A stretch of DNA of 64,000 bases from Acidovorax sp. GW101-3H11 (lineage in GTDB: Bacteria > Pseudomonadota > Gammaproteobacteria > Burkholderiales > Burkholderiaceae_C). Under the pieces are notes generated by a model. The model was not told the origin of the DNA, ran no database searches, and saw nothing but the letters and a program-made list of their open reading frames with translations. Within the stretch, counting starts at the first letter, position 1; each line of letters begins with the position of its first letter. This document shows, piece by piece, positions 1 through 64,000 of this stretch. The stretch lies in assembly GCF_001633105.1 (NCBI RefSeq), contig NZ_LUKZ01000017.1:1-64000 (forward strand), given 5' to 3'. A program made the position numbers and the translations under genes.

Positions 1-40
1 CTGAAGCAATACCGGGGCATCTGAAGCAATACCGGGGCAT
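1..40 (+). repeat. 20-bp perfect tandem duplication in transposase
   Basis: Bases 1-20 and 21-40 are identical (CTGAAGCAATACCGGGGCAT). The unit is 20 bases, not a multiple of three, so reading through both copies shifts the transposase frame. The downstream copy is the one in frame with the conserved C-terminus. It sits at the very edge of the window, so it may be a true slippage mutation or a contig-end assembly artefact. Confidence 0.9.
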
Positions 41-167
41 TGCCACGCGTTACGACAAGACCGCCTGCAACTTCCTGGGGGCGATTCACTTGGCTGCCTC
101 CATGGTGTGGCTGGCGTGAGAGGCTGTAACCCCAGAGCTTTGTCTGGCTCCGAATGATGACACGCCC
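1..167 (+). mobile_element. Right end of an IS5-type insertion sequence
   Basis: Positions 21-119 encode the last 32 residues of an IS5-family transposase in one open frame (LKQYRGIATRYDKTA... ending MVWLA and a TGA stop). The remaining bases to about 167 are the non-coding end, finishing in CCGAATGATGACACGCCC, which looks like a terminal inverted repeat. Immediately after it the sequence returns to the frame of the interrupted minus-strand gene. Only the 3' part is in the window, so the element name, its length and any target duplication cannot be read. The assignment to IS5 rests on the C-terminal YRGIATRYDKTA motif; the exact outer boundary is estimated to within a few bases. Confidence 0.75.
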
Positions 168-1167
168 TAATTTCCAATCGATCTTCGAACAGCTCGATCT
201 GCGGGCCAGCGCCGGTAATGGTCATGTCCTGATGGATCAGCGCGTTGGCCACCAATTCCCGTACCGCGATGCCGGGAAACAAGGGGCGGTCTTCCCGCAG
301 GGCTGCACCAATGTGCTCGTTTTTGGGGAGCAGGTTGTTCACGTAGTCGATCAACCCCTCGAACCCCACTGCATAGCCCCGCTGCCCGTCAAGCCGGTGG
401 GTCACGGGGCTCGCTCGATTCTTGCCGCTGTACGCCACAAAGCGCACAGCTTTGCGTGCCAAGCTGGCCTCGAAGTCGTTCAAACGCACTGCGAACAGGA
501 TGGCGCCAAGATGGGTAATGTTCCAGCGCTCGCCCACGTCGCGGACGATCAGGCGGTCTGCCTCCAACTTGTCGAAGATGCCTGCCCGGTTGTCAGGTAA
601 CGGCTGCCCCGTCAGGCGGAAATACTGGCTGTAGTCGAGCAGGCTCAGCACCTCGTCGCCGCTGGCGTACTGACGGGCAATGCCCTGCTCCCATCGATAG
701 GGTCGCAGCCGCTCAATCAGTTGTTGGTAGCGTTCGGGGTAGTCTGTAAGCCGAGGCGTTGCACTGCTGATGCGAATGTAAGGCACGGCGTTGAATGCTA
801 CCGGTGCGCCTGTAGCTGCCGGAATTTCCAGTAGCACGACGCGGCCTTGCGGATGCGCGACAGTCCGAAAGTTGAAGGCAATGCTGGGTTGCAAACTGTT
901 GGCTAGCCACAAAGATAGAGCTTGGTTGCCCACCTTCTTGGCGTCGGGGTTGAAGTCGGTGCCGATGATGGCGTGGCTCTCGTCATCCACACCCCACACC
1001 ATGTAAGCCAAGTCTCGTCCTTCGATGCGCGCCGAATTGGCAAGGGCCGAGCAGCGTTTGCCGATCATCTCAGGGTCGGTGTTGTTGCTCTTGAACTCCA
1101 GCCATGGCGTCTCGGCCGATTCGGCACGTAATTGGTCGATGAGGGCGCTGTCGCGAGCAGAGTTCAT
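168..1167 (-). pseudogene. AlbA/Schlafen-type putative ATP-binding regulator, 3' end cut off by IS
   Basis: Reading the minus strand from ATG 1167 gives about 333 residues starting MNSARDSALIDQL. The N-terminal third carries the AlbA_2/Schlafen pattern (ETPWLEFKSN, then NSARIEGRDLAYMVWGVDD). The end has the histidine-kinase-like ATPase motif of this family (RELVANALIHQD, then IELFEDRLEI). Related proteins, often called ATP-dependent DNA helicase-like or RNA-binding transcriptional regulators, are roughly 450-500 residues. This one stops matching right after RLEI, exactly where the insertion sequence begins. The frame stays open through the IS to the window edge, so no genuine stop codon is seen. 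Such genes are common in accessory and defence regions; function unknown. No convincing ribosome binding site precedes the ATG. Confidence 0.75.
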
Positions 1168-1351
1168 GGTGAGGAGTCGAAGGCGGCTTCGTTGGTAAAA
1201 CGACCTTCATTTTCACCGGATGCAAGCGGACGGAAATAGCTATGGTCTGCCGGGACTTTCTGCATTCCTGCCGCAGTCGTCGTCAAACCCGCCCCAAAAG
1301 CCCAAGCCCGAGCCACCCGGTGGGTTGCCGCGCTTGCCGTAAGCTCGCGGC

Positions 1352-2362
1352 ATGCAACAAAGAACCCTTGGACCTTTCTCCGTCTCGGCCATCGGCCTGG
1401 GCTGCATGAATCTCTCGCATGCCTACGGCGCGCCGGTGTCTGCCGAGCAGGGCGAGCGTGTGCTGCTGGCCGCACTCGACGCGGGTGTGACGCTGTTCGA
1501 CACCGCCACGCTGTACGGCTTTGGCGCCAACGAAACGCTGGTGGGGCGCGTGATGAAGCACCACCGCAGCCGCTTCACCCTGGCCAGCAAATGTGGCATG
1601 CAGGGGGTGGACGTGAACGGCGATGGCAAGCTGGTGCGCGTGATCGATGGCCGCCCCGCCACGCTGCGACAGACCTGCGAAGACAGCCTGCGCCGCCTGC
1701 AGACCGATGTGATCGACCTGTATTACCTGCACCGCTGGGACAAGAACGTGCCCATTGAAGACAGCGTGGGCGCGCTGGCCGACCTGGTGCGTGCGGGCAA
1801 GATCCGCAGCCTGGGCCTGTCGGAGGTGTCGGCCGCCACGCTGCGGCGCGCACACGCCGTGCACCCCATCGCGGCGGTGCAGACTGAGTATTCGCTGTGG
1901 ACGCGCAACCCCGAGATTGCGGTGCTGGACGCCTGCCGCGCGCTGGGCGCGGCCTTTGTGGCCTTCAGCCCCGTGGCGCGCGGATTTTTGTGCGGGGACT
2001 TGCGCGATGTGAGCACCCTGGACGCCAAGGACATCCGCCGCGCCATGCCGCGTTTTGCACCCGAGGCCTATGCCGCCAACCTGCAGCTGCTGGACGGCTA
2101 TTTGCAGGTAGCGCGCGATGTGGGCTGCACGCCTGCGCAGCTGGCGCTGGCCTGGCTGCTGCACCGGGGCGAACACATCATCCCCATCCCGGGCACGACG
2201 AGCGCGGATCACCTGCACGATGACCTGGGCGCTGTGGATGTGACGCTGGACGCCGCGACGATGCAGCGCCTGGACGGGCTCATCAACCAGCACACGGTGG
2301 TGGGCGCACGCTACAACGCACAGAGCGCGAGCGAGGTGGACACCGAGGCTTTTGCGGGCTGA
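1352..2362 (+). CDS. Aldo/keto reductase
   Basis: A 336-residue NADPH-dependent oxidoreductase of the aldo/keto reductase superfamily, (beta/alpha)8 barrel, cytosolic. The catalytic tetrad can be read directly: Asp50 and Tyr55 in FDTATLYG, Lys80 in LASKCG, and His127 in YYLHRWD. The start MQQRTLGPFSVSAIGLGCMN is typical of the AKR11/AKR13-type branch, and PIPGTTSADHL near residue 275 is the usual cofactor-binding loop. The physiological carbonyl substrate cannot be told from sequence. It stands alone: upstream is the truncated Schlafen-like gene on the other strand, and downstream it converges on gap, with a terminator of gap between them. Confidence 0.93.
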   Translation: MQQRTLGPFSVSAIGLGCMNLSHAYGAPVSAEQGERVLLAALDAGVTLFDTATLYGFGANETLVGRVMKHHRSRFTLASKCGMQGVDVNGDGKLVRVIDGRPATLRQTCEDSLRRLQTDVIDLYYLHRWDKNVPIEDSVGALADLVRAGKIRSLGLSEVSAATLRRAHAVHPIAAVQTEYSLWTRNPEIAVLDACRALGAAFVAFSPVARGFLCGDLRDVSTLDAKDIRRAMPRFAPEAYAANLQLLDGYLQVARDVGCTPAQLALAWLLHRGEHIIPIPGTTSADHLHDDLGAVDVTLDAATMQRLDGLINQHTVVGARYNAQSASEVDTEAFAG

Positions 2363-2401
2363 GTGCCAACGTGCCCGAGGCTAGCTCAGAACGACACGCA
2401 C

Positions 2402-2437
2402 AAAAAAAAGCCGGTGGCCTTTGCAGGCGACCGGCTT
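2402..2437 (-). terminator. Rho-independent terminator of gap
   Basis: On the minus strand AAGCCGGTCGCC and GGCCACCGGCTT form a 12-bp stem with one mismatch around a 6-base loop, followed by eight T. It lies about 90 bases beyond the gap stop codon. Confidence 0.85.
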
Positions 2438-2529
2438 GAACAGGGTAGTTGCTTCTAGCGCTTCGTCATCATCATCTTGAGAGCTGTCCATTGCGCAGGG
2501 GCAGCCCCGCGCAGCGGTTCGTGGCGTGG

Positions 2530-5710
<3,181 letters not shown>

Positions 5711-5834
5711 GGGGGGGAGGGTTCAGGGTGGGTGAGTCGGGGGAAACCCGGCATTTTACCGGGGCCGCTTTCGCCCGCCTGAATTGGCATGGCAACGCCC
5801 CGGGGCACAGCGGCAATGCACTACAGTGCGGGCC

Positions 5835-6224
5835 ATGCAAGGACTGCACCTCACCGCCGATCTCCAGGGCTGCCGCTGTGCCAGTGCCTGGCTGCTGGAC
5901 GCCACCGCCCTGGGGGGCGCCTGCACAGACGCCGTGCGTGCCGCCGGGCTGCAGGCCGTGGGGCAGTTGTTTTATGAATTTCCGGCCACTGCGCGCGGCC
6001 CTGGCGGGGTGACAGCTACTGTTTTGCTAGCAGAGTCGCACCTGTGTGTGCACACCTGGCCCGAGCAGCGCGCCGTCACTCTGGATGTGTATGTGTGCAA
6101 TTTTGGCGCCGACCATTCGGCCAAGGCGCATGCGCTGATGGACGCGCTGCTGGCCCTGTTCCAGCCCACCACCGCAGATCGCCACGCGCTGCAACGGGGC
6201 GTGGTGAGCGAGGTGGCCGCATGA
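5835..6224 (+). CDS. speD: S-adenosylmethionine decarboxylase proenzyme
   Basis: A 129-residue pyruvoyl enzyme (speH-type class) that decarboxylates S-adenosylmethionine to supply aminopropyl groups for spermidine. The self-cleavage site LLAESHLCVHTWPE is intact: the chain is cut before Ser68, which becomes the pyruvoyl group, and His73 and TWPE are the usual catalytic surroundings. The start at MQGLHLTADLQGC matches the family; a longer frame exists upstream without support. Its stop overlaps the start of murU (ATGA), the first of three such overlaps in speD-murU-pepP-CPBP, which implies one transcript with translational coupling. Confidence 0.88.
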   Translation: MQGLHLTADLQGCRCASAWLLDATALGGACTDAVRAAGLQAVGQLFYEFPATARGPGGVTATVLLAESHLCVHTWPEQRAVTLDVYVCNFGADHSAKAHALMDALLALFQPTTADRHALQRGVVSEVAA

Positions 6225-7000
6225 GTGTCTCCCCCCACCAGGTTCCTGCCCTGCTGCTGGCCGCTGGCCGGGGCGAGCGCATGCGCCCCCTGACCGACAC
6301 CACCCCCAAGCCCCTGCTGCAGGTGCAGGGCCAGCCGCTGCTGCAGTGGCACCTGCAGGCTTTGCTGGATGCGGGTGTCCGGCGCGCGGTGATCAACACC
6401 GCCTGGCTGGGCCACCAGATCAGCGAGTATTTTTCAGATGCTTTTGGCCGTTACCGCGCGACTGGTATGTCTGAGCAGCTATCAATTTCATACTCGCACG
6501 AAGGGGTGGACTTTGGTGGTGCGCTGGAAACCGCTGGCGGCATCGCACGTGCGCTGCCCCAACTGGGGGCCGTGTTCTGGCTGGCGGCAGGTGATGTGTT
6601 TGCCCCCGACTTCGTGTTCGACAGCGCCGCCGTGGCGGCCTTCGAGGCCAGCCCCCACCTGGCCCACCTGTGGCTGGTGCCCAATCCGGCGCACAACCCG
6701 CGTGGCGACTTTGGCTTGTCGGCAGACGGGCTGGCGCTGAACCTGCCCGTCGATGACCGCGCGCCACGCTACACCTACAGCACCATCGCCCTGTTGCGCG
6801 CCGAGCTGTTTGCGGCGCCCTGGTGCGACATTCCGCCGGGCAACCCCGGCGGCATCAAAGCCCCGCTCGCGCCGCTGCTGCGCCGTGCGATGGACAATGG
6901 CCGCGTCAGCGCGCAGCTCTACACCGGCCGCTGGACCGATGTGGGCACGCCCGAGCGGCTGGCCGAACTCAACTTCCTTGCTTGCGACCCCCTCCCATGA
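6221..7000 (+). CDS. murU: N-acetylmuramate alpha-1-phosphate uridylyltransferase
   Basis: A 259-residue nucleotidyltransferase of the cell-wall recycling pathway that makes UDP-MurNAc from MurNAc-1-phosphate. The N-terminus has the signature LLLAAGRGERMRPLT and the following KP (TTPKPLL). FWLAAGDVFAPDF carries the metal-binding Asp, and the C-terminus ends GRWTDVGTPERLAEL. Residues about 70-92 (YFSDAFGRYRATGMSEQLSI) coincide with a reverse-orientation copy of the 65-base dispersed element, and the protein is some 30-35 residues longer than Pseudomonas MurU as I recall it. The ATG overlaps the speD stop, and its own stop overlaps pepP. No amgK kinase partner lies next to it here. Confidence 0.85.
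   Translation: MSVSPHQVPALLLAAGRGERMRPLTDTTPKPLLQVQGQPLLQWHLQALLDAGVRRAVINTAWLGHQISEYFSDAFGRYRATGMSEQLSISYSHEGVDFGGALETAGGIARALPQLGAVFWLAAGDVFAPDFVFDSAAVAAFEASPHLAHLWLVPNPAHNPRGDFGLSADGLALNLPVDDRAPRYTYSTIALLRAELFAAPWCDIPPGNPGGIKAPLAPLLRRAMDNGRVSAQLYTGRWTDVGTPERLAELNFLACDPLP
6428..6494 (-). repeat. 65-base dispersed element, copy inside murU
   Basis: On the minus strand this reads GAAATTGATAGCTGCT, then GTCGCGCGGTAACGGCC, then CTGAAAAATA. It shares the TTGATAGCTGCT start, the GCGC/GGCC core and the A-rich tail of the copies at 40428 and 63183. It lies wholly inside murU and is read through in frame. Confidence 0.7.
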
Positions 7001-8391
7001 CCACCACCGTGCCTGCTTCCGTCTACGCCCAGCGCCGCGCGCACCTGGCTGCCCAGCTGGGCCCAGGGGGCATCGCCATCATCCCCACAGCGCCCGAGCG
7101 CCCGCGCAACCGCGATACGGATTTTCTGTACCGCCACGACAGCTACTTCTATTACCTGACCGGATTCACTGAGCCCGGCGCCTGCCTGGTGCTGGCCGAA
7201 GGCGGCCGCAGCACGCTGTTCTGCCAGCCCAAGGACCTGGAACGCGAGATCTGGGATGGCTACCGCCTGGGCCCCGCCGCCGCGCCTGCCGCCCTGGGCG
7301 TGGACGCCGCACATTCGATGGCCGAGATGGACAGCAAGCTGCCGCGCCTGCTCGAAAACACGGCCTGCGTCTGGTACCCGTTTGCGACCCACAGCGGCCT
7401 GGCCGCACGCGTGGAGGGTTGGCTCAACGTGGTGCGCGGTCGTGTGCGCTACGGCGCCGTTTGCCCCGCCGAGCAGAACGACCTGTGCACGCTGCTCGAC
7501 GAGATGCGCCTGTTCAAGGACGCGTACGAGCAGGACATCATGCGCCGCGCCAGCGCCATCAGCGCGCAGGCCCACATCCGCGCCATGCAGCGCGCCGCCC
7601 GCATGCTGCGCGCCGGAGAGGATGTGCGCGAGTACCACCTCGAAGCCGAACTGCTGCACGAGTTCCGCCAGCACGGATCGCAGTACCCCGCCTACAACTC
7701 CATCGTGGCCGCCGGGGCCAACGCCTGCGTGCTGCACTACCGCGCCGATGCCGCGCCGGTGCGCGACGGCGAGCTGGTGCTGATCGACGCAGGCTGCGAA
7801 CTGCATGGCTACGCCAGCGACATCACGCGCACCTTCCCGGCCAATGGCAAGTTCACCGGCCCGCAGCGTGCGCTGTACGACCTGGTGCTGGCCAGCCAGG
7901 ATGCGGCTGTGGCGGCCACCAAGGCCGGTGCCCGCTTCAACGACCCGCACGACGCCACCGTGGCCGTGCTGGCGCAGGGCATGCTGGACCTGGGCCTGCT
8001 CGACAAGAACAAGGTGGGCACCGCGCAGGACGTGATCGACCAGCGCGCCTACTTCCAGTTCTACATGCACCGCACCGGCCACTGGCTGGGCATGGATGTG
8101 CACGACTGCGGCAGCTACGTGGAGCCCGGCGAGGTGGGCCAGACCAGCGAACGCAAGGACCCACTTTCGGGCGAAACCATCACCAACCGGCCCAGCCGCA
8201 TCCTGCGGCCCGGCATGGTGCTGACCATCGAGCCCGGCATCTACGTGCGCCCTGCCGAGGGTGTGCCCGAGCAGTTCCACCACATCGGCATCCGCATCGA
8301 GGACGATGCCATCGTGACCGACACCGGGTGCGAGCTGATCACGCGCGGCGTGCCAGTCAAGGCCGACGAGATCGAGGCCCTGATGCGATGA
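6997..8391 (+). CDS. pepP: Xaa-Pro aminopeptidase P
   Basis: A 464-residue cytosolic metallopeptidase (M24B, pita-bread fold) that removes an N-terminal residue before proline. An aminopeptidase-P N-terminal domain (residues 1 to about 140, with RNRDTDFLYRHDSYFYYLTG) precedes the catalytic domain. The dinuclear metal ligands are visible: the two Asp in LIDAGCELHGYASDITRTFP, His in HRTGHWLGMDVHD, Glu in LTIEPGIYV and Glu in IGIRIEDDAIV. The start overlaps the murU stop and the stop overlaps the next gene, so it belongs to the four-gene coupled unit. Length is normal for the family. Confidence 0.95.
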   Translation: MTTTVPASVYAQRRAHLAAQLGPGGIAIIPTAPERPRNRDTDFLYRHDSYFYYLTGFTEPGACLVLAEGGRSTLFCQPKDLEREIWDGYRLGPAAAPAALGVDAAHSMAEMDSKLPRLLENTACVWYPFATHSGLAARVEGWLNVVRGRVRYGAVCPAEQNDLCTLLDEMRLFKDAYEQDIMRRASAISAQAHIRAMQRAARMLRAGEDVREYHLEAELLHEFRQHGSQYPAYNSIVAAGANACVLHYRADAAPVRDGELVLIDAGCELHGYASDITRTFPANGKFTGPQRALYDLVLASQDAAVAATKAGARFNDPHDATVAVLAQGMLDLGLLDKNKVGTAQDVIDQRAYFQFYMHRTGHWLGMDVHDCGSYVEPGEVGQTSERKDPLSGETITNRPSRILRPGMVLTIEPGIYVRPAEGVPEQFHHIGIRIEDDAIVTDTGCELITRGVPVKADEIEALMR

Positions 8392-9152
8392 ACGGGGCGC
8401 AAGGGGTGCTGGTCCGCTCGCCTGGGTGGCGCCTGGGCGTGCTGCTGTGGCTGCTGGGCCTGCCCGGTGTGGTGGCCGTGGTCTGGACGCTGCTGCCGCC
8501 CCTGCAGGCCAATGCGGCCCTGCTGCCCTTGCCCCTGTGGGCGGTGCTGCTGCTCAGCGGGCTGCAGACGGCCGTGCTGCTGGCGCTGGCCGTGGCCATC
8601 GGCGTGTGGCTGGCGCCCCGCGTGGGGCTGCAGGCGCCGGTGCTGTCCGCGTGGCTGGGGGGCGGGCCGGTGGGCCCTGCGCTGCGCGCGGTGGTGGCAC
8701 CCGGCGTGCTCGGCGGCGTGGCAGGCGCCGCGTGGCTGTGGGCGCTGGCCCAGGTGGCGCCGCAGGCGCTGCAGCCGTCCGACCCTGCCAGCGCGGTGCC
8801 ACTGGTGGTCAAGCTGCTCTATGGTGGCATCACCGAGGAACTGCTGGTGCGCTGGGGGGTGATGACCCTGCTGCTGTGGCTGGGCTGGCGCGTGGTGCAG
8901 CGTGGGCAGGGCCTGCCCGGCAAGGCCCTGGTGGCGGTGGCGGTGGTGCTCAGCGCCCTGTTGTTTGCGGTGGGGCACCTGCCAGCCGCCCAGGCCATGG
9001 CCGGGGTGCTGACGCCGCCGGTGGTTCTGTTTGTGCTGGTTGGCAACACCGCGTTTGGCCTGCTGGCCGGTGCGCTGTATGCCCGCCGTGGGCTGGAGGC
9101 GGCCATCGTCGCGCATGTGCTGGCGCACCTGTTGTCGCATCCCCTGCTGTGA
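8388..9152 (+). CDS. CPBP (CAAX-type) intramembrane metalloprotease family protein
   Basis: A 254-residue, strongly hydrophobic protein with about six membrane segments. The Abi/CPBP motifs are present: EELLVR in GGITEELLVRWG near residue 150 corresponds to EExxxR, LLFAVGHLP supplies the second-motif His, and AAIVAHVLAHLL supplies the C-terminal His. Family members cleave prenylated or bacteriocin-related substrates, or serve as immunity proteins, but most bacterial members have no assigned substrate. The ATG overlaps the pepP stop (ATGA). It is the last gene of the speD-murU-pepP unit, separated by 84 bases from pyk. Confidence 0.8.
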   Translation: MNGAQGVLVRSPGWRLGVLLWLLGLPGVVAVVWTLLPPLQANAALLPLPLWAVLLLSGLQTAVLLALAVAIGVWLAPRVGLQAPVLSAWLGGGPVGPALRAVVAPGVLGGVAGAAWLWALAQVAPQALQPSDPASAVPLVVKLLYGGITEELLVRWGVMTLLLWLGWRVVQRGQGLPGKALVAVAVVLSALLFAVGHLPAAQAMAGVLTPPVVLFVLVGNTAFGLLAGALYARRGLEAAIVAHVLAHLLSHPLL

Positions 9153-9236
9153 CGGGTGCTGCGGGTAACCCGCATGTAACCGCTTCGTGTGAGAATTGAA
9201 ACTCGATTACATCCCCAACGACCGAGAGAAAGAGAC

Positions 9237-10679
9237 ATGTCCATGCCTACCCGCCGCGCCACCAAGATTGTTGCCACCCTGGGCCCCGCATCGAGCGACC
9301 CGGCGCTGCTGGAGGCCATGATCCGAGCGGGCGTGAACGTGGTGCGGCTGAACTTCAGCCACGGCAAGGCGCAGGACCACATCGACCGCGCCGCCACCGT
9401 GCGTGCCGCAGCCCAGCGCGCGGGCCGCGAGGTGGCCATCATGGCCGACTTGCAGGGCCCCAAGATTCGCGTGGGCAAGTTTGCCGAGGGCAAGGTGATG
9501 CTCGAATCCGGCGCCCAATTTGTGCTGGATGCCTCGCGCACCGAGCTGGGCGACATCGAAGGCGTGGGCCTCGATTACAAGGAGCTGCCACGCGACGTGA
9601 AGGCGGGCGATGTGCTGCTGCTCAATGATGGCCTGATCGTGCTCACGGTGGATGCCGTGCGTGGCGAGGCCGTGCACACCACCGTCAAGGTGGGTGGCGA
9701 GCTGTCCAACAACAAGGGCATCAACAAGAAGGGCGGCGGCCTCACGGCACCGGCCCTCACGGCCAAGGACATGGAAGACATCCGCACGGCCATGAGCTTC
9801 CAGGCCGACTATGTGGCGGTGAGCTTTCCCAAGAACGCGACCGACATGGAAATGGCGCGCCAGCTGTGCAATGTGGCCGCGTCGGAGTACCGCCACAAGC
9901 CCGGCCTGATCGCCAAGATCGAACGCGCCGAAGCCATCCCGCACCTCGAAGCCATCCTGCGCGTGAGCGACGGCATCATGGTGGCGCGCGGCGACCTGGC
10001 CGTGGAGGTGGGCAACGCCGCCGTGCCCGCGCTGCAAAAGAAGATGATCCGCATGGCGCGCGACATGGACAAGGTGGTCATCACCGCCACGCAGATGATG
10101 GAAAGCATGATCACCAACCCCGTGCCCACGCGTGCCGAGGTGAGTGACGTGGCCAACGCCGTGCTAGACGGCACAGACGCCGTGATGCTGAGCGCCGAGA
10201 CGGCCGCCGGCCGCTACCCGCTCGAAACTGTGGAGGAAATGGCCACCATCTGCGCCGCCGCCGAGGCGGCCGAAGACCACCAGCTCGATGCCGATTTCAC
10301 CGGCCAGACCTTTGGCCGCATCGACCAGTCCATCGCCATGGGCGCGCTGTTCACGGCCCACCACCTGGGCGCCAAGGCCATCGTGGCCATGACCGACAGC
10401 GGCGCCACGGCGCTGTGGATGAGCCGCCACAGCATCCGCATCCCCATCTATGCCCTCACCCCCAAGGTGGCGACGCAGCGCAAGATGGCCATGTACCGCA
10501 ACGTGCGCCCCCTGCTCATGGACACCAGCGCCGACCGCGACACTGCACTGGAGCAGGCAGAGCGCCACCTCAAGAACCGCAACATCGTGCAAAAGGGCGA
10601 TGTGTACGCGATCACCTGCGGCGAACCCATGGGTGCGCCGGGCGGCACCAACATGCTGAAGATCTGCGTGGCGAGCTGA
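9237..10679 (+). CDS. pyk: Pyruvate kinase
   Basis: A 480-residue glycolytic enzyme making pyruvate and ATP from phosphoenolpyruvate. It begins MSMPTRRATKIVATLGPASSD. The barrel carries FSHG, the metal- and substrate-binding IAKIERAEAI signature and ARGDLAVEVG, followed by TATQMMESMI and the SAETAAGRYP segment; the C-terminal allosteric domain follows (ITCGEPMGAPGGTNMLKI at the end). I chose the ATG at 9237 because a purine-rich GAGAGAAAGAG lies just before it; a longer in-frame start at 9189 lacks family support. It precedes a convergent PAP2 gene, and no terminator hairpin was seen in the 19-base gap. Confidence 0.96.
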   Translation: MSMPTRRATKIVATLGPASSDPALLEAMIRAGVNVVRLNFSHGKAQDHIDRAATVRAAAQRAGREVAIMADLQGPKIRVGKFAEGKVMLESGAQFVLDASRTELGDIEGVGLDYKELPRDVKAGDVLLLNDGLIVLTVDAVRGEAVHTTVKVGGELSNNKGINKKGGGLTAPALTAKDMEDIRTAMSFQADYVAVSFPKNATDMEMARQLCNVAASEYRHKPGLIAKIERAEAIPHLEAILRVSDGIMVARGDLAVEVGNAAVPALQKKMIRMARDMDKVVITATQMMESMITNPVPTRAEVSDVANAVLDGTDAVMLSAETAAGRYPLETVEEMATICAAAEAAEDHQLDADFTGQTFGRIDQSIAMGALFTAHHLGAKAIVAMTDSGATALWMSRHSIRIPIYALTPKVATQRKMAMYRNVRPLLMDTSADRDTALEQAERHLKNRNIVQKGDVYAITCGEPMGAPGGTNMLKICVAS

Positions 10680-10698
10680 CTGGCCAGGTTCTGAGTCG

Positions 10699-11451
10699 TT
10701 AGCTGGCCGCGTGCGGCGGGTCGTTGGCAAGTGACAACGCCGCCAGGCGTGGGCGCAGGGCCGACGCGGCCAGGTCGCACAGCCAGCCCACCGTCCAGCA
10801 CAGCCAGCCGGTCCACAGCGTGTGGCTCATGAAATGTGCGCCCCGCACCTGCTGGGCACCACCCAGCGCCAAGCCCGCGAGCACGGCCCCCGCCAGCCAC
10901 CAGCGTGCGGCAATGGGGGCTTTGTGGCGCAGCGCGAAGTAGCCCCCGACAAAGGCAAACCCTGCCGAGGCGTGGCCCGCCGGAAAACACCGCCCGCCGC
11001 CACCGTCGATCACCCCCAGCGCCCAGTGGGATGCATAGCGCGCCACGCCGCCGAATTCCGCCAGGTCCCAGGGGCAGCTGGTGGTGCTCAGGTTCTTGCC
11101 CACGCTCACGGCCGCCAGCGCCAGCAGGGCGCTCAGGGCCATCTGCAGGCGCTCGCCTGCATCCAGCCGCCGCAGCACGCCCTGGGGCCACCACACCCCC
11201 AGCGCCAGCAGCAGCACCAGCAGCCACCCCAGGCGGCGCCCGCCTTCATGGAGCACCTGCACAAAGAACCAGTGGTCCCGCAGGGGGAAGCCAGCGCCCG
11301 AGCCAAACAGGCCGGCCAGCGGGATGTCCTGCCCGCCCAGGTCCCAGGCCACCACGGCGGCCAGGAGGCAGAGGGTCCACAGGAACAGGGTGCGGTGGCG
11401 GTGGGCAGAGCGGTGGGACGGGGGCTGCGTGGTCATCATCCCCGGGACCAT
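10699..11451 (-). CDS. PAP2-family membrane phosphatase, lipid A phosphatase-like
   Basis: A membrane phosphatase of about 250 residues with several membrane segments. It contains GKNLSTTSCPWDLAEFGG, GGRCFPAGHASAGFAF and QQVRGAHFMSHTLW, which correspond in order to the three PAP2 motifs. Motif 1 ends in CP rather than RP, as I recall for the lipid-A-associated subfamily, and the last motif has Thr where Asp is usual. The predicted role is removal of phosphate from lipid A or undecaprenyl diphosphate at the outer face of the inner membrane (inference). The start is uncertain: ATG at 11451, 11439 or 11436, or a GTG at 11463. It is divergent from a PmrAB/QseBC-type system with a PmrA-like box in between. 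Confidence 0.8.
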   Translation of the reverse strand: MVPGMMTTQPPSHRSAHRHRTLFLWTLCLLAAVVAWDLGGQDIPLAGLFGSGAGFPLRDHWFFVQVLHEGGRRLGWLLVLLLALGVWWPQGVLRRLDAGERLQMALSALLALAAVSVGKNLSTTSCPWDLAEFGGVARYASHWALGVIDGGGGRCFPAGHASAGFAFVGGYFALRHKAPIAARWWLAGAVLAGLALGGAQQVRGAHFMSHTLWTGWLCWTVGWLCDLAASALRPRLAALSLANDPPHAAS

Positions 11452-11462
11452 AGGGCCAGCCA

Positions 11463-11479
11463 CTTAACACCGTCTTAAT
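11463..11479 (+). promoter_or_regulatory. PmrA/OmpR-type direct-repeat box
   Basis: CTTAAC-ACCGT-CTTAAT is two half sites 11 bases apart, matching the PmrA-box pattern (YTTAAK, N5, YTTAAK) with one mismatch. It lies 36 bases upstream of the response regulator ATG, ahead of a possible -10 box (TGACAAT, near 11503), and just upstream of the divergent PAP2 gene. It is a likely autoregulatory site. Confidence 0.55.
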
Positions 11480-11515
11480 GGCCCCCGGTGCGCTGCACCC
11501 GGTGACAATGGCGCC

Positions 11516-12220
11516 ATGCGAATACTCGTTGTCGAAGACGATGCGGGCATTGCCACGGGCCTGCGCACCAACCTCCAGCAGCGTGGCTATGCGGTGGATG
11601 TGTGCGATGGCGTGGCCAGCGCCTGGGGGGCATTGCGCGCAGAGCGTTTTGATGCCGTGCTGCTGGACCTGGGGCTGCCCGATGGGGACGGAGCGGAGCT
11701 GCTGCGGCGGCTGCGCCTGAGCCCGGCTGCGGGCGCGTCGGCTGCAGCGGTCCTGCCCGATCCCTCCACCCCGGTGCTCATCGTCACGGCCCGCGACCAG
11801 GTGCACCAGCGCATTGCCGGGCTGGACGGGGGCGCCGACGATTACCTGGCCAAACCTTTTGACATGGACGAGCTGGATGCGCGCTTGCGCGCCCTGCTGC
11901 GCCGGGCTGCTGGCCGTGCGTCGCCCACCATCCGCCATGGCGACATCGAGATGGATCCTGCGGCGCGCACCGTGCACCAGGGCGGCAGGTTGGTGGAGAT
12001 GTCACCCCGGGAGTTTTCGGTGCTGCTGGTACTGCTCGAGGCGCGGGGGCGGGTGCTGTCGCGCCAGCAGATCGAGGAGCGCCTGTACAGCTGGGATGCG
12101 GCCATCGAGAGCAATGCGGTGGAGGTCCATATCCACCACCTGCGGCGCAAGCTGGGCAGCGCCAGCATCCAGACCATGCGCGGCGTGGGCTATTTCATGC
12201 CCCAGGAGGCGGCCGCATGA
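11516..12220 (+). CDS. OmpR-family response regulator, PmrA/QseB type
   Basis: A 234-residue two-component regulator. The receiver begins MRILVVEDDAGIATGL with the acidic pair, and the phospho-acceptor is Asp51 (AVLLDLGLPDGDG). The conserved Thr lies in VLIVTARD and the conserved Lys in GGADDYLAKPF. The C-terminal winged helix (about residues 140-230) ends in VEVHIHHLRRKLG and IQTMRGVGYFM. An unusual insertion of some 18 residues rich in Ala and Pro lies between the alpha-3 region and VLIVTARD. The stop overlaps the kinase start (ATGA). A PmrA-like direct repeat lies just upstream and suggests autoregulation. Confidence 0.9.
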   Translation: MRILVVEDDAGIATGLRTNLQQRGYAVDVCDGVASAWGALRAERFDAVLLDLGLPDGDGAELLRRLRLSPAAGASAAAVLPDPSTPVLIVTARDQVHQRIAGLDGGADDYLAKPFDMDELDARLRALLRRAAGRASPTIRHGDIEMDPAARTVHQGGRLVEMSPREFSVLLVLLEARGRVLSRQQIEERLYSWDAAIESNAVEVHIHHLRRKLGSASIQTMRGVGYFMPQEAAA

Positions 12221-13605
12221 GCGCTGCCGCACCGCCCAGCGCCGGTGTGCGCAGGCCGTCGCTGACCCGCCAGCTGCTGCTGTGGTCGCTGGGTGCACTG
12301 GTGCTGGTGTGGGGCAGCTTTGTGTTCATGGGCTACCAGACGGGCGTGCACGAGGCGGACGAGCTGACCGACGGCCACCTGGCCAGCGTGTCTGCCCTGC
12401 TGCTGAACCTGCGCGCCCACGAGGTGGGCGAGGCGCCGCAGGTCACACCGCGTGTGGCCACGCCCTGGCTCAAGTCGCACGACTACCAGCAATCGCTCAG
12501 CGTGGTGCAGTGGGATGCACAGGGGCGGCTGTTGCACCACAGCGGCTCGGCCCCCATGCCCGCCTTCAGCGCTGCCGAGGGGTTTGCCAACATGGCGCTG
12601 GGGGCGGAAGGGGTGGTGTGGCGCAGTTTTTCGCAATGGGATGCGGCGCGCGAGCGCAAGGTCATGGTGCTGCTGGAGCTGCGCGAGCGGGACGAGCTGG
12701 CCCAGGACATTGCCGAGCAGATGATCGAGCCCGGCCTGTGGCTGCTGCCCGTGGTGTCCCTGGCCCTGGGGCTGGCACTGTGGCGCGGCTTGCGGCCGCT
12801 GTATGCGCTGTCGGCCGACGTGGCGGCGCTGGACCCCGCCAGCGCCCAGCGGCTGGCCTCGCGCCATGCCTGGAGCGAGTTCGAGTCGGTGGTAGCGTCG
12901 ATCAACACGTTGTTGGACCGCCAGCAAGTCGCCATGGTCCGCGAGCGCCGCCTGGCCAATGAGGTGGCCCACGAGCTGCGCACGCCGCTGTCCTCCATCG
13001 CCCTGCAGGCCTGTGCCCTGGCGGGGGAGTTGACGGAAGAAGCCAGGGCCCAGGCGTTGGCGCGCATCGGCCAGGACGCCCTGCGCGCAGGCCATGTGCT
13101 CAATCAGTTGCTGGCCCTGGCCCGTGCGAGCCGGGCGGAGCTGCATGAAGCCAAGGCGCCCGTGGATCTGAGCGCTCTGGCGCGGTCGGTGTGCGCCGAC
13201 TATGCCCAGGCGGCGTGGAAGCGGGGCAACGACCTGGCCTTGTCCGCCCCGCCCGTGCTCACCGTGCCCGGCCATGCGGTGCTGCTGGACATTGCGGTGC
13301 GCAACTTGGTGGAAAACGCGCTCAAGCACACGCCCGAGGGCACGCAGATTGCGGTCCAGTTGGGCGCCCCCGATACTGGCGGCGCTTGGCTGCAGGTGTG
13401 TGACGACGGGGCACGCCAGCGAGCGGGAAGTGCGGCTGACCGCACGGCGGCGGTGCCGGTGGATAGCCTGCACCTGGGACACGAAATCCTGCGGCGGGTG
13501 GCCGACATCCACGGCGGAGCATTCGGTCCGGCATCCGCCCCTTCGCCCTTTACCACCTGTTTCCGGTTGGATTTGCCCCCTTCGGTGGTCACGCCCCCCG
13601 GTTAA
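12217..13605 (+). CDS. Sensor histidine kinase, PmrB/QseC type, with degenerate ATP-lid motifs
   Basis: A 462-residue inner-membrane kinase with one membrane segment near residues 20-40, a periplasmic domain of about 130 residues, a second segment near 172-190, and a HAMP-like linker. The dimerisation helix carries phospho-accepting His252 ([12 protein letters not shown]). The N box is good ([11 protein letters not shown]). The G1 region reads [14 protein letters not shown] rather than DxGxGI, and no GxGLGLxI motif is visible: [16 protein letters not shown] stands in its place. Either the lid has diverged or kinase activity is reduced. It is translationally coupled to the response regulator. 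The proposed role, sensing cations or cationic peptides, rests only on the family and the PAP2 neighbour. Confidence 0.85.
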
Positions 13606-13684
13606 AATCACGGGTTACCAAGCGGTTACCACCGCCCAGCCCGGCTCACAGCGCCTTCCCCAACCCTCAACGGACCCCACGACC

Positions 13685-14749
13685 ATGCCTCTCGTTTCGA
13701 TGCGCGAACTGCTCGACCATGCCGCAGCCAACAGCTATGGCATCCCTGCCTTCAACGTCAACAACCTGGAGCAGGTCCAGGCCGTGATGGCCGCCGCTGA
13801 CGAAGTGGGTGCTCCGGTCATCCTGCAGGCCAGCGCTGGTGCCCGCAAGTACGCGGGGGAGCCCTTCATCAAGCACCTGATCCAGGCAGCGGTCGAGGCC
13901 TTCCCCCACATCCCGCTGGTCATGCACCAGGACCACGGCACCTCGCCCAAGGTGTGTGCCGGAGCCATTGACCTGGGCTTTGGCTCGGTGATGATGGACG
14001 GTTCGCTGATGGAAGACGGCAAGACGCCCTCTTCCTTCGAATACAACGTGGAAGTGACCCGCAAGGTCGTGGACATGGCCCACAAGGTGGGCGTGACGGT
14101 GGAAGGTGAACTGGGCTGCCTGGGCAACCTGGAAACCGGCGAAGCCGGCGAGGAAGACGGCATCGGCGCCGACGTAAAGCTCGACCACAGCCAGATGCTG
14201 ACCGACCCCGAAGAAGCGGCCGTGTTCGTCAAGGCTACCCAGCTTGACGCGCTGGCGATCGCCATCGGCACCAGCCACGGCGCCTACAAGTTCAGCCGCA
14301 AGCCCACGGGCGACATCCTGGCCATCAGCCGCGTGAAGGAAATCCACAAGCGCATTCCCAACACCCATCTGGTGATGCACGGCTCTTCGTCGGTGCCTGC
14401 CGAGCTGCTGGCCATCATCAACCAGTACGGCGGCAAGATGAAGGAAACCTACGGCGTGCCCGTCGAAGAGATCCAGGAAGCCATCAAGCACGGCGTGCGC
14501 AAGATCAACATCGACACCGACATCCGCCTGGCCATGACCGGTGCGGTGCGCAAGTTCCTGGCCGAGAACCCCGACAAGTTCGACGCGCGCGAGTGGCTCA
14601 AGCCCGCGCGCGAAGCCGCTAAACAGGTCTGCAAGGCCCGCTACCTGGAGTTCGGCTGCGAAGGCCAGGGCGCCAAGATCAAGGGCCACAGCCTGCAGGT
14701 GGTGGCCGCCCAGTACGCCTCGGGGGCGCTGGCCCAAGTGGTGAACTGA
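13685..14749 (+). CDS. fba: Fructose-bisphosphate aldolase, class II
   Basis: A 354-residue zinc-dependent aldolase that interconverts fructose-1,6-bisphosphate and two triose phosphates in glycolysis and gluconeogenesis. It starts [27 protein letters not shown] in part. Zinc and catalytic residues are in [11 protein letters not shown], and the conserved [12 protein letters not shown] and SHGAYKFSR segments follow. The phosphate-binding part, HGSSSVP then [12 protein letters not shown], lies near residues 237-280. The subtype with an extended C-terminus is common in Burkholderiales. A TAAAAT hexamer at 13603-13608 is a possible -10 box, inside or just after the kinase gene. A strong terminator follows. 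Confidence 0.96.
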
Positions 14750-14783
14750 TTCCCCTGGCACAGGCCCTCGCGGGGCCCTGCAC

Positions 14784-14817
14784 AGCCTGGCTGCGTTTTG
14801 CTGCCAGGCTTTTTTTT
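14784..14817 (+). terminator. Rho-independent terminator of fba
   Basis: AGCCTGGC and GCCAGGCT form a perfect 8-bp stem around an 11-base loop, followed by seven T. Confidence 0.9.
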
Positions 14818-15042
14818 GCCTGAACGGGACGTGGCTGGAGAGTTCCCTCTACATCAGACAAAGGCGACAGCGATAAGAATTTCTTCATGTAAGCTCGCGG
14901 TCAGCTTTTCCGGCCGGGGCGGTGTGCGGTGTCTGATACCAAGGCGTGCACCGCAAATACCCCACCGGTCTTGCTCTACCCGAACGGAATGGGGTGGCAT
15001 TGGATGGGATGATGGAAGGCGAATCCGCATGAACCTTTTTCT

Positions 15043-15747
15043 ATGACTCTGATGATTTCGAAGTTCCGGTATCTGTTGCCCTGTGCCCTGGCTGTCCTGG
15101 TGGCTGGATGTGCGCCGTTGACTGTTCCGCCCAAGGCGGAATACCCCGTGGGCCGTGCGCGCCTTGTGCTGCCGCCGGGGGCCTGGCAAGACCTGGGCTC
15201 TACCGACGAAGCCCGTGCCACGCTGCAAACCCGGGCCGTGGGCCTGAGCGGCGCGCAGGGGGAATGGCTCGCTGTGCTGCGTGTGCAGACCAACCGCACC
15301 GGCGATCTGGCCGGGTTTCCGATCGGGCCCGGTGACTGCCCGCTCCAGCAGAATGTGACGGTGGTGGATGCTGCGGCTGGCAGCCCAGTGCGTGCAGACT
15401 GCCTGCGCCTCAAGAACTGGGGCAGCAGCGCCCAGTGGCTGGAGAAGAACCGCCCCGACCTGGCCCAATGGCTGGGCGGCCGCCAGATTGTGCTGAAGCA
15501 GCCGTATGCGTACCTGAGCTACCGCTACGCCACCCCCACCGGTGCCTGGGTGGTGGTGGATGCGCTGGTGGACCAGCGGCTGCTGAGCACCCGGCCCCGC
15601 AACAACGAAGAGTTCCTGGTGGCGGGGCGGCCCGCCCTGCAGTGGGGCCAGGACCTGGCCCAGGCCGCACGCCTGAGCGTCAGCATGATGGACGGCTACC
15701 TGGCCGTGCCGCCGTTCCCGTTTGCCGAAGCCGCATCCAAAAAATAA
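15043..15747 (+). CDS. Hypothetical lipoprotein
   Basis: A 234-residue predicted lipoprotein. The signal peptide (YLLPCALAVLVAGC) has a clear lipobox with Cys near residue 23, so it is expected to be membrane anchored. The mature part is soluble and contains two later Cys (GPGDCPLQQ and RADCLRLKN) that could form a disulfide. I recognise no domain. It is followed after 62 bases by the TerB-like gene, and that by pntA after another 62 bases, so the four genes to pntB may be cotranscribed. The 220-base region upstream holds no gene that I can support. Confidence 0.7.
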   Translation: MTLMISKFRYLLPCALAVLVAGCAPLTVPPKAEYPVGRARLVLPPGAWQDLGSTDEARATLQTRAVGLSGAQGEWLAVLRVQTNRTGDLAGFPIGPGDCPLQQNVTVVDAAAGSPVRADCLRLKNWGSSAQWLEKNRPDLAQWLGGRQIVLKQPYAYLSYRYATPTGAWVVVDALVDQRLLSTRPRNNEEFLVAGRPALQWGQDLAQAARLSVSMMDGYLAVPPFPFAEAASKK

Positions 15748-15809
15748 GCGGCGCAAACAGACAGCCGAAAAATAAGACAACAAGACAACACAAGAGAGGG
15801 AGATTCACC

Positions 15810-16349
15810 ATGGGCGTGATCCTGCAAATCCTGGGGCTCATCATCACCTTCACGATGGCGATGGAGGCCCTGCGCCGTTTTGGCATTGATGTGGGCTGGC
15901 TGAACCCGCTGGCCTTTTTCCGCCGCCGCGCCTGGGCCAAGAAAGTTGAAACGCCGCCCTTGTACGCGCTGGAGCACCCGGTGGACGTGGTGGCGGTGAT
16001 GGCGTTGGCCATGGTGCAGGCGACCGGCGCCGTGACCGTGGAACAGAAAGAAGGCGTGCTGGCCCTGCTGCGCCAGCACCTGGGCCTGGGGGACGCCGAT
16101 GCGAACAACCTCTGGGTGGCCAGCTCCCACATGCTGCGCAACCGCGCGCTGGCGCCCACTGAGGTGCCTGCTGTACTGGAGCGCAGCATCGAAAAGTTCA
16201 CCGATTACCACGTGCAGACCCTGCGCTCCGTGATGCAGGGTGCGGCGCAGATCGTGCCCCCGGCCAGCGCTGCGCAGCAGCAGCTCCTGGAGGCCGTGGA
16301 CGCCTGCTTTGCCAAGAAGCAGGCCGCTGCGCGCCCCTGGGCGGGCTGA
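15810..16349 (+). CDS. TerB-like membrane-anchored protein of unknown function
   Basis: A 179-residue protein with one N-terminal membrane helix ([17 protein letters not shown]). The soluble helical part, from about residue 50, resembles TerB-like domains ([19 protein letters not shown], then [14 protein letters not shown] and ASSHMLRNR). TerB-like modules are linked to metal or stress responses, but the match here is by eye and weak. A good ribosome binding site (AGAGAGGGAGAT) precedes the ATG. It is located between a lipoprotein and pntA on the same strand. No specific role is proposed. Confidence 0.65.
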
Positions 16350-16411
16350 CGCTGCGGCAGGCGCACCGGCCTCTGGCACACAACGATTTCATAACTTCGA
16401 GGAGACCTCCC

Positions 16412-18019
16412 ATGCAGACCAGCCCCGTCCCGCAGCCGCAGCGCATAGGCATCCCCAGGGAAACCTTCCCTGGCGAAAAGCGTGTGGCCACCGTGCCCGA
16501 TGTGGTCGAAAAGCTGGTCAAGCTGGGCTTCACGGTGGCCGTGGAGTCAGGGGCCGGGGAGGCCGCCAACTTCAGCGATGACGCCTACCGCGCTGCGGGA
16601 GCTGAGGTGGTGGACGGTGCTGCCGCACTGTGGGCCGGGTCGGACATCGTCTTCAAGGTGCGCCCACCCAGCAGCGACGAAGTGGCGCTGATGCGCGAGG
16701 GCTCCACCCTCATCGACTTCATCTGGCCCGCGCAGAACCCCGAACTGATGCAGCAGCTCGCGGCCCGCAAGGCCACGGTGCTGGCCATCGACTGCCTGCC
16801 GCGCACGCTCTCGCGCGCCCAGAAGATGGACGCGCTCACTTCCACCGCAGGCGTCAGCGGTTACCGCGCCGTCATCGAGGCGGCCAACGCCTTTGGCCGG
16901 TTCTTCAACGGCCAGATCACGGCCGCAGGCAAGGTGCCCCCGGCCAAGGTGTTCATCGCAGGCGCTGGCGTGGCGGGCCTGGCGGCCATCGGTACCGCAG
17001 CCAACCTGGGCGCCATCGTGCGGGCCAACGACACGCGCGCTGAGGTGGCCGACCAGGTCAAGTCGCTGGGTGGCGAGTTCGTCAAGGTGGACTACGAAGA
17101 GGAAGGCTCGGGCGGCGGCGGCTATGCCAAGGTCATGAGCGAAGGCTTCCAGGCTGCGCAGCGCAAGATGTATGCGGAGCAGGCCAAGGACGCGGACATC
17201 ATCATCACCACCGCACTGATCCCCGGCAAACCCGCCCCCAAGCTCATCACCGCTGAAATGGTGCAGAGCATGAAGCCCGGCAGCGTGATCGTGGACATGG
17301 CCGCCGAGCAGGGCGGCAACTGCGAACTGACCGTGCCCGGCGAGGCCGTGGTGCGCCACGGCGTGACCATTGTGGGCTACACCGACCTGGCTTCGCGCCT
17401 GGCCAAGCAGTCGTCCACGCTGTATGCCACCAACCTGCTGCGCCTGACGGAGGAGCTGTGCAAGGCCAAGGACGGCGTGGCCGTGGTCAACATGGAGGAC
17501 GATGCGATCCGTGGCCTCACCGTGGTCAAGGACGGCGCCATCACCTGGCCCGCCCCACCGCTCAAGCAGGCACCCGCCCCTGCGCCCAAGGCTGCTGCGG
17601 CGCCTGTGGAGCAGAAGAAGGGGGGGCATGGCCATGGCAGCAGCGCGCCGCTGCCCGCCAAGACATTGGCGATCCTTTTTGCCGTAGCCGCCGTGGCTTT
17701 CTGGTTCATCGGCGCTTATGCGCCTGCCGCGTTCCTCGGCCACTTCACGGTGTTCGTGCTGGCTTGCTTCATCGGCTACATGGTGGTGTGGAACGTGACG
17801 CCTGCGCTGCACACGCCGCTGATGAGTGTGACCAACGCCATCTCCAGCATCATCGCCATCGGTGCGCTGGTGCAGATCGCACCGCCCGAAGCGGGTGTGA
17901 ATGGGCGGCCTGACGGGCTCATCCTCTGGCTGGCCTTTGCAGGCACCGTGCTCACGGCCATCAACATGTTCGGCGGCTTTGCGGTCACGCGCCGCATGCT
18001 GGCCATGTTCCGCAAATAA
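16412..18019 (+). CDS. pntA: NAD(P) transhydrogenase subunit alpha
   Basis: A 535-residue subunit of the proton-translocating transhydrogenase that moves hydride from NADH to NADP+ using the proton gradient. Residues 1 to about 380 form domain I, the NAD-binding part ([15 protein letters not shown], then [19 protein letters not shown] and the acidic loop after RAND). A Pro/Ala/Lys linker with GGHGHG follows. The last 120 residues hold about four membrane helices (domain IIa). So the alpha chain is fused as in Escherichia coli, not split into pntAA and pntAB. GAGGAGACC precedes the ATG. pntB follows after 34 bases. Confidence 0.96.
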
Positions 18020-18053
18020 CTCCACCACAACAAGAACACAAGGAGCACAGAAC

Positions 18054-19466
18054 ATGTCCCAAAGTCTCGCCACCGTTGCCTACCTGGGCGCGGCCATTTT
18101 GTTCATCCTGAGCCTGGGCGGGCTTTCCAACCCCGAAACCTCGCGCCGGGGCAACCTGTTCGGCATGGTCGGCATGGCGCTGGCCGTGCTGGCCACCGTG
18201 TTTGGCCCGCGTGTCAGCGCCTCCGGCATGGCCTGGATCGTGGGCGCGCTGGTGATTGGCGGCGGCATTGGCCTGTATGCGGCCAAGGTCGTCAAGATGA
18301 CCCAGATGCCCGAGCTGGTCGCACTCATGCACAGCCTGGTGGGCCTGGCCGCCTGCCTGGTGGGGTTTGCGAGTTACGTCGATACCTCGATCCAGCTGCA
18401 AGGGGCCGAAAAGATCATCCACGAGGTGGAGATCTACGTCGGCATCCTGATCGGCGCGGTCACGTTCAGCGGCTCGCTGATCGCCTTTGGCAAGCTCAAC
18501 GGCAAGATCGGCGGCAAGCCGCTGCTGCTGCCCGGCCGCCACTGGATGAATCTGGCCGCGCTGCTGATCGTGATCTGGTTCGGCCGTGAGTTTTTGCGCG
18601 CCGAAACGGTGGAGCAGGGAATGCTGCCGCTCACGGTGATGACGGTGATTGCGCTGCTGTTCGGCATCCACATGGTGATGGCCATCGGCGGCGCCGACAT
18701 GCCGGTGGTGGTGTCCATGCTCAACAGCTATTCGGGCTGGGCGGCGGCGGCCACGGGCTTCATGCTCAGCAACGACCTGCTTATCGTGACCGGTGCGCTG
18801 GTGGGCTCTTCGGGCGCCATCCTGTCCTACATCATGTGCAACGCGATGAACCGCAACTTCATCAGCGTGATTGCCGGAGGGTTTGGCTCCGGCGGTGGCG
18901 CCCCCGCCAAGAAGGGCGATGCTGCCGAGCCGCAGGGCGAGGTGGTGCCGGTGGCGGCCACGGAAACGGCCGAGCTGCTGCGCGATGCCAAGAGCGTGAT
19001 CATCGTCCCCGGCTACGGCATGGCCGTGGCCCAGGCGCAGCACACGGTCAACGAGATCGTGAAGACCCTGCGCGAGAAGGGCACGAACGTGCGGTTTGCG
19101 ATCCACCCGGTGGCAGGTCGCATGCCCGGCCACATGAACGTGCTGCTGGCCGAGGCCAAGGTGCCCTACGACATCGTGATGGAGATGGACGAGATCAACG
19201 AAGACTTCCCCGAAGCCGACGTGGCCATGGTCATCGGCGCCAACGACATCGTGAACCCCGCCGCGCAGGACGACCCCACCAGCCCGATTGCCGGCATGCC
19301 GGTGCTCGAAGTGTGGAAGGCCAAGACCTCGATCGTGATGAAGCGCTCCATGGCCTCGGGGTATGCGGGGGTGGACAACCCTCTGTTCTACAAGGACAAC
19401 AACCGCATGCTCTTCGGCGATGCCAAGAAAATGCTCGACGAAGTGCTCGCCGCGCTCAAGGGCTGA
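18054..19466 (+). CDS. pntB: NAD(P) transhydrogenase subunit beta
   Basis: A 470-residue subunit with about eight or nine membrane helices in the first 270 residues (domain IIb, proton channel). The NADP-binding domain III starts near residue 300 ([19 protein letters not shown], then [34 protein letters not shown] and [18 protein letters not shown]), all conserved in the family. I placed the start at [12 protein letters not shown] because AAGGAGCACAG precedes that ATG; a long read-through frame upstream overlaps pntA and is not real. It works with PntA in the inner membrane to supply NADPH. Confidence 0.96.
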
Positions 19467-19562
19467 CGGGCATAATTCACCAGTGGAAAAAAGCACGACC
19501 GTGCTGAAAATGGCGGCACGGTCCAATCACCGCCACTAAAAACTTACCAGGAGACAAAACAC

Positions 19563-21242
19563 ATGACCGACCGCCCATGGCTGGCCGCCTATCCGCAAGG
19601 GGTTCCCGCCGACATCGACACCTCGCAGTACACCTCCCTTGTCGCCCTCATGGACGAGGCGTTCAAGAAGTACGCCGACCGTGTGGCCTACAGCTTCATG
19701 GGCAAGGAGGTCACCTACGGCCAGACCGACTCGCTCTCCAGCGCGTTTGCGGCCTACCTGCAGAGCCTGGGCCTGGTCAAGGGCGACCGCGTGGCCATCA
19801 TGATGCCCAACGTGCCGCAGTACCCCGTTGCCGTGGCCGCCGTGCTGCGCGCAGGGTTTGTGGTGGTCAACGTGAACCCGCTGTACACCCCGCGCGAGCT
19901 GGAGCACCAGCTCAAGGACTCGGGCGCCAAGGCGATCGTCATCATCGAGAACTTCGCCGCTACGCTGGAGCAGTGCATTGCGCACACGCCCGTCAAGCAT
20001 GTGGTGCTGTGCGCCATGGGCGACCAGCTGGGCCTGCTCAAGGGCGCGCTGGTCAACTACGTGGTGCGCAACGTCAAGAAGATGGTGCCCGCCTACAACC
20101 TGCCGGGGGCCGTGCGCTTCAACCAGGCCGTGGCCCAGGGCACGCGCAGCACGCTCAAGAAGCCCGACATCAAGCCCGACGACATCGCGCTGCTGCAGTA
20201 CACCGGCGGCACCACGGGCGTGAGCAAGGGTGCGGTGCTGCTGCACCGCAACATCCTCGCCAACGTGCTGCAGTCCGAGGCCTGGAATTCGCCCGTGATG
20301 AGCAAGGTGCCCGCAGGCGAGCAGCCCACGGCCGTGTGCGCGCTGCCGCTGTACCACATCTTCGCGTTCACCGTGAACATGATGCTGAGCATGCGCACAG
20401 GCGGCAAGACCATCCTGATCCCCAACCCGCGCGACCTGCCTGCGGTGCTCAAGGAACTGTCCAAGCACACCTTCCACAGCTTCCCGGCCGTGAACACGCT
20501 GTTCAACGGCCTGGCCAACCACCCCGACTTCAACACCGTCAACTGGAAGAACCTCAAGGTTTCGGTGGGCGGTGGCATGGCCGTGCAGGGCGCCGTGGCC
20601 AAGCTCTGGCTGGAGAAGACCGGCTGCCCCATCTGCGAAGGCTACGGCCTGTCGGAAACCAGCCCCTCGACCAGCTGCAACCCCGTGACGGCCACCGAGT
20701 ACACCGGCACCATCGGTGTGCCGATCCCGGGCACCTACATGAAGCTCATCGACGATGAGGGCCGCGAGATCACCACGCTGGGCGAGCCGGGCGAGATCGC
20801 CATCAAGGGCCCGCAGGTGATGGCGGGCTACTGGCAGCGCCCCGACGAAACCGCCAAGGTCATGACCGACGACGGCTACTTCAAGTCCGGCGACATCGGC
20901 ATCATGGATGCGCGCGGCTTCTTCAAGATCGTGGACCGCAAGAAGGACATGGTGCTGGTCAGCGGCTTCAACGTGTACCCGAACGAGGTCGAGGAAGTCG
21001 TCGCCAGCTGCCCCGGCGTGCTCGAATGCGCCGTGGTGGGCGTGCCCGACGAAAAGACCGGCGAGGCCGTGAAGCTCGTCATCGTGAAGAAGGACCCGGC
21101 GCTCACCGAAGCCCAGGTCAAGGAGTTCTGCCGCCGCGAACTCACGGGCTACAAGCAGCCCAAGGTGATCGAGTTCCGCACCGAGCTGCCCAAGACCCCC
21201 GTGGGCAAGATCCTGCGCCGCGAGCTGCGCGACAAGAAGTAA
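19563..21242 (+). CDS. fadD: Long-chain fatty-acid--CoA ligase (AMP-forming)
   Basis: A 559-residue adenylate-forming enzyme that activates fatty acids to acyl-CoA. The AMP-binding P-loop is LQYTGGTTGVSKGA near residue 211. Further conserved motifs are LPLYHIFAF, the GYGLSETSP adenylation motif near residue 360, the YFKSGDIGIMD hinge, and KDMVLVSGFNVYPNEVEE. The C-terminal catalytic Lys is in TPVGKILRREL. Chain-length preference is inferred from similarity to FadD only. A good AGGAGAC ribosome site precedes the ATG. It lies 96 bases after pntB and is followed by a strong terminator. Confidence 0.92.
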   Translation: MTDRPWLAAYPQGVPADIDTSQYTSLVALMDEAFKKYADRVAYSFMGKEVTYGQTDSLSSAFAAYLQSLGLVKGDRVAIMMPNVPQYPVAVAAVLRAGFVVVNVNPLYTPRELEHQLKDSGAKAIVIIENFAATLEQCIAHTPVKHVVLCAMGDQLGLLKGALVNYVVRNVKKMVPAYNLPGAVRFNQAVAQGTRSTLKKPDIKPDDIALLQYTGGTTGVSKGAVLLHRNILANVLQSEAWNSPVMSKVPAGEQPTAVCALPLYHIFAFTVNMMLSMRTGGKTILIPNPRDLPAVLKELSKHTFHSFPAVNTLFNGLANHPDFNTVNWKNLKVSVGGGMAVQGAVAKLWLEKTGCPICEGYGLSETSPSTSCNPVTATEYTGTIGVPIPGTYMKLIDDEGREITTLGEPGEIAIKGPQVMAGYWQRPDETAKVMTDDGYFKSGDIGIMDARGFFKIVDRKKDMVLVSGFNVYPNEVEEVVASCPGVLECAVVGVPDEKTGEAVKLVIVKKDPALTEAQVKEFCRRELTGYKQPKVIEFRTELPKTPVGKILRRELRDKK

Positions 21243-21286
21243 CCCCGGGCGTGGCGGCGCGCGGGCTTTTGCGCGCCACAATCCAC

Positions 21287-21309
21287 AGGCGGCTTCGGCC
21301 GCCTTTTTT
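21287..21309 (+). terminator. Rho-independent terminator of fadD
   Basis: GGCGGC and GCCGCC form a stem with a TTCG tetraloop, followed by six T. Confidence 0.9.
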
Positions 21310-21378
21310 CATGGCCGCACCGCAAGGGGCGGCGCCCGTGCGCTGCTTCCCCACCCCGTCGATCCGAAGGTTTTTTGT

Positions 21379-22134
21379 ATGAGTACCGCCATCCTGAGTG
21401 CACTGACCGAAGAGCAAAGCTCCCTGGTCGAGCACCTTGCCCACCCGCAGCGCGTGATGCACGCAGGCCGCGCCTTTTGGCGGGGCGAGCTGCACGACCG
21501 GCCGGTGGTGCTGGCGCTGTCGGGCATTGGCAAGGTGGCGGCCGCCACCACGGCCACGGCGCTGATCGAGCATTTTGGTGTGGCCCGCATCGTGTTCACC
21601 GGGGTGGCCGGGGGCGTGGGCGACGGCGTGAACGTGGGCGACGTGGTGGTGGCGCAGGACTACATCCAGCACGACATGGACGCTTCGCCCCTGTTCCCGC
21701 GCTGGGAGCTGCCGGGCTATGCGCGCAGCCGCCTGCCCTGTGACCCGGTCTTGACTGCTCTGCTTTTGGAAGCGGCTAAGGCATGTGTAGCGGGCGGTAG
21801 CGGCCCATTTGGCTTGAAAAAATCGCCCGATCAGGCGCCCCACCGCGTGCACCACGGCCTGGTGGCCAGCGGCGACCGCTTTGTCTCCACCGCCACTGAA
21901 TCCACCCAGCTGCGCGCCGCGCTGCGGGGCGCCGGGCACGATGTGCTGGCCGTGGAGATGGAAGGCGCCGCCGTGGCCCAGGTCTGCCAGGACTACGGCC
22001 TGCCCTTCGCCGCCGTGCGCACCATCTCCGACCGCGCCGACGACACCGCCCACGGCGACTTCGCCCTGTTCGTGCAGACCGTGGCCAGCCGCTATGCCGA
22101 GCACATGGTGCAGACGCTGCTTCAAAAGCTATAA
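21379..22134 (+). CDS. mtnN: 5'-methylthioadenosine/S-adenosylhomocysteine nucleosidase
   Basis: A 251-residue nucleosidase that removes adenine from MTA and SAH, linking polyamine synthesis, methylation and methionine salvage. LALSGIGKVAAATTATALI, FTGVAGGVGDGVNVGDVV, AVEMEGAAVAQVC and the active-site TISDRADD motif are all present. Residues about 126-149 (LLLEAAKACVAGGSGPFGLK) are encoded by a plus-orientation copy of the 65-base element, and the chain is about 20 residues longer than Escherichia coli MtnN. A second copy directly downstream supplies the last codons and the TAA stop (AAAAGCTATAA). It stands alone after the fadD terminator and converges on corA. Confidence 0.9.
   Translation: MSTAILSALTEEQSSLVEHLAHPQRVMHAGRAFWRGELHDRPVVLALSGIGKVAAATTATALIEHFGVARIVFTGVAGGVGDGVNVGDVVVAQDYIQHDMDASPLFPRWELPGYARSRLPCDPVLTALLLEAAKACVAGGSGPFGLKKSPDQAPHRVHHGLVASGDRFVSTATESTQLRAALRGAGHDVLAVEMEGAAVAQVCQDYGLPFAAVRTISDRADDTAHGDFALFVQTVASRYAEHMVQTLLQKL
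21754..21824 (+). repeat. 65-base dispersed element, copy inside mtnN
   Basis: Runs from TGCTCTGCTTTTGGAAGC to GGCTTGAAAAAATC, with TAGCGGGCGGTAGCGGCCC in the core. It is in frame within mtnN and falls where other family proteins have no matching segment. Confidence 0.7.
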
Positions 22135-22192
22135 ATTTGATAGCTTAAAAGGCAATGTGGACGCGCGCAAAGGCCGATTTTTGCTCAAATTT
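22124..22192 (+). repeat. 65-base dispersed element at the mtnN stop
   Basis: AGCTAT-AAATTTG-ATAGCT forms a perfect 6-bp stem with a 7-base loop. It is followed by GACGCGCGCAAAGGCCG and an AT-rich tail. The TAA of mtnN lies inside the hairpin (GCTATAA). Confidence 0.8.
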
Positions 22193-22263
22193 TCAGCAAA
22201 AATTAGCCTGTAGTGTCTGTCGTAGCAGCACCAAGCCAAGGGCGCGCCCCATCCCAGCGCCAC

Positions 22264-22337
22264 CGAGGAACCGGCTTTGCCGGGCCTCAGGTGGCGTCCC
22301 CCCTCGGGGGGGAAGGCGCGCAGCGCCACAGGGGGGC
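22264..22337 (+). repeat. GC-rich hairpin repeat at the 3' end of corA
   Basis: Contains GAGGAACCGGC-TTT-GCCGGGCCTC as one hairpin and GGCGTCCCCCC / GGGGGGG as another, then AAGGCGCGCAGCGCCACAGG up to the corA stop. A closely similar arrangement sits at the fur stop (40545-40606). It may serve as a terminator or mRNA 3' end for the minus strand. Confidence 0.65.
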
Positions 22338-23323
22338 TACTTCAACCAGCCGCGCTTGCGGAAGTACCACATGGGCCCCAGCGCACTGGCCAGCATCAGC
22401 CCCAGCGCATACGGGTAGCCCAGCGACCAGTCCAGCTCGGGCATGAACTTGAAGTTCATGCCGTACACACTCGCAATCAGCGTGGGCGGCAGCAAGGCGA
22501 CGCTGGCCACCGAGAAGATCTTGATGATCTTGTTCTGGTTGATGTTGATGAAACCAACCGTGGCGTCCATCAAGAAGTTGATCTTGTCGAACAAAAACGC
22601 CGTGTGGTTGTCCAGCGACTCGATGTCGCGCAGGATCTGGCGGGCCTCTTCGAACTGCTCAGCGTTGAGCATCTTGGAGCGCATCATGAAGCTCACCGCG
22701 CGGCGCGTGTCCATCACGTTGCGGCGGATGCGGCCGTTCAAGTCTTCCTGGCGTGCGATGGCGGCCAGCACTTCGCCCGCGCGGGCGTCGGTCACGTCGC
22801 CGGCCAGCACCTGGGTGCTGACCTTTTCCAGCTCGTCATAGATGCCTTCGAGCGTGTCGGCCGAATACTCGGCGTCGGCGTCGAACAGTTTGAGCAGCAC
22901 TTCCTTGGCGTCTTCGATGAGGCCCGGCGCGCGGCGCGCGCGCATGCGCAGCAGGCGGAACACGGGCACGTCTTCATCGTGGATGGAGAACAGCACGCCC
23001 CGGCTCTTGAGGTTGGTGTTGTGCTGGTTCAGGATGAAGGCCACGCGCACCGAGCGCGGGTCTTCGTCGTCGTCGATCAGAAAGTCGCTGCGGATGTGCA
23101 GCTCGCCGTTGTCTTCTTCGTAGAAGCGGGCGGATTCCTCGATGTCCTCGTCCATCGCATCCTCGGGGATGGACAGGCCGTAGTGCTGCTTGATCCAGCG
23201 TTTTTCTTCGAGCGTGGGGGCTTCCAGGTCCACCCAGATCGGCTGGAACTTGGTCAGCTCTTCCAGGGACTCTATTTCTTCCTGGAACAGCCGGCCATTG
23301 GCGAGCGTAAAGATGTTGAGCAT
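22337..23323 (-). CDS. corA: Magnesium/cobalt transporter CorA
   Basis: A 328-residue CorA-family channel for divalent cations, pentameric in the inner membrane. A long acidic cytoplasmic domain (residues 1 to about 265, with DDDEDPRSVRV) precedes two C-terminal membrane helices joined by the selectivity loop. The GMN signature is present in IASVYGMNFKFMPE. The C-terminal tail is basic (WYFRKRGWLK). The stop lies in a GC-rich hairpin repeat. It is transcribed alone; the 185 bases upstream to the UDG-like gene hold no gene I can support. Confidence 0.94.
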   Translation of the reverse strand: MLNIFTLANGRLFQEEIESLEELTKFQPIWVDLEAPTLEEKRWIKQHYGLSIPEDAMDEDIEESARFYEEDNGELHIRSDFLIDDDEDPRSVRVAFILNQHNTNLKSRGVLFSIHDEDVPVFRLLRMRARRAPGLIEDAKEVLLKLFDADAEYSADTLEGIYDELEKVSTQVLAGDVTDARAGEVLAAIARQEDLNGRIRRNVMDTRRAVSFMMRSKMLNAEQFEEARQILRDIESLDNHTAFLFDKINFLMDATVGFININQNKIIKIFSVASVALLPPTLIASVYGMNFKFMPELDWSLGYPYALGLMLASALGPMWYFRKRGWLK

Positions 23324-23508
23324 GGGCTCACTCCCTTGTGTGTGGCAACTGCGGTGTGGGGGTCTGGGTTGCTTTCAACCCCCACCGGCAGGCCGGGGAG
23401 CTGAAAGCTACCAACTCGGGTAGGTTTCCAAGGAGCTGTCTCCGTCAAAAATGGACAAGTCGCGGATTATGGCACCGGGAGGGTGCCGGGCGGCCGCGTT
23501 GGGCGGGA

Positions 23509-24279
23509 TCAAGGAGAGCCAGCGCTCGCGCCACGCACCAGCGCCAGGGCATGGCACAGGTCGGCCCAGGCGGCGGCCTTGGTGTCTTGCGAGCGCAGCA
23601 AAAAGGCCGGGTCGTAGGTCACCACGGCAGGGCAGCCCGCCAGCTGGTGTGGGCCCGCCCGCAGGCGGCCCAGCGGCTCGGTGCGACCCAGGGCGGCGCG
23701 CGCGGCCACATGGCCCAGCACCAGCACCATGGCAGGCTGCAGCGTGGCCACGGCATCGGCCAGGGTGGCGGGGATGTGGGCGCTGGCTTCGGTGCCGGGC
23801 GCGGGCCGCTCCAGCGCCGCGAAGTAGACGCGCGGGTGCTTGTGCAACTGCATGGCGCGCAGCATGTTGTCGAGCAGGCGCCCGGCATCGCCGCCCAACG
23901 GGTCGGCGGGGGTGGGGCTCTCTGCCACGATCAGCCAGCCGTTGCCCAGGCCCGTGGGGGTCTGCGCCGGGTCGGCTGTGGGGTACAGCGCCCGGGGGGC
24001 ATGCAGCAGCAACGCCGGGGCGCCCGGGCCTGTGGCAGGTGCAGCCTGTTGGCTGGCGGGCGGTGTGCGTGGTGCGGCGGCAGGTGGTGGCGGCGCGCTG
24101 CGGGGCGCCGCCACCACGGGGGCCGGGGCGGGCAGGGGGGCTGCCTGGGGGGCAGCCGGGAGGCGGGCCTCCACAGCGGCCGCAGCGGGGGGAGCCGGGG
24201 TGGCCGGTGGCGGGCCCCACACGGTGACCCCCATTTCTTGCAGCATGGCGCGCTGGCGCGCATCGAGGTGGAGGCTCAT
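23509..24279 (-). CDS. Uracil-DNA glycosylase-like protein, degenerate
   Basis: A 256-residue protein with a Pro/Ala-rich low-complexity stretch (about residues 25-100) and then a domain resembling family-4 uracil-DNA glycosylase (GRLLDNMLRAMQL, MVLVLGHVAARAALG, VVTYDPAFLLR). Key features are altered. The N-terminal CxxC and the KCRPP cysteine of the iron-sulfur cluster are absent, GEAPG is replaced by AESPTP, and the His of TYHP is Asp in TYDP. It may therefore lack glycosylase activity and do something else. The start MSLHLDARQRAMLQEMG is chosen because the longer frame overlaps rimI. It is the last gene of a minus-strand group with rimI and tsaB. Confidence 0.65.
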   Translation of the reverse strand: MSLHLDARQRAMLQEMGVTVWGPPPATPAPPAAAAVEARLPAAPQAAPLPAPAPVVAAPRSAPPPPAAAPRTPPASQQAAPATGPGAPALLLHAPRALYPTADPAQTPTGLGNGWLIVAESPTPADPLGGDAGRLLDNMLRAMQLHKHPRVYFAALERPAPGTEASAHIPATLADAVATLQPAMVLVLGHVAARAALGRTEPLGRLRAGPHQLAGCPAVVTYDPAFLLRSQDTKAAAWADLCHALALVRGASAGSP

Positions 24280-24338
24280 ACAGGCAGGCAGTCGGTGGGT
24301 TCTTGGCGGGCAGGCGGGCGAGCGGGTGGCAGTGGGGG

Positions 24339-24842
24339 TTACAGCCCCAGGCTCATGACCACGGCGTCCTCGCGCTGGCCATGGTCCGCCGGGTAGTAGC
24401 GTTTGCGGTCGCCCACGCGGCGAAAGCCGTGGGTCTGGTAGATGGCCTGGGCGCGCAGGTTGCTGGCGCGCACTTCCAGCCACAGCCACTGCGCGCCGCG
24501 CCCGCGCGACCACAGGGCCAGCGCATCCAGCAGCACACGCGCCCAGCCCTGGCGCTGGAACTCGGGGGTGACGGTGATGTTGAGCAGGTGCACCTCATCC
24601 ACCCCCATCATGGCCACGAAGTAGCCCAGCAGGTGGTCGCCCGCCATCAGCACCTGCGCCTGGTAGCCCGAGGCCAGGGCGTCGGTGAAGTTGCCACGCG
24701 TCCACGGGTGCGAGTAGGCGCGCTGCTCCACGGCGAGCACGGCATCGAGCCGGTCCAGCGTGAGCGCTTCAAAACGCGCCTCGGGGCGGGCCGAGGCCGT
24801 GTCGTCTGCGGCCGTGGAAGAAGGGGTGGGCAAGGCACTCAT
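24339..24842 (-). CDS. rimI: Ribosomal protein S18-alanine N-acetyltransferase
   Basis: A 167-residue GNAT acetyltransferase. After a disordered leader of about 20 residues comes the fold with the acetyl-CoA loop TPEFQRQGWARVLLDALA. The RimI-type elements are SHPWTRGNFTDAL, LLNITVTPEFQ, LEVRASNLRAQAIYQTHGF and RKRYYPADHGQREDAVVM. It acetylates the N-terminal Ala of S18 in enterobacteria. Its ATG overlaps the tsaB stop (ATGA), a pairing typical of tsaB-rimI operons, so the two are coupled. The UDG-like gene follows 59 bases on. Confidence 0.93.
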   Translation of the reverse strand: MSALPTPSSTAADDTASARPEARFEALTLDRLDAVLAVEQRAYSHPWTRGNFTDALASGYQAQVLMAGDHLLGYFVAMMGVDEVHLLNITVTPEFQRQGWARVLLDALALWSRGRGAQWLWLEVRASNLRAQAIYQTHGFRRVGDRKRYYPADHGQREDAVVMSLGL

Positions 24843-25576
24843 GCGGAGCTCGGGGGCGTGGCCACGGCCTGGGCGGCGCGCAGCGCGGCGCGTTCGGTGG
24901 TGGTTTGCGCCACTTTATCGCGGATGTAGCGCGGCAGCGCGTCGCTGGCGGGCACGGCCGCCCCGGCGGCTATCAGCGCGGGCGCCAGGCGCAGCAGTGC
25001 GGTGGCGGTAGGCAGGGCGGCGACATGGCGGGCGCCCGCCGCCAGCCGCTCGCCGTAGGGCGCTTGGGCGTTGCCCACCACCGTCCAGTCAGCGGGCACC
25101 TGCACGGATTCGGGCTTGCTCAGGCCAAAGTCGGCATCGGCCACCCATTGGCCGCTGGCGGCCTGCAATCCCGGCACATATTGGCAGCGCGTGTGGTAGA
25201 CCTCGTCCATGCGAGCATCCAGCACGGCCACCACCTGGGTGCAGCCATGCTGGTGGCGGGCTTCCTCGGCCACGGCGAGCAGGGTGTCTACGGGCAGCAC
25301 GGGCACGCCCTGGCCGCCGCGCGCCCCAAAGGCCAGCCCCTGGGCCACGGCGCAGGCCGTGCGCAGCCCGGTGAACGAGCCGGGGCCCCGCCCGAAGGCG
25401 ATCACATCCAGCGTGTCGAACGACAGGCCCGCCTGCTCCATCAGGGCGCGCACGGCAGGAATCAGCGTGGCCGAGGCTTGCGCGCCGCCAGGCCCCTGGT
25501 GCTGCCAGACGCCGTCGCCGTGCTGTACGGCGATGGAGAGGGTGTCGGTGCTGGTGTCGAAAGCGAGCAGGTTCAT
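24839..25576 (-). CDS. tsaB: tRNA threonylcarbamoyladenosine biosynthesis protein TsaB
   Basis: A 245-residue member of the TsaB/TsaD ASKHA fold, partner of TsaD and TsaE in transferring threonylcarbamoyl to A37 of tRNAs reading ANN codons. It begins MNLLAFDTSTDTLSIAV. The characteristic VIAFGRGPGSFTGLRTACAV sits near residues 57-76, and VVAVLDARMDEVYHTRC follows. The longer upstream frame has no family support. Sua5, which makes the threonylcarbamoyl-AMP substrate, is about 6 kb away (31061-32077); TsaD and TsaE are not in this window. Confidence 0.94.
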   Translation of the reverse strand: MNLLAFDTSTDTLSIAVQHGDGVWQHQGPGGAQASATLIPAVRALMEQAGLSFDTLDVIAFGRGPGSFTGLRTACAVAQGLAFGARGGQGVPVLPVDTLLAVAEEARHQHGCTQVVAVLDARMDEVYHTRCQYVPGLQAASGQWVADADFGLSKPESVQVPADWTVVGNAQAPYGERLAAGARHVAALPTATALLRLAPALIAAGAAVPASDALPRYIRDKVAQTTTERAALRAAQAVATPPSSA

Positions 25577-25616
25577 GGGCCGGGGGGTGTCTGGTGCATG
25601 TGCGGGAGCGCAGGGG

Positions 25617-26612
25617 TCAGGGAACGGCGCGGCGCGGGGCCGTGTTGGCCGGGGCTGCCGGGGACGGGTTGGTGCGCAGCACGCCCACAAGGATACCGGC
25701 GGTCACCAGCAGCAGCCCGGCGACGAGGCTCCAGTGCATGGGCTCGCCCAGGAACAGCACCGCGCCCATGGCCGACAGCCCGGGCACCAGCGCCGTGATC
25801 ATGGTGGAGCGCACCGGCCCGAAGTGCTGGATCATGCGCGTGAACGCAATGCCCGAGACCACCACCGAGCCCCCGCCCTGGAAGGCCATCTGGAAGGCGA
25901 TCTCGGTCCACGGCGCCTGGGCCAGATGGCTGGTCACGGCGCCCAGCGCAATCAGCAGGGCGTAGGCGGGCACATACACCAGGCATGCCAGCGCCGTGAT
26001 GGCGATGGTGGCCTGCACCGCGTCCACCGCATGGCGCCGCGCGAGCACGCTGTAGGTGGCCCAGCAGGCTGCGGCCAGCATGAACAGCAGGTCGCCCTTC
26101 CAGACATCACCGCCCGAGAAGGCCGCCAGCAGGCTGCGCCCCCCCACCAGCAGATCGCCCGCCACGATCAGCGCCAGCCCGGCCGCGCGCAGGGGCGTGA
26201 TGTGGTCGCGCAGCAGCCAGGCGGCCAGCAGCGCCGTCCACAGCGGCAGGCTGCCGGGCATGAGCACCGAGGCATGGGTGGCCGGGGCATGGAAGAAGCC
26301 CGCATAGGCCAGCAGCGCGTAGAGCAGGCCGCCAAACAGTCCCAGCAGGGCCGTGGTGCGCAGCGGCAGGGGCGAGATGCCCGCCAGGCTGGAGGGCGGG
26401 GCGGATGCCCCCAGCGCCTGCACGCGCCGCCGCACCATCCACCAGCCCCAGGGCAGCAGCACCAGGCTGGCGCCGGTGATGCGCAGCAGGGCGATGTCCA
26501 ACGGCGTGAGCGTGCGCTGGGCCGAGGCACGGGCGATGACGATGAAGCCCGTCCAGATGGTGACCGTCACAACGACTGCCAGCAAGCCCACGGCGCGAGG
26601 AGAAAAACGCAT
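25617..26612 (-). CDS. EamA/DMT-family transporter
   Basis: A 331-residue protein with ten predicted membrane helices in two EamA repeats (first from AVGLLAVVVTVTIWTGF, second from LLFMLAAACWATYSVLARR). The pattern is typical of drug/metabolite exporters of the RhaT/EamA clan, located in the inner membrane. The substrate cannot be predicted; many relatives export amino acids or metabolites. The start MRFSPRAVGLL is preferred to a long upstream frame that overlaps dacB. It ends 41 bases before tsaB on the same strand, so it may lead that transcript. Confidence 0.85.
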   Translation of the reverse strand: MRFSPRAVGLLAVVVTVTIWTGFIVIARASAQRTLTPLDIALLRITGASLVLLPWGWWMVRRRVQALGASAPPSSLAGISPLPLRTTALLGLFGGLLYALLAYAGFFHAPATHASVLMPGSLPLWTALLAAWLLRDHITPLRAAGLALIVAGDLLVGGRSLLAAFSGGDVWKGDLLFMLAAACWATYSVLARRHAVDAVQATIAITALACLVYVPAYALLIALGAVTSHLAQAPWTEIAFQMAFQGGGSVVVSGIAFTRMIQHFGPVRSTMITALVPGLSAMGAVLFLGEPMHWSLVAGLLLVTAGILVGVLRTNPSPAAPANTAPRRAVP

Positions 26613-26695
26613 GGGGGGATTATCGGTGGCCGGTGCGGGCGACGCTGGCGGCGGGCGCACGCGGGTGGCCCGGTAGCGGGCGATAGACTCCCGCC

Positions 26696-28162
26696 ATGCT
26701 GTCTGTTCCTGTTGTCTGGCGCTGTACCGCGCCGCGTGGTGTGTTGCTGGGGGCCATGTTGTGGCTGGCGTTGGCAGGGGGCGCAAGCGCCCAGGCACCG
26801 GCGCCTTCGCCCAGCCCCTTGCCCGCCGAGGTAGAGGCCGCCCTGGCCCGGGCCCGGTTGCCCCGCGAGGCGCTGGCGGTGCTGGTGGTCGATGCCCAGG
26901 GCAGCGCGCGCACGGCCCCCCGGCTTGCACACCGTGCCCAGGTGCCCGTCAACCCGGCATCGGTGATGAAGCTGGTGACCACTTACGCTGCACTGGAGCA
27001 GCTGGGCCCGGCCTATGTGTGGAACACCCCGGTCTATCTGCAGGGCGCGGTGCAGGACGGCAGCCTGCGTGGCAATGTCTACATCCAGGGCCAGGGCGAT
27101 CCCAAGCTGGTCATGGAGCGCCTGTGGCTGCTGATGCGGCGCCTGCAGGGCCAGGGCATCCAGGTCATCGTGGGCGACATCGTGCTGGACCGCACGGCGT
27201 TCGACCTGCCCGAGCAGGACCCGGCGCGTTTTGACGGCGAGCCGCTGCGCCCCTACAACGCCGCGCCCGATGCCTTGCTGCTCAACTTCAAGTCGTCGGT
27301 CATGACCTTTGTGCCCGACGCCGCCGCCGGGCTGGCGCGCATCCAGTACGACCCGCCGCTGGCAGGCGTGCAGCGCCAGGCCACGGTGGCGCTGGCCGCA
27401 CCGGGCACCGAATGTGGCGACTGGCGGGGCGCCCTGCGGGCCGAACTGTCCGACCCGGCCAAGGTGGGTTTCCAGGGTGTGTACCCGGCTGCGTGCGGCG
27501 AGCGCGTGTGGCCCGTGGCCGCTGCCGACCCCCGGGGCTTTGCGGCGCGGGCGGTGGAGGGCATGTGGCGCGAGCTGGGCGGCAAGCTCACGGGCACGGT
27601 GCGCGACGGCAAGGTGCCTGCGGGCCTCAAGCCCGCGTTTGTGGTCACGTCACCCGCCCTGGCCGAGGTGGTGCGCGATGTGAACAAGTACAGCAACAAC
27701 GTGATGGCGCAGCAGGTGTTCCTGACCCTGGCGCTGCAGAAGAACGGCGTGGCGACCTACGACGGCGCGCGCGAGGCGCTGCGCCAGTGGTGGCAGGGCC
27801 GCCTGGGCGACGTGGAATTGCCCCAGGTGGACAACGGCGCCGGCCTGAGCCGCGATGCGCGCCTCACGGCCCAGGCGCTGGCGCGCATGCTGCAGGTGGC
27901 CTGGGCATCGCCATCCATGCCGGAATTGCTGGCCTCGCTGCCCATCTCGGGGGTGGATGGCACGCTGCGCCGCAGCCAGAGCCGCGCGGGCACCGCCCAC
28001 CTCAAGACGGGCAGCCTGCGCGACGTGATGGCCATCGCAGGCTATGTCCACGCAGCGAGCGGGCGCCGCTATGTGCTGGTGGCGGTCGTCAACCATGCCA
28101 GCGCGGGCGCCGCGCGGCCCGTGCTCGACAGCCTCATCGACTGGACCGCGCGCGACCAGTGA
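26696..28162 (+). CDS. dacB: D-alanyl-D-alanine carboxypeptidase/endopeptidase (PBP4)
   Basis: A 488-residue periplasmic class C penicillin-binding protein that trims D-Ala and cuts peptidoglycan cross-links. A signal peptide ends at SAQA (about residue 34). The active-site triad motifs are in order: S89-x-x-K92 in NPASVMKL, SNN in NKYSNNVMAQ, and KTG in HLKTGSLRD. The extra domain inserted between SxxK and SxN is of the usual size for PBP4. It is divergent from the EamA transporter and followed by a small transporter on the same strand. Confidence 0.94.
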   Translation: MLSVPVVWRCTAPRGVLLGAMLWLALAGGASAQAPAPSPSPLPAEVEAALARARLPREALAVLVVDAQGSARTAPRLAHRAQVPVNPASVMKLVTTYAALEQLGPAYVWNTPVYLQGAVQDGSLRGNVYIQGQGDPKLVMERLWLLMRRLQGQGIQVIVGDIVLDRTAFDLPEQDPARFDGEPLRPYNAAPDALLLNFKSSVMTFVPDAAAGLARIQYDPPLAGVQRQATVALAAPGTECGDWRGALRAELSDPAKVGFQGVYPAACGERVWPVAAADPRGFAARAVEGMWRELGGKLTGTVRDGKVPAGLKPAFVVTSPALAEVVRDVNKYSNNVMAQQVFLTLALQKNGVATYDGAREALRQWWQGRLGDVELPQVDNGAGLSRDARLTAQALARMLQVAWASPSMPELLASLPISGVDGTLRRSQSRAGTAHLKTGSLRDVMAIAGYVHAASGRRYVLVAVVNHASAGAARPVLDSLIDWTARDQ

Positions 28163-28208
28163 CCGGACAACCCAACCCCCCCGGTGCAGCCTGGCTGCCC
28201 CGCCCACC

Positions 28209-28478
28209 ATGCAACTCCCTGAACTCATCGGCTATCTGGCCGCCACCCTCACCACCTGCAGTTTTGTGCCCCAGGCACTGCAGACCTTTCGCACACGAGA
28301 CGTGAGCGGCATCTCCCTGGGCATGTACAGCGTGTTCACGGCCGGGGTGGCGCTGTGGCTGGTCTACGGGCTGGCCCTGGCTGCCTGGCCCATCGTGGTC
28401 GCCAACGCCATCACGCTGGCGCTGGCAGGCACCATTTTGGGTATGAAGGTCCGCTACGGCGTGCGCGGCGCGGGCTGA
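28209..28478 (+). CDS. SemiSWEET-type sugar transporter
   Basis: An 89-residue membrane protein with three helices and the PQ-loop/MtN3 signature (IGYLAATLTTCSFVPQALQT, then RDVSGISLGMYSVFTAGVAL and WLVYGLALAAWPIVVANAI). Bacterial SemiSWEETs dimerise to carry sugars across the inner membrane; the substrate is not known here. The start MQLPELIGYLAA lies 46 bases after the dacB stop. The length is normal for the family. Confidence 0.88.
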   Translation: MQLPELIGYLAATLTTCSFVPQALQTFRTRDVSGISLGMYSVFTAGVALWLVYGLALAAWPIVVANAITLALAGTILGMKVRYGVRGAG

Positions 28479-28610
28479 GCCGGGCGGCCGCCCGGCAGCG
28501 GCTGTCGCGCAGGTGTCATCGGGCCCGGTTTCACGCGTTATCCCCTATGGATGCTGCAGCGCAGGTGCGCGCACGATGCATCGTTTTTCACTGACCCGAG
28601 GGACCCATCC

Positions 28611-29909
28611 ATGAACTACTTCCGTCTTACCTGTGTTGCCGCCGCTGCGCTTGTGCTTGTTGCCTGCGGGGGCTCCGACGACCCGGTGCGTGGCGCACTG
28701 ATTGATCCGCCCGCCACGGTGACCACGCTGACCGCTGCGCAGATCGACGCCAGCACCTCCAGCGCGGGCCTGCAGGCCCTCACCGGCAAGGCCAAGTGCG
28801 ATGTGAAGGTGGTGGCACTGAACTACGCCACCGTGGGCGCCAAGAGCGGCGAAAACACCAATGCATCGGGCGTGATGCTGGTGCCCGGCGGCAGCTGCAC
28901 CACGGCAGCGCCGCTGCTGGCCTATGCCAAGGGCACCGATGTGCAAAAGCCCCGCACGCTGGCCAACCCGCAGGACTCCGAAACCTTCCTGCTGGCCGCG
29001 ATGTACGCCGCCCAAGGCTATGCCGTGGTGGCCACGGACTACCTGGGCTTTGCCAAATCCACCTACAGCTACCACCCCTACCTCCATGCCGACTCCGAAG
29101 CCACGTCGGTGATCGACTCGGTGCGTGCCGCGCGCAACGCTGCGGGCGCCGTGGGGGCCAACCTGTCGGGCAAGGTCATGTTCACGGGGTACTCGCAAGG
29201 CGGGCATTCGTCGATGGCGGCGCACCGGGCTGCCGAGCGCGACTACGGTACGGAATTCAACGTGGTGGCAGGCGCCCACCTGGCGGGCCCCTACAACCTG
29301 TCGGGTTCGCTGCGCATCCCCGATGCGATCGCAGGCGTGCAGTTCTTCGTGCCCTACCTCGTGACCTCGTGGCAGAAGGTTTATGGCAATGTGTACACCG
29401 ATGTGAAGCAGGTCTTCAAGGCACCGTACTCGGGCTACATCGAGAACCTGCTGCCCAACCCCACGATGACCTACACCACACTGCTCACCTCGGGCACCCT
29501 GCCTGCGGGCACGCCCAATCAGGCGCGTGATGCACTGTTCCAGTCCGACTTCATCACGGGCTCGCAGACCAGCACCACCCACCCGCTGTACCTGGCGGCC
29601 AAGAAGAACGACCTGCTCGGCTGGAACCCCAAGGCGCGCGTGCTGCTGTGTGGCGGTGCGGGCGACCCCACGGTGCCCCCTGCCGTGCACCAGGTTGTCA
29701 TGAAGGCCGACTTCGACAGCCGGGGCCTGACCAATGTGAGTTCGGTGGACGTGGATGCCGCCATCCAGGCCACCTTCGGCCCCGGCGGCAAGGCGCCCAC
29801 CGACCCCACCTCGGCGGCATTCGCCACCTACTACGGCGCCTACCACGGCACCTACGAGCCACCGTTCTGCCACGCACAGGCCCGTGCCGTGTTCGACACG
29901 GTCAAGTAA
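28611..29909 (+). CDS. Secreted alpha/beta-hydrolase lipoprotein (lipase/esterase-like)
   Basis: A 432-residue predicted lipoprotein; the signal peptide ends in the lipobox LVLVAC. The mature part has an alpha/beta-hydrolase fold. The nucleophile elbow GYSQGGHSS is near residue 202, a strand-like TDYLGF precedes it, and the acid (GAGDPTVPP) and His (YHGTYEPPFCH) candidates lie in the C-terminal third. It resembles secretory lipases and polyhydroxyalkanoate-type depolymerases, but the substrate is unknown. The start at 28611 fits the lipoprotein signal; an upstream in-frame ATG gives a leader with no signal. It ends at a strong bidirectional terminator shared with the next gene. Confidence 0.82.
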   Translation: MNYFRLTCVAAAALVLVACGGSDDPVRGALIDPPATVTTLTAAQIDASTSSAGLQALTGKAKCDVKVVALNYATVGAKSGENTNASGVMLVPGGSCTTAAPLLAYAKGTDVQKPRTLANPQDSETFLLAAMYAAQGYAVVATDYLGFAKSTYSYHPYLHADSEATSVIDSVRAARNAAGAVGANLSGKVMFTGYSQGGHSSMAAHRAAERDYGTEFNVVAGAHLAGPYNLSGSLRIPDAIAGVQFFVPYLVTSWQKVYGNVYTDVKQVFKAPYSGYIENLLPNPTMTYTTLLTSGTLPAGTPNQARDALFQSDFITGSQTSTTHPLYLAAKKNDLLGWNPKARVLLCGGAGDPTVPPAVHQVVMKADFDSRGLTNVSSVDVDAAIQATFGPGGKAPTDPTSAAFATYYGAYHGTYEPPFCHAQARAVFDTVK

Positions 29910-29952
29910 GCTGCCTGGGGCCCTTGGCTCCTGTGCCCCTGTTGGGCAAAGC

Positions 29953-29981
29953 AAAAAGCCGACCCTCGGGTCGGCTTTTTT
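29953..29981 (+). terminator. Bidirectional rho-independent terminator
   Basis: AGCCGACCC-TC-GGGTCGGCT is a perfect 9-bp stem with A-run and T-run on either side. It lies between convergent genes and can serve both strands. Confidence 0.92.
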
Positions 29982-30031
29982 GTGGCTGCAGCCCTGGCAC
30001 CTCCGCGCGCGGCGGCCAGGCGCATCGTGCG

Positions 30032-30985
30032 TTACCAGCGTGCGCGCAGGCGGTCGTAGGCGTAGGTGCCAAACTGGCGCTGGGCCGACGGGGTCAGGTA
30101 CACGGAGTCGGCAAACACGTAGGCGGCCTGGTTGGCGCCCGACAGCAGCGTGGAGCTGTTGCACAGGGCGGAGTTGACCTTGCCTGCGCCGATGCCGATG
30201 CCGTTGGTCGCGTCCACCGAGGTGCACACGGCCGTGGTGGCGTTGTTGAAGCCGTAGTTGCCGGGCACGCTGGTGTACAGGTTCACGTAGTAGGCCGAGT
30301 CCACGTACAGCACGTTGGCGCCCAGGTCCACGATGCCCACCAGCAGGCCATCGTTGAAGCGGCTGCTCGCATCGGTCAGCAGGGCTTCGCGGCCAATCGA
30401 CTTGGCCCAGGGGCTCTTGCTCAGGTCGTAGGTGCCGGTCACCACCACATACTTGGCACCGGCCGCCACCAGGCGGCGCACCTGGGCGGCCAGGTCTTCA
30501 CCCGCCTTGCGCGCAGCGGCCACCATGGCGGCCTCGGTCTGCGTGCCGGCGGTCACGGCAGCCATGCCGGCGATCACGTCGCTGACACCACCGCTCACGA
30601 TCACCACGTCGGTGTTGGCAAAGCTGCCGCTTGCCAGAAAGGTGTCGATCTGCTCGGTGACGGTGCGGGTGCTGGCGTTGCCTGCGGCGTCGGGCTTGGC
30701 GCTGACGCGGGCGTTGCCCGTGGCGTAGCTGGTGCCGCCTGCGGATGCAGGGGTGAGGGTCTTGCCGTAGTTGGCGACCACCTGCAGGGTCCAGTTGTTG
30801 ACGCTGCCGTCGTTGACGGTGTAGCGCGAGCCGTTTTGTCCCACATCGCTCATGGCATCGCCGAACGCGATGAAGCGCTGGGGCGTGATGGCCGATTCAG
30901 TGGTGCTGGAACCGCAAGCCGCGAGCAACGCGGCCGATGCACATGCGGCGACCATGACGGTGCGGCGCATCCAATTTGCTGCCAT
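30032..30985 (-). CDS. SGNH/GDSL hydrolase-like lipoprotein lacking catalytic Ser and His
   Basis: A 317-residue predicted lipoprotein with lipobox LLAAC (Cys24). The fold pattern of GDSL esterases is clear, but the active site is changed. Block I reads FIAFGDAMSDVG with Ala44 where the nucleophile Ser is expected. Block III reads GGVSD instead of GxND. Block V reads FADSVYLTP, keeping Asp but with Tyr in place of His. I recall relatives in Comamonadaceae with the same GDA. It may bind rather than cleave its ligand, or use another mechanism. It converges on the alpha/beta-hydrolase lipoprotein and is transcribed alone. Confidence 0.8.
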   Translation of the reverse strand: MAANWMRRTVMVAACASAALLAACGSSTTESAITPQRFIAFGDAMSDVGQNGSRYTVNDGSVNNWTLQVVANYGKTLTPASAGGTSYATGNARVSAKPDAAGNASTRTVTEQIDTFLASGSFANTDVVIVSGGVSDVIAGMAAVTAGTQTEAAMVAAARKAGEDLAAQVRRLVAAGAKYVVVTGTYDLSKSPWAKSIGREALLTDASSRFNDGLLVGIVDLGANVLYVDSAYYVNLYTSVPGNYGFNNATTAVCTSVDATNGIGIGAGKVNSALCNSSTLLSGANQAAYVFADSVYLTPSAQRQFGTYAYDRLRARW

Positions 30986-31060
30986 GTATTTCTCCAGAAA
31001 AGTGGGGGGTAGTTTAACGACGCAAAGTCAATGCATGTAAAGCGGCGTCTTCGCGGCCGA

Positions 31061-32077
31061 TCAGGCCGCCGCCGCTCGCTGCAGGCGGTCGCGAACCCCC
31101 TCCCAATCCGGGCTGGCAGGGGGGGTCTCGATCCAGATCAGTTTCACGCCCTCGTCGTCAAAACCGCGCAGCACGGCAAACAGCTGCTGGGCGGTGGCGG
31201 CGGCATCGTCGGGCATGCGCCGCAGTACGAGCCGGGACGAGTGCGAGCGCAGCGCAGAGCGGGCATACACGGCGATGTGGGCTGCGTCGGCGCCCAGCAG
31301 GTCCAGGCTGGTCTGCAGGGCCTTGGCATCCATCAGCCGCACCTTGGCGGCGGGGGCGTAGTGGGCCTCCAGCGTGCCGGATGCGCGGGGGGTGAGGGCG
31401 GGCAGGTCTTCCTTTGACAGCGGCGCAATGCCGCATGCCGCAGCGATCTGCGCGCGCGTGATGGCGCCGGGGCGCAGCAGCACGGGCACGCCACGGGTGC
31501 AGTCCACGATGGTGCTTTCAATGCCCACGCCGCAGGGGCCGCCGTCCAGCACCAGCAGGTCGGTACCCAGCTCGTCCTGCACATGCTGGGCGGTGGTGGG
31601 GCTCACGCGGCCAAAGCGGTTGGCGCTGGGGGCTGCCACGCCCCACACGGGCGGGCCGCCCTGGTCGGTGCCATCGGCCGGGGCCGCGCAGGCCTCCAGC
31701 AGTGCGTGCGCCACCGGGTGCGCCGGGCAGCGCAGGCCCACGCTGTCCTGCCCGCCGGTGGCGGCAGTGGCCACACCGGGCAGTCGCGGCAGGATGAGCG
31801 TGAGCGGGCCGGGCCAGAAGGCATCGACCAGCTTCTGCGCGAAGCCGGGCACCTCGCTGGCAAAGTGCGCAATGCCCTGGGCATTGGCCACATGCACGAT
31901 CAGCGGATGGTCGCTGGGGCGCCCCTTGGCCGCAAAGATCTGCGCCACGGCCGCATCGCTGCTGGCGTCGGCGGCCAGGCCGTACACGGTTTCGGTGGGC
32001 AGGCCCAGCAGCGCGCCGCTGCGCACTGCGCGCGCTGCGGCGGCGATGGCCGAAGGATCGTTGCCGTCAAGGATCAT
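31061..32077 (-). CDS. sua5: L-threonylcarbamoyladenylate synthase, Sua5 type
   Basis: A 338-residue enzyme that joins threonine, bicarbonate and ATP to give threonylcarbamoyl-AMP for t6A tRNA modification. The YrdC domain (residues 1 to about 205) has LGLPTETVYGLAADA, FAAKGRPSDHPLIVHV and APSANRFGRVSPTTAQHV. A linker and the Sua5-specific C-terminal domain (from about residue 230) follow, so this is the long form rather than TsaC. It lies two bases beyond the purK stop on the same strand and is probably the last gene of purE-purK-sua5. Confidence 0.95.
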   Translation of the reverse strand: MILDGNDPSAIAAAARAVRSGALLGLPTETVYGLAADASSDAAVAQIFAAKGRPSDHPLIVHVANAQGIAHFASEVPGFAQKLVDAFWPGPLTLILPRLPGVATAATGGQDSVGLRCPAHPVAHALLEACAAPADGTDQGGPPVWGVAAPSANRFGRVSPTTAQHVQDELGTDLLVLDGGPCGVGIESTIVDCTRGVPVLLRPGAITRAQIAAACGIAPLSKEDLPALTPRASGTLEAHYAPAAKVRLMDAKALQTSLDLLGADAAHIAVYARSALRSHSSRLVLRRMPDDAAATAQQLFAVLRGFDDEGVKLIWIETPPASPDWEGVRDRLQRAAAA

Positions 32078-32079
32078 GG

Positions 32080-33333
32080 TCAGAACGCGTCAATGCCCAG
32101 CAGTGCGGCCGCGTTCAAGGCGGTGGCGCGCGCGGCTTCGGGTGTGGCGCCGGTCATGTTGAGGTGGCCCATCTTGCGGCCCCGCTTGGCATCGCGCTTG
32201 CCGTACAGGTGCAAATGGGTGCCGGGCAGGGCCAGCACCTGGTCCCACGGGGGCGTCTGTTCGGTGTCGCCCTGGGCGAACCACAGGTCGCCCAGCAGGT
32301 TGAGCATCACGGCGGCGCTGTGCTGGCGGGGCTGGGTCAGTGGCAGGTGGGCCATGGTGCGCACCTGCAGCTCGAACTGCGACACATCGCAGGCGTTCTG
32401 GCTGTAGTGGCCGCTGTTGTGCGGGCGCGGGGCGATCTCGTTGACCACCAGGCTGCCGTCCTGCAGCACGAAGAACTCCACGCAGAGCACGCCCACGTAC
32501 TGCAGGCCTTCTGCTACAGATTTCGCAGCTGCTACCGCTTGTGCAGCCAGCGCAGAAGGCAGATTTCCTTTATACACCTCGGTCACGGCCAGGATGCCGT
32601 CGCGGTGCAGGTTGCGCTGCACGGGCAGGTGCACCATGGCGCCGTCAGCACCGCGCGCCACGATCACCGAGCATTCCAGCGCCAGCGGCAGCATCTTCTC
32701 CAGCACGCAGGGCACCTTGCCCACCGCATCCCAGGCGGCGGCCAGTTCGGCGGGCGTCTTCACGCGCACCTGGCCCTTGCCGTCGTAGCCCATGCGGGCC
32801 GTCTTCAGGATGCCGGGAAGGAGGTCGGCGGACACGGCGGCCAACTGCTGTGCCGTCTCGATCACCGCATAGGGCGCACAGGGCACGCCGCAGGCCACAA
32901 AGTGGGCCTTTTCCCGCGCGCGGTCCTGCGCGACAGAGACTGCGCTGGCGGCGGGCGACACCGGGCGCTGCGCGGCCAGGGCGGCCAGCGCGGCGGCGGG
33001 CACGTTCTCGAATTCGGTGGTCACCGCATCGGCCACGCGGGCCAGTGCGGCCAGGCCCTGCGGATCTTCGTAGTCTGTCTGAATGTGGTGGTGGCTCACC
33101 AAGCCCGCCGGGCTGGTGGGGTCGGCGTCCAGCACGGCCGTGAAGTAGCCCATGGCCTGGGCCTGGTGCACGAACATGCGGCCCAGCTGGCCGCCGCCGA
33201 GCACGCCCAGCGTGCTGCCGGGCAGCAGTGGAGCCCCCACGCTTGCCACTGCGTGTGCGGCGCTGCCCCCCAAGGGGGCCTTCGCGCCTTCGGGCGGCCG
33301 TGCGGCGCTCAATGGCTTGGCAGAATCGGTCAT
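32080..33333 (-). CDS. purK: N5-carboxyaminoimidazole ribonucleotide synthase
   Basis: A 417-residue ATP-grasp enzyme of purine synthesis that carboxylates AIR. The fold begins at [12 protein letters not shown] near residue 44, and [13 protein letters not shown]-type, [17 protein letters not shown] and [13 protein letters not shown] motifs follow. Two parts look acquired. Residues 8-33 ([20 protein letters not shown]) are encoded by a GC-rich repeat, so the true start may be an internal site. Residues about 252-275 coincide with a copy of the 65-base element. Both make the protein longer than relatives. The ATG overlaps the purE stop (ATGA). Confidence 0.93.
32509..32578 (+). repeat. 65-base dispersed element, antisense copy inside purK
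   Basis: Reads TTCTGCTACAGATTTCGCAG, then CTGCTACCGCTTGTGC, then CCAGCGCAGAAGGCAG and TTTCCTTTATACAC on the plus strand. purK reads through it in frame on the other strand. Confidence 0.6.
33235..33312 (-). repeat. GC-rich repeat encoding the PurK N-terminal extension
   Basis: On the minus strand: GCCGCACGGCCGCCCGAAGG, then CGCGAAGGCCCCCTTGG and GGGGCAGCGCC, ending CAGTGGCAAGCGTGGGGGC. This is the style of intergenic repeat I associate with Comamonadaceae, here placed in the first codons of purK. Confidence 0.6.
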
Positions 33334-33824
33334 GCGGCGGGCGGCAGGGTCATGTTGCGGGCCACTTCCGTCTGTTCGGCGCGGAAGGCTTCCAGGCGCT
33401 GGCGCAGCTCGGGGCTCTCGTTGGCCAGCAGGGCCACGGCAAACAGGGCCGCGTTGGCAGCGCCCGCCGTGCCGATGGCGAACGTGGCCACCGGGATGCC
33501 CTTGGGCATCTGCACGATGCTGTGCAGCGAGTCCACCCCCTGCAGGTGGCGGCTGGCCACGGGCACGCCCAGCACGGGCACAGGGGTCTTGGCGGCGATC
33601 ATTCCGGGCAGGTGGGCGGCACCGCCCGCGCCCGCGATGATGGCCTTCAGGCCCCGGCTGGCGGCGCTTTCGGCGTAGGCGAACATGTCGTCGGGCATGC
33701 GGTGGGCCGAGACCACGCGGGCCTCGTGGGCGATGCCGAACTGTTCAAGAATCTGCACTGCATGCTGCATGGTGTCCCAGTCGCTGCTGGAACCCATGAC
33801 CACGCCGATCTGGATGGGTTTCAT
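33330..33824 (-). CDS. purE: 5-(carboxyamino)imidazole ribonucleotide mutase
   Basis: A 164-residue enzyme (class I PurE) converting N5-CAIR to CAIR in purine synthesis. [27 protein letters not shown] and [13 protein letters not shown] are the family motifs; the catalytic His is in SAHRMP. The start [11 protein letters not shown] is chosen over a long upstream frame running antisense to cnoX. First gene of purE-purK-sua5, coupled to purK by an ATGA overlap, and divergent from cnoX. Confidence 0.96.
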
Positions 33825-33987
33825 GGTGGTTTGGGGGCGGCGGCAGTGCGCTGGGCCTGCCGCACCGCTGTGGGTGGAACCCGCGATTTTACTTTTTGCG
33901 CTTCCTTGCGCGGCCTGGGGCTGTTTCCATGCGCCAAAATAGCGCGAACCCACCAGCTCCACCGGCCTTGGCCCGGCACCCACCACC

Positions 33988-34896
33988 ATGATTGACGTCA
34001 CCGTAGAGAACTTTGAAGCCGAGGTGGTTGCCGCCTCGATGAACGTGCCCGTGCTGGTGGACTTCTGGGCGCCCTGGTGCGGCCCCTGCAAGTCGCTGGG
34101 CCCGGTGCTGGAAAAGCTCGAAACCGAATACGCGGGCCGCTTCAAGCTCGCCAAGATCGACTCCGACCAGGAGCAGCAGTTGGCCGGGATGTTCGGCATC
34201 CGCAGCATTCCCACCTGCGTGCTGCTCATGAACGGCCAGCCCGTGGACGGCTTCATGGGCGCCTTGCCCGAAGGCCAGGTGCGCGCCTTCCTCGACAAGC
34301 ATGTGCCCACCGCCGAAGAAATGGTGGCCGAAGCCGAGGAAGAAGAAGCCCAGGACGCCCTGGCCGATGGCGACACGGGCACGGCCCTCGAAAAACTGCA
34401 GCACGCGGTGGTCACCGATCCCTCCAACGACGATGCACGCTTCGACTACGTCAAGCTGCTGCTGCAGCTGCGTCGTGAGGACGATGCCAAGGTTGCGTTT
34501 GCCCCTGTGATCGCCAAAGCCGCCGTGTCGCGCAAGCTCGGCGCGCTGAAGGTCTGGATGGATGCTATTGATTTTGTAGCTATTGGAGCATATGGGGAGC
34601 GCGTAGAGGCCGATTTTGAGGCGAAAATCACCGCCAACAAACGCGATTTCGACACCCGCTACGCCCGCGCCCGCTGGCTGATGGCCCAGCAGCGCTGGAC
34701 CGACGCCATGGACGAGTTGCTCGAAATCCTCATGCGCGACAAGGCCTGGAACGAGGAAGCCGCGCGCAAGACCTATGTGGCCATCCTCGAAGTCATCGAG
34801 GCCCCCAAGCCCAAGGTGGCAGAGGGCCAGATCCCGCCCGAAGACCCGGTGGTGGCCACGTACCGGCGCCGGTTGTCGAGCGTGGTGCTGAGCTGA
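33988..34896 (+). CDS. cnoX: Thioredoxin-fold chaperedoxin with TPR-like C-terminus
   Basis: A 302-residue CnoX/YbbN-type protein, cytosolic. The thioredoxin domain (residues 1 to about 108) keeps an active CxxC, WAPWCGPC with Cys31 and Cys34, unlike Escherichia coli CnoX. An acidic linker ([16 protein letters not shown]) leads to a TPR-like helical domain. The family protects substrates of GroEL and DnaK during oxidative (bleach) stress; action here is inferred. Residues about 192-214 ([20 protein letters not shown]) come from a plus copy of the 65-base element, seen also as a local drop in GC. The next lipoprotein gene starts 10 bases after the stop. Confidence 0.9.
34561..34629 (+). repeat. 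65-base dispersed element, copy inside cnoX
   Basis: GCTATTGATTTTGTAGC hairpin-like start, then GAGCGCGTAGAGGCCG core and GGCGAAAATC tail. In frame within cnoX and AT-richer than the flanking codons. Confidence 0.75.
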
Positions 34897-34906
34897 AAGC
34901 CTGCGG

Positions 34907-35782
34907 ATGGGGGAGCGGCTGAACGGCGTGCAGGCGTTCACCACGTGGGCGCTGCGGTCGTGTCGGCCCCTGCTGGCCCGGTGCGTTCATGGCGCGGTGA
35001 TCGCCCGGCTGTCCGCTGCGGCGCTGTGCTGCAGCCTTCTGCTGGGGTGCGCTGGCCGACCGCCGGCCCCCGATGCCATCGTTTCAGGCGTGGCCCTGGC
35101 CCGGGAGCGCGTGGTGCTGCCCCCGGAGGCCGTGTTTGAGGCCACGCTGCTGGATGTCACCCACACTGACATGCCCCCGGTGGTGCTGGGCCGCCAGCGC
35201 AGCGCCCCTGCCGGGCAGGCGCCTTTTGCGCTGTGGATTCCCTATCCTTCTTCACGGTTTGTGCCCAAGGGCCGCTGCGAGGTGCGCGCCACGGTGACCT
35301 TGGAGGGGCGCCTGCTGCTGGCGACGGACAAGCGCCATCCGGTGCCGCAGGACGCTGCGTTTCGCCGCGTGGATGTTCAGTTGCAGCGGTTGCTACCTCA
35401 AGCCGCCACGGTGGAAGCCAGCGTGCCCTTGGTGCTGACCTACTGGCGGCTGGTCGAGATAGCGGGTGAGGCCGTGGGGCGCCCGCCCGAGGGGGCGGTT
35501 ACCCCGCACCTGGTGTTGCAAGCGGATGAGCCACGGGTGGCGGGATCGGGCGGGTGCAACCGGTTCCTGGCGGACTACGCGTTGCAAGGCGGGCGGCTGC
35601 GTTTTGAGCGCCTGGTCTCCAACATCACGCTGTGCTTGCCCGCCAGTGGGACGGAAACGCGGTTTTTCGAGGCGCTGTTGGCGGTGCAGAGTTTCCGGCA
35701 GCAAGGATCGCAGCTGGTGCTGCGGGGCGGCGAAGGGCAGGCACTGCTGCGCTTCGAGTCCGCCGAGACATTGCTGAACTGA
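34907..35782 (+). CDS. Lipoprotein with YbaY-like and META/HslJ-like domains
   Basis: A 291-residue predicted lipoprotein; the lipobox is SLLLGCAG, preceded by an unusually long leader, so the start may be further in. The first half (VVLPPEAVFEATLLDVT through VPKGRCEVRATV) resembles the YbaY immunoglobulin-like domain. The second half (VLTYWRLVEIAGEAV, SGGCNRFLADYALQGGRL) resembles META/HslJ domains, which occur in heat-shock and secreted proteins. The two are combined in one chain, which I believe is known in Burkholderiales. It follows cnoX by ten bases, so cotranscription and an envelope stress role are plausible but unproven. Confidence 0.78.
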   Translation: MGERLNGVQAFTTWALRSCRPLLARCVHGAVIARLSAAALCCSLLLGCAGRPPAPDAIVSGVALARERVVLPPEAVFEATLLDVTHTDMPPVVLGRQRSAPAGQAPFALWIPYPSSRFVPKGRCEVRATVTLEGRLLLATDKRHPVPQDAAFRRVDVQLQRLLPQAATVEASVPLVLTYWRLVEIAGEAVGRPPEGAVTPHLVLQADEPRVAGSGGCNRFLADYALQGGRLRFERLVSNITLCLPASGTETRFFEALLAVQSFRQQGSQLVLRGGEGQALLRFESAETLLN

Positions 35783-35828
35783 CCGCCCTGTGACGGGGCT
35801 GGAGGCAGGCGCCGACGGCGCCCGCCGT

Positions 35829-36752
35829 TCAGCGGGCGGTGAGCCGCTCCAGCGCTTCGCGGTACTTGGCTGCCGTCTTCTCGATCACCTCCTGGGGCAG
35901 GCGCGGCGCGGGCGCGGTCTTGTCCCAGAGCTTGCCGCCCACCTTGGCCTGTTCCAGCCAGTCGCGCACGAACTGCTTGTCGTAGCTGGGCGGGTTGGCG
36001 CCCTGGGCCAGCGCGTCGGCGTAACCTTCCACGGGCCAGTAGCGCGAGCTATCGGGGGTGAGCACTTCGTCCATCAGCACCAGCGTGCCGTCGGGCGCCA
36101 GTCCGAACTCGAATTTTGTGTCGGCAATGATCATGCCTTTGGTCAGTGCGATCTCGGCGGCGGCCTGGTAGATGGCGATGCTCAGGTCGCGGATGCGGGT
36201 GGCCAGGTCGAGGCCGATCATCTCCACGGTGCGCTCGAAGGTGATGTTCTCGTCGTGCTCGCCCACGGCGGCCTTGGCGGCGGGCGTGTAGATGGGCTCG
36301 GGCAGCTTGGCCGCGTTGGTCAGGCCTTCGGGCAGCGGCACGCCGCAGACCGAGCGCGATTCCTGGTATTCCTTCCAGCCGCTGCCCGCCAGGTAACCAC
36401 GCACCACGGCCTCCACCGGGATGGGCTTGAGGCGCTGCACCAGCATCGAGCGGCCACGCACCTGGGCCACTTCATCGGGCTTGACCACGCTCTCGGGGGC
36501 GTCGCCGGTAAGGTGGTTGGGGCAGATGTGGCCGAGCTTGTCGAACCAGAACAGCGCCATTTGTGTGAGCAACTCGCCCTTGCCGGGGATGGGCTCGCCC
36601 ATGATCACGTCGAAGGCCGAGAGGCGGTCGCTGGCCACCATCAGGATGCGGTCGTCGCCCACGGCGTAGTTGTCGCGCACCTTGCCGCGCGCCAGCAGGG
36701 GCAGCGACGTGAGGGCAGAGGTGTGCAGGGCGTTGGAGCTGGGCTGGGTCAT
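35829..36752 (-). CDS. purC: Phosphoribosylaminoimidazole-succinocarboxamide synthase
   Basis: A 307-residue enzyme (eukaryotic-like long bacterial form) that ligates aspartate to CAIR in purine synthesis. Motifs are [47 protein letters not shown], the ISFER-like [11 protein letters not shown] and ADTKFEFGL. The start [14 protein letters not shown] is preferred to a longer frame because upstream residues have no family match. It is on the same strand as purE-purK but separated by two plus-strand genes. An 11-bp perfect inverted repeat lies about 76 bases upstream (36828-36865). Confidence 0.95.
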
Positions 36753-36827
36753 GGTGTCGGTGTGGGCGGTCGATATCCGCAGCAGGCAATCCGAAGAAGA
36801 ACGGGTGGGGCGAAGCGCGTGCAGGCG

Positions 36828-36865
36828 GGGCCCGGCGCAACCTGCAGATTTTACGCGCCGGGCCC
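36828..36865 (-). promoter_or_regulatory. Inverted repeat upstream of purC
   Basis: GGGCCCGGCGC and GCGCCGGGCCC are a perfect 11-bp inverted repeat with a 16-base spacer. It lies between the divergent purC and MFS genes. It may be an mRNA hairpin in the purC leader or an operator; no known motif is recognised. Confidence 0.4.
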
Positions 36866-37014
36866 GGGTGCGCCTGCAAAGCCACGGGCGCGGGTCAAAA
36901 CGGGGCGAGCATAGGTGGCGCGGGGCTGCGTGGTGCTGGGCTGTGTGGAGCACGGGGTGCGCGCCCTTGGGGCACACTGTGCGGCCCTGACTTTGACCGG
37001 GCCGCCTGCGGCCT

Positions 37015-38253
37015 TTGCCTGTGTCCACCACCACTGCCCCTGCGCTCACTCCCCGCCGCGAACTCTGGCTGCTGCTGACCTTGGCCGGCATCCAGTTCAC
37101 CCACATCCTCGACTTCATGATCATGATGCCGCTCGGGCCGCAGTTCACGCGGCTGTTCGCCATCAGCGACGCGCAGTTCGGCCTGCTGGTATCGGCCTAC
37201 ACACTGTCGGCGGGGGCGTCGGGGCTGCTCGCGTCCACCTACATCGACCGTTTTGGCCGCAAGCGGCTGCTGCTGGTGCTGTATGTGCTGTTCGGGCTGG
37301 CAACGCTGGCCTGCGGCGTGGCACCCACCTACGGCACGCTCATGGCGGCGCGCATCCTGGCGGGAGCGTTCGGTGGCGTGCTGTCGGCCCTGTCGCAGAC
37401 CATCGTGGCGGATGTGGTGCCGTTCGAGCGGCGCGGGCGGGCGATGGGGATCGTCATGACGTCGTTTGCGGTGTCCACCGTGGCGGGCGTGCCCCTGGGC
37501 CTGATCCTGGCTGAGCATGGGGGCTGGAACCTGCCGTTCATCGCCATCGCGGCCCTGGTCGGGGTGCTGGCCATCCAGGCCGCCCGCACCCTGCCGCCCC
37601 TGACGGCCCATGTGCAGGCGGCGGGTGGCCGCTCGGCGCTATCGGGCATTGCACAGGTGTTGGCCGATCCGAACCACCGCTGGGCCTTTGTGTACTCAGC
37701 GCTGCTGGTGTCCACGGGGTTCACGGTGATTCCCTACATCACCATCTACATGCAGGCCAATGCCGGGGTGCGGGCGGACCAGATTCCTCTGGCCTATCTG
37801 TGCGGCGGTATCGCCACTTTGTTCACCGCGCGCTGGTTTGGCCGCTGGACCGACCGCTGGGGCAAGGTGCCCACCTTCCGTGCGCTGGTGGCGGCCTCGG
37901 TGCCCTGCCTCCTGGGGATCACGCTGTGCCAGGGGCTGCCACTGTGGGGCGTGTTGCTGGTGTCCACCCTGATGTTCGCCTTTGTGAGCGGGCGCATGAT
38001 TCCGGGGATGGCCATCGTCACCTCGGCGGCGCAGCCCGCCTTGCGGGGCACGTTCATGACCCTGAATGCATCGGTGCAGTCTGCCGCCATGGGGGTGGCG
38101 TCTTTTGTGGGCGGGGTGTTGATCAGCCGCGATGCGCAGGGGCTGGTGCAGAACTACTGGGTGGCGGCCCTGGTGGGCATTGCGGCCGGTGTGCTGTCGA
38201 TGCTGGTGGTGGGGCGGCTGCATCTGCACGGGGCGACCCCTGCGGCGCGCTAG
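37015..38253 (+). CDS. Major facilitator superfamily transporter
   Basis: A protein of about 412 residues with twelve predicted membrane helices. It has the MFS loop 2-3 motif ([14 protein letters not shown]) and a second copy-like loop ([13 protein letters not shown]). The first helix reads [15 protein letters not shown], a pattern I associate with the AraJ/drug-efflux-like MFS group. The substrate is unknown. The start is non-ATG: either TTG at 37015 or GTG at 37021; the GTG gives [14 protein letters not shown]. No clear ribosome binding site precedes either. It is divergent from purC. Confidence 0.88.
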
Positions 38254-38370
38254 AGGGGCTTGGGCAGGGAGGCGGTGGCCTCTGCCCCCTGCGAACTCGT
38301 CCATTGTGCGCGCTTTTTGGGGGCTTGGCACCTGGGCAGGCATAACCCAGCGGGCCGGGGCGGTATGGGA

Positions 38371-38399
38371 TTGCTTTTCGGGGAGGGCGGGGGCATAGT
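38371..38399 (+). promoter_or_regulatory. Possible sigma-70 promoter of hpf
   Basis: TTGCTT and CATAGT are spaced by 17 bases, about 90 bases upstream of hpf, in a 239-base gap that holds no gene. The hexamers match the consensus only moderately. Confidence 0.3.
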
Positions 38400-38492
38400 G
38401 AACTCACGTCAACGGATGCATCCAAGTTCGCCGAGCCGCTCCTCTGATCCAGGGCGGCGTTTTTCCCACCGAGAGCTACAGGAGACTTATTT

Positions 38493-38828
38493 ATGAACTT
38501 GACGATCAGCGGTCACCACCTCGAAGTTACCCCCGCCTTGCGCAGCTATGTCACCACCAAGCTGGATCGGATCACCCGCCATTTTGACCAAGTTGTCGAT
38601 GTCAAGGTACTGCTGACGGTAGAGAAGCAAAAGGAAAAGGAAAAGAGGCAGCGAGCGGAATGCAACATCCACGTGAAGGGCAACGACCTGTTTGCCGAAA
38701 GCTCCCACGCAGACCTCTATGCCGCCGTGGACGAGCTGGTGGACAAGATGGACCGCCAGGTGGTGCGCCACAAGGATCGTTTGCAAGACCACCACCACGA
38801 AGCCGCCAAGCGCGAATTGCACGCTTGA
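38493..38828 (+). CDS. hpf: Ribosome hibernation promoting factor, short form
   Basis: A 111-residue RaiA/HPF-family protein that binds the 30S subunit in slow growth and helps form inactive 100S ribosomes. [38 protein letters not shown] and the basic ending are family typical; the long-form dimerisation tail is absent. AGGAGAC precedes the ATG by eight bases. In many proteobacteria hpf lies between rpoN and ptsN. Here ptsN follows, but rpoN is replaced upstream by an MFS gene. A terminator lies between hpf and ptsN. Confidence 0.95.
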
Positions 38829-38856
38829 TGCGCCAGCCCTGAGCCTGGCACAGCAG

Positions 38857-38881
38857 CCGCCCCCTTCCGGGCGGTTTTTTT
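38857..38881 (+). terminator. Rho-independent terminator of hpf
   Basis: CCGCCC-CCTTCC-GGGCGG stem-loop followed by seven T. Confidence 0.88.
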
Positions 38882-38942
38882 GTTGCCCGACGCGCCGTGC
38901 TCAGGGTTTTCGCCAATATGTGCATAATTGTTACCCTTGACC

Positions 38943-39410
38943 ATGAACCGACTCGCCTCCATCCTGCCCTCCGCTCAAGTGCTTGTGAGTGTTGACGCCA
39001 CCAGCAAGAAGCGTGCTTTTGAAGAAGCGGGTCTGCTGTTCGAAAGCCAGCACGGCCTCTCGCGTGCGCTGATCACCGACAGCCTGTTTGCGCGTGAGCG
39101 GCTGGGCTCCACGGGGCTCGGCCACGGTGTGGCCATCCCGCACGGGCGCATCAAGGGGCTCAAGGCGCCGATGGCGGCCGTGTTCCAGCTGCTCAATCCG
39201 ATTGGTTTTGACGCGCCTGACGAATTGCCTGTGGGGCTGCTGATTTTCCTGCTGGTGCCCGAGGCGGCCACGCAGAAGCACCTGGAAATCCTCTCCGAAA
39301 TTGCCGAGTTGCTGAGCGACTCGGCCCTGCGCGAAAAGCTCAAGGCCTGCACCGATGCCGCCGAGCTGCACGGCATGATTGCAGGCTGGCAGTCCACACA
39401 GACCGCCTGA
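38943..39410 (+). CDS. ptsN: PTS IIA-like nitrogen regulatory protein
   Basis: A 155-residue EIIA-Ntr protein of the nitrogen PTS, a cytosolic phosphocarrier that regulates potassium and nitrogen related targets. The phosphorylated His67 is in GLGHGVAIPHGRI. An alternative ATG five codons earlier (MLPLTMNRL) is possible. A CATAAT hexamer at 38923-38928 is a candidate -10 box. It is followed by hprK after 60 bases; the pair is typical of betaproteobacteria. Confidence 0.94.
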   Translation: MNRLASILPSAQVLVSVDATSKKRAFEEAGLLFESQHGLSRALITDSLFARERLGSTGLGHGVAIPHGRIKGLKAPMAAVFQLLNPIGFDAPDELPVGLLIFLLVPEAATQKHLEILSEIAELLSDSALREKLKACTDAAELHGMIAGWQSTQTA

Positions 39411-39470
39411 GTGCCCGCCCTGCGCGCTGTGTGTTGTCCCTCATCCGATCTGATTGAGCACTGACCCGCC

Positions 39471-40427
39471 GTGAAGCCCAATGTTGTCAGTGCCGATGTG
39501 CTGTTCGAGGAATTCCGTGGCCTCCTGAAATGGGAGTGGGTCGCGGGCCTGGGGGCTTCGGAGCGGCGGTTTGACGAAGTGGCCGTGCGTTCTGCGCGGT
39601 CCGGGGCCGATCTGGTCGGCTACCTCAACTACATCCATCCCTACCGCGTGCAGATTCTGGGTGAGCGCGAAATCGCTTACCTGAGCAACGCGTCACCCGA
39701 CGACTGCAAGCGCCGCATCGCCCGCATCGTGACGCTAGAGCCGCCCGTGCTGGTGCTGGCCGACAACCAGACCGCGCCCGATGCGCTGGTGTCCATGTGC
39801 GAGCGCGCGCAGATCCCGATGTTCTCCACGCACGAGTCGTCGGCGTTTGTCATCGACGTGCTGCGCGCCTACCTGTCCAAACACTTTGCCGACCGCACCA
39901 CGATGCACGGCGTGTTCATGGACATTCTGGGCCTGGGCGTGCTGATCACCGGCGAGTCGGGCCTGGGCAAAAGCGAGCTGGGCCTGGAGCTGATCTCGCG
40001 CGGCAACGGTCTGGTGGCCGACGATGCCGTGGATTTCTTCCGCATCAACCAGACCACCATCGAGGGCAAATGCCCCGAGCTGCTGCAGAACCTGCTGGAA
40101 GTGCGCGGTATTGGCCTCTTGGACATCCGCGCCATCTTTGGCGAGACGGCCGTGCGCCGCAAGATGCGCCTCAAGCTCATCGTGCACCTGGTGCGCAAAG
40201 AGACGCTGGAGCGCGACTACGAACGCCTGCCCTACGAGCCGCTCACGCAGGACGTGCTGGGCGTGCCTGTGCTCAAGGTCGTGATCCAGGTGGTGGCCGG
40301 CCGCAACATCGCCGTGCTGGTCGAAGCCGCCGTGCGCAACACCATCCTGCAGCTGCGCGGCATCGACACCTACCAGGAATTTGTCGAACGCCACCGCCGC
40401 GCCATGGAGCGCGACACGGGTGGTTAG
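39471..40427 (+). CDS. hprK: HPr kinase/phosphorylase
   Basis: A 318-residue bifunctional enzyme that phosphorylates and dephosphorylates HPr on Ser. The N-terminal domain (1 to about 130) is followed by the catalytic domain with H146 ([17 protein letters not shown]), the P-loop GESGLGKS at 161-168, and the C-terminal signature [18 protein letters not shown]. The start codon is GTG; no in-frame ATG gives a better fit. In proteobacteria HprK works beside PtsN and PtsH to control carbon and nitrogen responses; ptsH is not in this window. A 65-base repeat begins one base after the stop. Confidence 0.95.
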
Positions 40428-40494
40428 CCTGCTCTGTATTTGATAGCTGCTTACGCTTGATGGGCGGGCGCAAAGACCAATTTTGAGTCCAAAG
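40428..40494 (+). repeat. 65-base dispersed element downstream of hprK
   Basis: Reads CTCTGTATTTGATAGCTGCT, then TACGCTTGATGGGCGGGCGC, then AAAGACCAATTTTGAGTCC and AAAG. It starts directly after the stop codon and serves well as a reference copy. Confidence 0.8.
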
Positions 40495-40544
40495 ACGGGT
40501 GCGTACTGGCGCGCCCCAGGCCAGTGCTCCCGCGCAAGGGCCGC

Positions 40545-40606
40545 CCCGCCGCGCTGGGAGCGTCCCCCCTCTGGGGGGAAGACGCCGAAGGCGGCTCAGG
40601 GGGGAG
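40545..40606 (+). repeat. GC-rich hairpin repeat at the 3' end of fur
   Basis: Contains GCGTCCCCCC-TCT-GGGGGG, then AAGACGCCGAAGGCGGCTCA and GGGGGGA just before the fur stop. Same layout as the repeat at the corA stop (22264-22337): hairpin next to the gene end, in the same orientation relative to the gene. Confidence 0.7.
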
Positions 40607-41023
40607 TCACTTCTTCGCGCAGTCGGCGCATTGGCCGTACAGCGCCATCGTGTGGTCCTGCACCAGCCAGCCCTTGGCCTTGGCCACGGCGTGCTGGCGC
40701 TTTTCGATCTCGGCGTCGTAGAACTCCTCCACCTTGCCACAGGACGTGCAGATGAAGTGGTCGTGGTGCTGGCCCTCGTTGAGCTCGTACACCGCCTTGC
40801 CGCTCTCGAAATTGCTGCGGATCAGGATGCCAGCCTGCTCGAACTGCGTGAGCACGCGGTACACGGTGGCCAGGCCAATGTCCGAGCGCTCCTCCAGCAG
40901 CACGCGGAACACGTCTTCGGCCGTCATGTGGCGCTGCGTGCCTTTCTGGAAGATCTCCATGATCTTCAGGCGGGGCAGCGTGGCCTTGAGTCCCGTGCTT
41001 TTGAGTTCGTCGATATTGGTCAT
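40607..41023 (-). CDS. fur: Ferric uptake regulator
   Basis: A 138-residue iron-responsive repressor. The winged helix ([16 protein letters not shown], then [19 protein letters not shown]) is followed by the dimerisation and metal region with [16 protein letters not shown], and a second Cys pair CADC near the C-terminus. It is divergent from bamE (omlA), the classical fur-omlA arrangement of pseudomonads and Burkholderiales, with an 88-base shared regulatory region (41024-41111). Confidence 0.96.
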
Positions 41024-41111
41024 GGCATGCTCCTTCGGGTGCGGGCCCCCACCTCAAGGCCTGGGGGGCTGCCGCTACAATGCGGCGATCATATCCTCAG
41101 CCCTTTTACCC
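41024..41111. promoter_or_regulatory. Shared fur/bamE promoter region
   Basis: An 88-base gap between divergent genes. A TACAAT hexamer at 41076-41081 on the plus strand is a plausible -10 box for bamE; no good -35 is seen. No convincing Fur box was found by eye. Confidence 0.35.
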
Positions 41112-41675
41112 ATGCCCGTCAAAGCCCGTTGCAGCGCCCGCCTGGGCCTGGTCCTGTTGATCGGCGCCAGCATGGCCGCCCTGGCCGGTTGTGGCAGCCT
41201 CGATGGCGCCAGCAGCCGCATCGCCGGCATCGTGAAACCCTACAAGGTCGATGTGGTGCAGGGCAACTTTGTGTCGCGTGAGCAAGTACAAGCCCTGCAG
41301 CCCGGCATGAGCCGCCAGCAGGTGCGCGAAATCCTGGGCACGCCCCTGGTCACCAGCCTGTTCCATGCCGACCGCTGGGAGTACGTTTTCACGCTCAAGC
41401 GCCCGGGGGAGGACATCCAGACCCGCAAGCTGACCGCGTTCTTCAAGGGCGATGTGCTGGAGCGCTCCGAGGGCGACGAAATGCCTTCCGAAACGGAGTT
41501 CGTCGCCACGCTGGGGGCCCGGGGTGGCGCCAAGGGCAAGGTGCCCACGCTGGAAGCCACGCCAGAGCAGCTTTCCAAATACCCGGCCGCCGCCCGCCCG
41601 GCCCCTGCGCCCGCTGCGGCATCCACGGCGCCAGCGCCCACCAGTTACCCACCGCTCGACGCGCCCGCGCGCTGA
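41112..41675 (+). CDS. bamE: Outer membrane protein assembly factor BamE
   Basis: A 187-residue lipoprotein of the BAM complex. Lipobox MAALAGC ends the signal peptide. The BamE/SmpA core is [38 protein letters not shown] and [15 protein letters not shown] Pro/Ala-rich tail of about 50 residues extends beyond the folded domain, longer than in Escherichia coli. Divergent from fur and 64 bases upstream of dapB on the same strand. Confidence 0.94.
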
Positions 41676-41739
41676 CGCCAGCGGCCCCTGCAGCCCAGGG
41701 CGTGGTCCCTGTGCTGCCACCCAACCGAACAGGATTTTC

Positions 41740-42579
41740 ATGACAGGGACACCTACACCCGCCGCCACCGTGACCACCCCTTGCCGCGTGGCCGTGGCCG
41801 GTGCGTCGGGCCGCATGGGCCGCATGCTGATCGAAGCCATCCGCGCCAGCGACGACTGCGTGCTGGCCGGTGCGCTGGACGTGGCTGCCAGTCCCGCCGT
41901 GGGCTCCGACGCCACCGCCTTTCTGGGCCATGCGAGCGGCGTGGCCATCACGGCCGACATTGCGGCAGGCCTCAAGAACGCCGACGTGCTGATCGACTTC
42001 ACCCGCCCCGAAGGCACGCTGGCCCACCTGGCCGTGTGCAGCCAGCTGGGCGTGAAGGCCGTCATCGGCACCACCGGCTTTACCGATGCACAAAAGGCCG
42101 AACTTGACGCCTGCGCACAGCGCACCGCCATCATGTTCTCGCCCAACATGAGCGTGGGCGTGAACGTCACGCTCAAGCTGCTGCAGATGGCTGCCAAGGC
42201 CATGACCACGGGCTACGACATCGAGATCATCGAAGCCCACCACCGCCACAAGGTCGATGCGCCCTCGGGCACTGCGCTCAAGATGGGCGAGGTGATTGCC
42301 GAAGCGATGGGCCGCGACCTCAAGGAATGCGCCGTGTACGCCCGCGAAGGCGTGACGGGCGAGCGCGACCCCTCCAGCATCGGCTTTGCGGCCATCCGGG
42401 GTGGCGACATCGTGGGCGACCACACCGTGCTGTTTGCCGGCATTGGCGAGCGCATCGAGGTCACGCACAAGTCCTCCAGCCGGGCCACATATGCGCAGGG
42501 TGCCTTGCGCGCCGTGCGCTTCCTGGCGGCCCACAAGACCGGCATGTTCGACATGTTCGACGTGCTGGGCTTGCACTGA
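41740..42579 (+). CDS. dapB: 4-hydroxy-tetrahydrodipicolinate reductase
   Basis: A 279-residue enzyme of lysine and diaminopimelate synthesis. The nucleotide-binding motif is [13 protein letters not shown], followed by [14 protein letters not shown] and VIGTTGF. The catalytic [16 protein letters not shown] lies near residue 168, with [15 protein letters not shown] after it. The start codon ATG at 41740 has AGGA nearby. It precedes exbB by 13 bases, so bamE-dapB-exbB-exbD may be cotranscribed. Confidence 0.96.
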
Positions 42580-42592
42580 TCCGTCGATTTCC

Positions 42593-43276
42593 ATGGACGC
42601 CCTCCACTGGTGGCGCCAGGGCGATGCCGTAACCCAAGGCGCGGCCCTTGTGCTGCTGGCCATGTCGGTGGCGAGCTGGGTGATCATCGTCTGGAAGCTG
42701 CGGCTCATGCGCCAGGCCACGGCCGACGTAGCGCGTTGCACAGCGGCGTTCTGGCAGGCGCCCTCCATGGACGTCGCCGCACAGCGTTTGCAGTCTTTTG
42801 ACCGCTCTGCGCTGGTCCTGCCTCTGGTGATTGCTGCAAATTCGATAGCAATCCATTCGGTTCCCGGTGCCCCGGCTTCGCTCGCCAGCGCGGGCAGCCT
42901 GTCCCAGCGGCTCACCCGCGTGCTGCGCGATGCCCTGCACGACGTGCTGGGGCGCCTGCAGTTTGGCCAGGTGCTGCTGGCCACGGTGGGCTCCACGGCG
43001 CCTTTTGTGGGGTTGCTGGGCACGGTGTGGGGCATCTACCACGCGCTCACCGCCATGGCAGGTGCGGGGCAGATCACCATTGACCGCGTCTCCGGCCCCG
43101 TGGGCGAGGCGCTGGTCATGACGGCGGCCGGGCTGGCCGTCGCCATCCCCGCTGTGCTGGCCTACAACGTGTTTGGCCGCCTCATTGGGCGCATCGAGGC
43201 CGACCTGGAAGGGTTTGCACGCGATCTGCGCGAACTGCTCATCGACACGGCGCAACCCGCCGATGCGAAGACCTGA
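42593..43276 (+). CDS. exbB: MotA/TolQ/ExbB proton-channel protein
   Basis: A 227-residue inner-membrane protein with three membrane helices: ALVLLAMSVASWVIIVWKL near the N-terminus, then LATVGSTAPFVGLLGTVWGI and a third around MTAAGLAVAIPAVLAYNVF. Together with ExbD it converts proton flow into work for TonB or a Tol-like system. Residues about 65-87 (RLQSFDRSALVLPLVIAANS) coincide with a reverse copy of the 65-base element, in the cytoplasmic loop region, and the protein is about 20 residues longer than close relatives as I recall them. It overlaps nothing; exbD follows after 22 bases. No tonB gene is adjacent. Confidence 0.88.
   Translation: MDALHWWRQGDAVTQGAALVLLAMSVASWVIIVWKLRLMRQATADVARCTAAFWQAPSMDVAAQRLQSFDRSALVLPLVIAANSIAIHSVPGAPASLASAGSLSQRLTRVLRDALHDVLGRLQFGQVLLATVGSTAPFVGLLGTVWGIYHALTAMAGAGQITIDRVSGPVGEALVMTAAGLAVAIPAVLAYNVFGRLIGRIEADLEGFARDLRELLIDTAQPADAKT
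42786..42852 (-). repeat. 65-base dispersed element, copy inside exbB
   Basis: On the minus strand: ATTGCTATCGAATTTGCAGC, AATC, then GACCAGCGCAGAGCGGTC and AAAAGACTGCAAAC. ATTGCT and AGCAAT give a hairpin. In frame within exbB. Confidence 0.6.
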
Positions 43277-43298
43277 ATTCCAGACGCTCGCATCAGCC

Positions 43299-43751
43299 AT
43301 GGCCTTCGGACGACTCGAACGCACCACCGGGCCACAGCCCATGAGCGACATCAACATGACGCCCCTGGTGGACGTGATGCTGGTGCTCGTGGTCATCTTC
43401 ATCCTCACAGCGCCGCTGCTGGCCAGCTCCATCCGGCTGGACCTGCCGCGCACCGAAGGCGCCACGCCCGGCACGGCCCCGCAGTTCGTCACGCTGGTGG
43501 TGGATGCCTCGGGCCAGGCCTTTCTGGATGACCAGCCCCTGTCGCAGGCCGCCCTGGCCGAGCGCTTGCGCCGCATTGGCGCCGAGCGGCCCGACACCGA
43601 GGTGCAGCTGCGCGCCGACGCGGCCGTGCCCTATGGCCGCGTGGTCGAGGTCATGGGTGCGGCCCATCTGGCGGGGTTGCAGCGCATCGGTTTTGTGGCC
43701 GAACTGGCGGCCACGCCCACTCCACCTGCATCCCCGGCCCTGCCGCGCTGA
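43299..43751 (+). CDS. exbD: ExbD/TolR-type biopolymer transport protein
   Basis: A 150-residue protein with a short cytoplasmic N-terminus (MSDINMTPLVDVMLV) and one membrane helix carrying the conserved Asp in TPLVDVMLVLVVIFIL. A periplasmic domain of about 90 residues and a Pro/Ala tail follow. It partners ExbB in proton-driven energising of the outer membrane. A start twelve codons upstream (MRRPEFQTLAS) would overlap exbB and is less likely. leuS begins about 100 bases downstream. Confidence 0.92.
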   Translation: MAFGRLERTTGPQPMSDINMTPLVDVMLVLVVIFILTAPLLASSIRLDLPRTEGATPGTAPQFVTLVVDASGQAFLDDQPLSQAALAERLRRIGAERPDTEVQLRADAAVPYGRVVEVMGAAHLAGLQRIGFVAELAATPTPPASPALPR

Positions 43752-43848
43752 GGCGCGTTGGCGGGCGGCCCGCCAGCGCCGGGCCCTGACCGCCTAAAAT
43801 CCCCGCAGCGCGGCCAGCGGCTGCACTCTTCTCTCACCCCGAGCCCCC

Positions 43849-46572
43849 ATGCAAGACAAATACTCTCCCCAAGACGTCGAGCGCGCCGCGCACGACCACT
43901 GGACCGCCACCGACGCCTACCGCGTGACGGAAGACACCAGCAAGAAGAAGTTCTACGCCTGCTCGATGCTGCCCTACCCCAGCGGCAAGCTGCACATGGG
44001 CCATGTGCGCAACTACACCATCAACGACATGCTCACGCGCTACCTGCGCATGAACGGCCACAACGTCTTGATGCCCATGGGCTGGGACGCCTTCGGCCTG
44101 CCCGCTGAAAACGCTGCGCTGAAGAACGGCGTGCCACCGGCCAAGTGGACGTACGAAAACATCGCGTACATGAAGAAGCAGATGCAGGCCATGGGCCTGG
44201 CCATCGACTGGAGCCGCGAAGTCGCCACCTGCGACCCCGAGTATTACAAGTGGAACCAGTGGCTGTTCCTGAAGATGCTGGAAAAGGGCATTGCCTACCG
44301 CAAGACCCAGGTCGTGAACTGGGACCCGGTGGATCAGACCGTGCTGGCCAACGAGCAGGTGATTGACGGCAAGGGCTGGCGCACCGGCGCCACGGTCGAA
44401 AAGCGCGAGATCCCTGGCTACTACCTCAAGATCACCGACTACGCCGAAGAGCTGCTGGGCTTTGTGACCGGCGACAAGCTGCCCGGCTGGCCCGAGCGCG
44501 TGAAGCTGATGCAGGAGAACTGGATTGGCAAGAGCGAAGGCGTGCGCTTTGCGTTCACGCACGACATTGCAGGCGACGACGGCACGCTGATTGGCGACGG
44601 CAAGATGTACGTGTTCACCACGCGCGCCGACACCATCATGGGCGTGACCTTCTGCGCCGTGGCGCCCGAGCACCCGCTGGCCGCACATGCCGCCAAAACC
44701 AACCCTGCGCTCCAAGCCTTCATCGAAGAGTGCAAGAGCGGTGGCACCACCGAGGCCGAGCTGGCCACGCAAGAGAAAAAGGGCGTGCCCACGGGCCTGT
44801 ACGTCACCCACCCGCTCACCGACGAAAAGGTCGAGGTCTGGGTCGGCAACTACGTGCTCATGGGCTATGGCGACGGCGCCGTGATGGGCGTGCCCGCCCA
44901 CGACGAGCGCGACTTTGCGTTTGCGCTCAAGTACGGTATCGAGATCAAGCAGGTGGTGCTGGTGGACGGCGAGACGTTCAACTACCACCAGTGGCAAGAC
45001 TGGTACGGCGACAAGCAACGCGGCGTGACCATCAACTCCGACAGCTTCAGTGGCCTGTCGTACAAGGAAGCCGTGAACGCCGTGGCCCATGCGTTGGAGC
45101 AAAAGGGCCTGGGCGAGAAGAAGACCACCTGGCGCCTGCGCGACTGGGGCGTGAGCCGCCAGCGCTACTGGGGCACGCCGATCCCGATCATCCACTGCGA
45201 CGAGCACGGCGCCGTGCCCGTGCCCGAAAAAGACCTGCCCGTGGTGCTGCCGCAAGACTGCATCCCCGACGGCTCGGGCAACCCGCTGCACAAGCACGAA
45301 GGCTTCCACGCGGGCGTGACCTGCCCCGTGTGTGGCAAGCCCGCCCGCCGCGAGACGGACACCATGGACACCTTCGTGGACAGCTCGTGGTACTTCATGC
45401 GGTATTGCGACCCCAAGAACGCCGACGCGATGGTGGCCGATGGCACCGCTTACTGGATGCGAGACCAGCAACATGCCACTGGCGGCAGCGGCATGGACCA
45501 GTACATCGGTGGCATCGAACACGCCATCCTGCACTTGCTGTACGCCCGCTTCTGGACCAAGGTCATGCGTGACCTGGGACTGGTCAAGGTCGATGAGCCC
45601 TTCACCAAGCTGCTCACGCAAGGCATGGTGCTCAACCACATCTACAGCCGCCGTACCGCCAAGGGTGGCAAGGACTACTTCTGGCCGCATGACGTGGAGC
45701 ATGTGCTCGATGAAGGCGGCAAGATCATCGGCGCCAAGCTGAAGAACGAAGCCACCAGCGGCGACGGCATGCAGCCGGTGGGCACGCCCATCGACTACGA
45801 GGGCGTGGGCACCATGTCCAAGTCCAAGAACAACGGCGTGGACCCGCAGGACCTGATCGAGAAGTACGGCGCCGACACGGCCCGCCTGTACACCATGTTC
45901 ACCGCCCCGCCCGAAGCCACGCTGGAGTGGAACGACGCGGCGGTGGAAGGCAGCTACCGCTTCCTGCGCCGCGTGTGGAACTTTGGCGTCAAGCTCTCGG
46001 CCATCGACCGCGATGCGGCCCTGGCCAGCGTGGCCGGTGCCAGCAGCCTGCAGGACGTGCAGTTTGGCAAGGAAGCCAAGGCCCTGCGCCTGGAGATCCA
46101 CAACGTGCTCAAGCAGGTGGACTACGACTACCAGCGCATGCAGTACAACACCGTGGTCTCGGGCGCGATGAAGATGATCAACGCGCTGGAAGACTTCAAG
46201 GCCACCGACTCGGCCGGTGCCCAGGTGGCGCTGATCGAAGGCTTTGGCATCCTGCTGCGCAGCCTGTACCCTGCCACGCCCCACATCGCCCACAGCCTGT
46301 GGACGGGCCTGGGCTACGCGGGCGCGCTGGGCGATCTGCTCGACGCGCCCTGGCCGCAGATCGATGCCGGTGCGCTGGTGCAGGACGAGATCGAACTCAT
46401 GCTGCAGGTCAACGGCAAGCTGCGCGGTTCCATCCACGTGCCCGCCCAGGCCGACAAGGCCGAGATCGAGCGCATTGCGCTAGCCAGCGAGGCCTTTGTG
46501 GCCCAGGCCGCAGGCGCTCATCCGAAGCGCGTGATCGTGGTGCCAGGTCGTCTGGTGAACGTGGTGGTCTGA
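43849..46572 (+). CDS. leuS: Leucine--tRNA ligase
   Basis: A 907-residue class I aminoacyl-tRNA synthetase. The HIGH motif is HMGH at 49-52 ([13 protein letters not shown]) and the KMSKS motif is TMSKSK at about 655-660. The CP1 editing domain lies between ([21 protein letters not shown]), with a leucine-specific domain and zinc-like [25 protein letters not shown] region. The C-terminal anticodon-binding and tRNA-docking domains are complete. lptE starts four bases after the stop, the usual leuS-lptE arrangement. Confidence 0.98.
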
Positions 46573-46576
46573 CCCC

Positions 46577-47080
46577 ATGAACAAACGCACCCTGCTCAGC
46601 CTGGCCCCCGTGGCCCTGTTGTCTGCCTGCGGATTCCGGCTGCGTGGCGTGCCGGAGTTCGGCTTCAACTCGCTCTACATCGCCGCCCCCGCCAGCTCGC
46701 CGCTGGCGCGGGAGCTGCAGCGCACGCTGGAGGGCTCGGGCGGCCAGCTGCAGCTGCTGCGCGACCCGGCGGCCATGCCCACGGCCGAGGCCATTCTGGA
46801 TTTGCTGCAAGAGCAGCAGGAGCGTGCGGTGGTGGGGCTCAACGCCTCGGGCCAGGTGCGCGAGCTGCAGCTGCGCCTGCGCATCAAGTTCCGCCTGCGC
46901 ACCCCGGCAGGCGCGGAGCTGATCCCCGAGACCGAGCTGCTGCAGCAGCGCGACATCAGCTACAACGAAACCATCGCCCTGGCCAAAGAGGCGGAAGAGG
47001 CGCTGCTCTACCGCAACATGCGGACCGACCTGGTGCAGCAGCTCATGCGGCGCCTGTCGCTCACGCGTCCGGCCAAATAA
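46577..47080 (+). CDS. lptE: LPS-assembly lipoprotein LptE
   Basis: A 167-residue outer-membrane lipoprotein that plugs LptD for lipopolysaccharide insertion. The lipobox LLSAC is followed by the typical GFRLRGVPEFGFNSLYI. Four bases after leuS and probably cotranscribed. In many proteobacteria holA is the next gene; here holA lies about 12.3 kb away at 59383, beyond an accessory block. A 65-base repeat begins directly after the TAA. Confidence 0.94.
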   Translation: MNKRTLLSLAPVALLSACGFRLRGVPEFGFNSLYIAAPASSPLARELQRTLEGSGGQLQLLRDPAAMPTAEAILDLLQEQQERAVVGLNASGQVRELQLRLRIKFRLRTPAGAELIPETELLQQRDISYNETIALAKEAEEALLYRNMRTDLVQQLMRRLSLTRPAK

Positions 47081-47142
47081 TTCGACGCAAAAATGCCATC
47101 TGCGCGCGGCGGGCATGCCTTTTGAGCTATTGTTTTGATAGC
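47081..47142 (-). repeat. 65-base dispersed element after lptE (left of accessory block)
   Basis: On the minus strand: GCTATCAAAACAATAGC hairpin (AGCTAT/ATAGCT), TCAAAAGGCATG, CCGCGCGCAGATGGC core and a T/A-rich tail. It is in the same orientation as the copy at 58135-58199, with which it shares AAAGGCATG. Confidence 0.75.
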
Positions 47143-47160
47143 TTGCGAGGCGTGCTCTTG

Positions 47161-48648
47161 CTACGGCGTGTCCCCCAGAGGCGCGCTCTGGCGCCGCACA
47201 AAGCGGCCCGCCCGCGCCCCCGTGGCGCGCTGCGCAGCGGTGTAGCTCAGCACGCCGTTCACCCACACCTGCTCGATGCCCTCGCTGAACTGCTGGGGCT
47301 GCTCGAACGTGGCCAGGTCGCGCACACGCTCGGGGTCGAACACCACCACATCGGCCATGTGCCCCGCCAACAGCAGGCCACGCCCGCCCAGGCGAAACCG
47401 CTGGGCCGACAGGCCCGTCATCTTGTGCACGGCCTCTTCGAGCTGCAGCAGGCCTTTGTCGCGCCAGTAACAGGCCAGCACGCGCGGGAAGGCGCCCCAC
47501 AACCGGGGATGTGGCCGTTCATCGTGTGGCAGCCCGTCCGATCCGATCATGGACAGCGGGTGCGCAATCACGCGCTCCACATCGTCCTCGCGCATCTGAA
47601 AGTAGCAGGCCCCGCCGGGCTTGAGGCGCACGGTGGCCTCCTGCTGAGGCACGCCCCACTCGCGCGCAATGTCGGCCAGGTAGCGCCCGGCCATCTCGGG
47701 GTGGGGCTGGCTGCCGGTGATGAGGATGTCGATGATGCCGTCCACCAGGTCCTCGCGCAGCACGGTAGAGCCAGCGGTGTACGGGTACACGTCCATCGCA
47801 ATCTCTTGCTGCTGGGCCAGTTGATCGATCAGCGGCAGTGTCTCGCGCGTGCGGCCCCAGTTGGCGGGCCCGGCGCATTTGTGGTGCGAGATGACCAGCG
47901 GCAGGCCCGACTGGCGGGCGGTCAGCGCCGCCTCCTGCAACGCAGGCAGGATGCCCGCAAGCTCGTCACGGATGTGCGTGGCATACACGCCGCCGTGGCG
48001 CGCGGCCACCGAGGCCACGGCCACCAGTTCATCCACATCGGCCGCATAGGCCTCGCTGTAGAAGATGCCCGACGACAGGCCCAGCGCCCCGGCGGCCATG
48101 GCTTCTTCCATGTCGGCGGCCATGGCGGCGCGCTCGTCGGCGGTGGCGGTTTGCCGCAGGTCGGCCAGGTGGCGCATGCGCAGGGCTGTGTGGCCCATCA
48201 GTGCGGCCACGTTCACGGCGGGCTGGGCGGCGTCCACGGCACGGGCGTAGTCGGCCATGCTGGCGTGGCGAAACTGCAGGCGCCCCAGCAGCGAGAGCGG
48301 GGCGAGCGGGCTGTCGGTCACCACCGGCGCCAGCGAGATCCCGCAGTTGCCCACGATGACAGTGGTGATGCCCTGCGAGAGCTTGGGCAGCATGGTGGGC
48401 GCGTCCAGCACGGCGGCGTCGTCGTGCGTGTGCACGTCGATGAAGCCGGGGGCGATCACGCGGCCGGTGCAGTCCACCTCGGTGAAGTGTTCGCAGGCCC
48501 GGGCACGGGCCAGGGCGGCGGGGTCGATCTGGCCTGGCTCGGCCAGTGCGGTGATGCGCTCGCCTTCAATCAGCAGGTCGCCCACCCAGCCGGGGCGGGT
48601 GGTGCCGTCCACGATGCGGCCATTGCTCAGCAGCGTTGCGTGCGCCAT
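47161..48648 (-). CDS. N-acyl-D-amino-acid deacylase (D-aminoacylase)
   Basis: A 495-residue amidohydrolase that frees D-amino acids from N-acyl-D-amino acids. Metal-site motifs are GFIDVHTHDD near residue 66, ISHHKCAG, and the diagnostic ending GSDGLPHDERPHPRLWGAFPRVL in part (catalytic Asp in GSDG). TGLSAQRFRLGGRGLLLAGHMADVVVFDPE, read as two halves, is the usual C-terminal beta-sandwich segment. The ATG at 48648 has AGAGGAATG before it and lies just past the RpiR stop. Last gene of a long minus-strand group: transporter, deaminase, regulator, deacylase. It converges on lptE. Confidence 0.9.
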   Translation of the reverse strand: MAHATLLSNGRIVDGTTRPGWVGDLLIEGERITALAEPGQIDPAALARARACEHFTEVDCTGRVIAPGFIDVHTHDDAAVLDAPTMLPKLSQGITTVIVGNCGISLAPVVTDSPLAPLSLLGRLQFRHASMADYARAVDAAQPAVNVAALMGHTALRMRHLADLRQTATADERAAMAADMEEAMAAGALGLSSGIFYSEAYAADVDELVAVASVAARHGGVYATHIRDELAGILPALQEAALTARQSGLPLVISHHKCAGPANWGRTRETLPLIDQLAQQQEIAMDVYPYTAGSTVLREDLVDGIIDILITGSQPHPEMAGRYLADIAREWGVPQQEATVRLKPGGACYFQMREDDVERVIAHPLSMIGSDGLPHDERPHPRLWGAFPRVLACYWRDKGLLQLEEAVHKMTGLSAQRFRLGGRGLLLAGHMADVVVFDPERVRDLATFEQPQQFSEGIEQVWVNGVLSYTAAQRATGARAGRFVRRQSAPLGDTP

Positions 48649-48649
48649 G

Positions 48650-49612
48650 TCATTCCTCTGCGGCCAGGCCGCGCGATGCGTCTGTGGGATGGCTGGCGGC
48701 GCTGGAGTGGCCCTGGCTCGCTTGGCTGTCAAAGGCGCCGACGTACTCGGCGCTGTCAAAACCGTGTTTGTGCAGCAGCTGCTTGAACTGCTGCAGCCCG
48801 CGCGTGGCCACCGGGCCGAGCTTTTGTGCGAGCCGCACGGTCATGATTTCAATCACCACCAGATGGGCCAGATAGGCCTCGGTGCCCACGCGCATCACAG
48901 CATCCTGCGGCACCGACACGGCCAGCACCAGGTCGGCCACTTCGGCCAGTGGCGTGCCGGGCTGGGTCAGCGCCACCACGGTGGCGCCTTGCGAGCGGGC
49001 AAAGCGCGCGGCCTCCAACGCATAGGGCATGCGGCCCACGTGCGAGATGACAAAGGCCACGCCATCGGGCCCCAGCGTGCTGGCCGAGACGAGCTGCTGG
49101 TGCGCATCAAAAATCGCGTTGGCCGTGCAGCCCAGGCGGAACAGGCGGCTTTGCAGCTCGCTGGCCATGAAGGTGGAGGCGGCGCCGACCGAGTAACAGT
49201 CGATGCGCCGCGCCTGCGCCAGCCGCTCGGCCACGCGGTCGAGCACCTCGGCGTCGAGGTTGCGGCCCAGCTCGGTCAGCGACGACACGGCCGCGTGCAC
49301 GATTTTGCTGGTCACGTCCTGGGCGCTGTCATCGGCCAGCACGCTGCGGTGCAGGTGCGAGCCCGACACAGCCAAATCTTGCGCCAGGGCGACCATGAAT
49401 TCGCGCACCGAGTCGTGGCCAAAGCTGCGGCAGGTGCGCACGATGGTAGGCATGGACACGCCCGCCTGCTGGGCCAGTTGTTCCACGGTGGCGACCACGG
49501 CGGCGCGCGGGTCGTCCAGCACCACGCGCACCACGCTGCGCTGCGCCTCGGGCAGGTCGGGCTGGCGCTCACGCAGTTGCTGCAGCAGGCTGGTAGGGGT
49601 TGGTTTGGACAT
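48650..49612 (-). CDS. RpiR/MurR-family transcriptional regulator
   Basis: A 320-residue regulator with an N-terminal helix-turn-helix of the RpiR type (TVEQLAQQAGVSMPTIVRTCRSF near residues 45-65, in two halves) and a C-terminal SIS sugar-phosphate-binding domain (IDCYSVGAASTFMASELQSR, VISHVGRMPYALEAARFARS). RpiR members usually respond to phosphosugars, which fits the divergent sugar kinase of this cluster. It lies between the deaminase and the D-aminoacylase with almost no gaps. Likely operator: the inverted repeats at 56614-56692. Whether it represses or activates is unknown. Confidence 0.88.
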   Translation of the reverse strand: MSKPTPTSLLQQLRERQPDLPEAQRSVVRVVLDDPRAAVVATVEQLAQQAGVSMPTIVRTCRSFGHDSVREFMVALAQDLAVSGSHLHRSVLADDSAQDVTSKIVHAAVSSLTELGRNLDAEVLDRVAERLAQARRIDCYSVGAASTFMASELQSRLFRLGCTANAIFDAHQQLVSASTLGPDGVAFVISHVGRMPYALEAARFARSQGATVVALTQPGTPLAEVADLVLAVSVPQDAVMRVGTEAYLAHLVVIEIMTVRLAQKLGPVATRGLQQFKQLLHKHGFDSAEYVGAFDSQASQGHSSAASHPTDASRGLAAEE

Positions 49613-49614
49613 GG

Positions 49615-50901
49615 TCAAAAACGGGTGCTGATGGCGCGGGTGATGGTGCCTTCGTCGTCCACGACGGGCAGCCAGCGCCATTTGTCAAAAGTGGTGCAGG
49701 GGTGCGAGATGCCCAGGGCCACCAAATCGCCCACGGCAGGGGCAGGGTCTGCAGCGGGGTCGTAGCGCAGGTAGGCGTGGTGGTCGTTGAGCGCGCTCAC
49801 CGTCCACCCGGTGGGAGTGCTGGCAGCGCGGCGCTCGTGGCGCGGCGCCCAGCGCACGGGCACGGGCATCTCCAGATCGTACGAGACATCGCGCCGCCCG
49901 CCGGTGAGCAGGGCCAGCCCAGGCTCGGGCACCGATTGCACCAGGGTCCAGACTTCGAGCGCGGGGCGCAGCGAGGCGTCCAGCCCCTCGCGCTGCTCCA
50001 CATGCTTCAGAAAGCGCTGGTAGTTGCCATGGTCGTGCGTGATGTAGCAGCCCGAGCGCAGCACGCCCAGCACGGGCTTGGACAGCCCTTGGGTGCGCAG
50101 CAGCGGGATGACCAGGTCGAACACGGCCGAGCCGCCTGCGGTGAGCAGGATCTCCGCATCGGCAAACAGGTCCTGCGCATCGCACGCGCGGGCCACTTCG
50201 GTCACGCGGCGCACCAGGGCCGTGACTTCGCGTGCATCGTGCTCGCTGTCGCAGCGGGCCACGCCGCCTTCGTAGCATTCCACACCGCCCAGCTGCACGG
50301 CGGGCGATTGCGCCATGGCCTGGGCCAGCGCCAGGGCTTCTTCCAGCGTGCGGCAGCCGGTGCGCTGGCCTTGCACGCCCATCTCCAGCAGGCTGTCCAG
50401 GCGCCGTTCACCGCGCGCGGTGTGGCCACGTCGCTCGGCCCAGTCTTCAATGCAGCGCAGCTGCGCCAGGCTGTCGATGAGGAACCACACGCGCAGATCA
50501 GCGTGGCGCTGCAGCAGCGCGTGCAGGCCGTCCAGGTCGGCATCGCACAGCACCTGGTTGGCAATGATGGCGCGGCGCGCCCCGGCGTCCACCCCCACGC
50601 TGAGCTGGTACACCGTGGCAAAGGTCAGGCCCCAGGCGCCTGCCTGCAACTGCTGCGCAAACAGCTCGGGCGACAGGGTGGTCTTGCCGTGCGGGGCCAG
50701 GGCCACGCCCTTGCGCTCGGCATAGGCCTGCATCCAGGCCAGGTTGTGGGCCAGGGCGCTTTCGCGGATGACGGCGATGGGCAGGGGCAGATCGCCCGCC
50801 AGCACATTCCAGCCGCGCTGGCCCAGGTCGGCGGGGCGGCAGGGCGTTGCGTGCAGCGGGTAGCCTTTGCAGCGGTAGTCAAGCAGGAAGTCGTCGGTCA
50901 T
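49615..50901 (-). CDS. PLP-dependent amino-acid deaminase, D-serine dehydratase/D-threonine aldolase fold
   Basis: A 428-residue fold-type III PLP enzyme. The PLP Lys is in ALAPHGKTTLSPELF near residue 74, in an alanine-racemase-like barrel. The C-terminal D-serine-dehydratase-like domain has the metal motif HPC in ALGISHPCTTFDKW. Enzymes of this type remove the amino group of D- (or beta-hydroxy) amino acids, giving 2-oxo acid and ammonia through an enamine/imine, the substrate of RidA-like proteins. That fits the deacylase and ridA in the same cluster. The exact substrate is unproven. The start at MTDDFLLDYRCKGYP is preferred to a longer frame. Confidence 0.85.
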   Translation of the reverse strand: MTDDFLLDYRCKGYPLHATPCRPADLGQRGWNVLAGDLPLPIAVIRESALAHNLAWMQAYAERKGVALAPHGKTTLSPELFAQQLQAGAWGLTFATVYQLSVGVDAGARRAIIANQVLCDADLDGLHALLQRHADLRVWFLIDSLAQLRCIEDWAERRGHTARGERRLDSLLEMGVQGQRTGCRTLEEALALAQAMAQSPAVQLGGVECYEGGVARCDSEHDAREVTALVRRVTEVARACDAQDLFADAEILLTAGGSAVFDLVIPLLRTQGLSKPVLGVLRSGCYITHDHGNYQRFLKHVEQREGLDASLRPALEVWTLVQSVPEPGLALLTGGRRDVSYDLEMPVPVRWAPRHERRAASTPTGWTVSALNDHHAYLRYDPAADPAPAVGDLVALGISHPCTTFDKWRWLPVVDDEGTITRAISTRF

Positions 50902-50950
50902 GGTCGGAGCAAAGGGTTCGTTGGGGCTGTGGCAGTCAGTGCAGAACAAT

Positions 50951-51073
50951 CCGTTCGGGCTGAGCCTGTCGAAGCCTTGCGCGGCGCTTCGACAGGCTCA
51001 GCGTGAACGGCTTCGAGTGGATGGACGCAGACTCCATGGATGAATGCCCTTCGACAGGCTCAGGGTGATCGGG
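50951..51073. repeat. TTCGACAGGCTCAG-type repeats between deaminase and oppF
   Basis: CTGAGCCTGTCGAAG (50961-50975) and CTTCGACAGGCTCAG (50987-51001) form an inverted pair flanked by CCGTTCGGG and GTGAACGG. A further half copy, CCCTTCGACAGGCTCAGGG, lies at 51047-51065. This sequence style is widespread between genes in many proteobacteria. The inverted pair could act as an mRNA hairpin or partial terminator within the operon. Confidence 0.9.
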
Positions 51074-51074
51074 T

Positions 51075-52096
51075 TTATGGATTGGCATGGGACAGCGGGG
51101 CGGTTTTCCAGCAGGCGTGCAGATGGCCGGGGGCCACTTCGCGCAGCTGCATGTCGGCGCTGGCGCAGCGCGCCTCGGCCTGGGGGCATCGGGTGCGGAA
51201 CACGCAGCCCGAGGGCGGGTTGGCCGGGCTGGGCAGGTCGCCCTGCAGCAGCGCGATGCTGCGGCGCTGGGCGGGGTCGGGGATGGGCGCTGCGGCCAGC
51301 AGGGCCTGGGTGTAGGGGTGCTGGGGCTGGGCGTACAGCGCCTCGGTGGGGGCGATCTCCATTACCCGACCCAGGTACAGCACCACCACGCGGTCGCACA
51401 GGTACTCCACCACGTCCAGGTCGTGCGAGATGAACAGCAGCGTGAGGCCCAACTGCTCCTTCAGCTCACCGAGCAGGTTCACCACCTGTGCCTGGATGGA
51501 CACATCCAGCGCCGACAGCGGCTCGTCGGCCACGATGAACTGGGGCTCCACCGCCAGCGCGCGGGCAATGCCGATGCGCTGGCGCTGCCCGCCCGAAAAC
51601 TCGTGCGGAAAACGCTCGGCGTGCTCGGGCCTGAGGCCCACTTGCTCCAGCAGCTGGTGGATGCGCGGCAGGCGCGCGGCGCCCTTGGCCAGGCCGTGCG
51701 TATCCAGCGCCTCGGCCAGCACATCGCGGATGCGCATGCGCGGGTTCAGGCTGGCGTAGGGGTCCTGAAAAATGATCTGGATCTGCGAGCGCAGCGGCCG
51801 GTATTGCGATTGCGAGAGTTGGGCCAGGTCTTGCGGCGCCGCGCCGCCGTGGTAGCGCATCTGCCCGCTCGTCGGGTCCACCAGGCGTGTGAGCAGGCGG
51901 CCAATGGTGCTTTTGCCCGAGCCCGATTCGCCCACCAGGCCGAGGGTCTCACCCCGATGGATGGTGAAGCTCACATCGTCCACCGCGCGCACGGGGTGTG
52001 GGCCGCTGCCAAAGTGTTTGCGCAGGTGGGCAATTTCCAAAAGCGGTGCAGCGGTGTCTGTCGGTGCCATGGGCTGTGGGGTGTTCAGGACGGCGT

Positions 52097-52100
<4 letters not shown>
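51075..52100 (-). CDS. Peptide ABC transporter ATP-binding protein, OppF/DppF type
   Basis: A 341-residue ATPase. Walker A is GLVGESGSGKSTIGRLL, the ABC signature is FSGGQRQRIGIARAL, Walker B is FIVADEPLSALD and the switch His is in LLFISHDLDVVEYL. The C-terminal Opp extension carries the Cys cluster (CVFRTRCPQAEARC). Such subunits pair with an OppD-type ATPase to drive peptide import. The start overlaps the preceding oppD-type gene. A short non-coding region with repeats separates it from the deaminase. Confidence 0.93.
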
Positions 52101-53160
<1,060 letters not shown>

Positions 53161-53164
<4 letters not shown>

Positions 53165-54024
53165 ACGGTCTTCTTCAGTTTGGGGTCGAGCAGGTCGCGC
53201 ACGCCGTCGCCCAGCATCTGCAGCGACAGGGCCGTGAGCACAATGGCCACGCCGGGGGCAAAAATGGTCCAGAACGCCTTGTCGGCATAGTCCAGGCTGC
53301 CCGCAATCATGGTGCCCCAGGTGGGGATGTCGGGCGGCACGCCCACGCCCAGAAAGGACAGGCCCGCCTCGGCCAGGATGGCGTAGGCAAAGATGAACGT
53401 CACCTGCACCAGGATGGGCGACATCAGGTTGGGCAGGATGTGGCGCCACAGGATGAGGTGCGTGCGCACGCCCAGGGCGCGGGCCGCGTCCACAAACAGC
53501 AGCTCGCGCAACACCAGCGTGGTGGCGCGCACGACCCGGGCCACGCGCGGGGTGTAGACGATGACCAGCGCCAGCATCACGTTCCACAGCGACACGCCCA
53601 GGATGGACACCAGGGCAATGCCCAGCAGGATGTCGGGGAAGGACATCATCGCGTCCACCAGACGCATCAGCGGGGCATCGAGCCTGCGAAAGAACCCCGC
53701 CAGCATGCCCAGCAGCGTGCCCAGCAGCACAGCCCCTGCAGCGGTGACCAGGCCAATCAGCAACGAGTAGCGCGCGCCGTGCACGATGCGCAGCAGCACA
53801 TCGCGGCCCAGTTCGTCGGTGCCTGCCCAGTGTGTGCCTGAAGGCGCGTGCAGCCGCTCGCTGATCGACAGGGCGTTGGGGTCCGCATCGGACACCCAGG
53901 GGAAGACGACAGCGATGCTGGCCACCAGTGTTATCACGATGGCTGAGGCCAGCACCACCTTGCGGGCGAACAGGCGGCGCAGCACGGCCCGCAGGCGGTG
54001 CCAGAAAGAAGGGCTCGGGTTCAT
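53161..54024 (-). CDS. Peptide ABC transporter permease, OppC/DppC type
   Basis: A 287-residue permease with six membrane helices. It has the OppC N-terminal region (FARKVVLASAIVITLVAS), GTDELGRDVLLRIVHGARYS, and the ABC-permease EAA-type loop (FVDAARALGVRTHLILWRHI, LPNLMSP). It is coupled by ATGA overlaps to the genes on both sides. Forms the inner-membrane channel together with the OppB-type subunit. Confidence 0.94.
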
Positions 54025-54971
54025 GGGGCTTCCAGGCGGATACGGGGGTCCACCAGCGTGTACAGAAAGTCGATGGCCAGGTTGATGAAGACGTAAATGG
54101 CGGCAATCACCAAGAGCGTGCCCTGGATCACGGGGTAGTCGCGCCGCAGCACCGCGCGCACCACCAGGTTGCCCACGCCGGGCAGGTTGAAGACGGTCTC
54201 GGTCACCACGGTGCCACCAATCATCAGCGCCATGGTCAGCCCTAGCACGGTGACGATGGGCACCAGTGCATTGCGCAGCACATGCTTGACCATGATGGTG
54301 CCCTCGGGCAGGCCCTTGGCGCGGGCGGTGCGCACATAGTCTTCGCCCAGGATGTCGAGCATGGATGCACGCGTGAAACGGATGATGAGCGCCGAATTGA
54401 GCAGCCCCAGCACCAGCGCAGGCAGCATGAGGTGCGACAGCCGCTCGCCCAGCGTGGCCGTGGGGTCGCCATAGCCCGAGGCGGGAAACCACCCCAGCTT
54501 GACCGCAAACAGCTGGATGAGGATGAGGCCCAGCCAGAAGCTGGGCACGCTCGCGCCCAGCATGGCCACGCCACTCACGGCTTGGTCGGTGGCGCTGCCG
54601 CGCCAGACGGCGGCGGCCATGCCGCAGGGCACGCCCACCAACGCCGCAATGCCCACGGCAAACAGCGCCAGGAACAGCGTGGGCTCGGCCCGCTCCAGCA
54701 GGGCCTGGGCCACGGGGCGCTGCAGGAACAGCGACTGCCCCAGGTTGCCCTGCAGCAGCTCGCCCACCCACAGCCCAAACTGCACGGGCAAGGGTTTGTC
54801 CAGCCCGTACTGCGCACGGGCCTGGGCAATGTCGGCGGCGGTGGCCTGGTCGCCCAGCAGCAGCGCCACGGGGTCGCCCGAGGCCAGCCGCGTGAGGCAG
54901 AACACCAGCACTGCCACCAGGGCCAGCACCACCACGGCGCCGCCCAGGCGCTTCAACAGAAATCGCATCAT
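54021..54971 (-). CDS. Peptide ABC transporter permease, OppB/DppB type
   Basis: A 316-residue permease starting MMRFLLKRLGGAVVVLALVA with six membrane helices and the OppB insertion between helices 1 and 2 (QYGLDKPLPVQFGLWVGELL). The EAA-type loop is EDYVRTARAKGLPEGTIMVK, with HVLRNALVP following. Stop overlaps the OppC-type start. The binding protein gene ends 18 bases upstream. Confidence 0.94.
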   Translation of the reverse strand: MMRFLLKRLGGAVVVLALVAVLVFCLTRLASGDPVALLLGDQATAADIAQARAQYGLDKPLPVQFGLWVGELLQGNLGQSLFLQRPVAQALLERAEPTLFLALFAVGIAALVGVPCGMAAAVWRGSATDQAVSGVAMLGASVPSFWLGLILIQLFAVKLGWFPASGYGDPTATLGERLSHLMLPALVLGLLNSALIIRFTRASMLDILGEDYVRTARAKGLPEGTIMVKHVLRNALVPIVTVLGLTMALMIGGTVVTETVFNLPGVGNLVVRAVLRRDYPVIQGTLLVIAAIYVFINLAIDFLYTLVDPRIRLEAP

Positions 54972-54989
54972 GGTGCTGTCTGCCCCTGC

Positions 54990-56600
54990 TTACTTGGCCA
55001 GTCCCGTGTTCCAGAAGAACGGCCAGATGGCCGGTGTGTAGCCTTGCAGCTTGGCCGAGCGGGCCGACAAGCCGTTGAACTTGCCCACCTCGATGAACGG
55101 CACTTCGTCGTACACCACCTGCTGCACCTTGCCCCATAGCGGGCCGCGCTTGACCGGGTCGGTCTCCTGGTTGAACGCGGCCAGGGTGGATTTCTTGGCG
55201 TCAGACTCCCACCAGCCGGGCGCACCGTCACCCAGCTGCGGGGGCGAGAGCATGGGCTCGGGGAACAGGCCCGAGTGCGTGAAGTACACGTCCCACAGCT
55301 TGGGGTCGTTGCGGCGCTGCACCAGTGTGGCCCAGTCCACCACCTGCAGCTCGGTCTTGAAGCCCGCCTTCTTGAGCTGCTCGGACATCACCAGCGCCAT
55401 GTTGTAGTGAAACTCGTACTGGCGGCTGGCCATGATGCGCACGGGCTGGCCGCCGTAGCTGGCCTTGGCCGTCTGCTCTTTGGCGGCTTGCGGGTTGCGC
55501 TCGTTGTAGAGCTTGCTGCCCGCGTCCGAGTAGTACGGCGTGCCCTTGGGGAAGAAGTTGGGCTCCACCACAAAGAAGCGGTTGTCGCCAAAGCCTGCGG
55601 CCAGCAGCTCGCCCGTGCCCACGGCGGTCTGCACCGCGCGGCGCAGGGGCTGCGAGGCCAGCACGCCTTCCTTGGTGTTGAACACGATGTACGGAAAGCC
55701 AAAGTTCTTGGTCACGATGGGCACCACGGCCGGGGCGCCCTTTTCAACGCGGCCAATGGCCTCGACGGGTAGCAGGTCGGCGTACTGGAACTGGCCCGAG
55801 AGCGCACCTTCGACGCGCGTGTTGGCGCTAGGCACGGGCACAAAGCGCAGTTCATCGAGCAGCGCCTCGCGCTTGCCTGCGTAGCCGCTGGCGGCTTCCT
55901 TGCGGCTGGCGTAGCCGTCAAAACGCACCAGCACGGTGAATTGGTCGGGGCGGCGTTCCTTGAACTGGTAGGGGCCGGTGCCGACGAAGTCCTTGAGCTG
56001 CGGCGCAATGCTCTCCTTGGCCATGATGGCGGCCATGCCGCTGGGCAGGGCCAGCTGGGCCAGCAGCGGTGCGTAAGGGGTTTTCAGTTTCAGCTCCACG
56101 GCCAGTGCGCCCTTGGCGGTGAGCGAGGCGACCTCTTTGCCCACGGCTTTGCCACGGGGGTTCAGCTCCATCCAGCGCTGCAGCGAGGCCACCACATCAT
56201 CGGCCGTCATCTCGCGGCCGTTGTGGAACTTCACGCCCTTGCGCAGGGGGATGGTGTAGGTCAGCCCATCTTTGGAGACGGTGGGCAGGCCCTCCGCCAG
56301 CATGGGGGCGATGGCCCAGTTGGCATCGAAGGTGTACAGCGGCTCGTACACGTGCTGCATGATGGTGCCCACCAGGTCGGCTGTGCTCACCATGGGGTCC
56401 AGGCCCTGGGGCTCGCCCACCATGGCGAGGTTGGCGGCGCCGCCCTTGGACGGGGTGGCGGGGGCCGTTTGGGCCCAGCTGGTGCTGCAGGCCAGGGTGA
56501 GGGCGGCGGTCAGCGCCGCTGCACCCAGCAGGTTGCGGCGGCCCCGCAGTTCAAGCGTTGGCAGCGGATGCTGCACCAGGTTGGTTCCAGACGTTTGCAT
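54990..56600 (-). CDS. Peptide ABC transporter substrate-binding protein
   Basis: A 536-residue periplasmic binding protein of the DppA/OppA class (SBP family 5). The N-terminus has a twin-arginine-like GRRNLLGAAALTAAL stretch and a cleavage site near SWAQTA, after about 44 residues. Family elements are GGAANLAMVGEPQGLDPMV, YTIPLRKGVKFHNGREMTAD, DVVASLQRW and GTGPYQFKE. It binds the imported substrate, which may be an N-acylated or D-residue-containing peptide (inference from neighbours). First gene of the minus-strand group, divergent from ridA. Confidence 0.93.
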   Translation of the reverse strand: MQTSGTNLVQHPLPTLELRGRRNLLGAAALTAALTLACSTSWAQTAPATPSKGGAANLAMVGEPQGLDPMVSTADLVGTIMQHVYEPLYTFDANWAIAPMLAEGLPTVSKDGLTYTIPLRKGVKFHNGREMTADDVVASLQRWMELNPRGKAVGKEVASLTAKGALAVELKLKTPYAPLLAQLALPSGMAAIMAKESIAPQLKDFVGTGPYQFKERRPDQFTVLVRFDGYASRKEAASGYAGKREALLDELRFVPVPSANTRVEGALSGQFQYADLLPVEAIGRVEKGAPAVVPIVTKNFGFPYIVFNTKEGVLASQPLRRAVQTAVGTGELLAAGFGDNRFFVVEPNFFPKGTPYYSDAGSKLYNERNPQAAKEQTAKASYGGQPVRIMASRQYEFHYNMALVMSEQLKKAGFKTELQVVDWATLVQRRNDPKLWDVYFTHSGLFPEPMLSPPQLGDGAPGWWESDAKKSTLAAFNQETDPVKRGPLWGKVQQVVYDEVPFIEVGKFNGLSARSAKLQGYTPAIWPFFWNTGLAK

Positions 56601-56717
56601 TGCACACCTCGAAGTAATAGGATTACACGAATAAGCACATTCGATGCCAGAATTGCGAACGAGATGGGCATTTCTGGAAGGAATTGTGTAATATCTTTAC
56701 TCAAAGGAGCGTTTTCC
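56601..56717. promoter_or_regulatory. Divergent promoter/operator region of the accessory block
   Basis: A 117-base AT-richer region between the binding protein (minus) and ridA (plus). GTAAT-AGG-ATTAC is a 13-bp palindrome at 56614-56626. ATTACAC (56622-56628) is repeated inverted as GTGTAAT (56686-56692). CCAGAA (56647-56652) and TTCTGG (56672-56677) form an inner inverted pair. These are candidate RpiR-family operator sites. AAAGGAGC precedes the ridA ATG as ribosome binding site. Confidence 0.55.
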
Positions 56718-57107
56718 ATGCCAGTAGAAACCCTCGGCCAAGCGCCGCTCGCGTCCGATCGCCTCGCACGCCCCCTCTCGCCCGCCACCCGTGCAGGCGA
56801 CTTCGTTTTTGTCTCGGGCCAGGTGCCCACCGACGACCAGGGCCAGGTCGTTGTCGGCGGTATCGAGGCGCAGACGCGCCAGGTGTTCCAGCGCGTCAAG
56901 GACGCCCTGGCCCTGGCCGACTGCACCCTGGCCGATGTGGCCAAGGTCAGCGTCTGGCTGGCCGATGCGCGCGACTTTGGCAGCTTCAACCGCGTGTACA
57001 TGGAGTGTTTTGGCGACCACCGCCCCGCACGCTCCACGGTCGAGTCGCGCCTGATGATCGACGCCAAGGTCGAGATCGACGTGACGGCCTACAAGCCGCG
57101 CGGCTGA
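56718..57107 (+). CDS. ridA: RidA-family reactive intermediate (enamine/imine) deaminase
   Basis: A 129-residue RidA/YjgF/UK114-type protein, usually a trimer, that hydrolyses 2-aminoacrylate and related imines made by PLP dehydratases. The conserved Arg is in HRPARSTVESRL, near residue 105, and FVFVSGQVPTDDQGQVVVGG is the typical first half. The long upstream open frame is antisense to the binding protein and not real. First gene of a plus-strand pair with the sugar kinase, divergent from the transporter. Its neighbour, the PLP deaminase, is the probable source of its substrate. Confidence 0.92.
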   Translation: MPVETLGQAPLASDRLARPLSPATRAGDFVFVSGQVPTDDQGQVVVGGIEAQTRQVFQRVKDALALADCTLADVAKVSVWLADARDFGSFNRVYMECFGDHRPARSTVESRLMIDAKVEIDVTAYKPRG

Positions 57108-57110
57108 GCC

Positions 57111-58070
57111 ATGACCGCAACCAAGCAAGCCGTGTGGGATGTGGTGGCGCTGGGCGAGGCGCTGGTGGAGTTCAACCAGACGCGTCCTGGCGAGCCGCAG
57201 TACCTGCAGGGCTTTGGGGGCGACACCAGCAACGCGGTGATTGCCGCCGCCCGCGCGGGCGCACGCACGGCCTACCTCACGCGCCTGGGCAGCGATGCCT
57301 TTGGCCAGGCCTTGCTGGACCTGTGGGCGCGTGAAGGCGTGGACACCACGGCGGTGGAGCGCGATGCGCAGCACCCCACGGGCATCTACTTTGTGACGCA
57401 CGGCGCAGCGGGGCACGAATTCAGCTACCTGCGTGCAGGCTCGGCCGCGAGCCGCATGGCGCCTGCGTGGCTGGCAGATGAGTCGGTGAAGGGACCCGCT
57501 GCTGTGCTGCAGCAGTGCCGCATCCTGCATGTGTCGGGCATCTCGCTGGCGGTGTCGGCCTCCGCCTGCGACACGGCCTACGAGGCCATGCGCGTGGCCC
57601 GGGCCGCCGGTGCGCGCGTGGCGTTCGACCCCAACCTGCGCCTCAAGCTCTGGCCGCTGGCACGGGCGCGGGCCTGCATCGCGCATGCGGTGTCGCTGTG
57701 CGACATCTTCCTGCCAGGGCTCGACGACATGGCCGCGCTGCTGGGCCTGAGCGATGCGGATGCGATTGCCGACTGGGGCCACGCGCAGGGCGCGGCCACG
57801 GTGGTCGTCAAGCTCGGGGCCGACGGCGTGCTGCTGAGCAGCGCCGACCCCGCCGTGCCACGCCAGCGTGTGCCGGGCCGCAGCGTGGCGCTGGTGGATG
57901 CCACGGGGGCGGGTGATTGCTTTGACGGCAACCTGCTCGCGCGCCTTGCGCTGGGGGATGACCTGGCCGCTGCGGTGCGCTATGCCAACACGGCGGCATC
58001 GCTGGCCGTGCAGGGTTTTGGCGCCGTGGCGCCGCTGCCCACGGCGCAGCAGGTGCAGGCGCTGCTGTAA
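57111..58070 (+). CDS. PfkB-family sugar kinase, 2-keto-3-deoxygluconate kinase-like
   Basis: A 319-residue ribokinase-fold kinase. The N-terminal signature is ALGEALVEFNQTR with GGDTSNAVIAAARAG. The C-terminal PfkB signature VDATGAGDCFDGNLLARLAL contains the catalytic Asp near residue 267. FDPNLRLKLWPL is reminiscent of KdgK. The substrate may be a 2-oxo sugar acid, but sequence alone cannot decide. It starts four bases after the ridA stop. Its presence with an RpiR (phosphosugar-binding) regulator suggests that the imported compound has a sugar part. Confidence 0.87.
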   Translation: MTATKQAVWDVVALGEALVEFNQTRPGEPQYLQGFGGDTSNAVIAAARAGARTAYLTRLGSDAFGQALLDLWAREGVDTTAVERDAQHPTGIYFVTHGAAGHEFSYLRAGSAASRMAPAWLADESVKGPAAVLQQCRILHVSGISLAVSASACDTAYEAMRVARAAGARVAFDPNLRLKLWPLARARACIAHAVSLCDIFLPGLDDMAALLGLSDADAIADWGHAQGAATVVVKLGADGVLLSSADPAVPRQRVPGRSVALVDATGAGDCFDGNLLARLALGDDLAAAVRYANTAASLAVQGFGAVAPLPTAQQVQALL

Positions 58071-58086
58071 CACGGGCCGCTGCGCT

Positions 58087-58123
58087 CACCCGTTCGGGCT
58101 GCGGCCTGCTGTCTGAACGGGTG
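58087..58123 (+). terminator. Possible terminator after the sugar kinase
   Basis: CACCCGTTC and GAACGGGTG are a perfect 9-bp inverted repeat with a loop of about 19 bases, some 20 bases after the kinase stop. GGGTTTTTG lies a little further on. It resembles an intrinsic terminator but the loop is long. Confidence 0.45.
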
Positions 58124-58134
58124 GGGGCGGCGGG

Positions 58135-58199
58135 TTTTTGAAGGAAACAAGCCGTTACCGCGTGACCATCATGCCTTTGCAGCTATCAAATTGGTAGTG
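58135..58199 (-). repeat. 65-base dispersed element right of accessory block
   Basis: On the minus strand: ACTACCAATTTGATAGCTGC, AAAGGCATGATGGTC, ACGCGGTAACGGC, ending CCTTCAAAAA. Same orientation as the copy at 47081-47142. Confidence 0.75.
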
Positions 58200-58227
58200 A
58201 ATGGGCCTGCGCCCGCTGTGCCGTGCC

Positions 58228-59181
58228 TTACACAGGCCGTGTCCGCATCAGCGTGCTCTTGCCAAACAGCGACTCCACCAGGTCCACCGCCAGCACAGCG
58301 GTCTTGTTGCGCACGTCCAGGGCGGGGTTCAGCTCCACGATGTCGAGCGAAGCCAGGCGGCCGCTGTCGGCAATCATCTCCATGCACAGCTGCGCCTCGC
58401 GGTAGGTGGGGCCGCCGGGCACGGTGGTGCCCACGCCGGGGGCAATGTCGGGGTCCAGAAAATCCACATCAAAGCTCACATGCAGGTGGGTGTGGGCGTC
58501 CATGCCCGCCAGCGCCCGCTCCATCACCTGGCGCATGCCCACCTCGTCGATGGCGCGCATGTCAAACACCTCCAGGCCCTGCTCGTGCACAAAGCGCTTT
58601 TCGCCCGCGTCCACGCTGCGGATGCCGATCTGGCGGATCTGCTCGGGCCGCAGCGCCGGGCCACCGCCGGGCATGGCGGCCAGCTGCGTCAGCTCGGCCG
58701 GGCCAAAGCCGCACAGGCAGGCCACGGGCATGCCGTGCACGTTGCCGCTGGGGGTGAGTTCGCTGGTGTTGAAGTCGGCATGCGCGTCGAGCCACAGCAC
58801 GCGCAGCTTCTTGCCGCTTTCTGCGCAGTGGCGGGCCACGGCGCTGATGCTGCCCAGGCCCAGGCTGTGGTCGCCGCCCAGCAGAATGGGCAGGTGGCCC
58901 AGCTGCAGCTCGGCATACACGGCGTCGTACACCAGCCGGTTCCACTGCGCCACCTCGGGCAGGTGGCGGTAGCCGTTCACCGGGGGCAGCCAGGGGTTGG
59001 AGGGGCCGCCCAGGTTGCCCCGGTCAAACACCTGCAGCCCATGCAGCTCCAGCGCCGCCTGCAGCCCCGCCACGCGCAGGGCCTCGGGGCCCATCGACGC
59101 ACCGCGCGCCCCGGCGCCAATGTCGGTGGGCGCACCAATCAGGCTGGTGGGCTGGGCGCTGCGCAGGGTGTTGGGGGGCAT
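58228..59181 (-). CDS. rocF: Arginase/ureohydrolase-family protein
   Basis: A 317-residue ureohydrolase, probably arginase. Binuclear manganese motifs are ILLGGDHSLGLG, VLWLDAHADFNT and VSFDVDFLDPDIAPG. LIGAPTDIGAGARGASMGPEAL is the typical arginase N-terminus, and SGNVHGMPVA supports arginase over agmatinase. A hydrolysed arginine gives ornithine and urea. The start MPPNTLRSAQPTSL is chosen over a longer frame overlapping the holA promoter. It lies between the accessory block and holA and is divergent from holA. The gene name is assigned by family only. Confidence 0.88.
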   Translation of the reverse strand: MPPNTLRSAQPTSLIGAPTDIGAGARGASMGPEALRVAGLQAALELHGLQVFDRGNLGGPSNPWLPPVNGYRHLPEVAQWNRLVYDAVYAELQLGHLPILLGGDHSLGLGSISAVARHCAESGKKLRVLWLDAHADFNTSELTPSGNVHGMPVACLCGFGPAELTQLAAMPGGGPALRPEQIRQIGIRSVDAGEKRFVHEQGLEVFDMRAIDEVGMRQVMERALAGMDAHTHLHVSFDVDFLDPDIAPGVGTTVPGGPTYREAQLCMEMIADSGRLASLDIVELNPALDVRNKTAVLAVDLVESLFGKSTLMRTRPV

Positions 59182-59382
59182 GGTCAGGGCTTTCTGTGCG
59201 GGGGTGGACAAGGGCAGCGGCCAGGCCGCAGCGCGGGCGGTGGCGCCCGGGCATTCTCGGGGCTTTGGGTGCCAATGAACAGTGCGCGGGCTGATCAGTC
59301 CGCCATGGCCTTTGTGCACTGTGCGGGTGTCCACTGGCCATTTGCACAAAACCTGGCGGGGCAAGGCGATAAACTTTGCCGC

Positions 59383-60438
59383 ATGCAAGTCGCCCTGGCC
59401 CAACTCTCATCGCATCTTCAACGGGGCCTGTCGCCGCTTTATGTATTGCATGGCGACGAACCCTTGCTGCAGCAAGAGGCCGCCGACGCCATCCGCGCCA
59501 CGGCCCGCGCCCAGGGCTACACCGAACGCAGCAGCTACACCGTGGCGGGCGCCCATTTCGACTGGAGCGCCGTGCTGGCCGCCGGGGGCTCGCTCAGCCT
59601 GTTTGCCGACAAGCAGATCGTCGAGATCCGCATCCCCTCGGGCAAGCCCGGCAAGGACGGCAGCGTGGCCCTGCAGCAGGTGGCCGAATCGGCCCGTGGC
59701 AACGACAGCACGCTCACCCTGGTCATGCTGCCGCGCCTGGACAAGGCCACACGCACCGGCGCCTGGTTTGCCGCACTCGAATCCAGCGGCACCTCCATCC
59801 AGATCGACCCCATCGAACGCGGCATGCTGCCCCAGTGGATCGCCCAGCGCCTGGCCGCGCAGGGCCAGCGCGTGGTGGCGGGCGAAGAAGGCCAGCGCAC
59901 CTTGCAGTTTTTTGCCGACCGGGTGGAAGGCAACCTGCTGGCCGCGCACCAGGAAATCCAGAAGCTCGCGCTGCTGCACCCGGCGGGCGAGCTGACCCAG
60001 GCCCAGGTCGAGGCCGCCGTGCTCAACGTGGCGCGCTACGACGTGTTCAAGCTGTCCGAGTCCGTGCTGTCGGGCCACACCGCCCGCGTGCAGCGCATGC
60101 TCGACGGCCTGCAGGCCGAGGGCGAGGCCGAGGTGCTGGTGCACTGGGCGCTGGCCGAAGACATCCGCGCCCTGAAACGCGTGAAAGACGCCATGAACGC
60201 GGGCCGCCCCCTGCCCATGGCCCTGCGCGAAAACCGCATCTGGGGCCCCAAGGAGCGCCTGTTCGAGCGCATCCTGCCCAAGGCCAGCGACGCGGCGTTG
60301 GCGCGCCTGCTGCAGTCGGCCCACACGGTGGACGGCATCGTCAAAGGCCTCAAGCAGCCCGACTGGCCGCAGGATGGCTGGCAGGCGCTGCAAAGGCTGG
60401 CGTTGCAGGTGTGCCGGTTGACGCAGGCGGCGCGCTGA
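59383..60438 (+). CDS. holA: DNA polymerase III subunit delta
   Basis: A 351-residue clamp-loader subunit that opens the beta clamp. MQVALAQLSSHLQRGLSPLY, VLHGDEPLLQQEAADAIRA and FADKQIVEIRIPSGKPGKDG are conserved in HolA. The C-terminal helical domain (WALAEDIRALKRVKDAM and RIWGPKERLFERIL) is complete. A very long upstream open frame is a shadow of the arginase gene. In many proteobacteria it directly follows lptE; here it is displaced by about 12.3 kb. Confidence 0.95.
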   Translation: MQVALAQLSSHLQRGLSPLYVLHGDEPLLQQEAADAIRATARAQGYTERSSYTVAGAHFDWSAVLAAGGSLSLFADKQIVEIRIPSGKPGKDGSVALQQVAESARGNDSTLTLVMLPRLDKATRTGAWFAALESSGTSIQIDPIERGMLPQWIAQRLAAQGQRVVAGEEGQRTLQFFADRVEGNLLAAHQEIQKLALLHPAGELTQAQVEAAVLNVARYDVFKLSESVLSGHTARVQRMLDGLQAEGEAEVLVHWALAEDIRALKRVKDAMNAGRPLPMALRENRIWGPKERLFERILPKASDAALARLLQSAHTVDGIVKGLKQPDWPQDGWQALQRLALQVCRLTQAAR

Positions 60439-60536
60439 GGGATGAGCGCCAGAGAACCGTCCAGACTGTGCTCGGCGGGTTTTCGCCCTTCGTGGCTCCA
60501 TCGGCTGTGGCTTGTGGCCCTGCATGAAAGGCTAGG

Positions 60537-61523
60537 GTGATGGAGCGCTGGGAGGTTGTTGAACGCGCGGTGCTGCTCGCCGTAGGCGTAGCTTTGTTGG
60601 GTCTGTGTGGCTGGCTTGCGTTTGTGCGGATGGGGCCCGAACGGTTTGTGGGGCTCGCGCTGCTGGCTCCGTGTGTCTACTGGGTTTTTTGGCAGGCCCT
60701 GCACAAGGAGAGCAAAAAGTCGGTCAGTGCGTTGAGCGACTTCCAGGAGCCCAAGACCTCGGCAGACGATGGACCCTTCGCACGCGCCGAGGCCGACATG
60801 GCCAAAGTTTTCCAGCGGGGAATACAGCTGGAGCGCCAAGGACGGCTGGATGAGGAGGCCAAGATGCAGATCAACGCACAGTTGCAAGAGATTTCTGATC
60901 AGCTCGGTCAGAAGGTCGCACAAAAACTCTCAAGTGCGCCTGCAATGCGCCGCCAACGCCGGGAGCCCTGGTGGAAGCTGTATGTAGCTTCTCTTTTTTT
61001 GCTCGCTTTGGCGGGCGGGGTGCTTGAAGTTGTCGTGGGGACCTACTTTGTCCCTTCGTTTGGCAGAGCCTACCAGTCGGTATTTCCCATACTCATGGCT
61101 TTGGCAGTGCCGATCTTCGGTTTTCTCCTGTTCCGCATTGAAAGGCAACAGAACACCCTTGCTGGCCGCTTTCCCTCCTGGGGCGTACGTTGGATCTTCG
61201 TGTTTCCAGCCATGGTGCTGGCGTGTTCCCTTTTGGTGCTGCTGTCACCCTACGGATGGTCTGCCTTGGCGGGTTGGATGGTGGGCGTAGCAGATGCACC
61301 GGCTCAGCAGGCGAAAGTTTCTTCCGTCGAGGTGGCAAAGCCCAAGTACGGGAAGTGCGATCAGCATGCGGCGCTGGTTATTGACGGGGCTTCTGCGCGC
61401 ATATGCATTGAAGGCCGTTCGGTGGGCGACTTGCCGAAAGCTGGAGATACGGTTTCGGTGCGTGGCCGTAGTTCCTTCCTGGGCCTGTTCGTAGAGGAGG
61501 TGCGTGTACTGCGACAGCCGTGA
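60537..61523 (+). CDS. Hypothetical multi-pass membrane protein
   Basis: A 328-residue protein of no recognised family. Two hydrophobic segments lie near the N-terminus (AVLLAVGVALLGLCGWLAFV, then FVGLALLAPCVYWVFWQAL). A charged, possibly coiled region with QLERQGRLDEEAKMQINAQL follows, then three or four more membrane segments (about residues 145-245). A C-terminal soluble part with two Cys and an OB-like VSVRGRSSFLGLFVEEVRVL ends it. Codon use and GC look lower than in neighbours (more TTT, TCG, GTT), which suggests recent acquisition. Located between holA and a small conserved hypothetical gene. The first or second Met could be the start. Confidence 0.65.
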   Translation: MMERWEVVERAVLLAVGVALLGLCGWLAFVRMGPERFVGLALLAPCVYWVFWQALHKESKKSVSALSDFQEPKTSADDGPFARAEADMAKVFQRGIQLERQGRLDEEAKMQINAQLQEISDQLGQKVAQKLSSAPAMRRQRREPWWKLYVASLFLLALAGGVLEVVVGTYFVPSFGRAYQSVFPILMALAVPIFGFLLFRIERQQNTLAGRFPSWGVRWIFVFPAMVLACSLLVLLSPYGWSALAGWMVGVADAPAQQAKVSSVEVAKPKYGKCDQHAALVIDGASARICIEGRSVGDLPKAGDTVSVRGRSSFLGLFVEEVRVLRQP

Positions 61524-61550
61524 CAGGCGTTTGCGTCTGATGATCGGACT

Positions 61551-61835
61551 TCACCCCTGTCCAACCACCCCCCGCGCCTTCTCTACCCACATCTGCAAAT
61601 TCGCCACCAGATCCTTCTGGCTGAACGAGCAGCTTTCCTCTGAAAACAGCGCGCTCGATTCCAGCCGGTCCAGCAGGTTCAGCAGCACCTCGCCGTAGCG
61701 CGGGGGCAGGGCGGCGAGCAGGGCCGTCTGCTGGCGGGCCAGGGTGCTCAGGGTGGCGGCGGTGTGGGCGCCGCGTTCAAAGGCCTGCAGGGCTTCGGTC
61801 AGAGTGGCGAGCTGGGCGGGGGCGGTGGTGGTCAT
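61551..61835 (-). CDS. Hypothetical protein, small helical
   Basis: A 94-residue soluble protein predicted almost entirely helical (LATLTEALQAFERGAHTAAT, LLNLLDRLESSALF, LVANLQMWVEKARGVV). I know no function; similar small proteins occur next to proA in Comamonadaceae as far as I recall. The start ATG at 61835 is chosen because the long upstream frame is antisense to proA. Divergent from proA with a 66-base gap. Confidence 0.6.
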   Translation of the reverse strand: MTTTAPAQLATLTEALQAFERGAHTAATLSTLARQQTALLAALPPRYGEVLLNLLDRLESSALFSEESCSFSQKDLVANLQMWVEKARGVVGQG

Positions 61836-61901
61836 GGCCGGGCAGTGGGAGTGAGTGGGGCAAGGCCGCAAGGGTAAAGCCAAGTGCGGCAAAATCGCCG
61901 A

Positions 61902-63182
61902 ATGAACGCCCTCCACGTCGCTGAATACACGCATTCTCTCGGTCTCCAGGCCAAAACGGCCTCTGCGCTGATGGCCAAAGCGCCTGCAGCTATCAAAAAC
62001 AAAGCACTCAAGGCGCTGGCACGGCTGCTGCGCGAGAACGTGGATGCGCTGCAGATCGACAACGCCCGCGATCTGGAGCGTGCCCGCGCCGCCGGGCTGG
62101 CCGAGCCCATGGTGGACCGCCTGAAACTCAGCCCCAAGGTGCTGGAGACCTGTGCCGAAGGCTGCGAGCAGCTCGCCGCCATGCCCGACATCATTGGCGA
62201 GATCCTCGGCATGAAGCAGCAGCCCAGCGGGATCCGCGTGGGGCAGATGCGCGTGCCGATTGGCGTGTTCGGCATGATCTACGAGAGCCGTCCCAACGTG
62301 ACCATCGAGGCCGCGTCGCTGTCGATCAAGAGCGGCAATGCCTGCATCCTGCGCGGTGGCTCCGAGGCGATCGATTCGAACAAGGCGTTGGCCAAACTCG
62401 TGCAGCAGGCGCTGGCCGAAGCGGGCCTGCCGCAAGACGCGGTGCAACTGGTGCAGACCACCGACCGCGAGGCCGTGGGCCAGCTGATTGCCATGCCGCA
62501 GTTTGTGGACGTGATCATCCCGCGCGGCGGCAAGGGCCTGATCGAGCGCATCAGCCGCGATGCCAAGGTGCCCGTGATCAAGCACCTGGACGGCAACTGC
62601 CACACCTATGTGGACGACCCCTGCGACGTCCCCATGGCGGTGAAGGTGGCCGACAACGCCAAAACCAACAAATACAGCCCCTGCAACGCGAGCGAAGGCC
62701 TGCTGGTGGCGCGCGGCGTGGCGGCGGAGTTTCTGCCAAAGATCGGCGCCGTATACGCCGCCAAGGGCGTGGAGATGCGCGGCTGCCCCGAGTCGCTGGC
62801 CATCCTTCAATCGGTGGCTGGTGCCCAGCTGGTGCCCGCCACCGAGCAGGACTGGAGCGAGGAATACCTGGCCCCGATCATCAGCGTGAAGATCGTGGCG
62901 GGCTTGGACGAAGCCATTGCCCACATCAACCACTATTCGAGCCACCACACCGATGCCATCCTGACGACGAACCATGTCCACGCCCAGCGCTTCCTGCGCG
63001 AGGTGGATTCGGCCAGCGTGATGGTGAACGCGAGCACGCGTTTTGCCGACGGCTTCGAGTACGGCCTGGGCGCCGAAATTGGCATCAGCACCGACAAGTT
63101 CCATGCGCGCGGGCCGGTGGGCATCGAGGGGCTGACCTCGCTCAAGTACGTGGTGCTGGGCGAGGGCGAGGTGCGGGGCTAA
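61902..63182 (+). CDS. proA: Gamma-glutamyl phosphate reductase
   Basis: A 426-residue NADPH-dependent enzyme of proline synthesis. The catalytic Cys is in [14 protein letters not shown] near residue 241. [34 protein letters not shown] and [20 protein letters not shown] are family motifs, and the ending [11 protein letters not shown] is normal. The region [13 protein letters not shown] differs from the common form with PGVCNA. Bases 61936-62000, encoding residues about 12-33, resemble a reverse copy of the 65-base element, yet the protein aligns with relatives without an obvious insertion. Start MNALHVAEY; a Met six codons earlier is also in frame. Confidence 0.95.
61936..62000 (-). repeat. 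Possible 65-base element, copy inside proA
   Basis: On the minus strand: GTTTTTGATAGCTGCAGGCG, then ATCAGCGCAGAGGCCG and TTTTGGCCTGGAGACC. The first 15 and the core bases fit the family well, but no insertion in ProA is evident, so chance similarity is possible. Confidence 0.4.
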
Positions 63183-63252
63183 TTTGCTATTTATTCGATA
63201 GCTAATAACGTAAGCCAGTCGCGCGAAGAGGCCCCATTTCGCTATGAAAATC
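63183..63252 (+). repeat. 65-base dispersed element overlapping the trkA start
   Basis: GCTAT-TTATTCG-ATAGC hairpin, then CAGTCGCGCGAAGAGGCCCC core and CGCTATGAAAATC tail. The ATG of trkA is within the tail, so any ribosome binding signal for trkA lies inside the element. Confidence 0.75.
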
Positions 63253-64000
63253 ATCATCCTCGGCGCGGGCCGTGTGGGCCAGAGCGTGGCAGACAGCCTG
63301 GTGTCGGAGCGCAACGACATCACGGTGATCGACACCGACGCCGCGCGCCTGCGCGACCTGGAGTCGCGCTTTGACCTGCGGGGCGTGGTGGGCAACGGCA
63401 TCGAGCCCGCCGTGCTGGCCGAGGCGGGTGCCGAGGACACCGACCTGCTGATTGCCTGCGCCGCGCAGGACGAGACCAACCTGGTGTGCTGCAAGATCGC
63501 GCAGCTGCTGTTCAACATCCCCAAGCGCATTGCGCGGGTGCGGTCCACAGGCTTCGAGGCCCATGAGCAGCTGGTGGGCCCCGAGGGTTTTGCGGTGGAC
63601 CGCATCATCTGCCCCGAAGAATCGCTGACCCGCTACATCGGCAAGCTCATCGAGTACCCCGAGGCCATGCAGGTGCGCGAGTTTGCCGGGGGCCGCGCCT
63701 GCTTGGTGTCGGTGCGGGCGCGTGTGGGGGCTCCGATGGTGGGGCACTCCATCGGCGCGCTGCGCGAGAGTGCGCCGGAGCTGGCGATGCGGATGGTGGC
63801 GATCTACCGGCGGTTCCCGGACGAGCCCGACCGCTTCATCGCCTGCGACGGCAAGACCCGCATTGAGCCGGGGGACGAGGTGTTTGTGCTGGCCGCACAG
63901 GAGCACATCGCCAACGTGCTGGCCGCCTTGCACCGGCCTGCATCCCAGCAGCCCCAGCCTGTGCGCCGCATCATGATTGCGGGCGGCGGGGGCGTGGGGC
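63244..64000 (+). CDS. trkA: Trk potassium uptake regulator TrkA, 3' end beyond window
   Basis: The first 252 residues of the peripheral NAD-binding regulator of Trk potassium channels. MKIIILGAGRVGQSVADSL is the first RCK/Rossmann motif, with the acidic VIDTD after it. The TrkA-C domain (about residues 140-220, PMVGHSIGALRES, IEPGDEVFVLA) and the beginning of the second Rossmann motif (RRIMIAGGGGVG) are present. The gene runs out of the window. The start lies inside a copy of the 65-base element, with no clear purine-rich site upstream. Confidence 0.93.
   Translation, partial: MKIIILGAGRVGQSVADSLVSERNDITVIDTDAARLRDLESRFDLRGVVGNGIEPAVLAEAGAEDTDLLIACAAQDETNLVCCKIAQLLFNIPKRIARVRSTGFEAHEQLVGPEGFAVDRIICPEESLTRYIGKLIEYPEAMQVREFAGGRACLVSVRARVGAPMVGHSIGALRESAPELAMRMVAIYRRFPDEPDRFIACDGKTRIEPGDEVFVLAAQEHIANVLAALHRPASQQPQPVRRIMIAGGGGVG

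Follow-up and report, generated by a model that had tools for sequence, protein, structure and literature searches.

A dispersed motif of about 65 bases in Acidovorax sp. GW101-3H11, a candidate DNA uptake sequence of the Comamonadaceae

Motif copies in the window and in the host genome

The window analyzed here, a stretch of 64,000 nucleotides from Acidovorax sp. GW101-3H11 (contig NZ_LUKZ01000017.1, positions 1 to 64,000), carries ten copies of a long motif, both within and between genes. One copy lies antisense and in frame inside a MurU-like nucleotidyltransferase gene (6221-7000, plus strand) at 6428..6496 on the minus strand (E 5e-8); it scored 32-60 bits in 8/8 genomes and was recognized by eye in 15/17 sister sequences, with a remnant in genome G002 and none in G005 (MurU DNA was compared from 17 sisters; G011 gave no sequence). 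The gene of an MTA/SAH nucleosidase (MTAN; 21379-22134, plus strand) is associated with two plus-strand copies: a partial one without the 5' hairpin inside the gene (21755..21823; E 6e-5), which reaches 47-55 bits in G010, G006 and G016, and the best copy of the window (22126..22194; E 3e-15), which overlaps the stop codon and whose site holds the motif in 10/11 genomes scored, G005 being the exception. Further copies are found antisense inside purK (32080-33249, minus strand) at 32511..32579 on the plus strand (E 2e-3; E 3.5e-9 with a model of the dialect B described below) and, in sense and in frame, inside a thioredoxin-TPR (Trx-TPR) gene (33988-34896, plus strand) at 34562..34630 on the plus strand (E 3e-7), the latter also being present in Polaromonas L046. 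Between genes, a plus-strand copy (40429..40497; E 1e-9) directly follows the stop codon of the gene at 39498-40427, and two minus-strand copies occupy convergent gaps, one (47077..47144) between the genes at 46577-47080 (plus) and 47161-48648 (minus), the other (58133..58200) between those at 57111-58070 (plus) and 58228-59181 (minus). A ProA-like gene (61902-63182, plus strand) contains a weak antisense copy (61940..62007, minus strand), with 28-47 bits in 11 genomes, and is separated from a TrkA-like gene by a plus-strand copy (63184..63251; E 8e-12), the 3' end of which includes the ATG of the next gene (about 63244). A segment of leuS (45994..46068, plus strand) is free of the motif here; in six sister genomes a segment of the same length contains it.

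Nine of these copies were detected at E<1e-2 with a profile built from the host genome and the tenth, in the ProA-like gene, with a profile from sister genomes (E 7e-8), while the best match in the reversed window had an E of 1. The original prediction of a dispersed family in both orientations thus held at these sites (six copies on the plus strand, four on the minus strand), with a count of ten instead of about eleven. Searching 854 kb of the host genome with the profile returned 96 copies of the ~65-base motif (~1 per 9 kb; ~600 genome-wide by extrapolation), and the model search against control sequence that had been proposed gave 0 matches at E<0.1 in the reversed 854 kb. Patterns of both dialects, A and B, are likewise strongly over-represented in both orientations when compared with reversed controls. 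The family is real, and its motif holds 55-61 bits of information over 68 positions. The small hairpin GCTAT-N7-ATAGC, which had been taken as common to the copies, is indeed enriched (181 occurrences genome-wide versus 1 for the backwards control); in its perfect form it is not general, being exact in three window copies, and many copies have GCTTC, GCTAC or ACT as 5' arm. A Pfam scan of open reading frames over window copies gave no match in 4/4 cases. Another repeat with some copies in coding sequence, BRE, has been described in Acidovorax, Polaromonas and Delftia; it is ~90 bp long, 69% GC in Bordetella and often in tandem, with 1-29 copies per genome (PMC3110155). Our motif resembles it in occurring in Acidovorax and relatives and inside some genes, but differs in length, GC content and copy number, a distinction drawn from the description of BRE and not from its sequence.

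Copies inside and between genes

As predicted, five copies lie in coding sequence without breaking the frame (MurU, MTAN, PurK, Trx-TPR and ProA). In-gene copies show a reading-frame bias, and at their sites codon usage is overridden and amino acids are altered: GC3 is 0.38 inside the copies versus 0.88 in the remainder of the same genes. The accompanying proposal that host proteins exceed their relatives by roughly one element length (~22 aa) applied to 0/8 host proteins. Seven of the eight do differ from homologues at the motif site, by -3 to +12 aa: MurU and MTAN by +12 each, acyl-CoA dehydrogenase by +8, LeuS by +6, AroE by +5, Trx-TPR by +4 and an FAD oxidase by -3, with 0 for PurK, and the additional 12 aa of MurU are also found in motif-free congeners. 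The LeuS segment is 36 aa long in 12 genomes, six with and six without the motif, and for LeuS, PurK and Trx-TPR the motif-free congeners match in length or nearly so, with 65-68 nt between the flanks. PurK of Burkholderia aligns across the motif site without an indel, i.e. a distant orthologue has the same protein segment, which had been named in advance as an observation against insertion. Comparing orthologous loci with and without the motif therefore revealed no clean, element-length insertion boundaries in genes, and we reject clean insertion there on the basis of the lengths of host proteins relative to homologues and of the equal-length LeuS alleles.

The picture between genes is different in one respect. 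In the gap after the gene at 39498-40427, the motif-free alleles of three relatives (G001, G005 and G017) are ~52-61 bp shorter between matching flanks, and in the gap 59446/61551 the motif-free allele of G005 is also shorter, though less cleanly. The orthologous comparison that had been suggested thus uncovered element-sized presence/absence at the first of these gaps and a less clean case at the second; given the former, copies may have been inserted or deleted between genes in the past. Otherwise, sites and orientations are mostly shared across the genus, and no comparable copy is missing from a 225-kb region (21/21 retained between G000 and G012, 7/7 between G000 and G013). In the 854 kb, 83 convergent gaps contain 26 copies, 322 tandem gaps 40 and 101 divergent gaps 5, and in tandem gaps 24 copies are oriented with the genes and 16 against; these and the in-gene counts are approximate, because the gene calls came from a codon-usage script.

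Spacing, base pairing and clade-specific dialects

The spacing within the motif is nearly fixed. Dialect-A copies show no net length change in 96/96 cases, and in the sister set 9 of the 64 copies with E<=1e-2 deviate by a single base. Across 31 genomes, correctly spaced patterns (ending GSC) matched 284 times for A and 1501 times for B, whereas shifting the spacing by a single base (GCC or GGC at the end) left 0 and 2 matches. Columns of the motif vary independently, AT and GC stretches alternate, and positions 53-57 are either an A-run or a T-run, interchangeably. Permutation tests for covariation gave a lowest p of 0.038 among 21 pairs in dialect A and, in the sister set, one pair of 15 with p 0.0015 in the best register, none of them convincing; the sister set had been reduced from 67 to 55 copies by removing 3 with E>1e-2 and 9 with a one-base length difference. 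Compensatory changes, as expected for the RNA structure that had been considered originally, are thus not supported in either set of copies, and a two-hairpin RNA or terminator, persuasive by eye in single copies, failed these tests. We read the family as a long motif spanning some 50-68 bp that is probably recognized as double-stranded DNA.

The core of the motif differs between genomes, being of type A in G000, G012 and G013 and of type B in most others. In a held-out test, 23/28 occupied sites were A-like in the A genomes and 37/39 were B-like in the B genomes, so that most orthologous sites, coding DNA included, carry the dialect of their own clade; exceptions are the PurK and ProA copies, which remain B-like in A genomes. 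The A trio and the pair G004/G017 are clades with a support of 1.000 each, and the dialects follow the tree. There are at least two clade-specific dialects and probably a third (C), recognized by eye, and the motif is almost totally lost in G002 and G005. It is also rarer in DNA of atypical composition, a proxy for newly acquired DNA: low-GC 10-kb segments held 1 motif in 11 and the other segments 85 in 67, a comparison that is a proxy only and for which thresholds were chosen after the gaps had been seen. The B pattern was furthermore observed in six viral contigs, among which two pairs are identical in the sequence shown, and a gene cassette found in class 1 integrons carries a dialect-B copy.

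A candidate uptake-sequence system and its alternatives

Uptake sequences have, as far as the two reports cover the subject, been described in only two bacterial families (PMC7811141, PMC3630211). We propose, with a probability of roughly 45%, that the Comamonadaceae have a third such system, which arose independently and uses an extra-long motif (~65 bp) with clade dialects. The most likely role of the motif, which we rate at even odds, would be as the uptake signal by which the type IV pilus machinery of these Comamonadaceae recognizes DNA of their own kind. Motif-bearing DNA would be taken up preferentially and then enter homologous recombination, and biased uptake together with recombination could build and maintain copies wherever they are tolerated, mostly directly after genes and sometimes in loosely constrained protein parts. 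If the receptor preference shifted in a lineage, most sites would drift to the new dialect; if the system were lost, sites would decay by substitution in genes and between genes also by deletion. Two of these steps we infer, namely that the uptake machinery would read the motif and that this drive would maintain it.

Like the DUS of Neisseriaceae, whose dialects are congruent with phylogeny (PMC3630211), the motif has many dispersed copies in both orientations, often near gene ends and tolerated inside genes, with lineage dialects that match the tree, and type IV pilus competence is known in the Comamonadaceae; it differs in its unrelated sequence, its length (~65 bp versus 10-12 bp), its much sparser occurrence and the one intergenic site with element-sized presence/absence. 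With the USS of Pasteurellaceae, which change by point mutation and are depleted in newly acquired DNA (PMC7811141), it shares a core with spaced AT tracts, in-place change in coding DNA, subtypes, scarcity in new DNA and a reading-frame bias, whereas its sequence is different, its length greater (USS ~31 bp) and its density lower (USS of H. influenzae, ~1 per kb; PMC7811141). The short motif at ~1 per kb that is typical of DUS and USS was thus not what we found, with 55-61 bits over 68 positions at ~1 per 9 kb. Experimental background comes from reports that Acidovorax and Verminephrobacter are naturally transformable, that A. temperans is transformed only by DNA of its own species and that uptake by V. 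eiseniae is selective (PMC4212676); the genomes known to be searched here are from strains other than those of these experiments, and a homology barrier could be an alternative cause of the own-species restriction. The co-occurrence of competence genes with the motif is only partly supportive: PilT was above cut-off in 31/31 genomes and DprA in 30/31, and ComEC is absent from the motif-free G005, but the nearly motif-free G002 retains ComEC, PilT and DprA, and in the motif-bearing G003 (a draft of 640 contigs) ComEC was not found, both of which count against the uptake reading. So does the intergenic presence/absence, since uptake sequences are reported as non-inserted, and so do the length and sparseness of the motif, the B-like PurK and ProA copies of the A genomes and the length differences in seven of the eight host proteins; the depletion in islands would fit any old vertical element.

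An unlikely alternative is an ancient mobile element, similar to REPIN, RPE or PATE, whose spread predates the genus or falls in its early history; it would be immobile today, homogenized within lineages by gene conversion and decaying through substitution in genes and deletion between them. The palindromic halves and intergenic bias of the motif, features shared with REP/REPIN, are in favor of it, as is the one intergenic gap where three relatives with matching flanks differ by about an element length. The proposed search for a REP-type transposase did recover PF01797 genes (1-3 matches in each of the 12/12 genus members searched), and the motif lies 3' of such a gene in 5/10 loci at E<0.01, plus one weak case. 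However, PF01797 genes are not specific to motif-bearing genomes, occurring also in the motif-free G005, in the nearly motif-free G002 and in families without the motif, which speaks against a RAYT/REPIN system as the explanation. No turnover, neither gain nor loss, was seen among the 21 comparable copies of G000 and G012, while across the genus some intergenic sites do vary in the presence of the motif. Rickettsia palindromic elements (RPEs) are inserted segments; they are scattered through the genome, and those within genes are translated in frame. The motif is like them in the latter two properties, but the analogy drawn originally is weak for in-gene copies, as 0/8 host genes differ by an element length, PurK having no insertion at all. 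Against any mobile element stand further the 96 diverged copies without net indel, the equal flank distances in LeuS, PurK and Trx-TPR with and without the motif, and the very efficient gene conversion that a concerted switch of most sites would demand.

Marginally less probable still is that the motif binds a protein of chromosome organization, supercoiling or repair and persists through selection acting on the cell, with dialects arising from co-evolution of protein and site. The near-fixed spacing, the independent columns, the alternation of AT and GC and the exchangeable runs at positions 53-57 all fit such a site, as does the preference for gene ends and convergent gaps, which is also a property of E. 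coli BIMEs. Yet selection would have to convert hundreds of long sites individually, copies inside genes go against codon usage and alter the amino acid sequence, and G002 and G005 have lost the motif almost wholly. An RNA element (a terminator, 3' UTR stabilizer or small RNA) would explain the location after stop codons and the stem-like arms with a T-run in many copies, but is very improbable in view of the unconvincing covariation, the occurrence in both orientations even in tandem gaps (24 with versus 16 against the genes), the many copies with an A-run in place of the T-run, the antisense copies inside genes and an Rfam scan of the window without a match at the gathering threshold. Under either the mobile-element or the protein-site reading, one would still have to explain why most copies, those in genes included, switched in concert.

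If the uptake-sequence reading is true, uptake sequences would arise repeatedly in bacteria, the present one being a third system unrelated to the two known, and the published own-species-only transformation in Acidovorax would have a ready explanation. The genus would then offer genus-wide data on the joint specificity switch of hundreds of sites, and the motif would serve as a watermark traceable into other DNA, such as the class 1 integron cassette, and would be of practical use in transforming these bacteria.

The motif family and its dialects

The hairpin pattern GCTAT-N7-ATAGC matches the host genome (5.44 Mb) 181 times and its backwards reading once. A search profile derived from 854 kb of this genome (contig C1, most of contig C2 and the window) detected 96 non-overlapping motif copies at E<1e-2, and the reversed 854-kb sequence gave no match at E<0.1, which bears out the dispersed family of the original prediction; extrapolation from the 854 kb gives ~600 copies per genome. 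For the window, about eleven copies had been claimed and ten were found, in both orientations as stated (six on +, four on -), and five of them lie in genes, agreeing with the predicted minimum of at least five. The consensus in the host genome, TTGCTATAAATTTGATAGCTATTAACGCATAACCGTCGCGCGCAAACGGCCATTTTTGCTCAAATTTT, carries ~61 bits of information against background, distributed along its whole length, with a near-invariant TAGC at positions 16-19. None of the 96 host copies shows a net length change across the motif model, one-base length deviations occur in 9 of 64 copies of the sister-genome set, and patterns shifted by one base matched 0 and 2 times in 31 genomes.

An RNA structure had also been considered, but permutation tests on dialect A (lowest pairing p 0.038 among 21 pairs) and on the sister set (one pair with p 0.0015 among 15, best register) gave no convincing excess pairing or covariation in the motif. 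The strongest linked pair lies in positions 53-57. These hold either a T-run or an A-run, and at positions 30-37 TGATGG(A/T)C alternates with TATCCATC, the two being nearly reverse complements; sub-blocks of the motif are perhaps accepted in either strand sense. Independent columns together with near-fixed spacing are to be expected of a motif recognised as double-stranded DNA.

The core of the motif exists in clade-specific versions. Dialect A (GC.T......CGCGCG; 284 matches in total) is found 105, 70 and 104 times in G000, G012 and G013 (the A trio) and 0-1 times in each other genus member. Dialect B (CGCTT-N7-AAGCGC; 1501 matches in total) is found 306 times in G006, 233 in G007, 207 in G010, 179 in G016, 145 in G009, 141 in G001, 102 in G014, 55 in G003 and 37 in G015, 3-17 times in the A trio, G004, G008, G011, G017 and G018, and not at all in G002 and G005; neither pattern matched in 12 other families or in the backwards control. 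When sites were scored with weight matrices whose training copies (86 from G000, 19 from G010) lay outside the window region, 28 of 30 were occupied in A genomes (23 A-like), 39 of 49 in B genomes (37 B-like), 12 of 18 in G004/G017 (11 nearer B) and 1 of 9 in G002/G005. Three PurK copies and two sites in G012 make up the five non-A-like sites of the A genomes; the ProA copies of these genomes are B-like in 3/3 cases. A third dialect, with a core like ...CACTAGCGCTTGCGGC..., seems by eye to mark the sister pair G004/G017. An unrooted five-protein tree gives full support (1.000) to the A trio and to G004/G017 as clades, and 0.983 to G002+G005; since the deeper nodes are weak, we can only infer that dialect B is the ancestral state. 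In MurU DNA the dialect switch is visible within the coding sequence. Regions orthologous to the window carry copies mostly at the same positions and in the same orientation, and the in-gene copies of purK and trx-TPR occupy the same places in a Polaromonas record (L046, 8097-8163 and 10153-10216), so these two sites are older than the genus.

Copies in gaps and within genes

According to gene calls by our own codon-usage script, on which all gap and in-gene counts are based, 26 copies lie in 83 convergent, 40 in 322 tandem and 5 in 101 divergent gaps >30 bp, with 23 inside genes and 2 at gene edges. Tandem-gap copies run in the direction of the genes in 24 cases and opposite in 16. The 5' end of the motif frequently adjoins a stop codon; besides, the window copy at 63184-63251 contains the start codon of a TrkA-like gene (~63244) and so covers a site of translation initiation (the names ProA, TrkA, gltB and Trx-TPR are presumptive, assigned from the sequences). 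In-gene copies use a single frame in 10 of 11 sense and 10 of 12 antisense cases, the favoured frames presumably being the stop-free ones, and third-position GC is 0.38 within them versus 0.88 elsewhere in the same genes.

Host proteins had seemed longer by about the size of the element, yet the 22-23 aa excess of an inserted copy appears in none of the eight compared. PurK aligns to Burkholderia PurK without indels across the motif; the differences from homologues at the motif are +4 aa in Trx-TPR, +5 in AroE, +6 in LeuS, +8 in an acyl-CoA dehydrogenase, +12 in both MTAN and MurU, and -3 in an FAD oxidase. The MurU excess (+8/+4 aa) is common to 18 genus sequences, including those of G002 and G005, and absent from 11 other-family orthologues. 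LeuS (named from its database match) is the clearest case of equal length with and without the motif: the segment measures 36 aa in 12 genomes, six with the motif (29-44 bits) and six without (-2 to -35 bits), and even the sister pair differs, with the motif present in G017 and absent in G004. In G016, amino acids near-identical to those of the motif-free allele are encoded by codons that suit the motif. Flank-anchored distances in motif-free targets were 68 nt in 24/24 comparisons for LeuS and 10/10 for PurK, 65-68 nt for Trx-TPR (18 comparisons) and 44-68 nt for MTAN against motif-free G005 (7 comparisons). Homologue lengths, same-length LeuS alleles and flank distances lead us to reject clean insertion in the genes compared. 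Within genes the pressure thus acts on DNA, and copies are gained or lost through substitution.

Presence and absence outside genes

The gap after gene 39498-40427 measures 180-185 nt in motif-bearing G000, G012, G013, G016 and G006 and 124-128 nt in G017, G001 and G005, where the flanks match and 7-16 nt stand at the motif place: an element-sized presence/absence, from insertion or deletion. The motif-free allele (orthologues of 40429-40497, ~55 bp shorter) is similar in G017, G001 and G005, non-sisters in the tree; it represents an ancestral empty site or else a deletion allele that recombination has spread. With the motif, the 59446/61551 gap measures 78-105 nt, versus 18 nt in G005, and downstream of ProA in G010, 137-138 nt of different sequence replace the motif. 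Given the element-sized difference, the motif may have had a mobile phase in the past. Within a 225-kb region of contig C1, 21/21 comparable copies are retained between G000 and G012 and 7/7 between G000 and G013.

A RAYT-like (PF01797) gene (loci L166-L169, L171-L178) lies upstream of a gltB-like gene in 4/6 loci, two of these from other families, and a motif copy (E<0.01) at the 3' side of the RAYT-like gene in 5/10 genus loci. The genus is placed in Comamonadaceae by its nearest named records. Searches of the open-access literature yielded no description of a palindromic element, intergenic repeat or uptake sequence in Comamonadaceae or Acidovorax, and the searched text of two REP papers mentions neither Acidovorax nor Comamonas (PMC3733652, PMC6006769). 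The betaproteobacterial repeat BRE, described as ~90 bp long, 69% GC in Bordetella, often tandem and present in at most 29 copies (PMC3110155), seems by this description to differ from the motif.

Plasmids carry copies as well. In the two integron regions inspected, a dialect-B copy (58 bits, B matrix) lies at 2488-2555 in both R46 (L246, NC_003292.1) and R751 (L247, NC_001735.4), inside a DUF1010 (PF06231) ORF that, in these class 1 integrons, separates the last resistance cassette from qacE or qacEdelta1; we take this cassette to be the orfD cassette. The query matched 1829 of 72,556 plasmid records at E<=0.01, with DUF1010 in 26/30 among the matches listed. The integron copy suggests that the cassette originated from a motif-bearing chromosome. 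Two good copies (46 bits) on a 373-kb Comamonas odontotermitis plasmid (L248, 856-923 and 2489-2556) adjoin chromosome-type genes (rpoN, glutaredoxin).

A candidate uptake signal

Of 78 10-kb windows, 11 have GC <0.62 and together contain one motif, whereas the remaining 67 contain 85 (permutation P 5e-5); nine windows of atypical codon usage contain none. The thresholds were chosen once the two longest stretches free of the motif, of 39 and 79 kb, were known. These low-GC stretches (L042-L044, C1 453816-493262; L032-L036, C2 149084-228484; parts read as N) are probably integrated islands and, by our reading, resemble metal-resistance islands, with metal-efflux and mercury/copper-type genes. 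Such depletion would also fit any old vertical element. ComEC is absent in motif-free G005, present in nearly motif-free G002 and absent in motif-bearing G003 (640 contigs); PilT exceeds the cut-off in 31/31 genomes and DprA in 30/31.

The properties of the motif recall uptake sequences. The DUS of Neisseriaceae is described from the core genome and from permissive regions and terminators, and its eight dialects agree with the phylogeny (PMC3630211). Uptake-sequence copies within genes are biased in reading frame, and those of Pasteurellaceae also show a gene-end bias (PMC2346458). Natural transformation is reported for Acidovorax temperans, A. facilis and Verminephrobacter eiseniae, in A. temperans by own-species DNA only; in V. 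eiseniae it requires type IV pili and persists when salmon DNA is present in 1500-fold excess, from which the authors inferred selective binding, naming no motif (PMC4212676). The own-species effect could also come from a homology barrier. Because of these likenesses we propose, at about even odds (roughly 0.5), that the motif is a candidate uptake signal. We infer the step from motif to uptake; biased uptake of motif-bearing DNA, followed by recombination, would then spread the signal.
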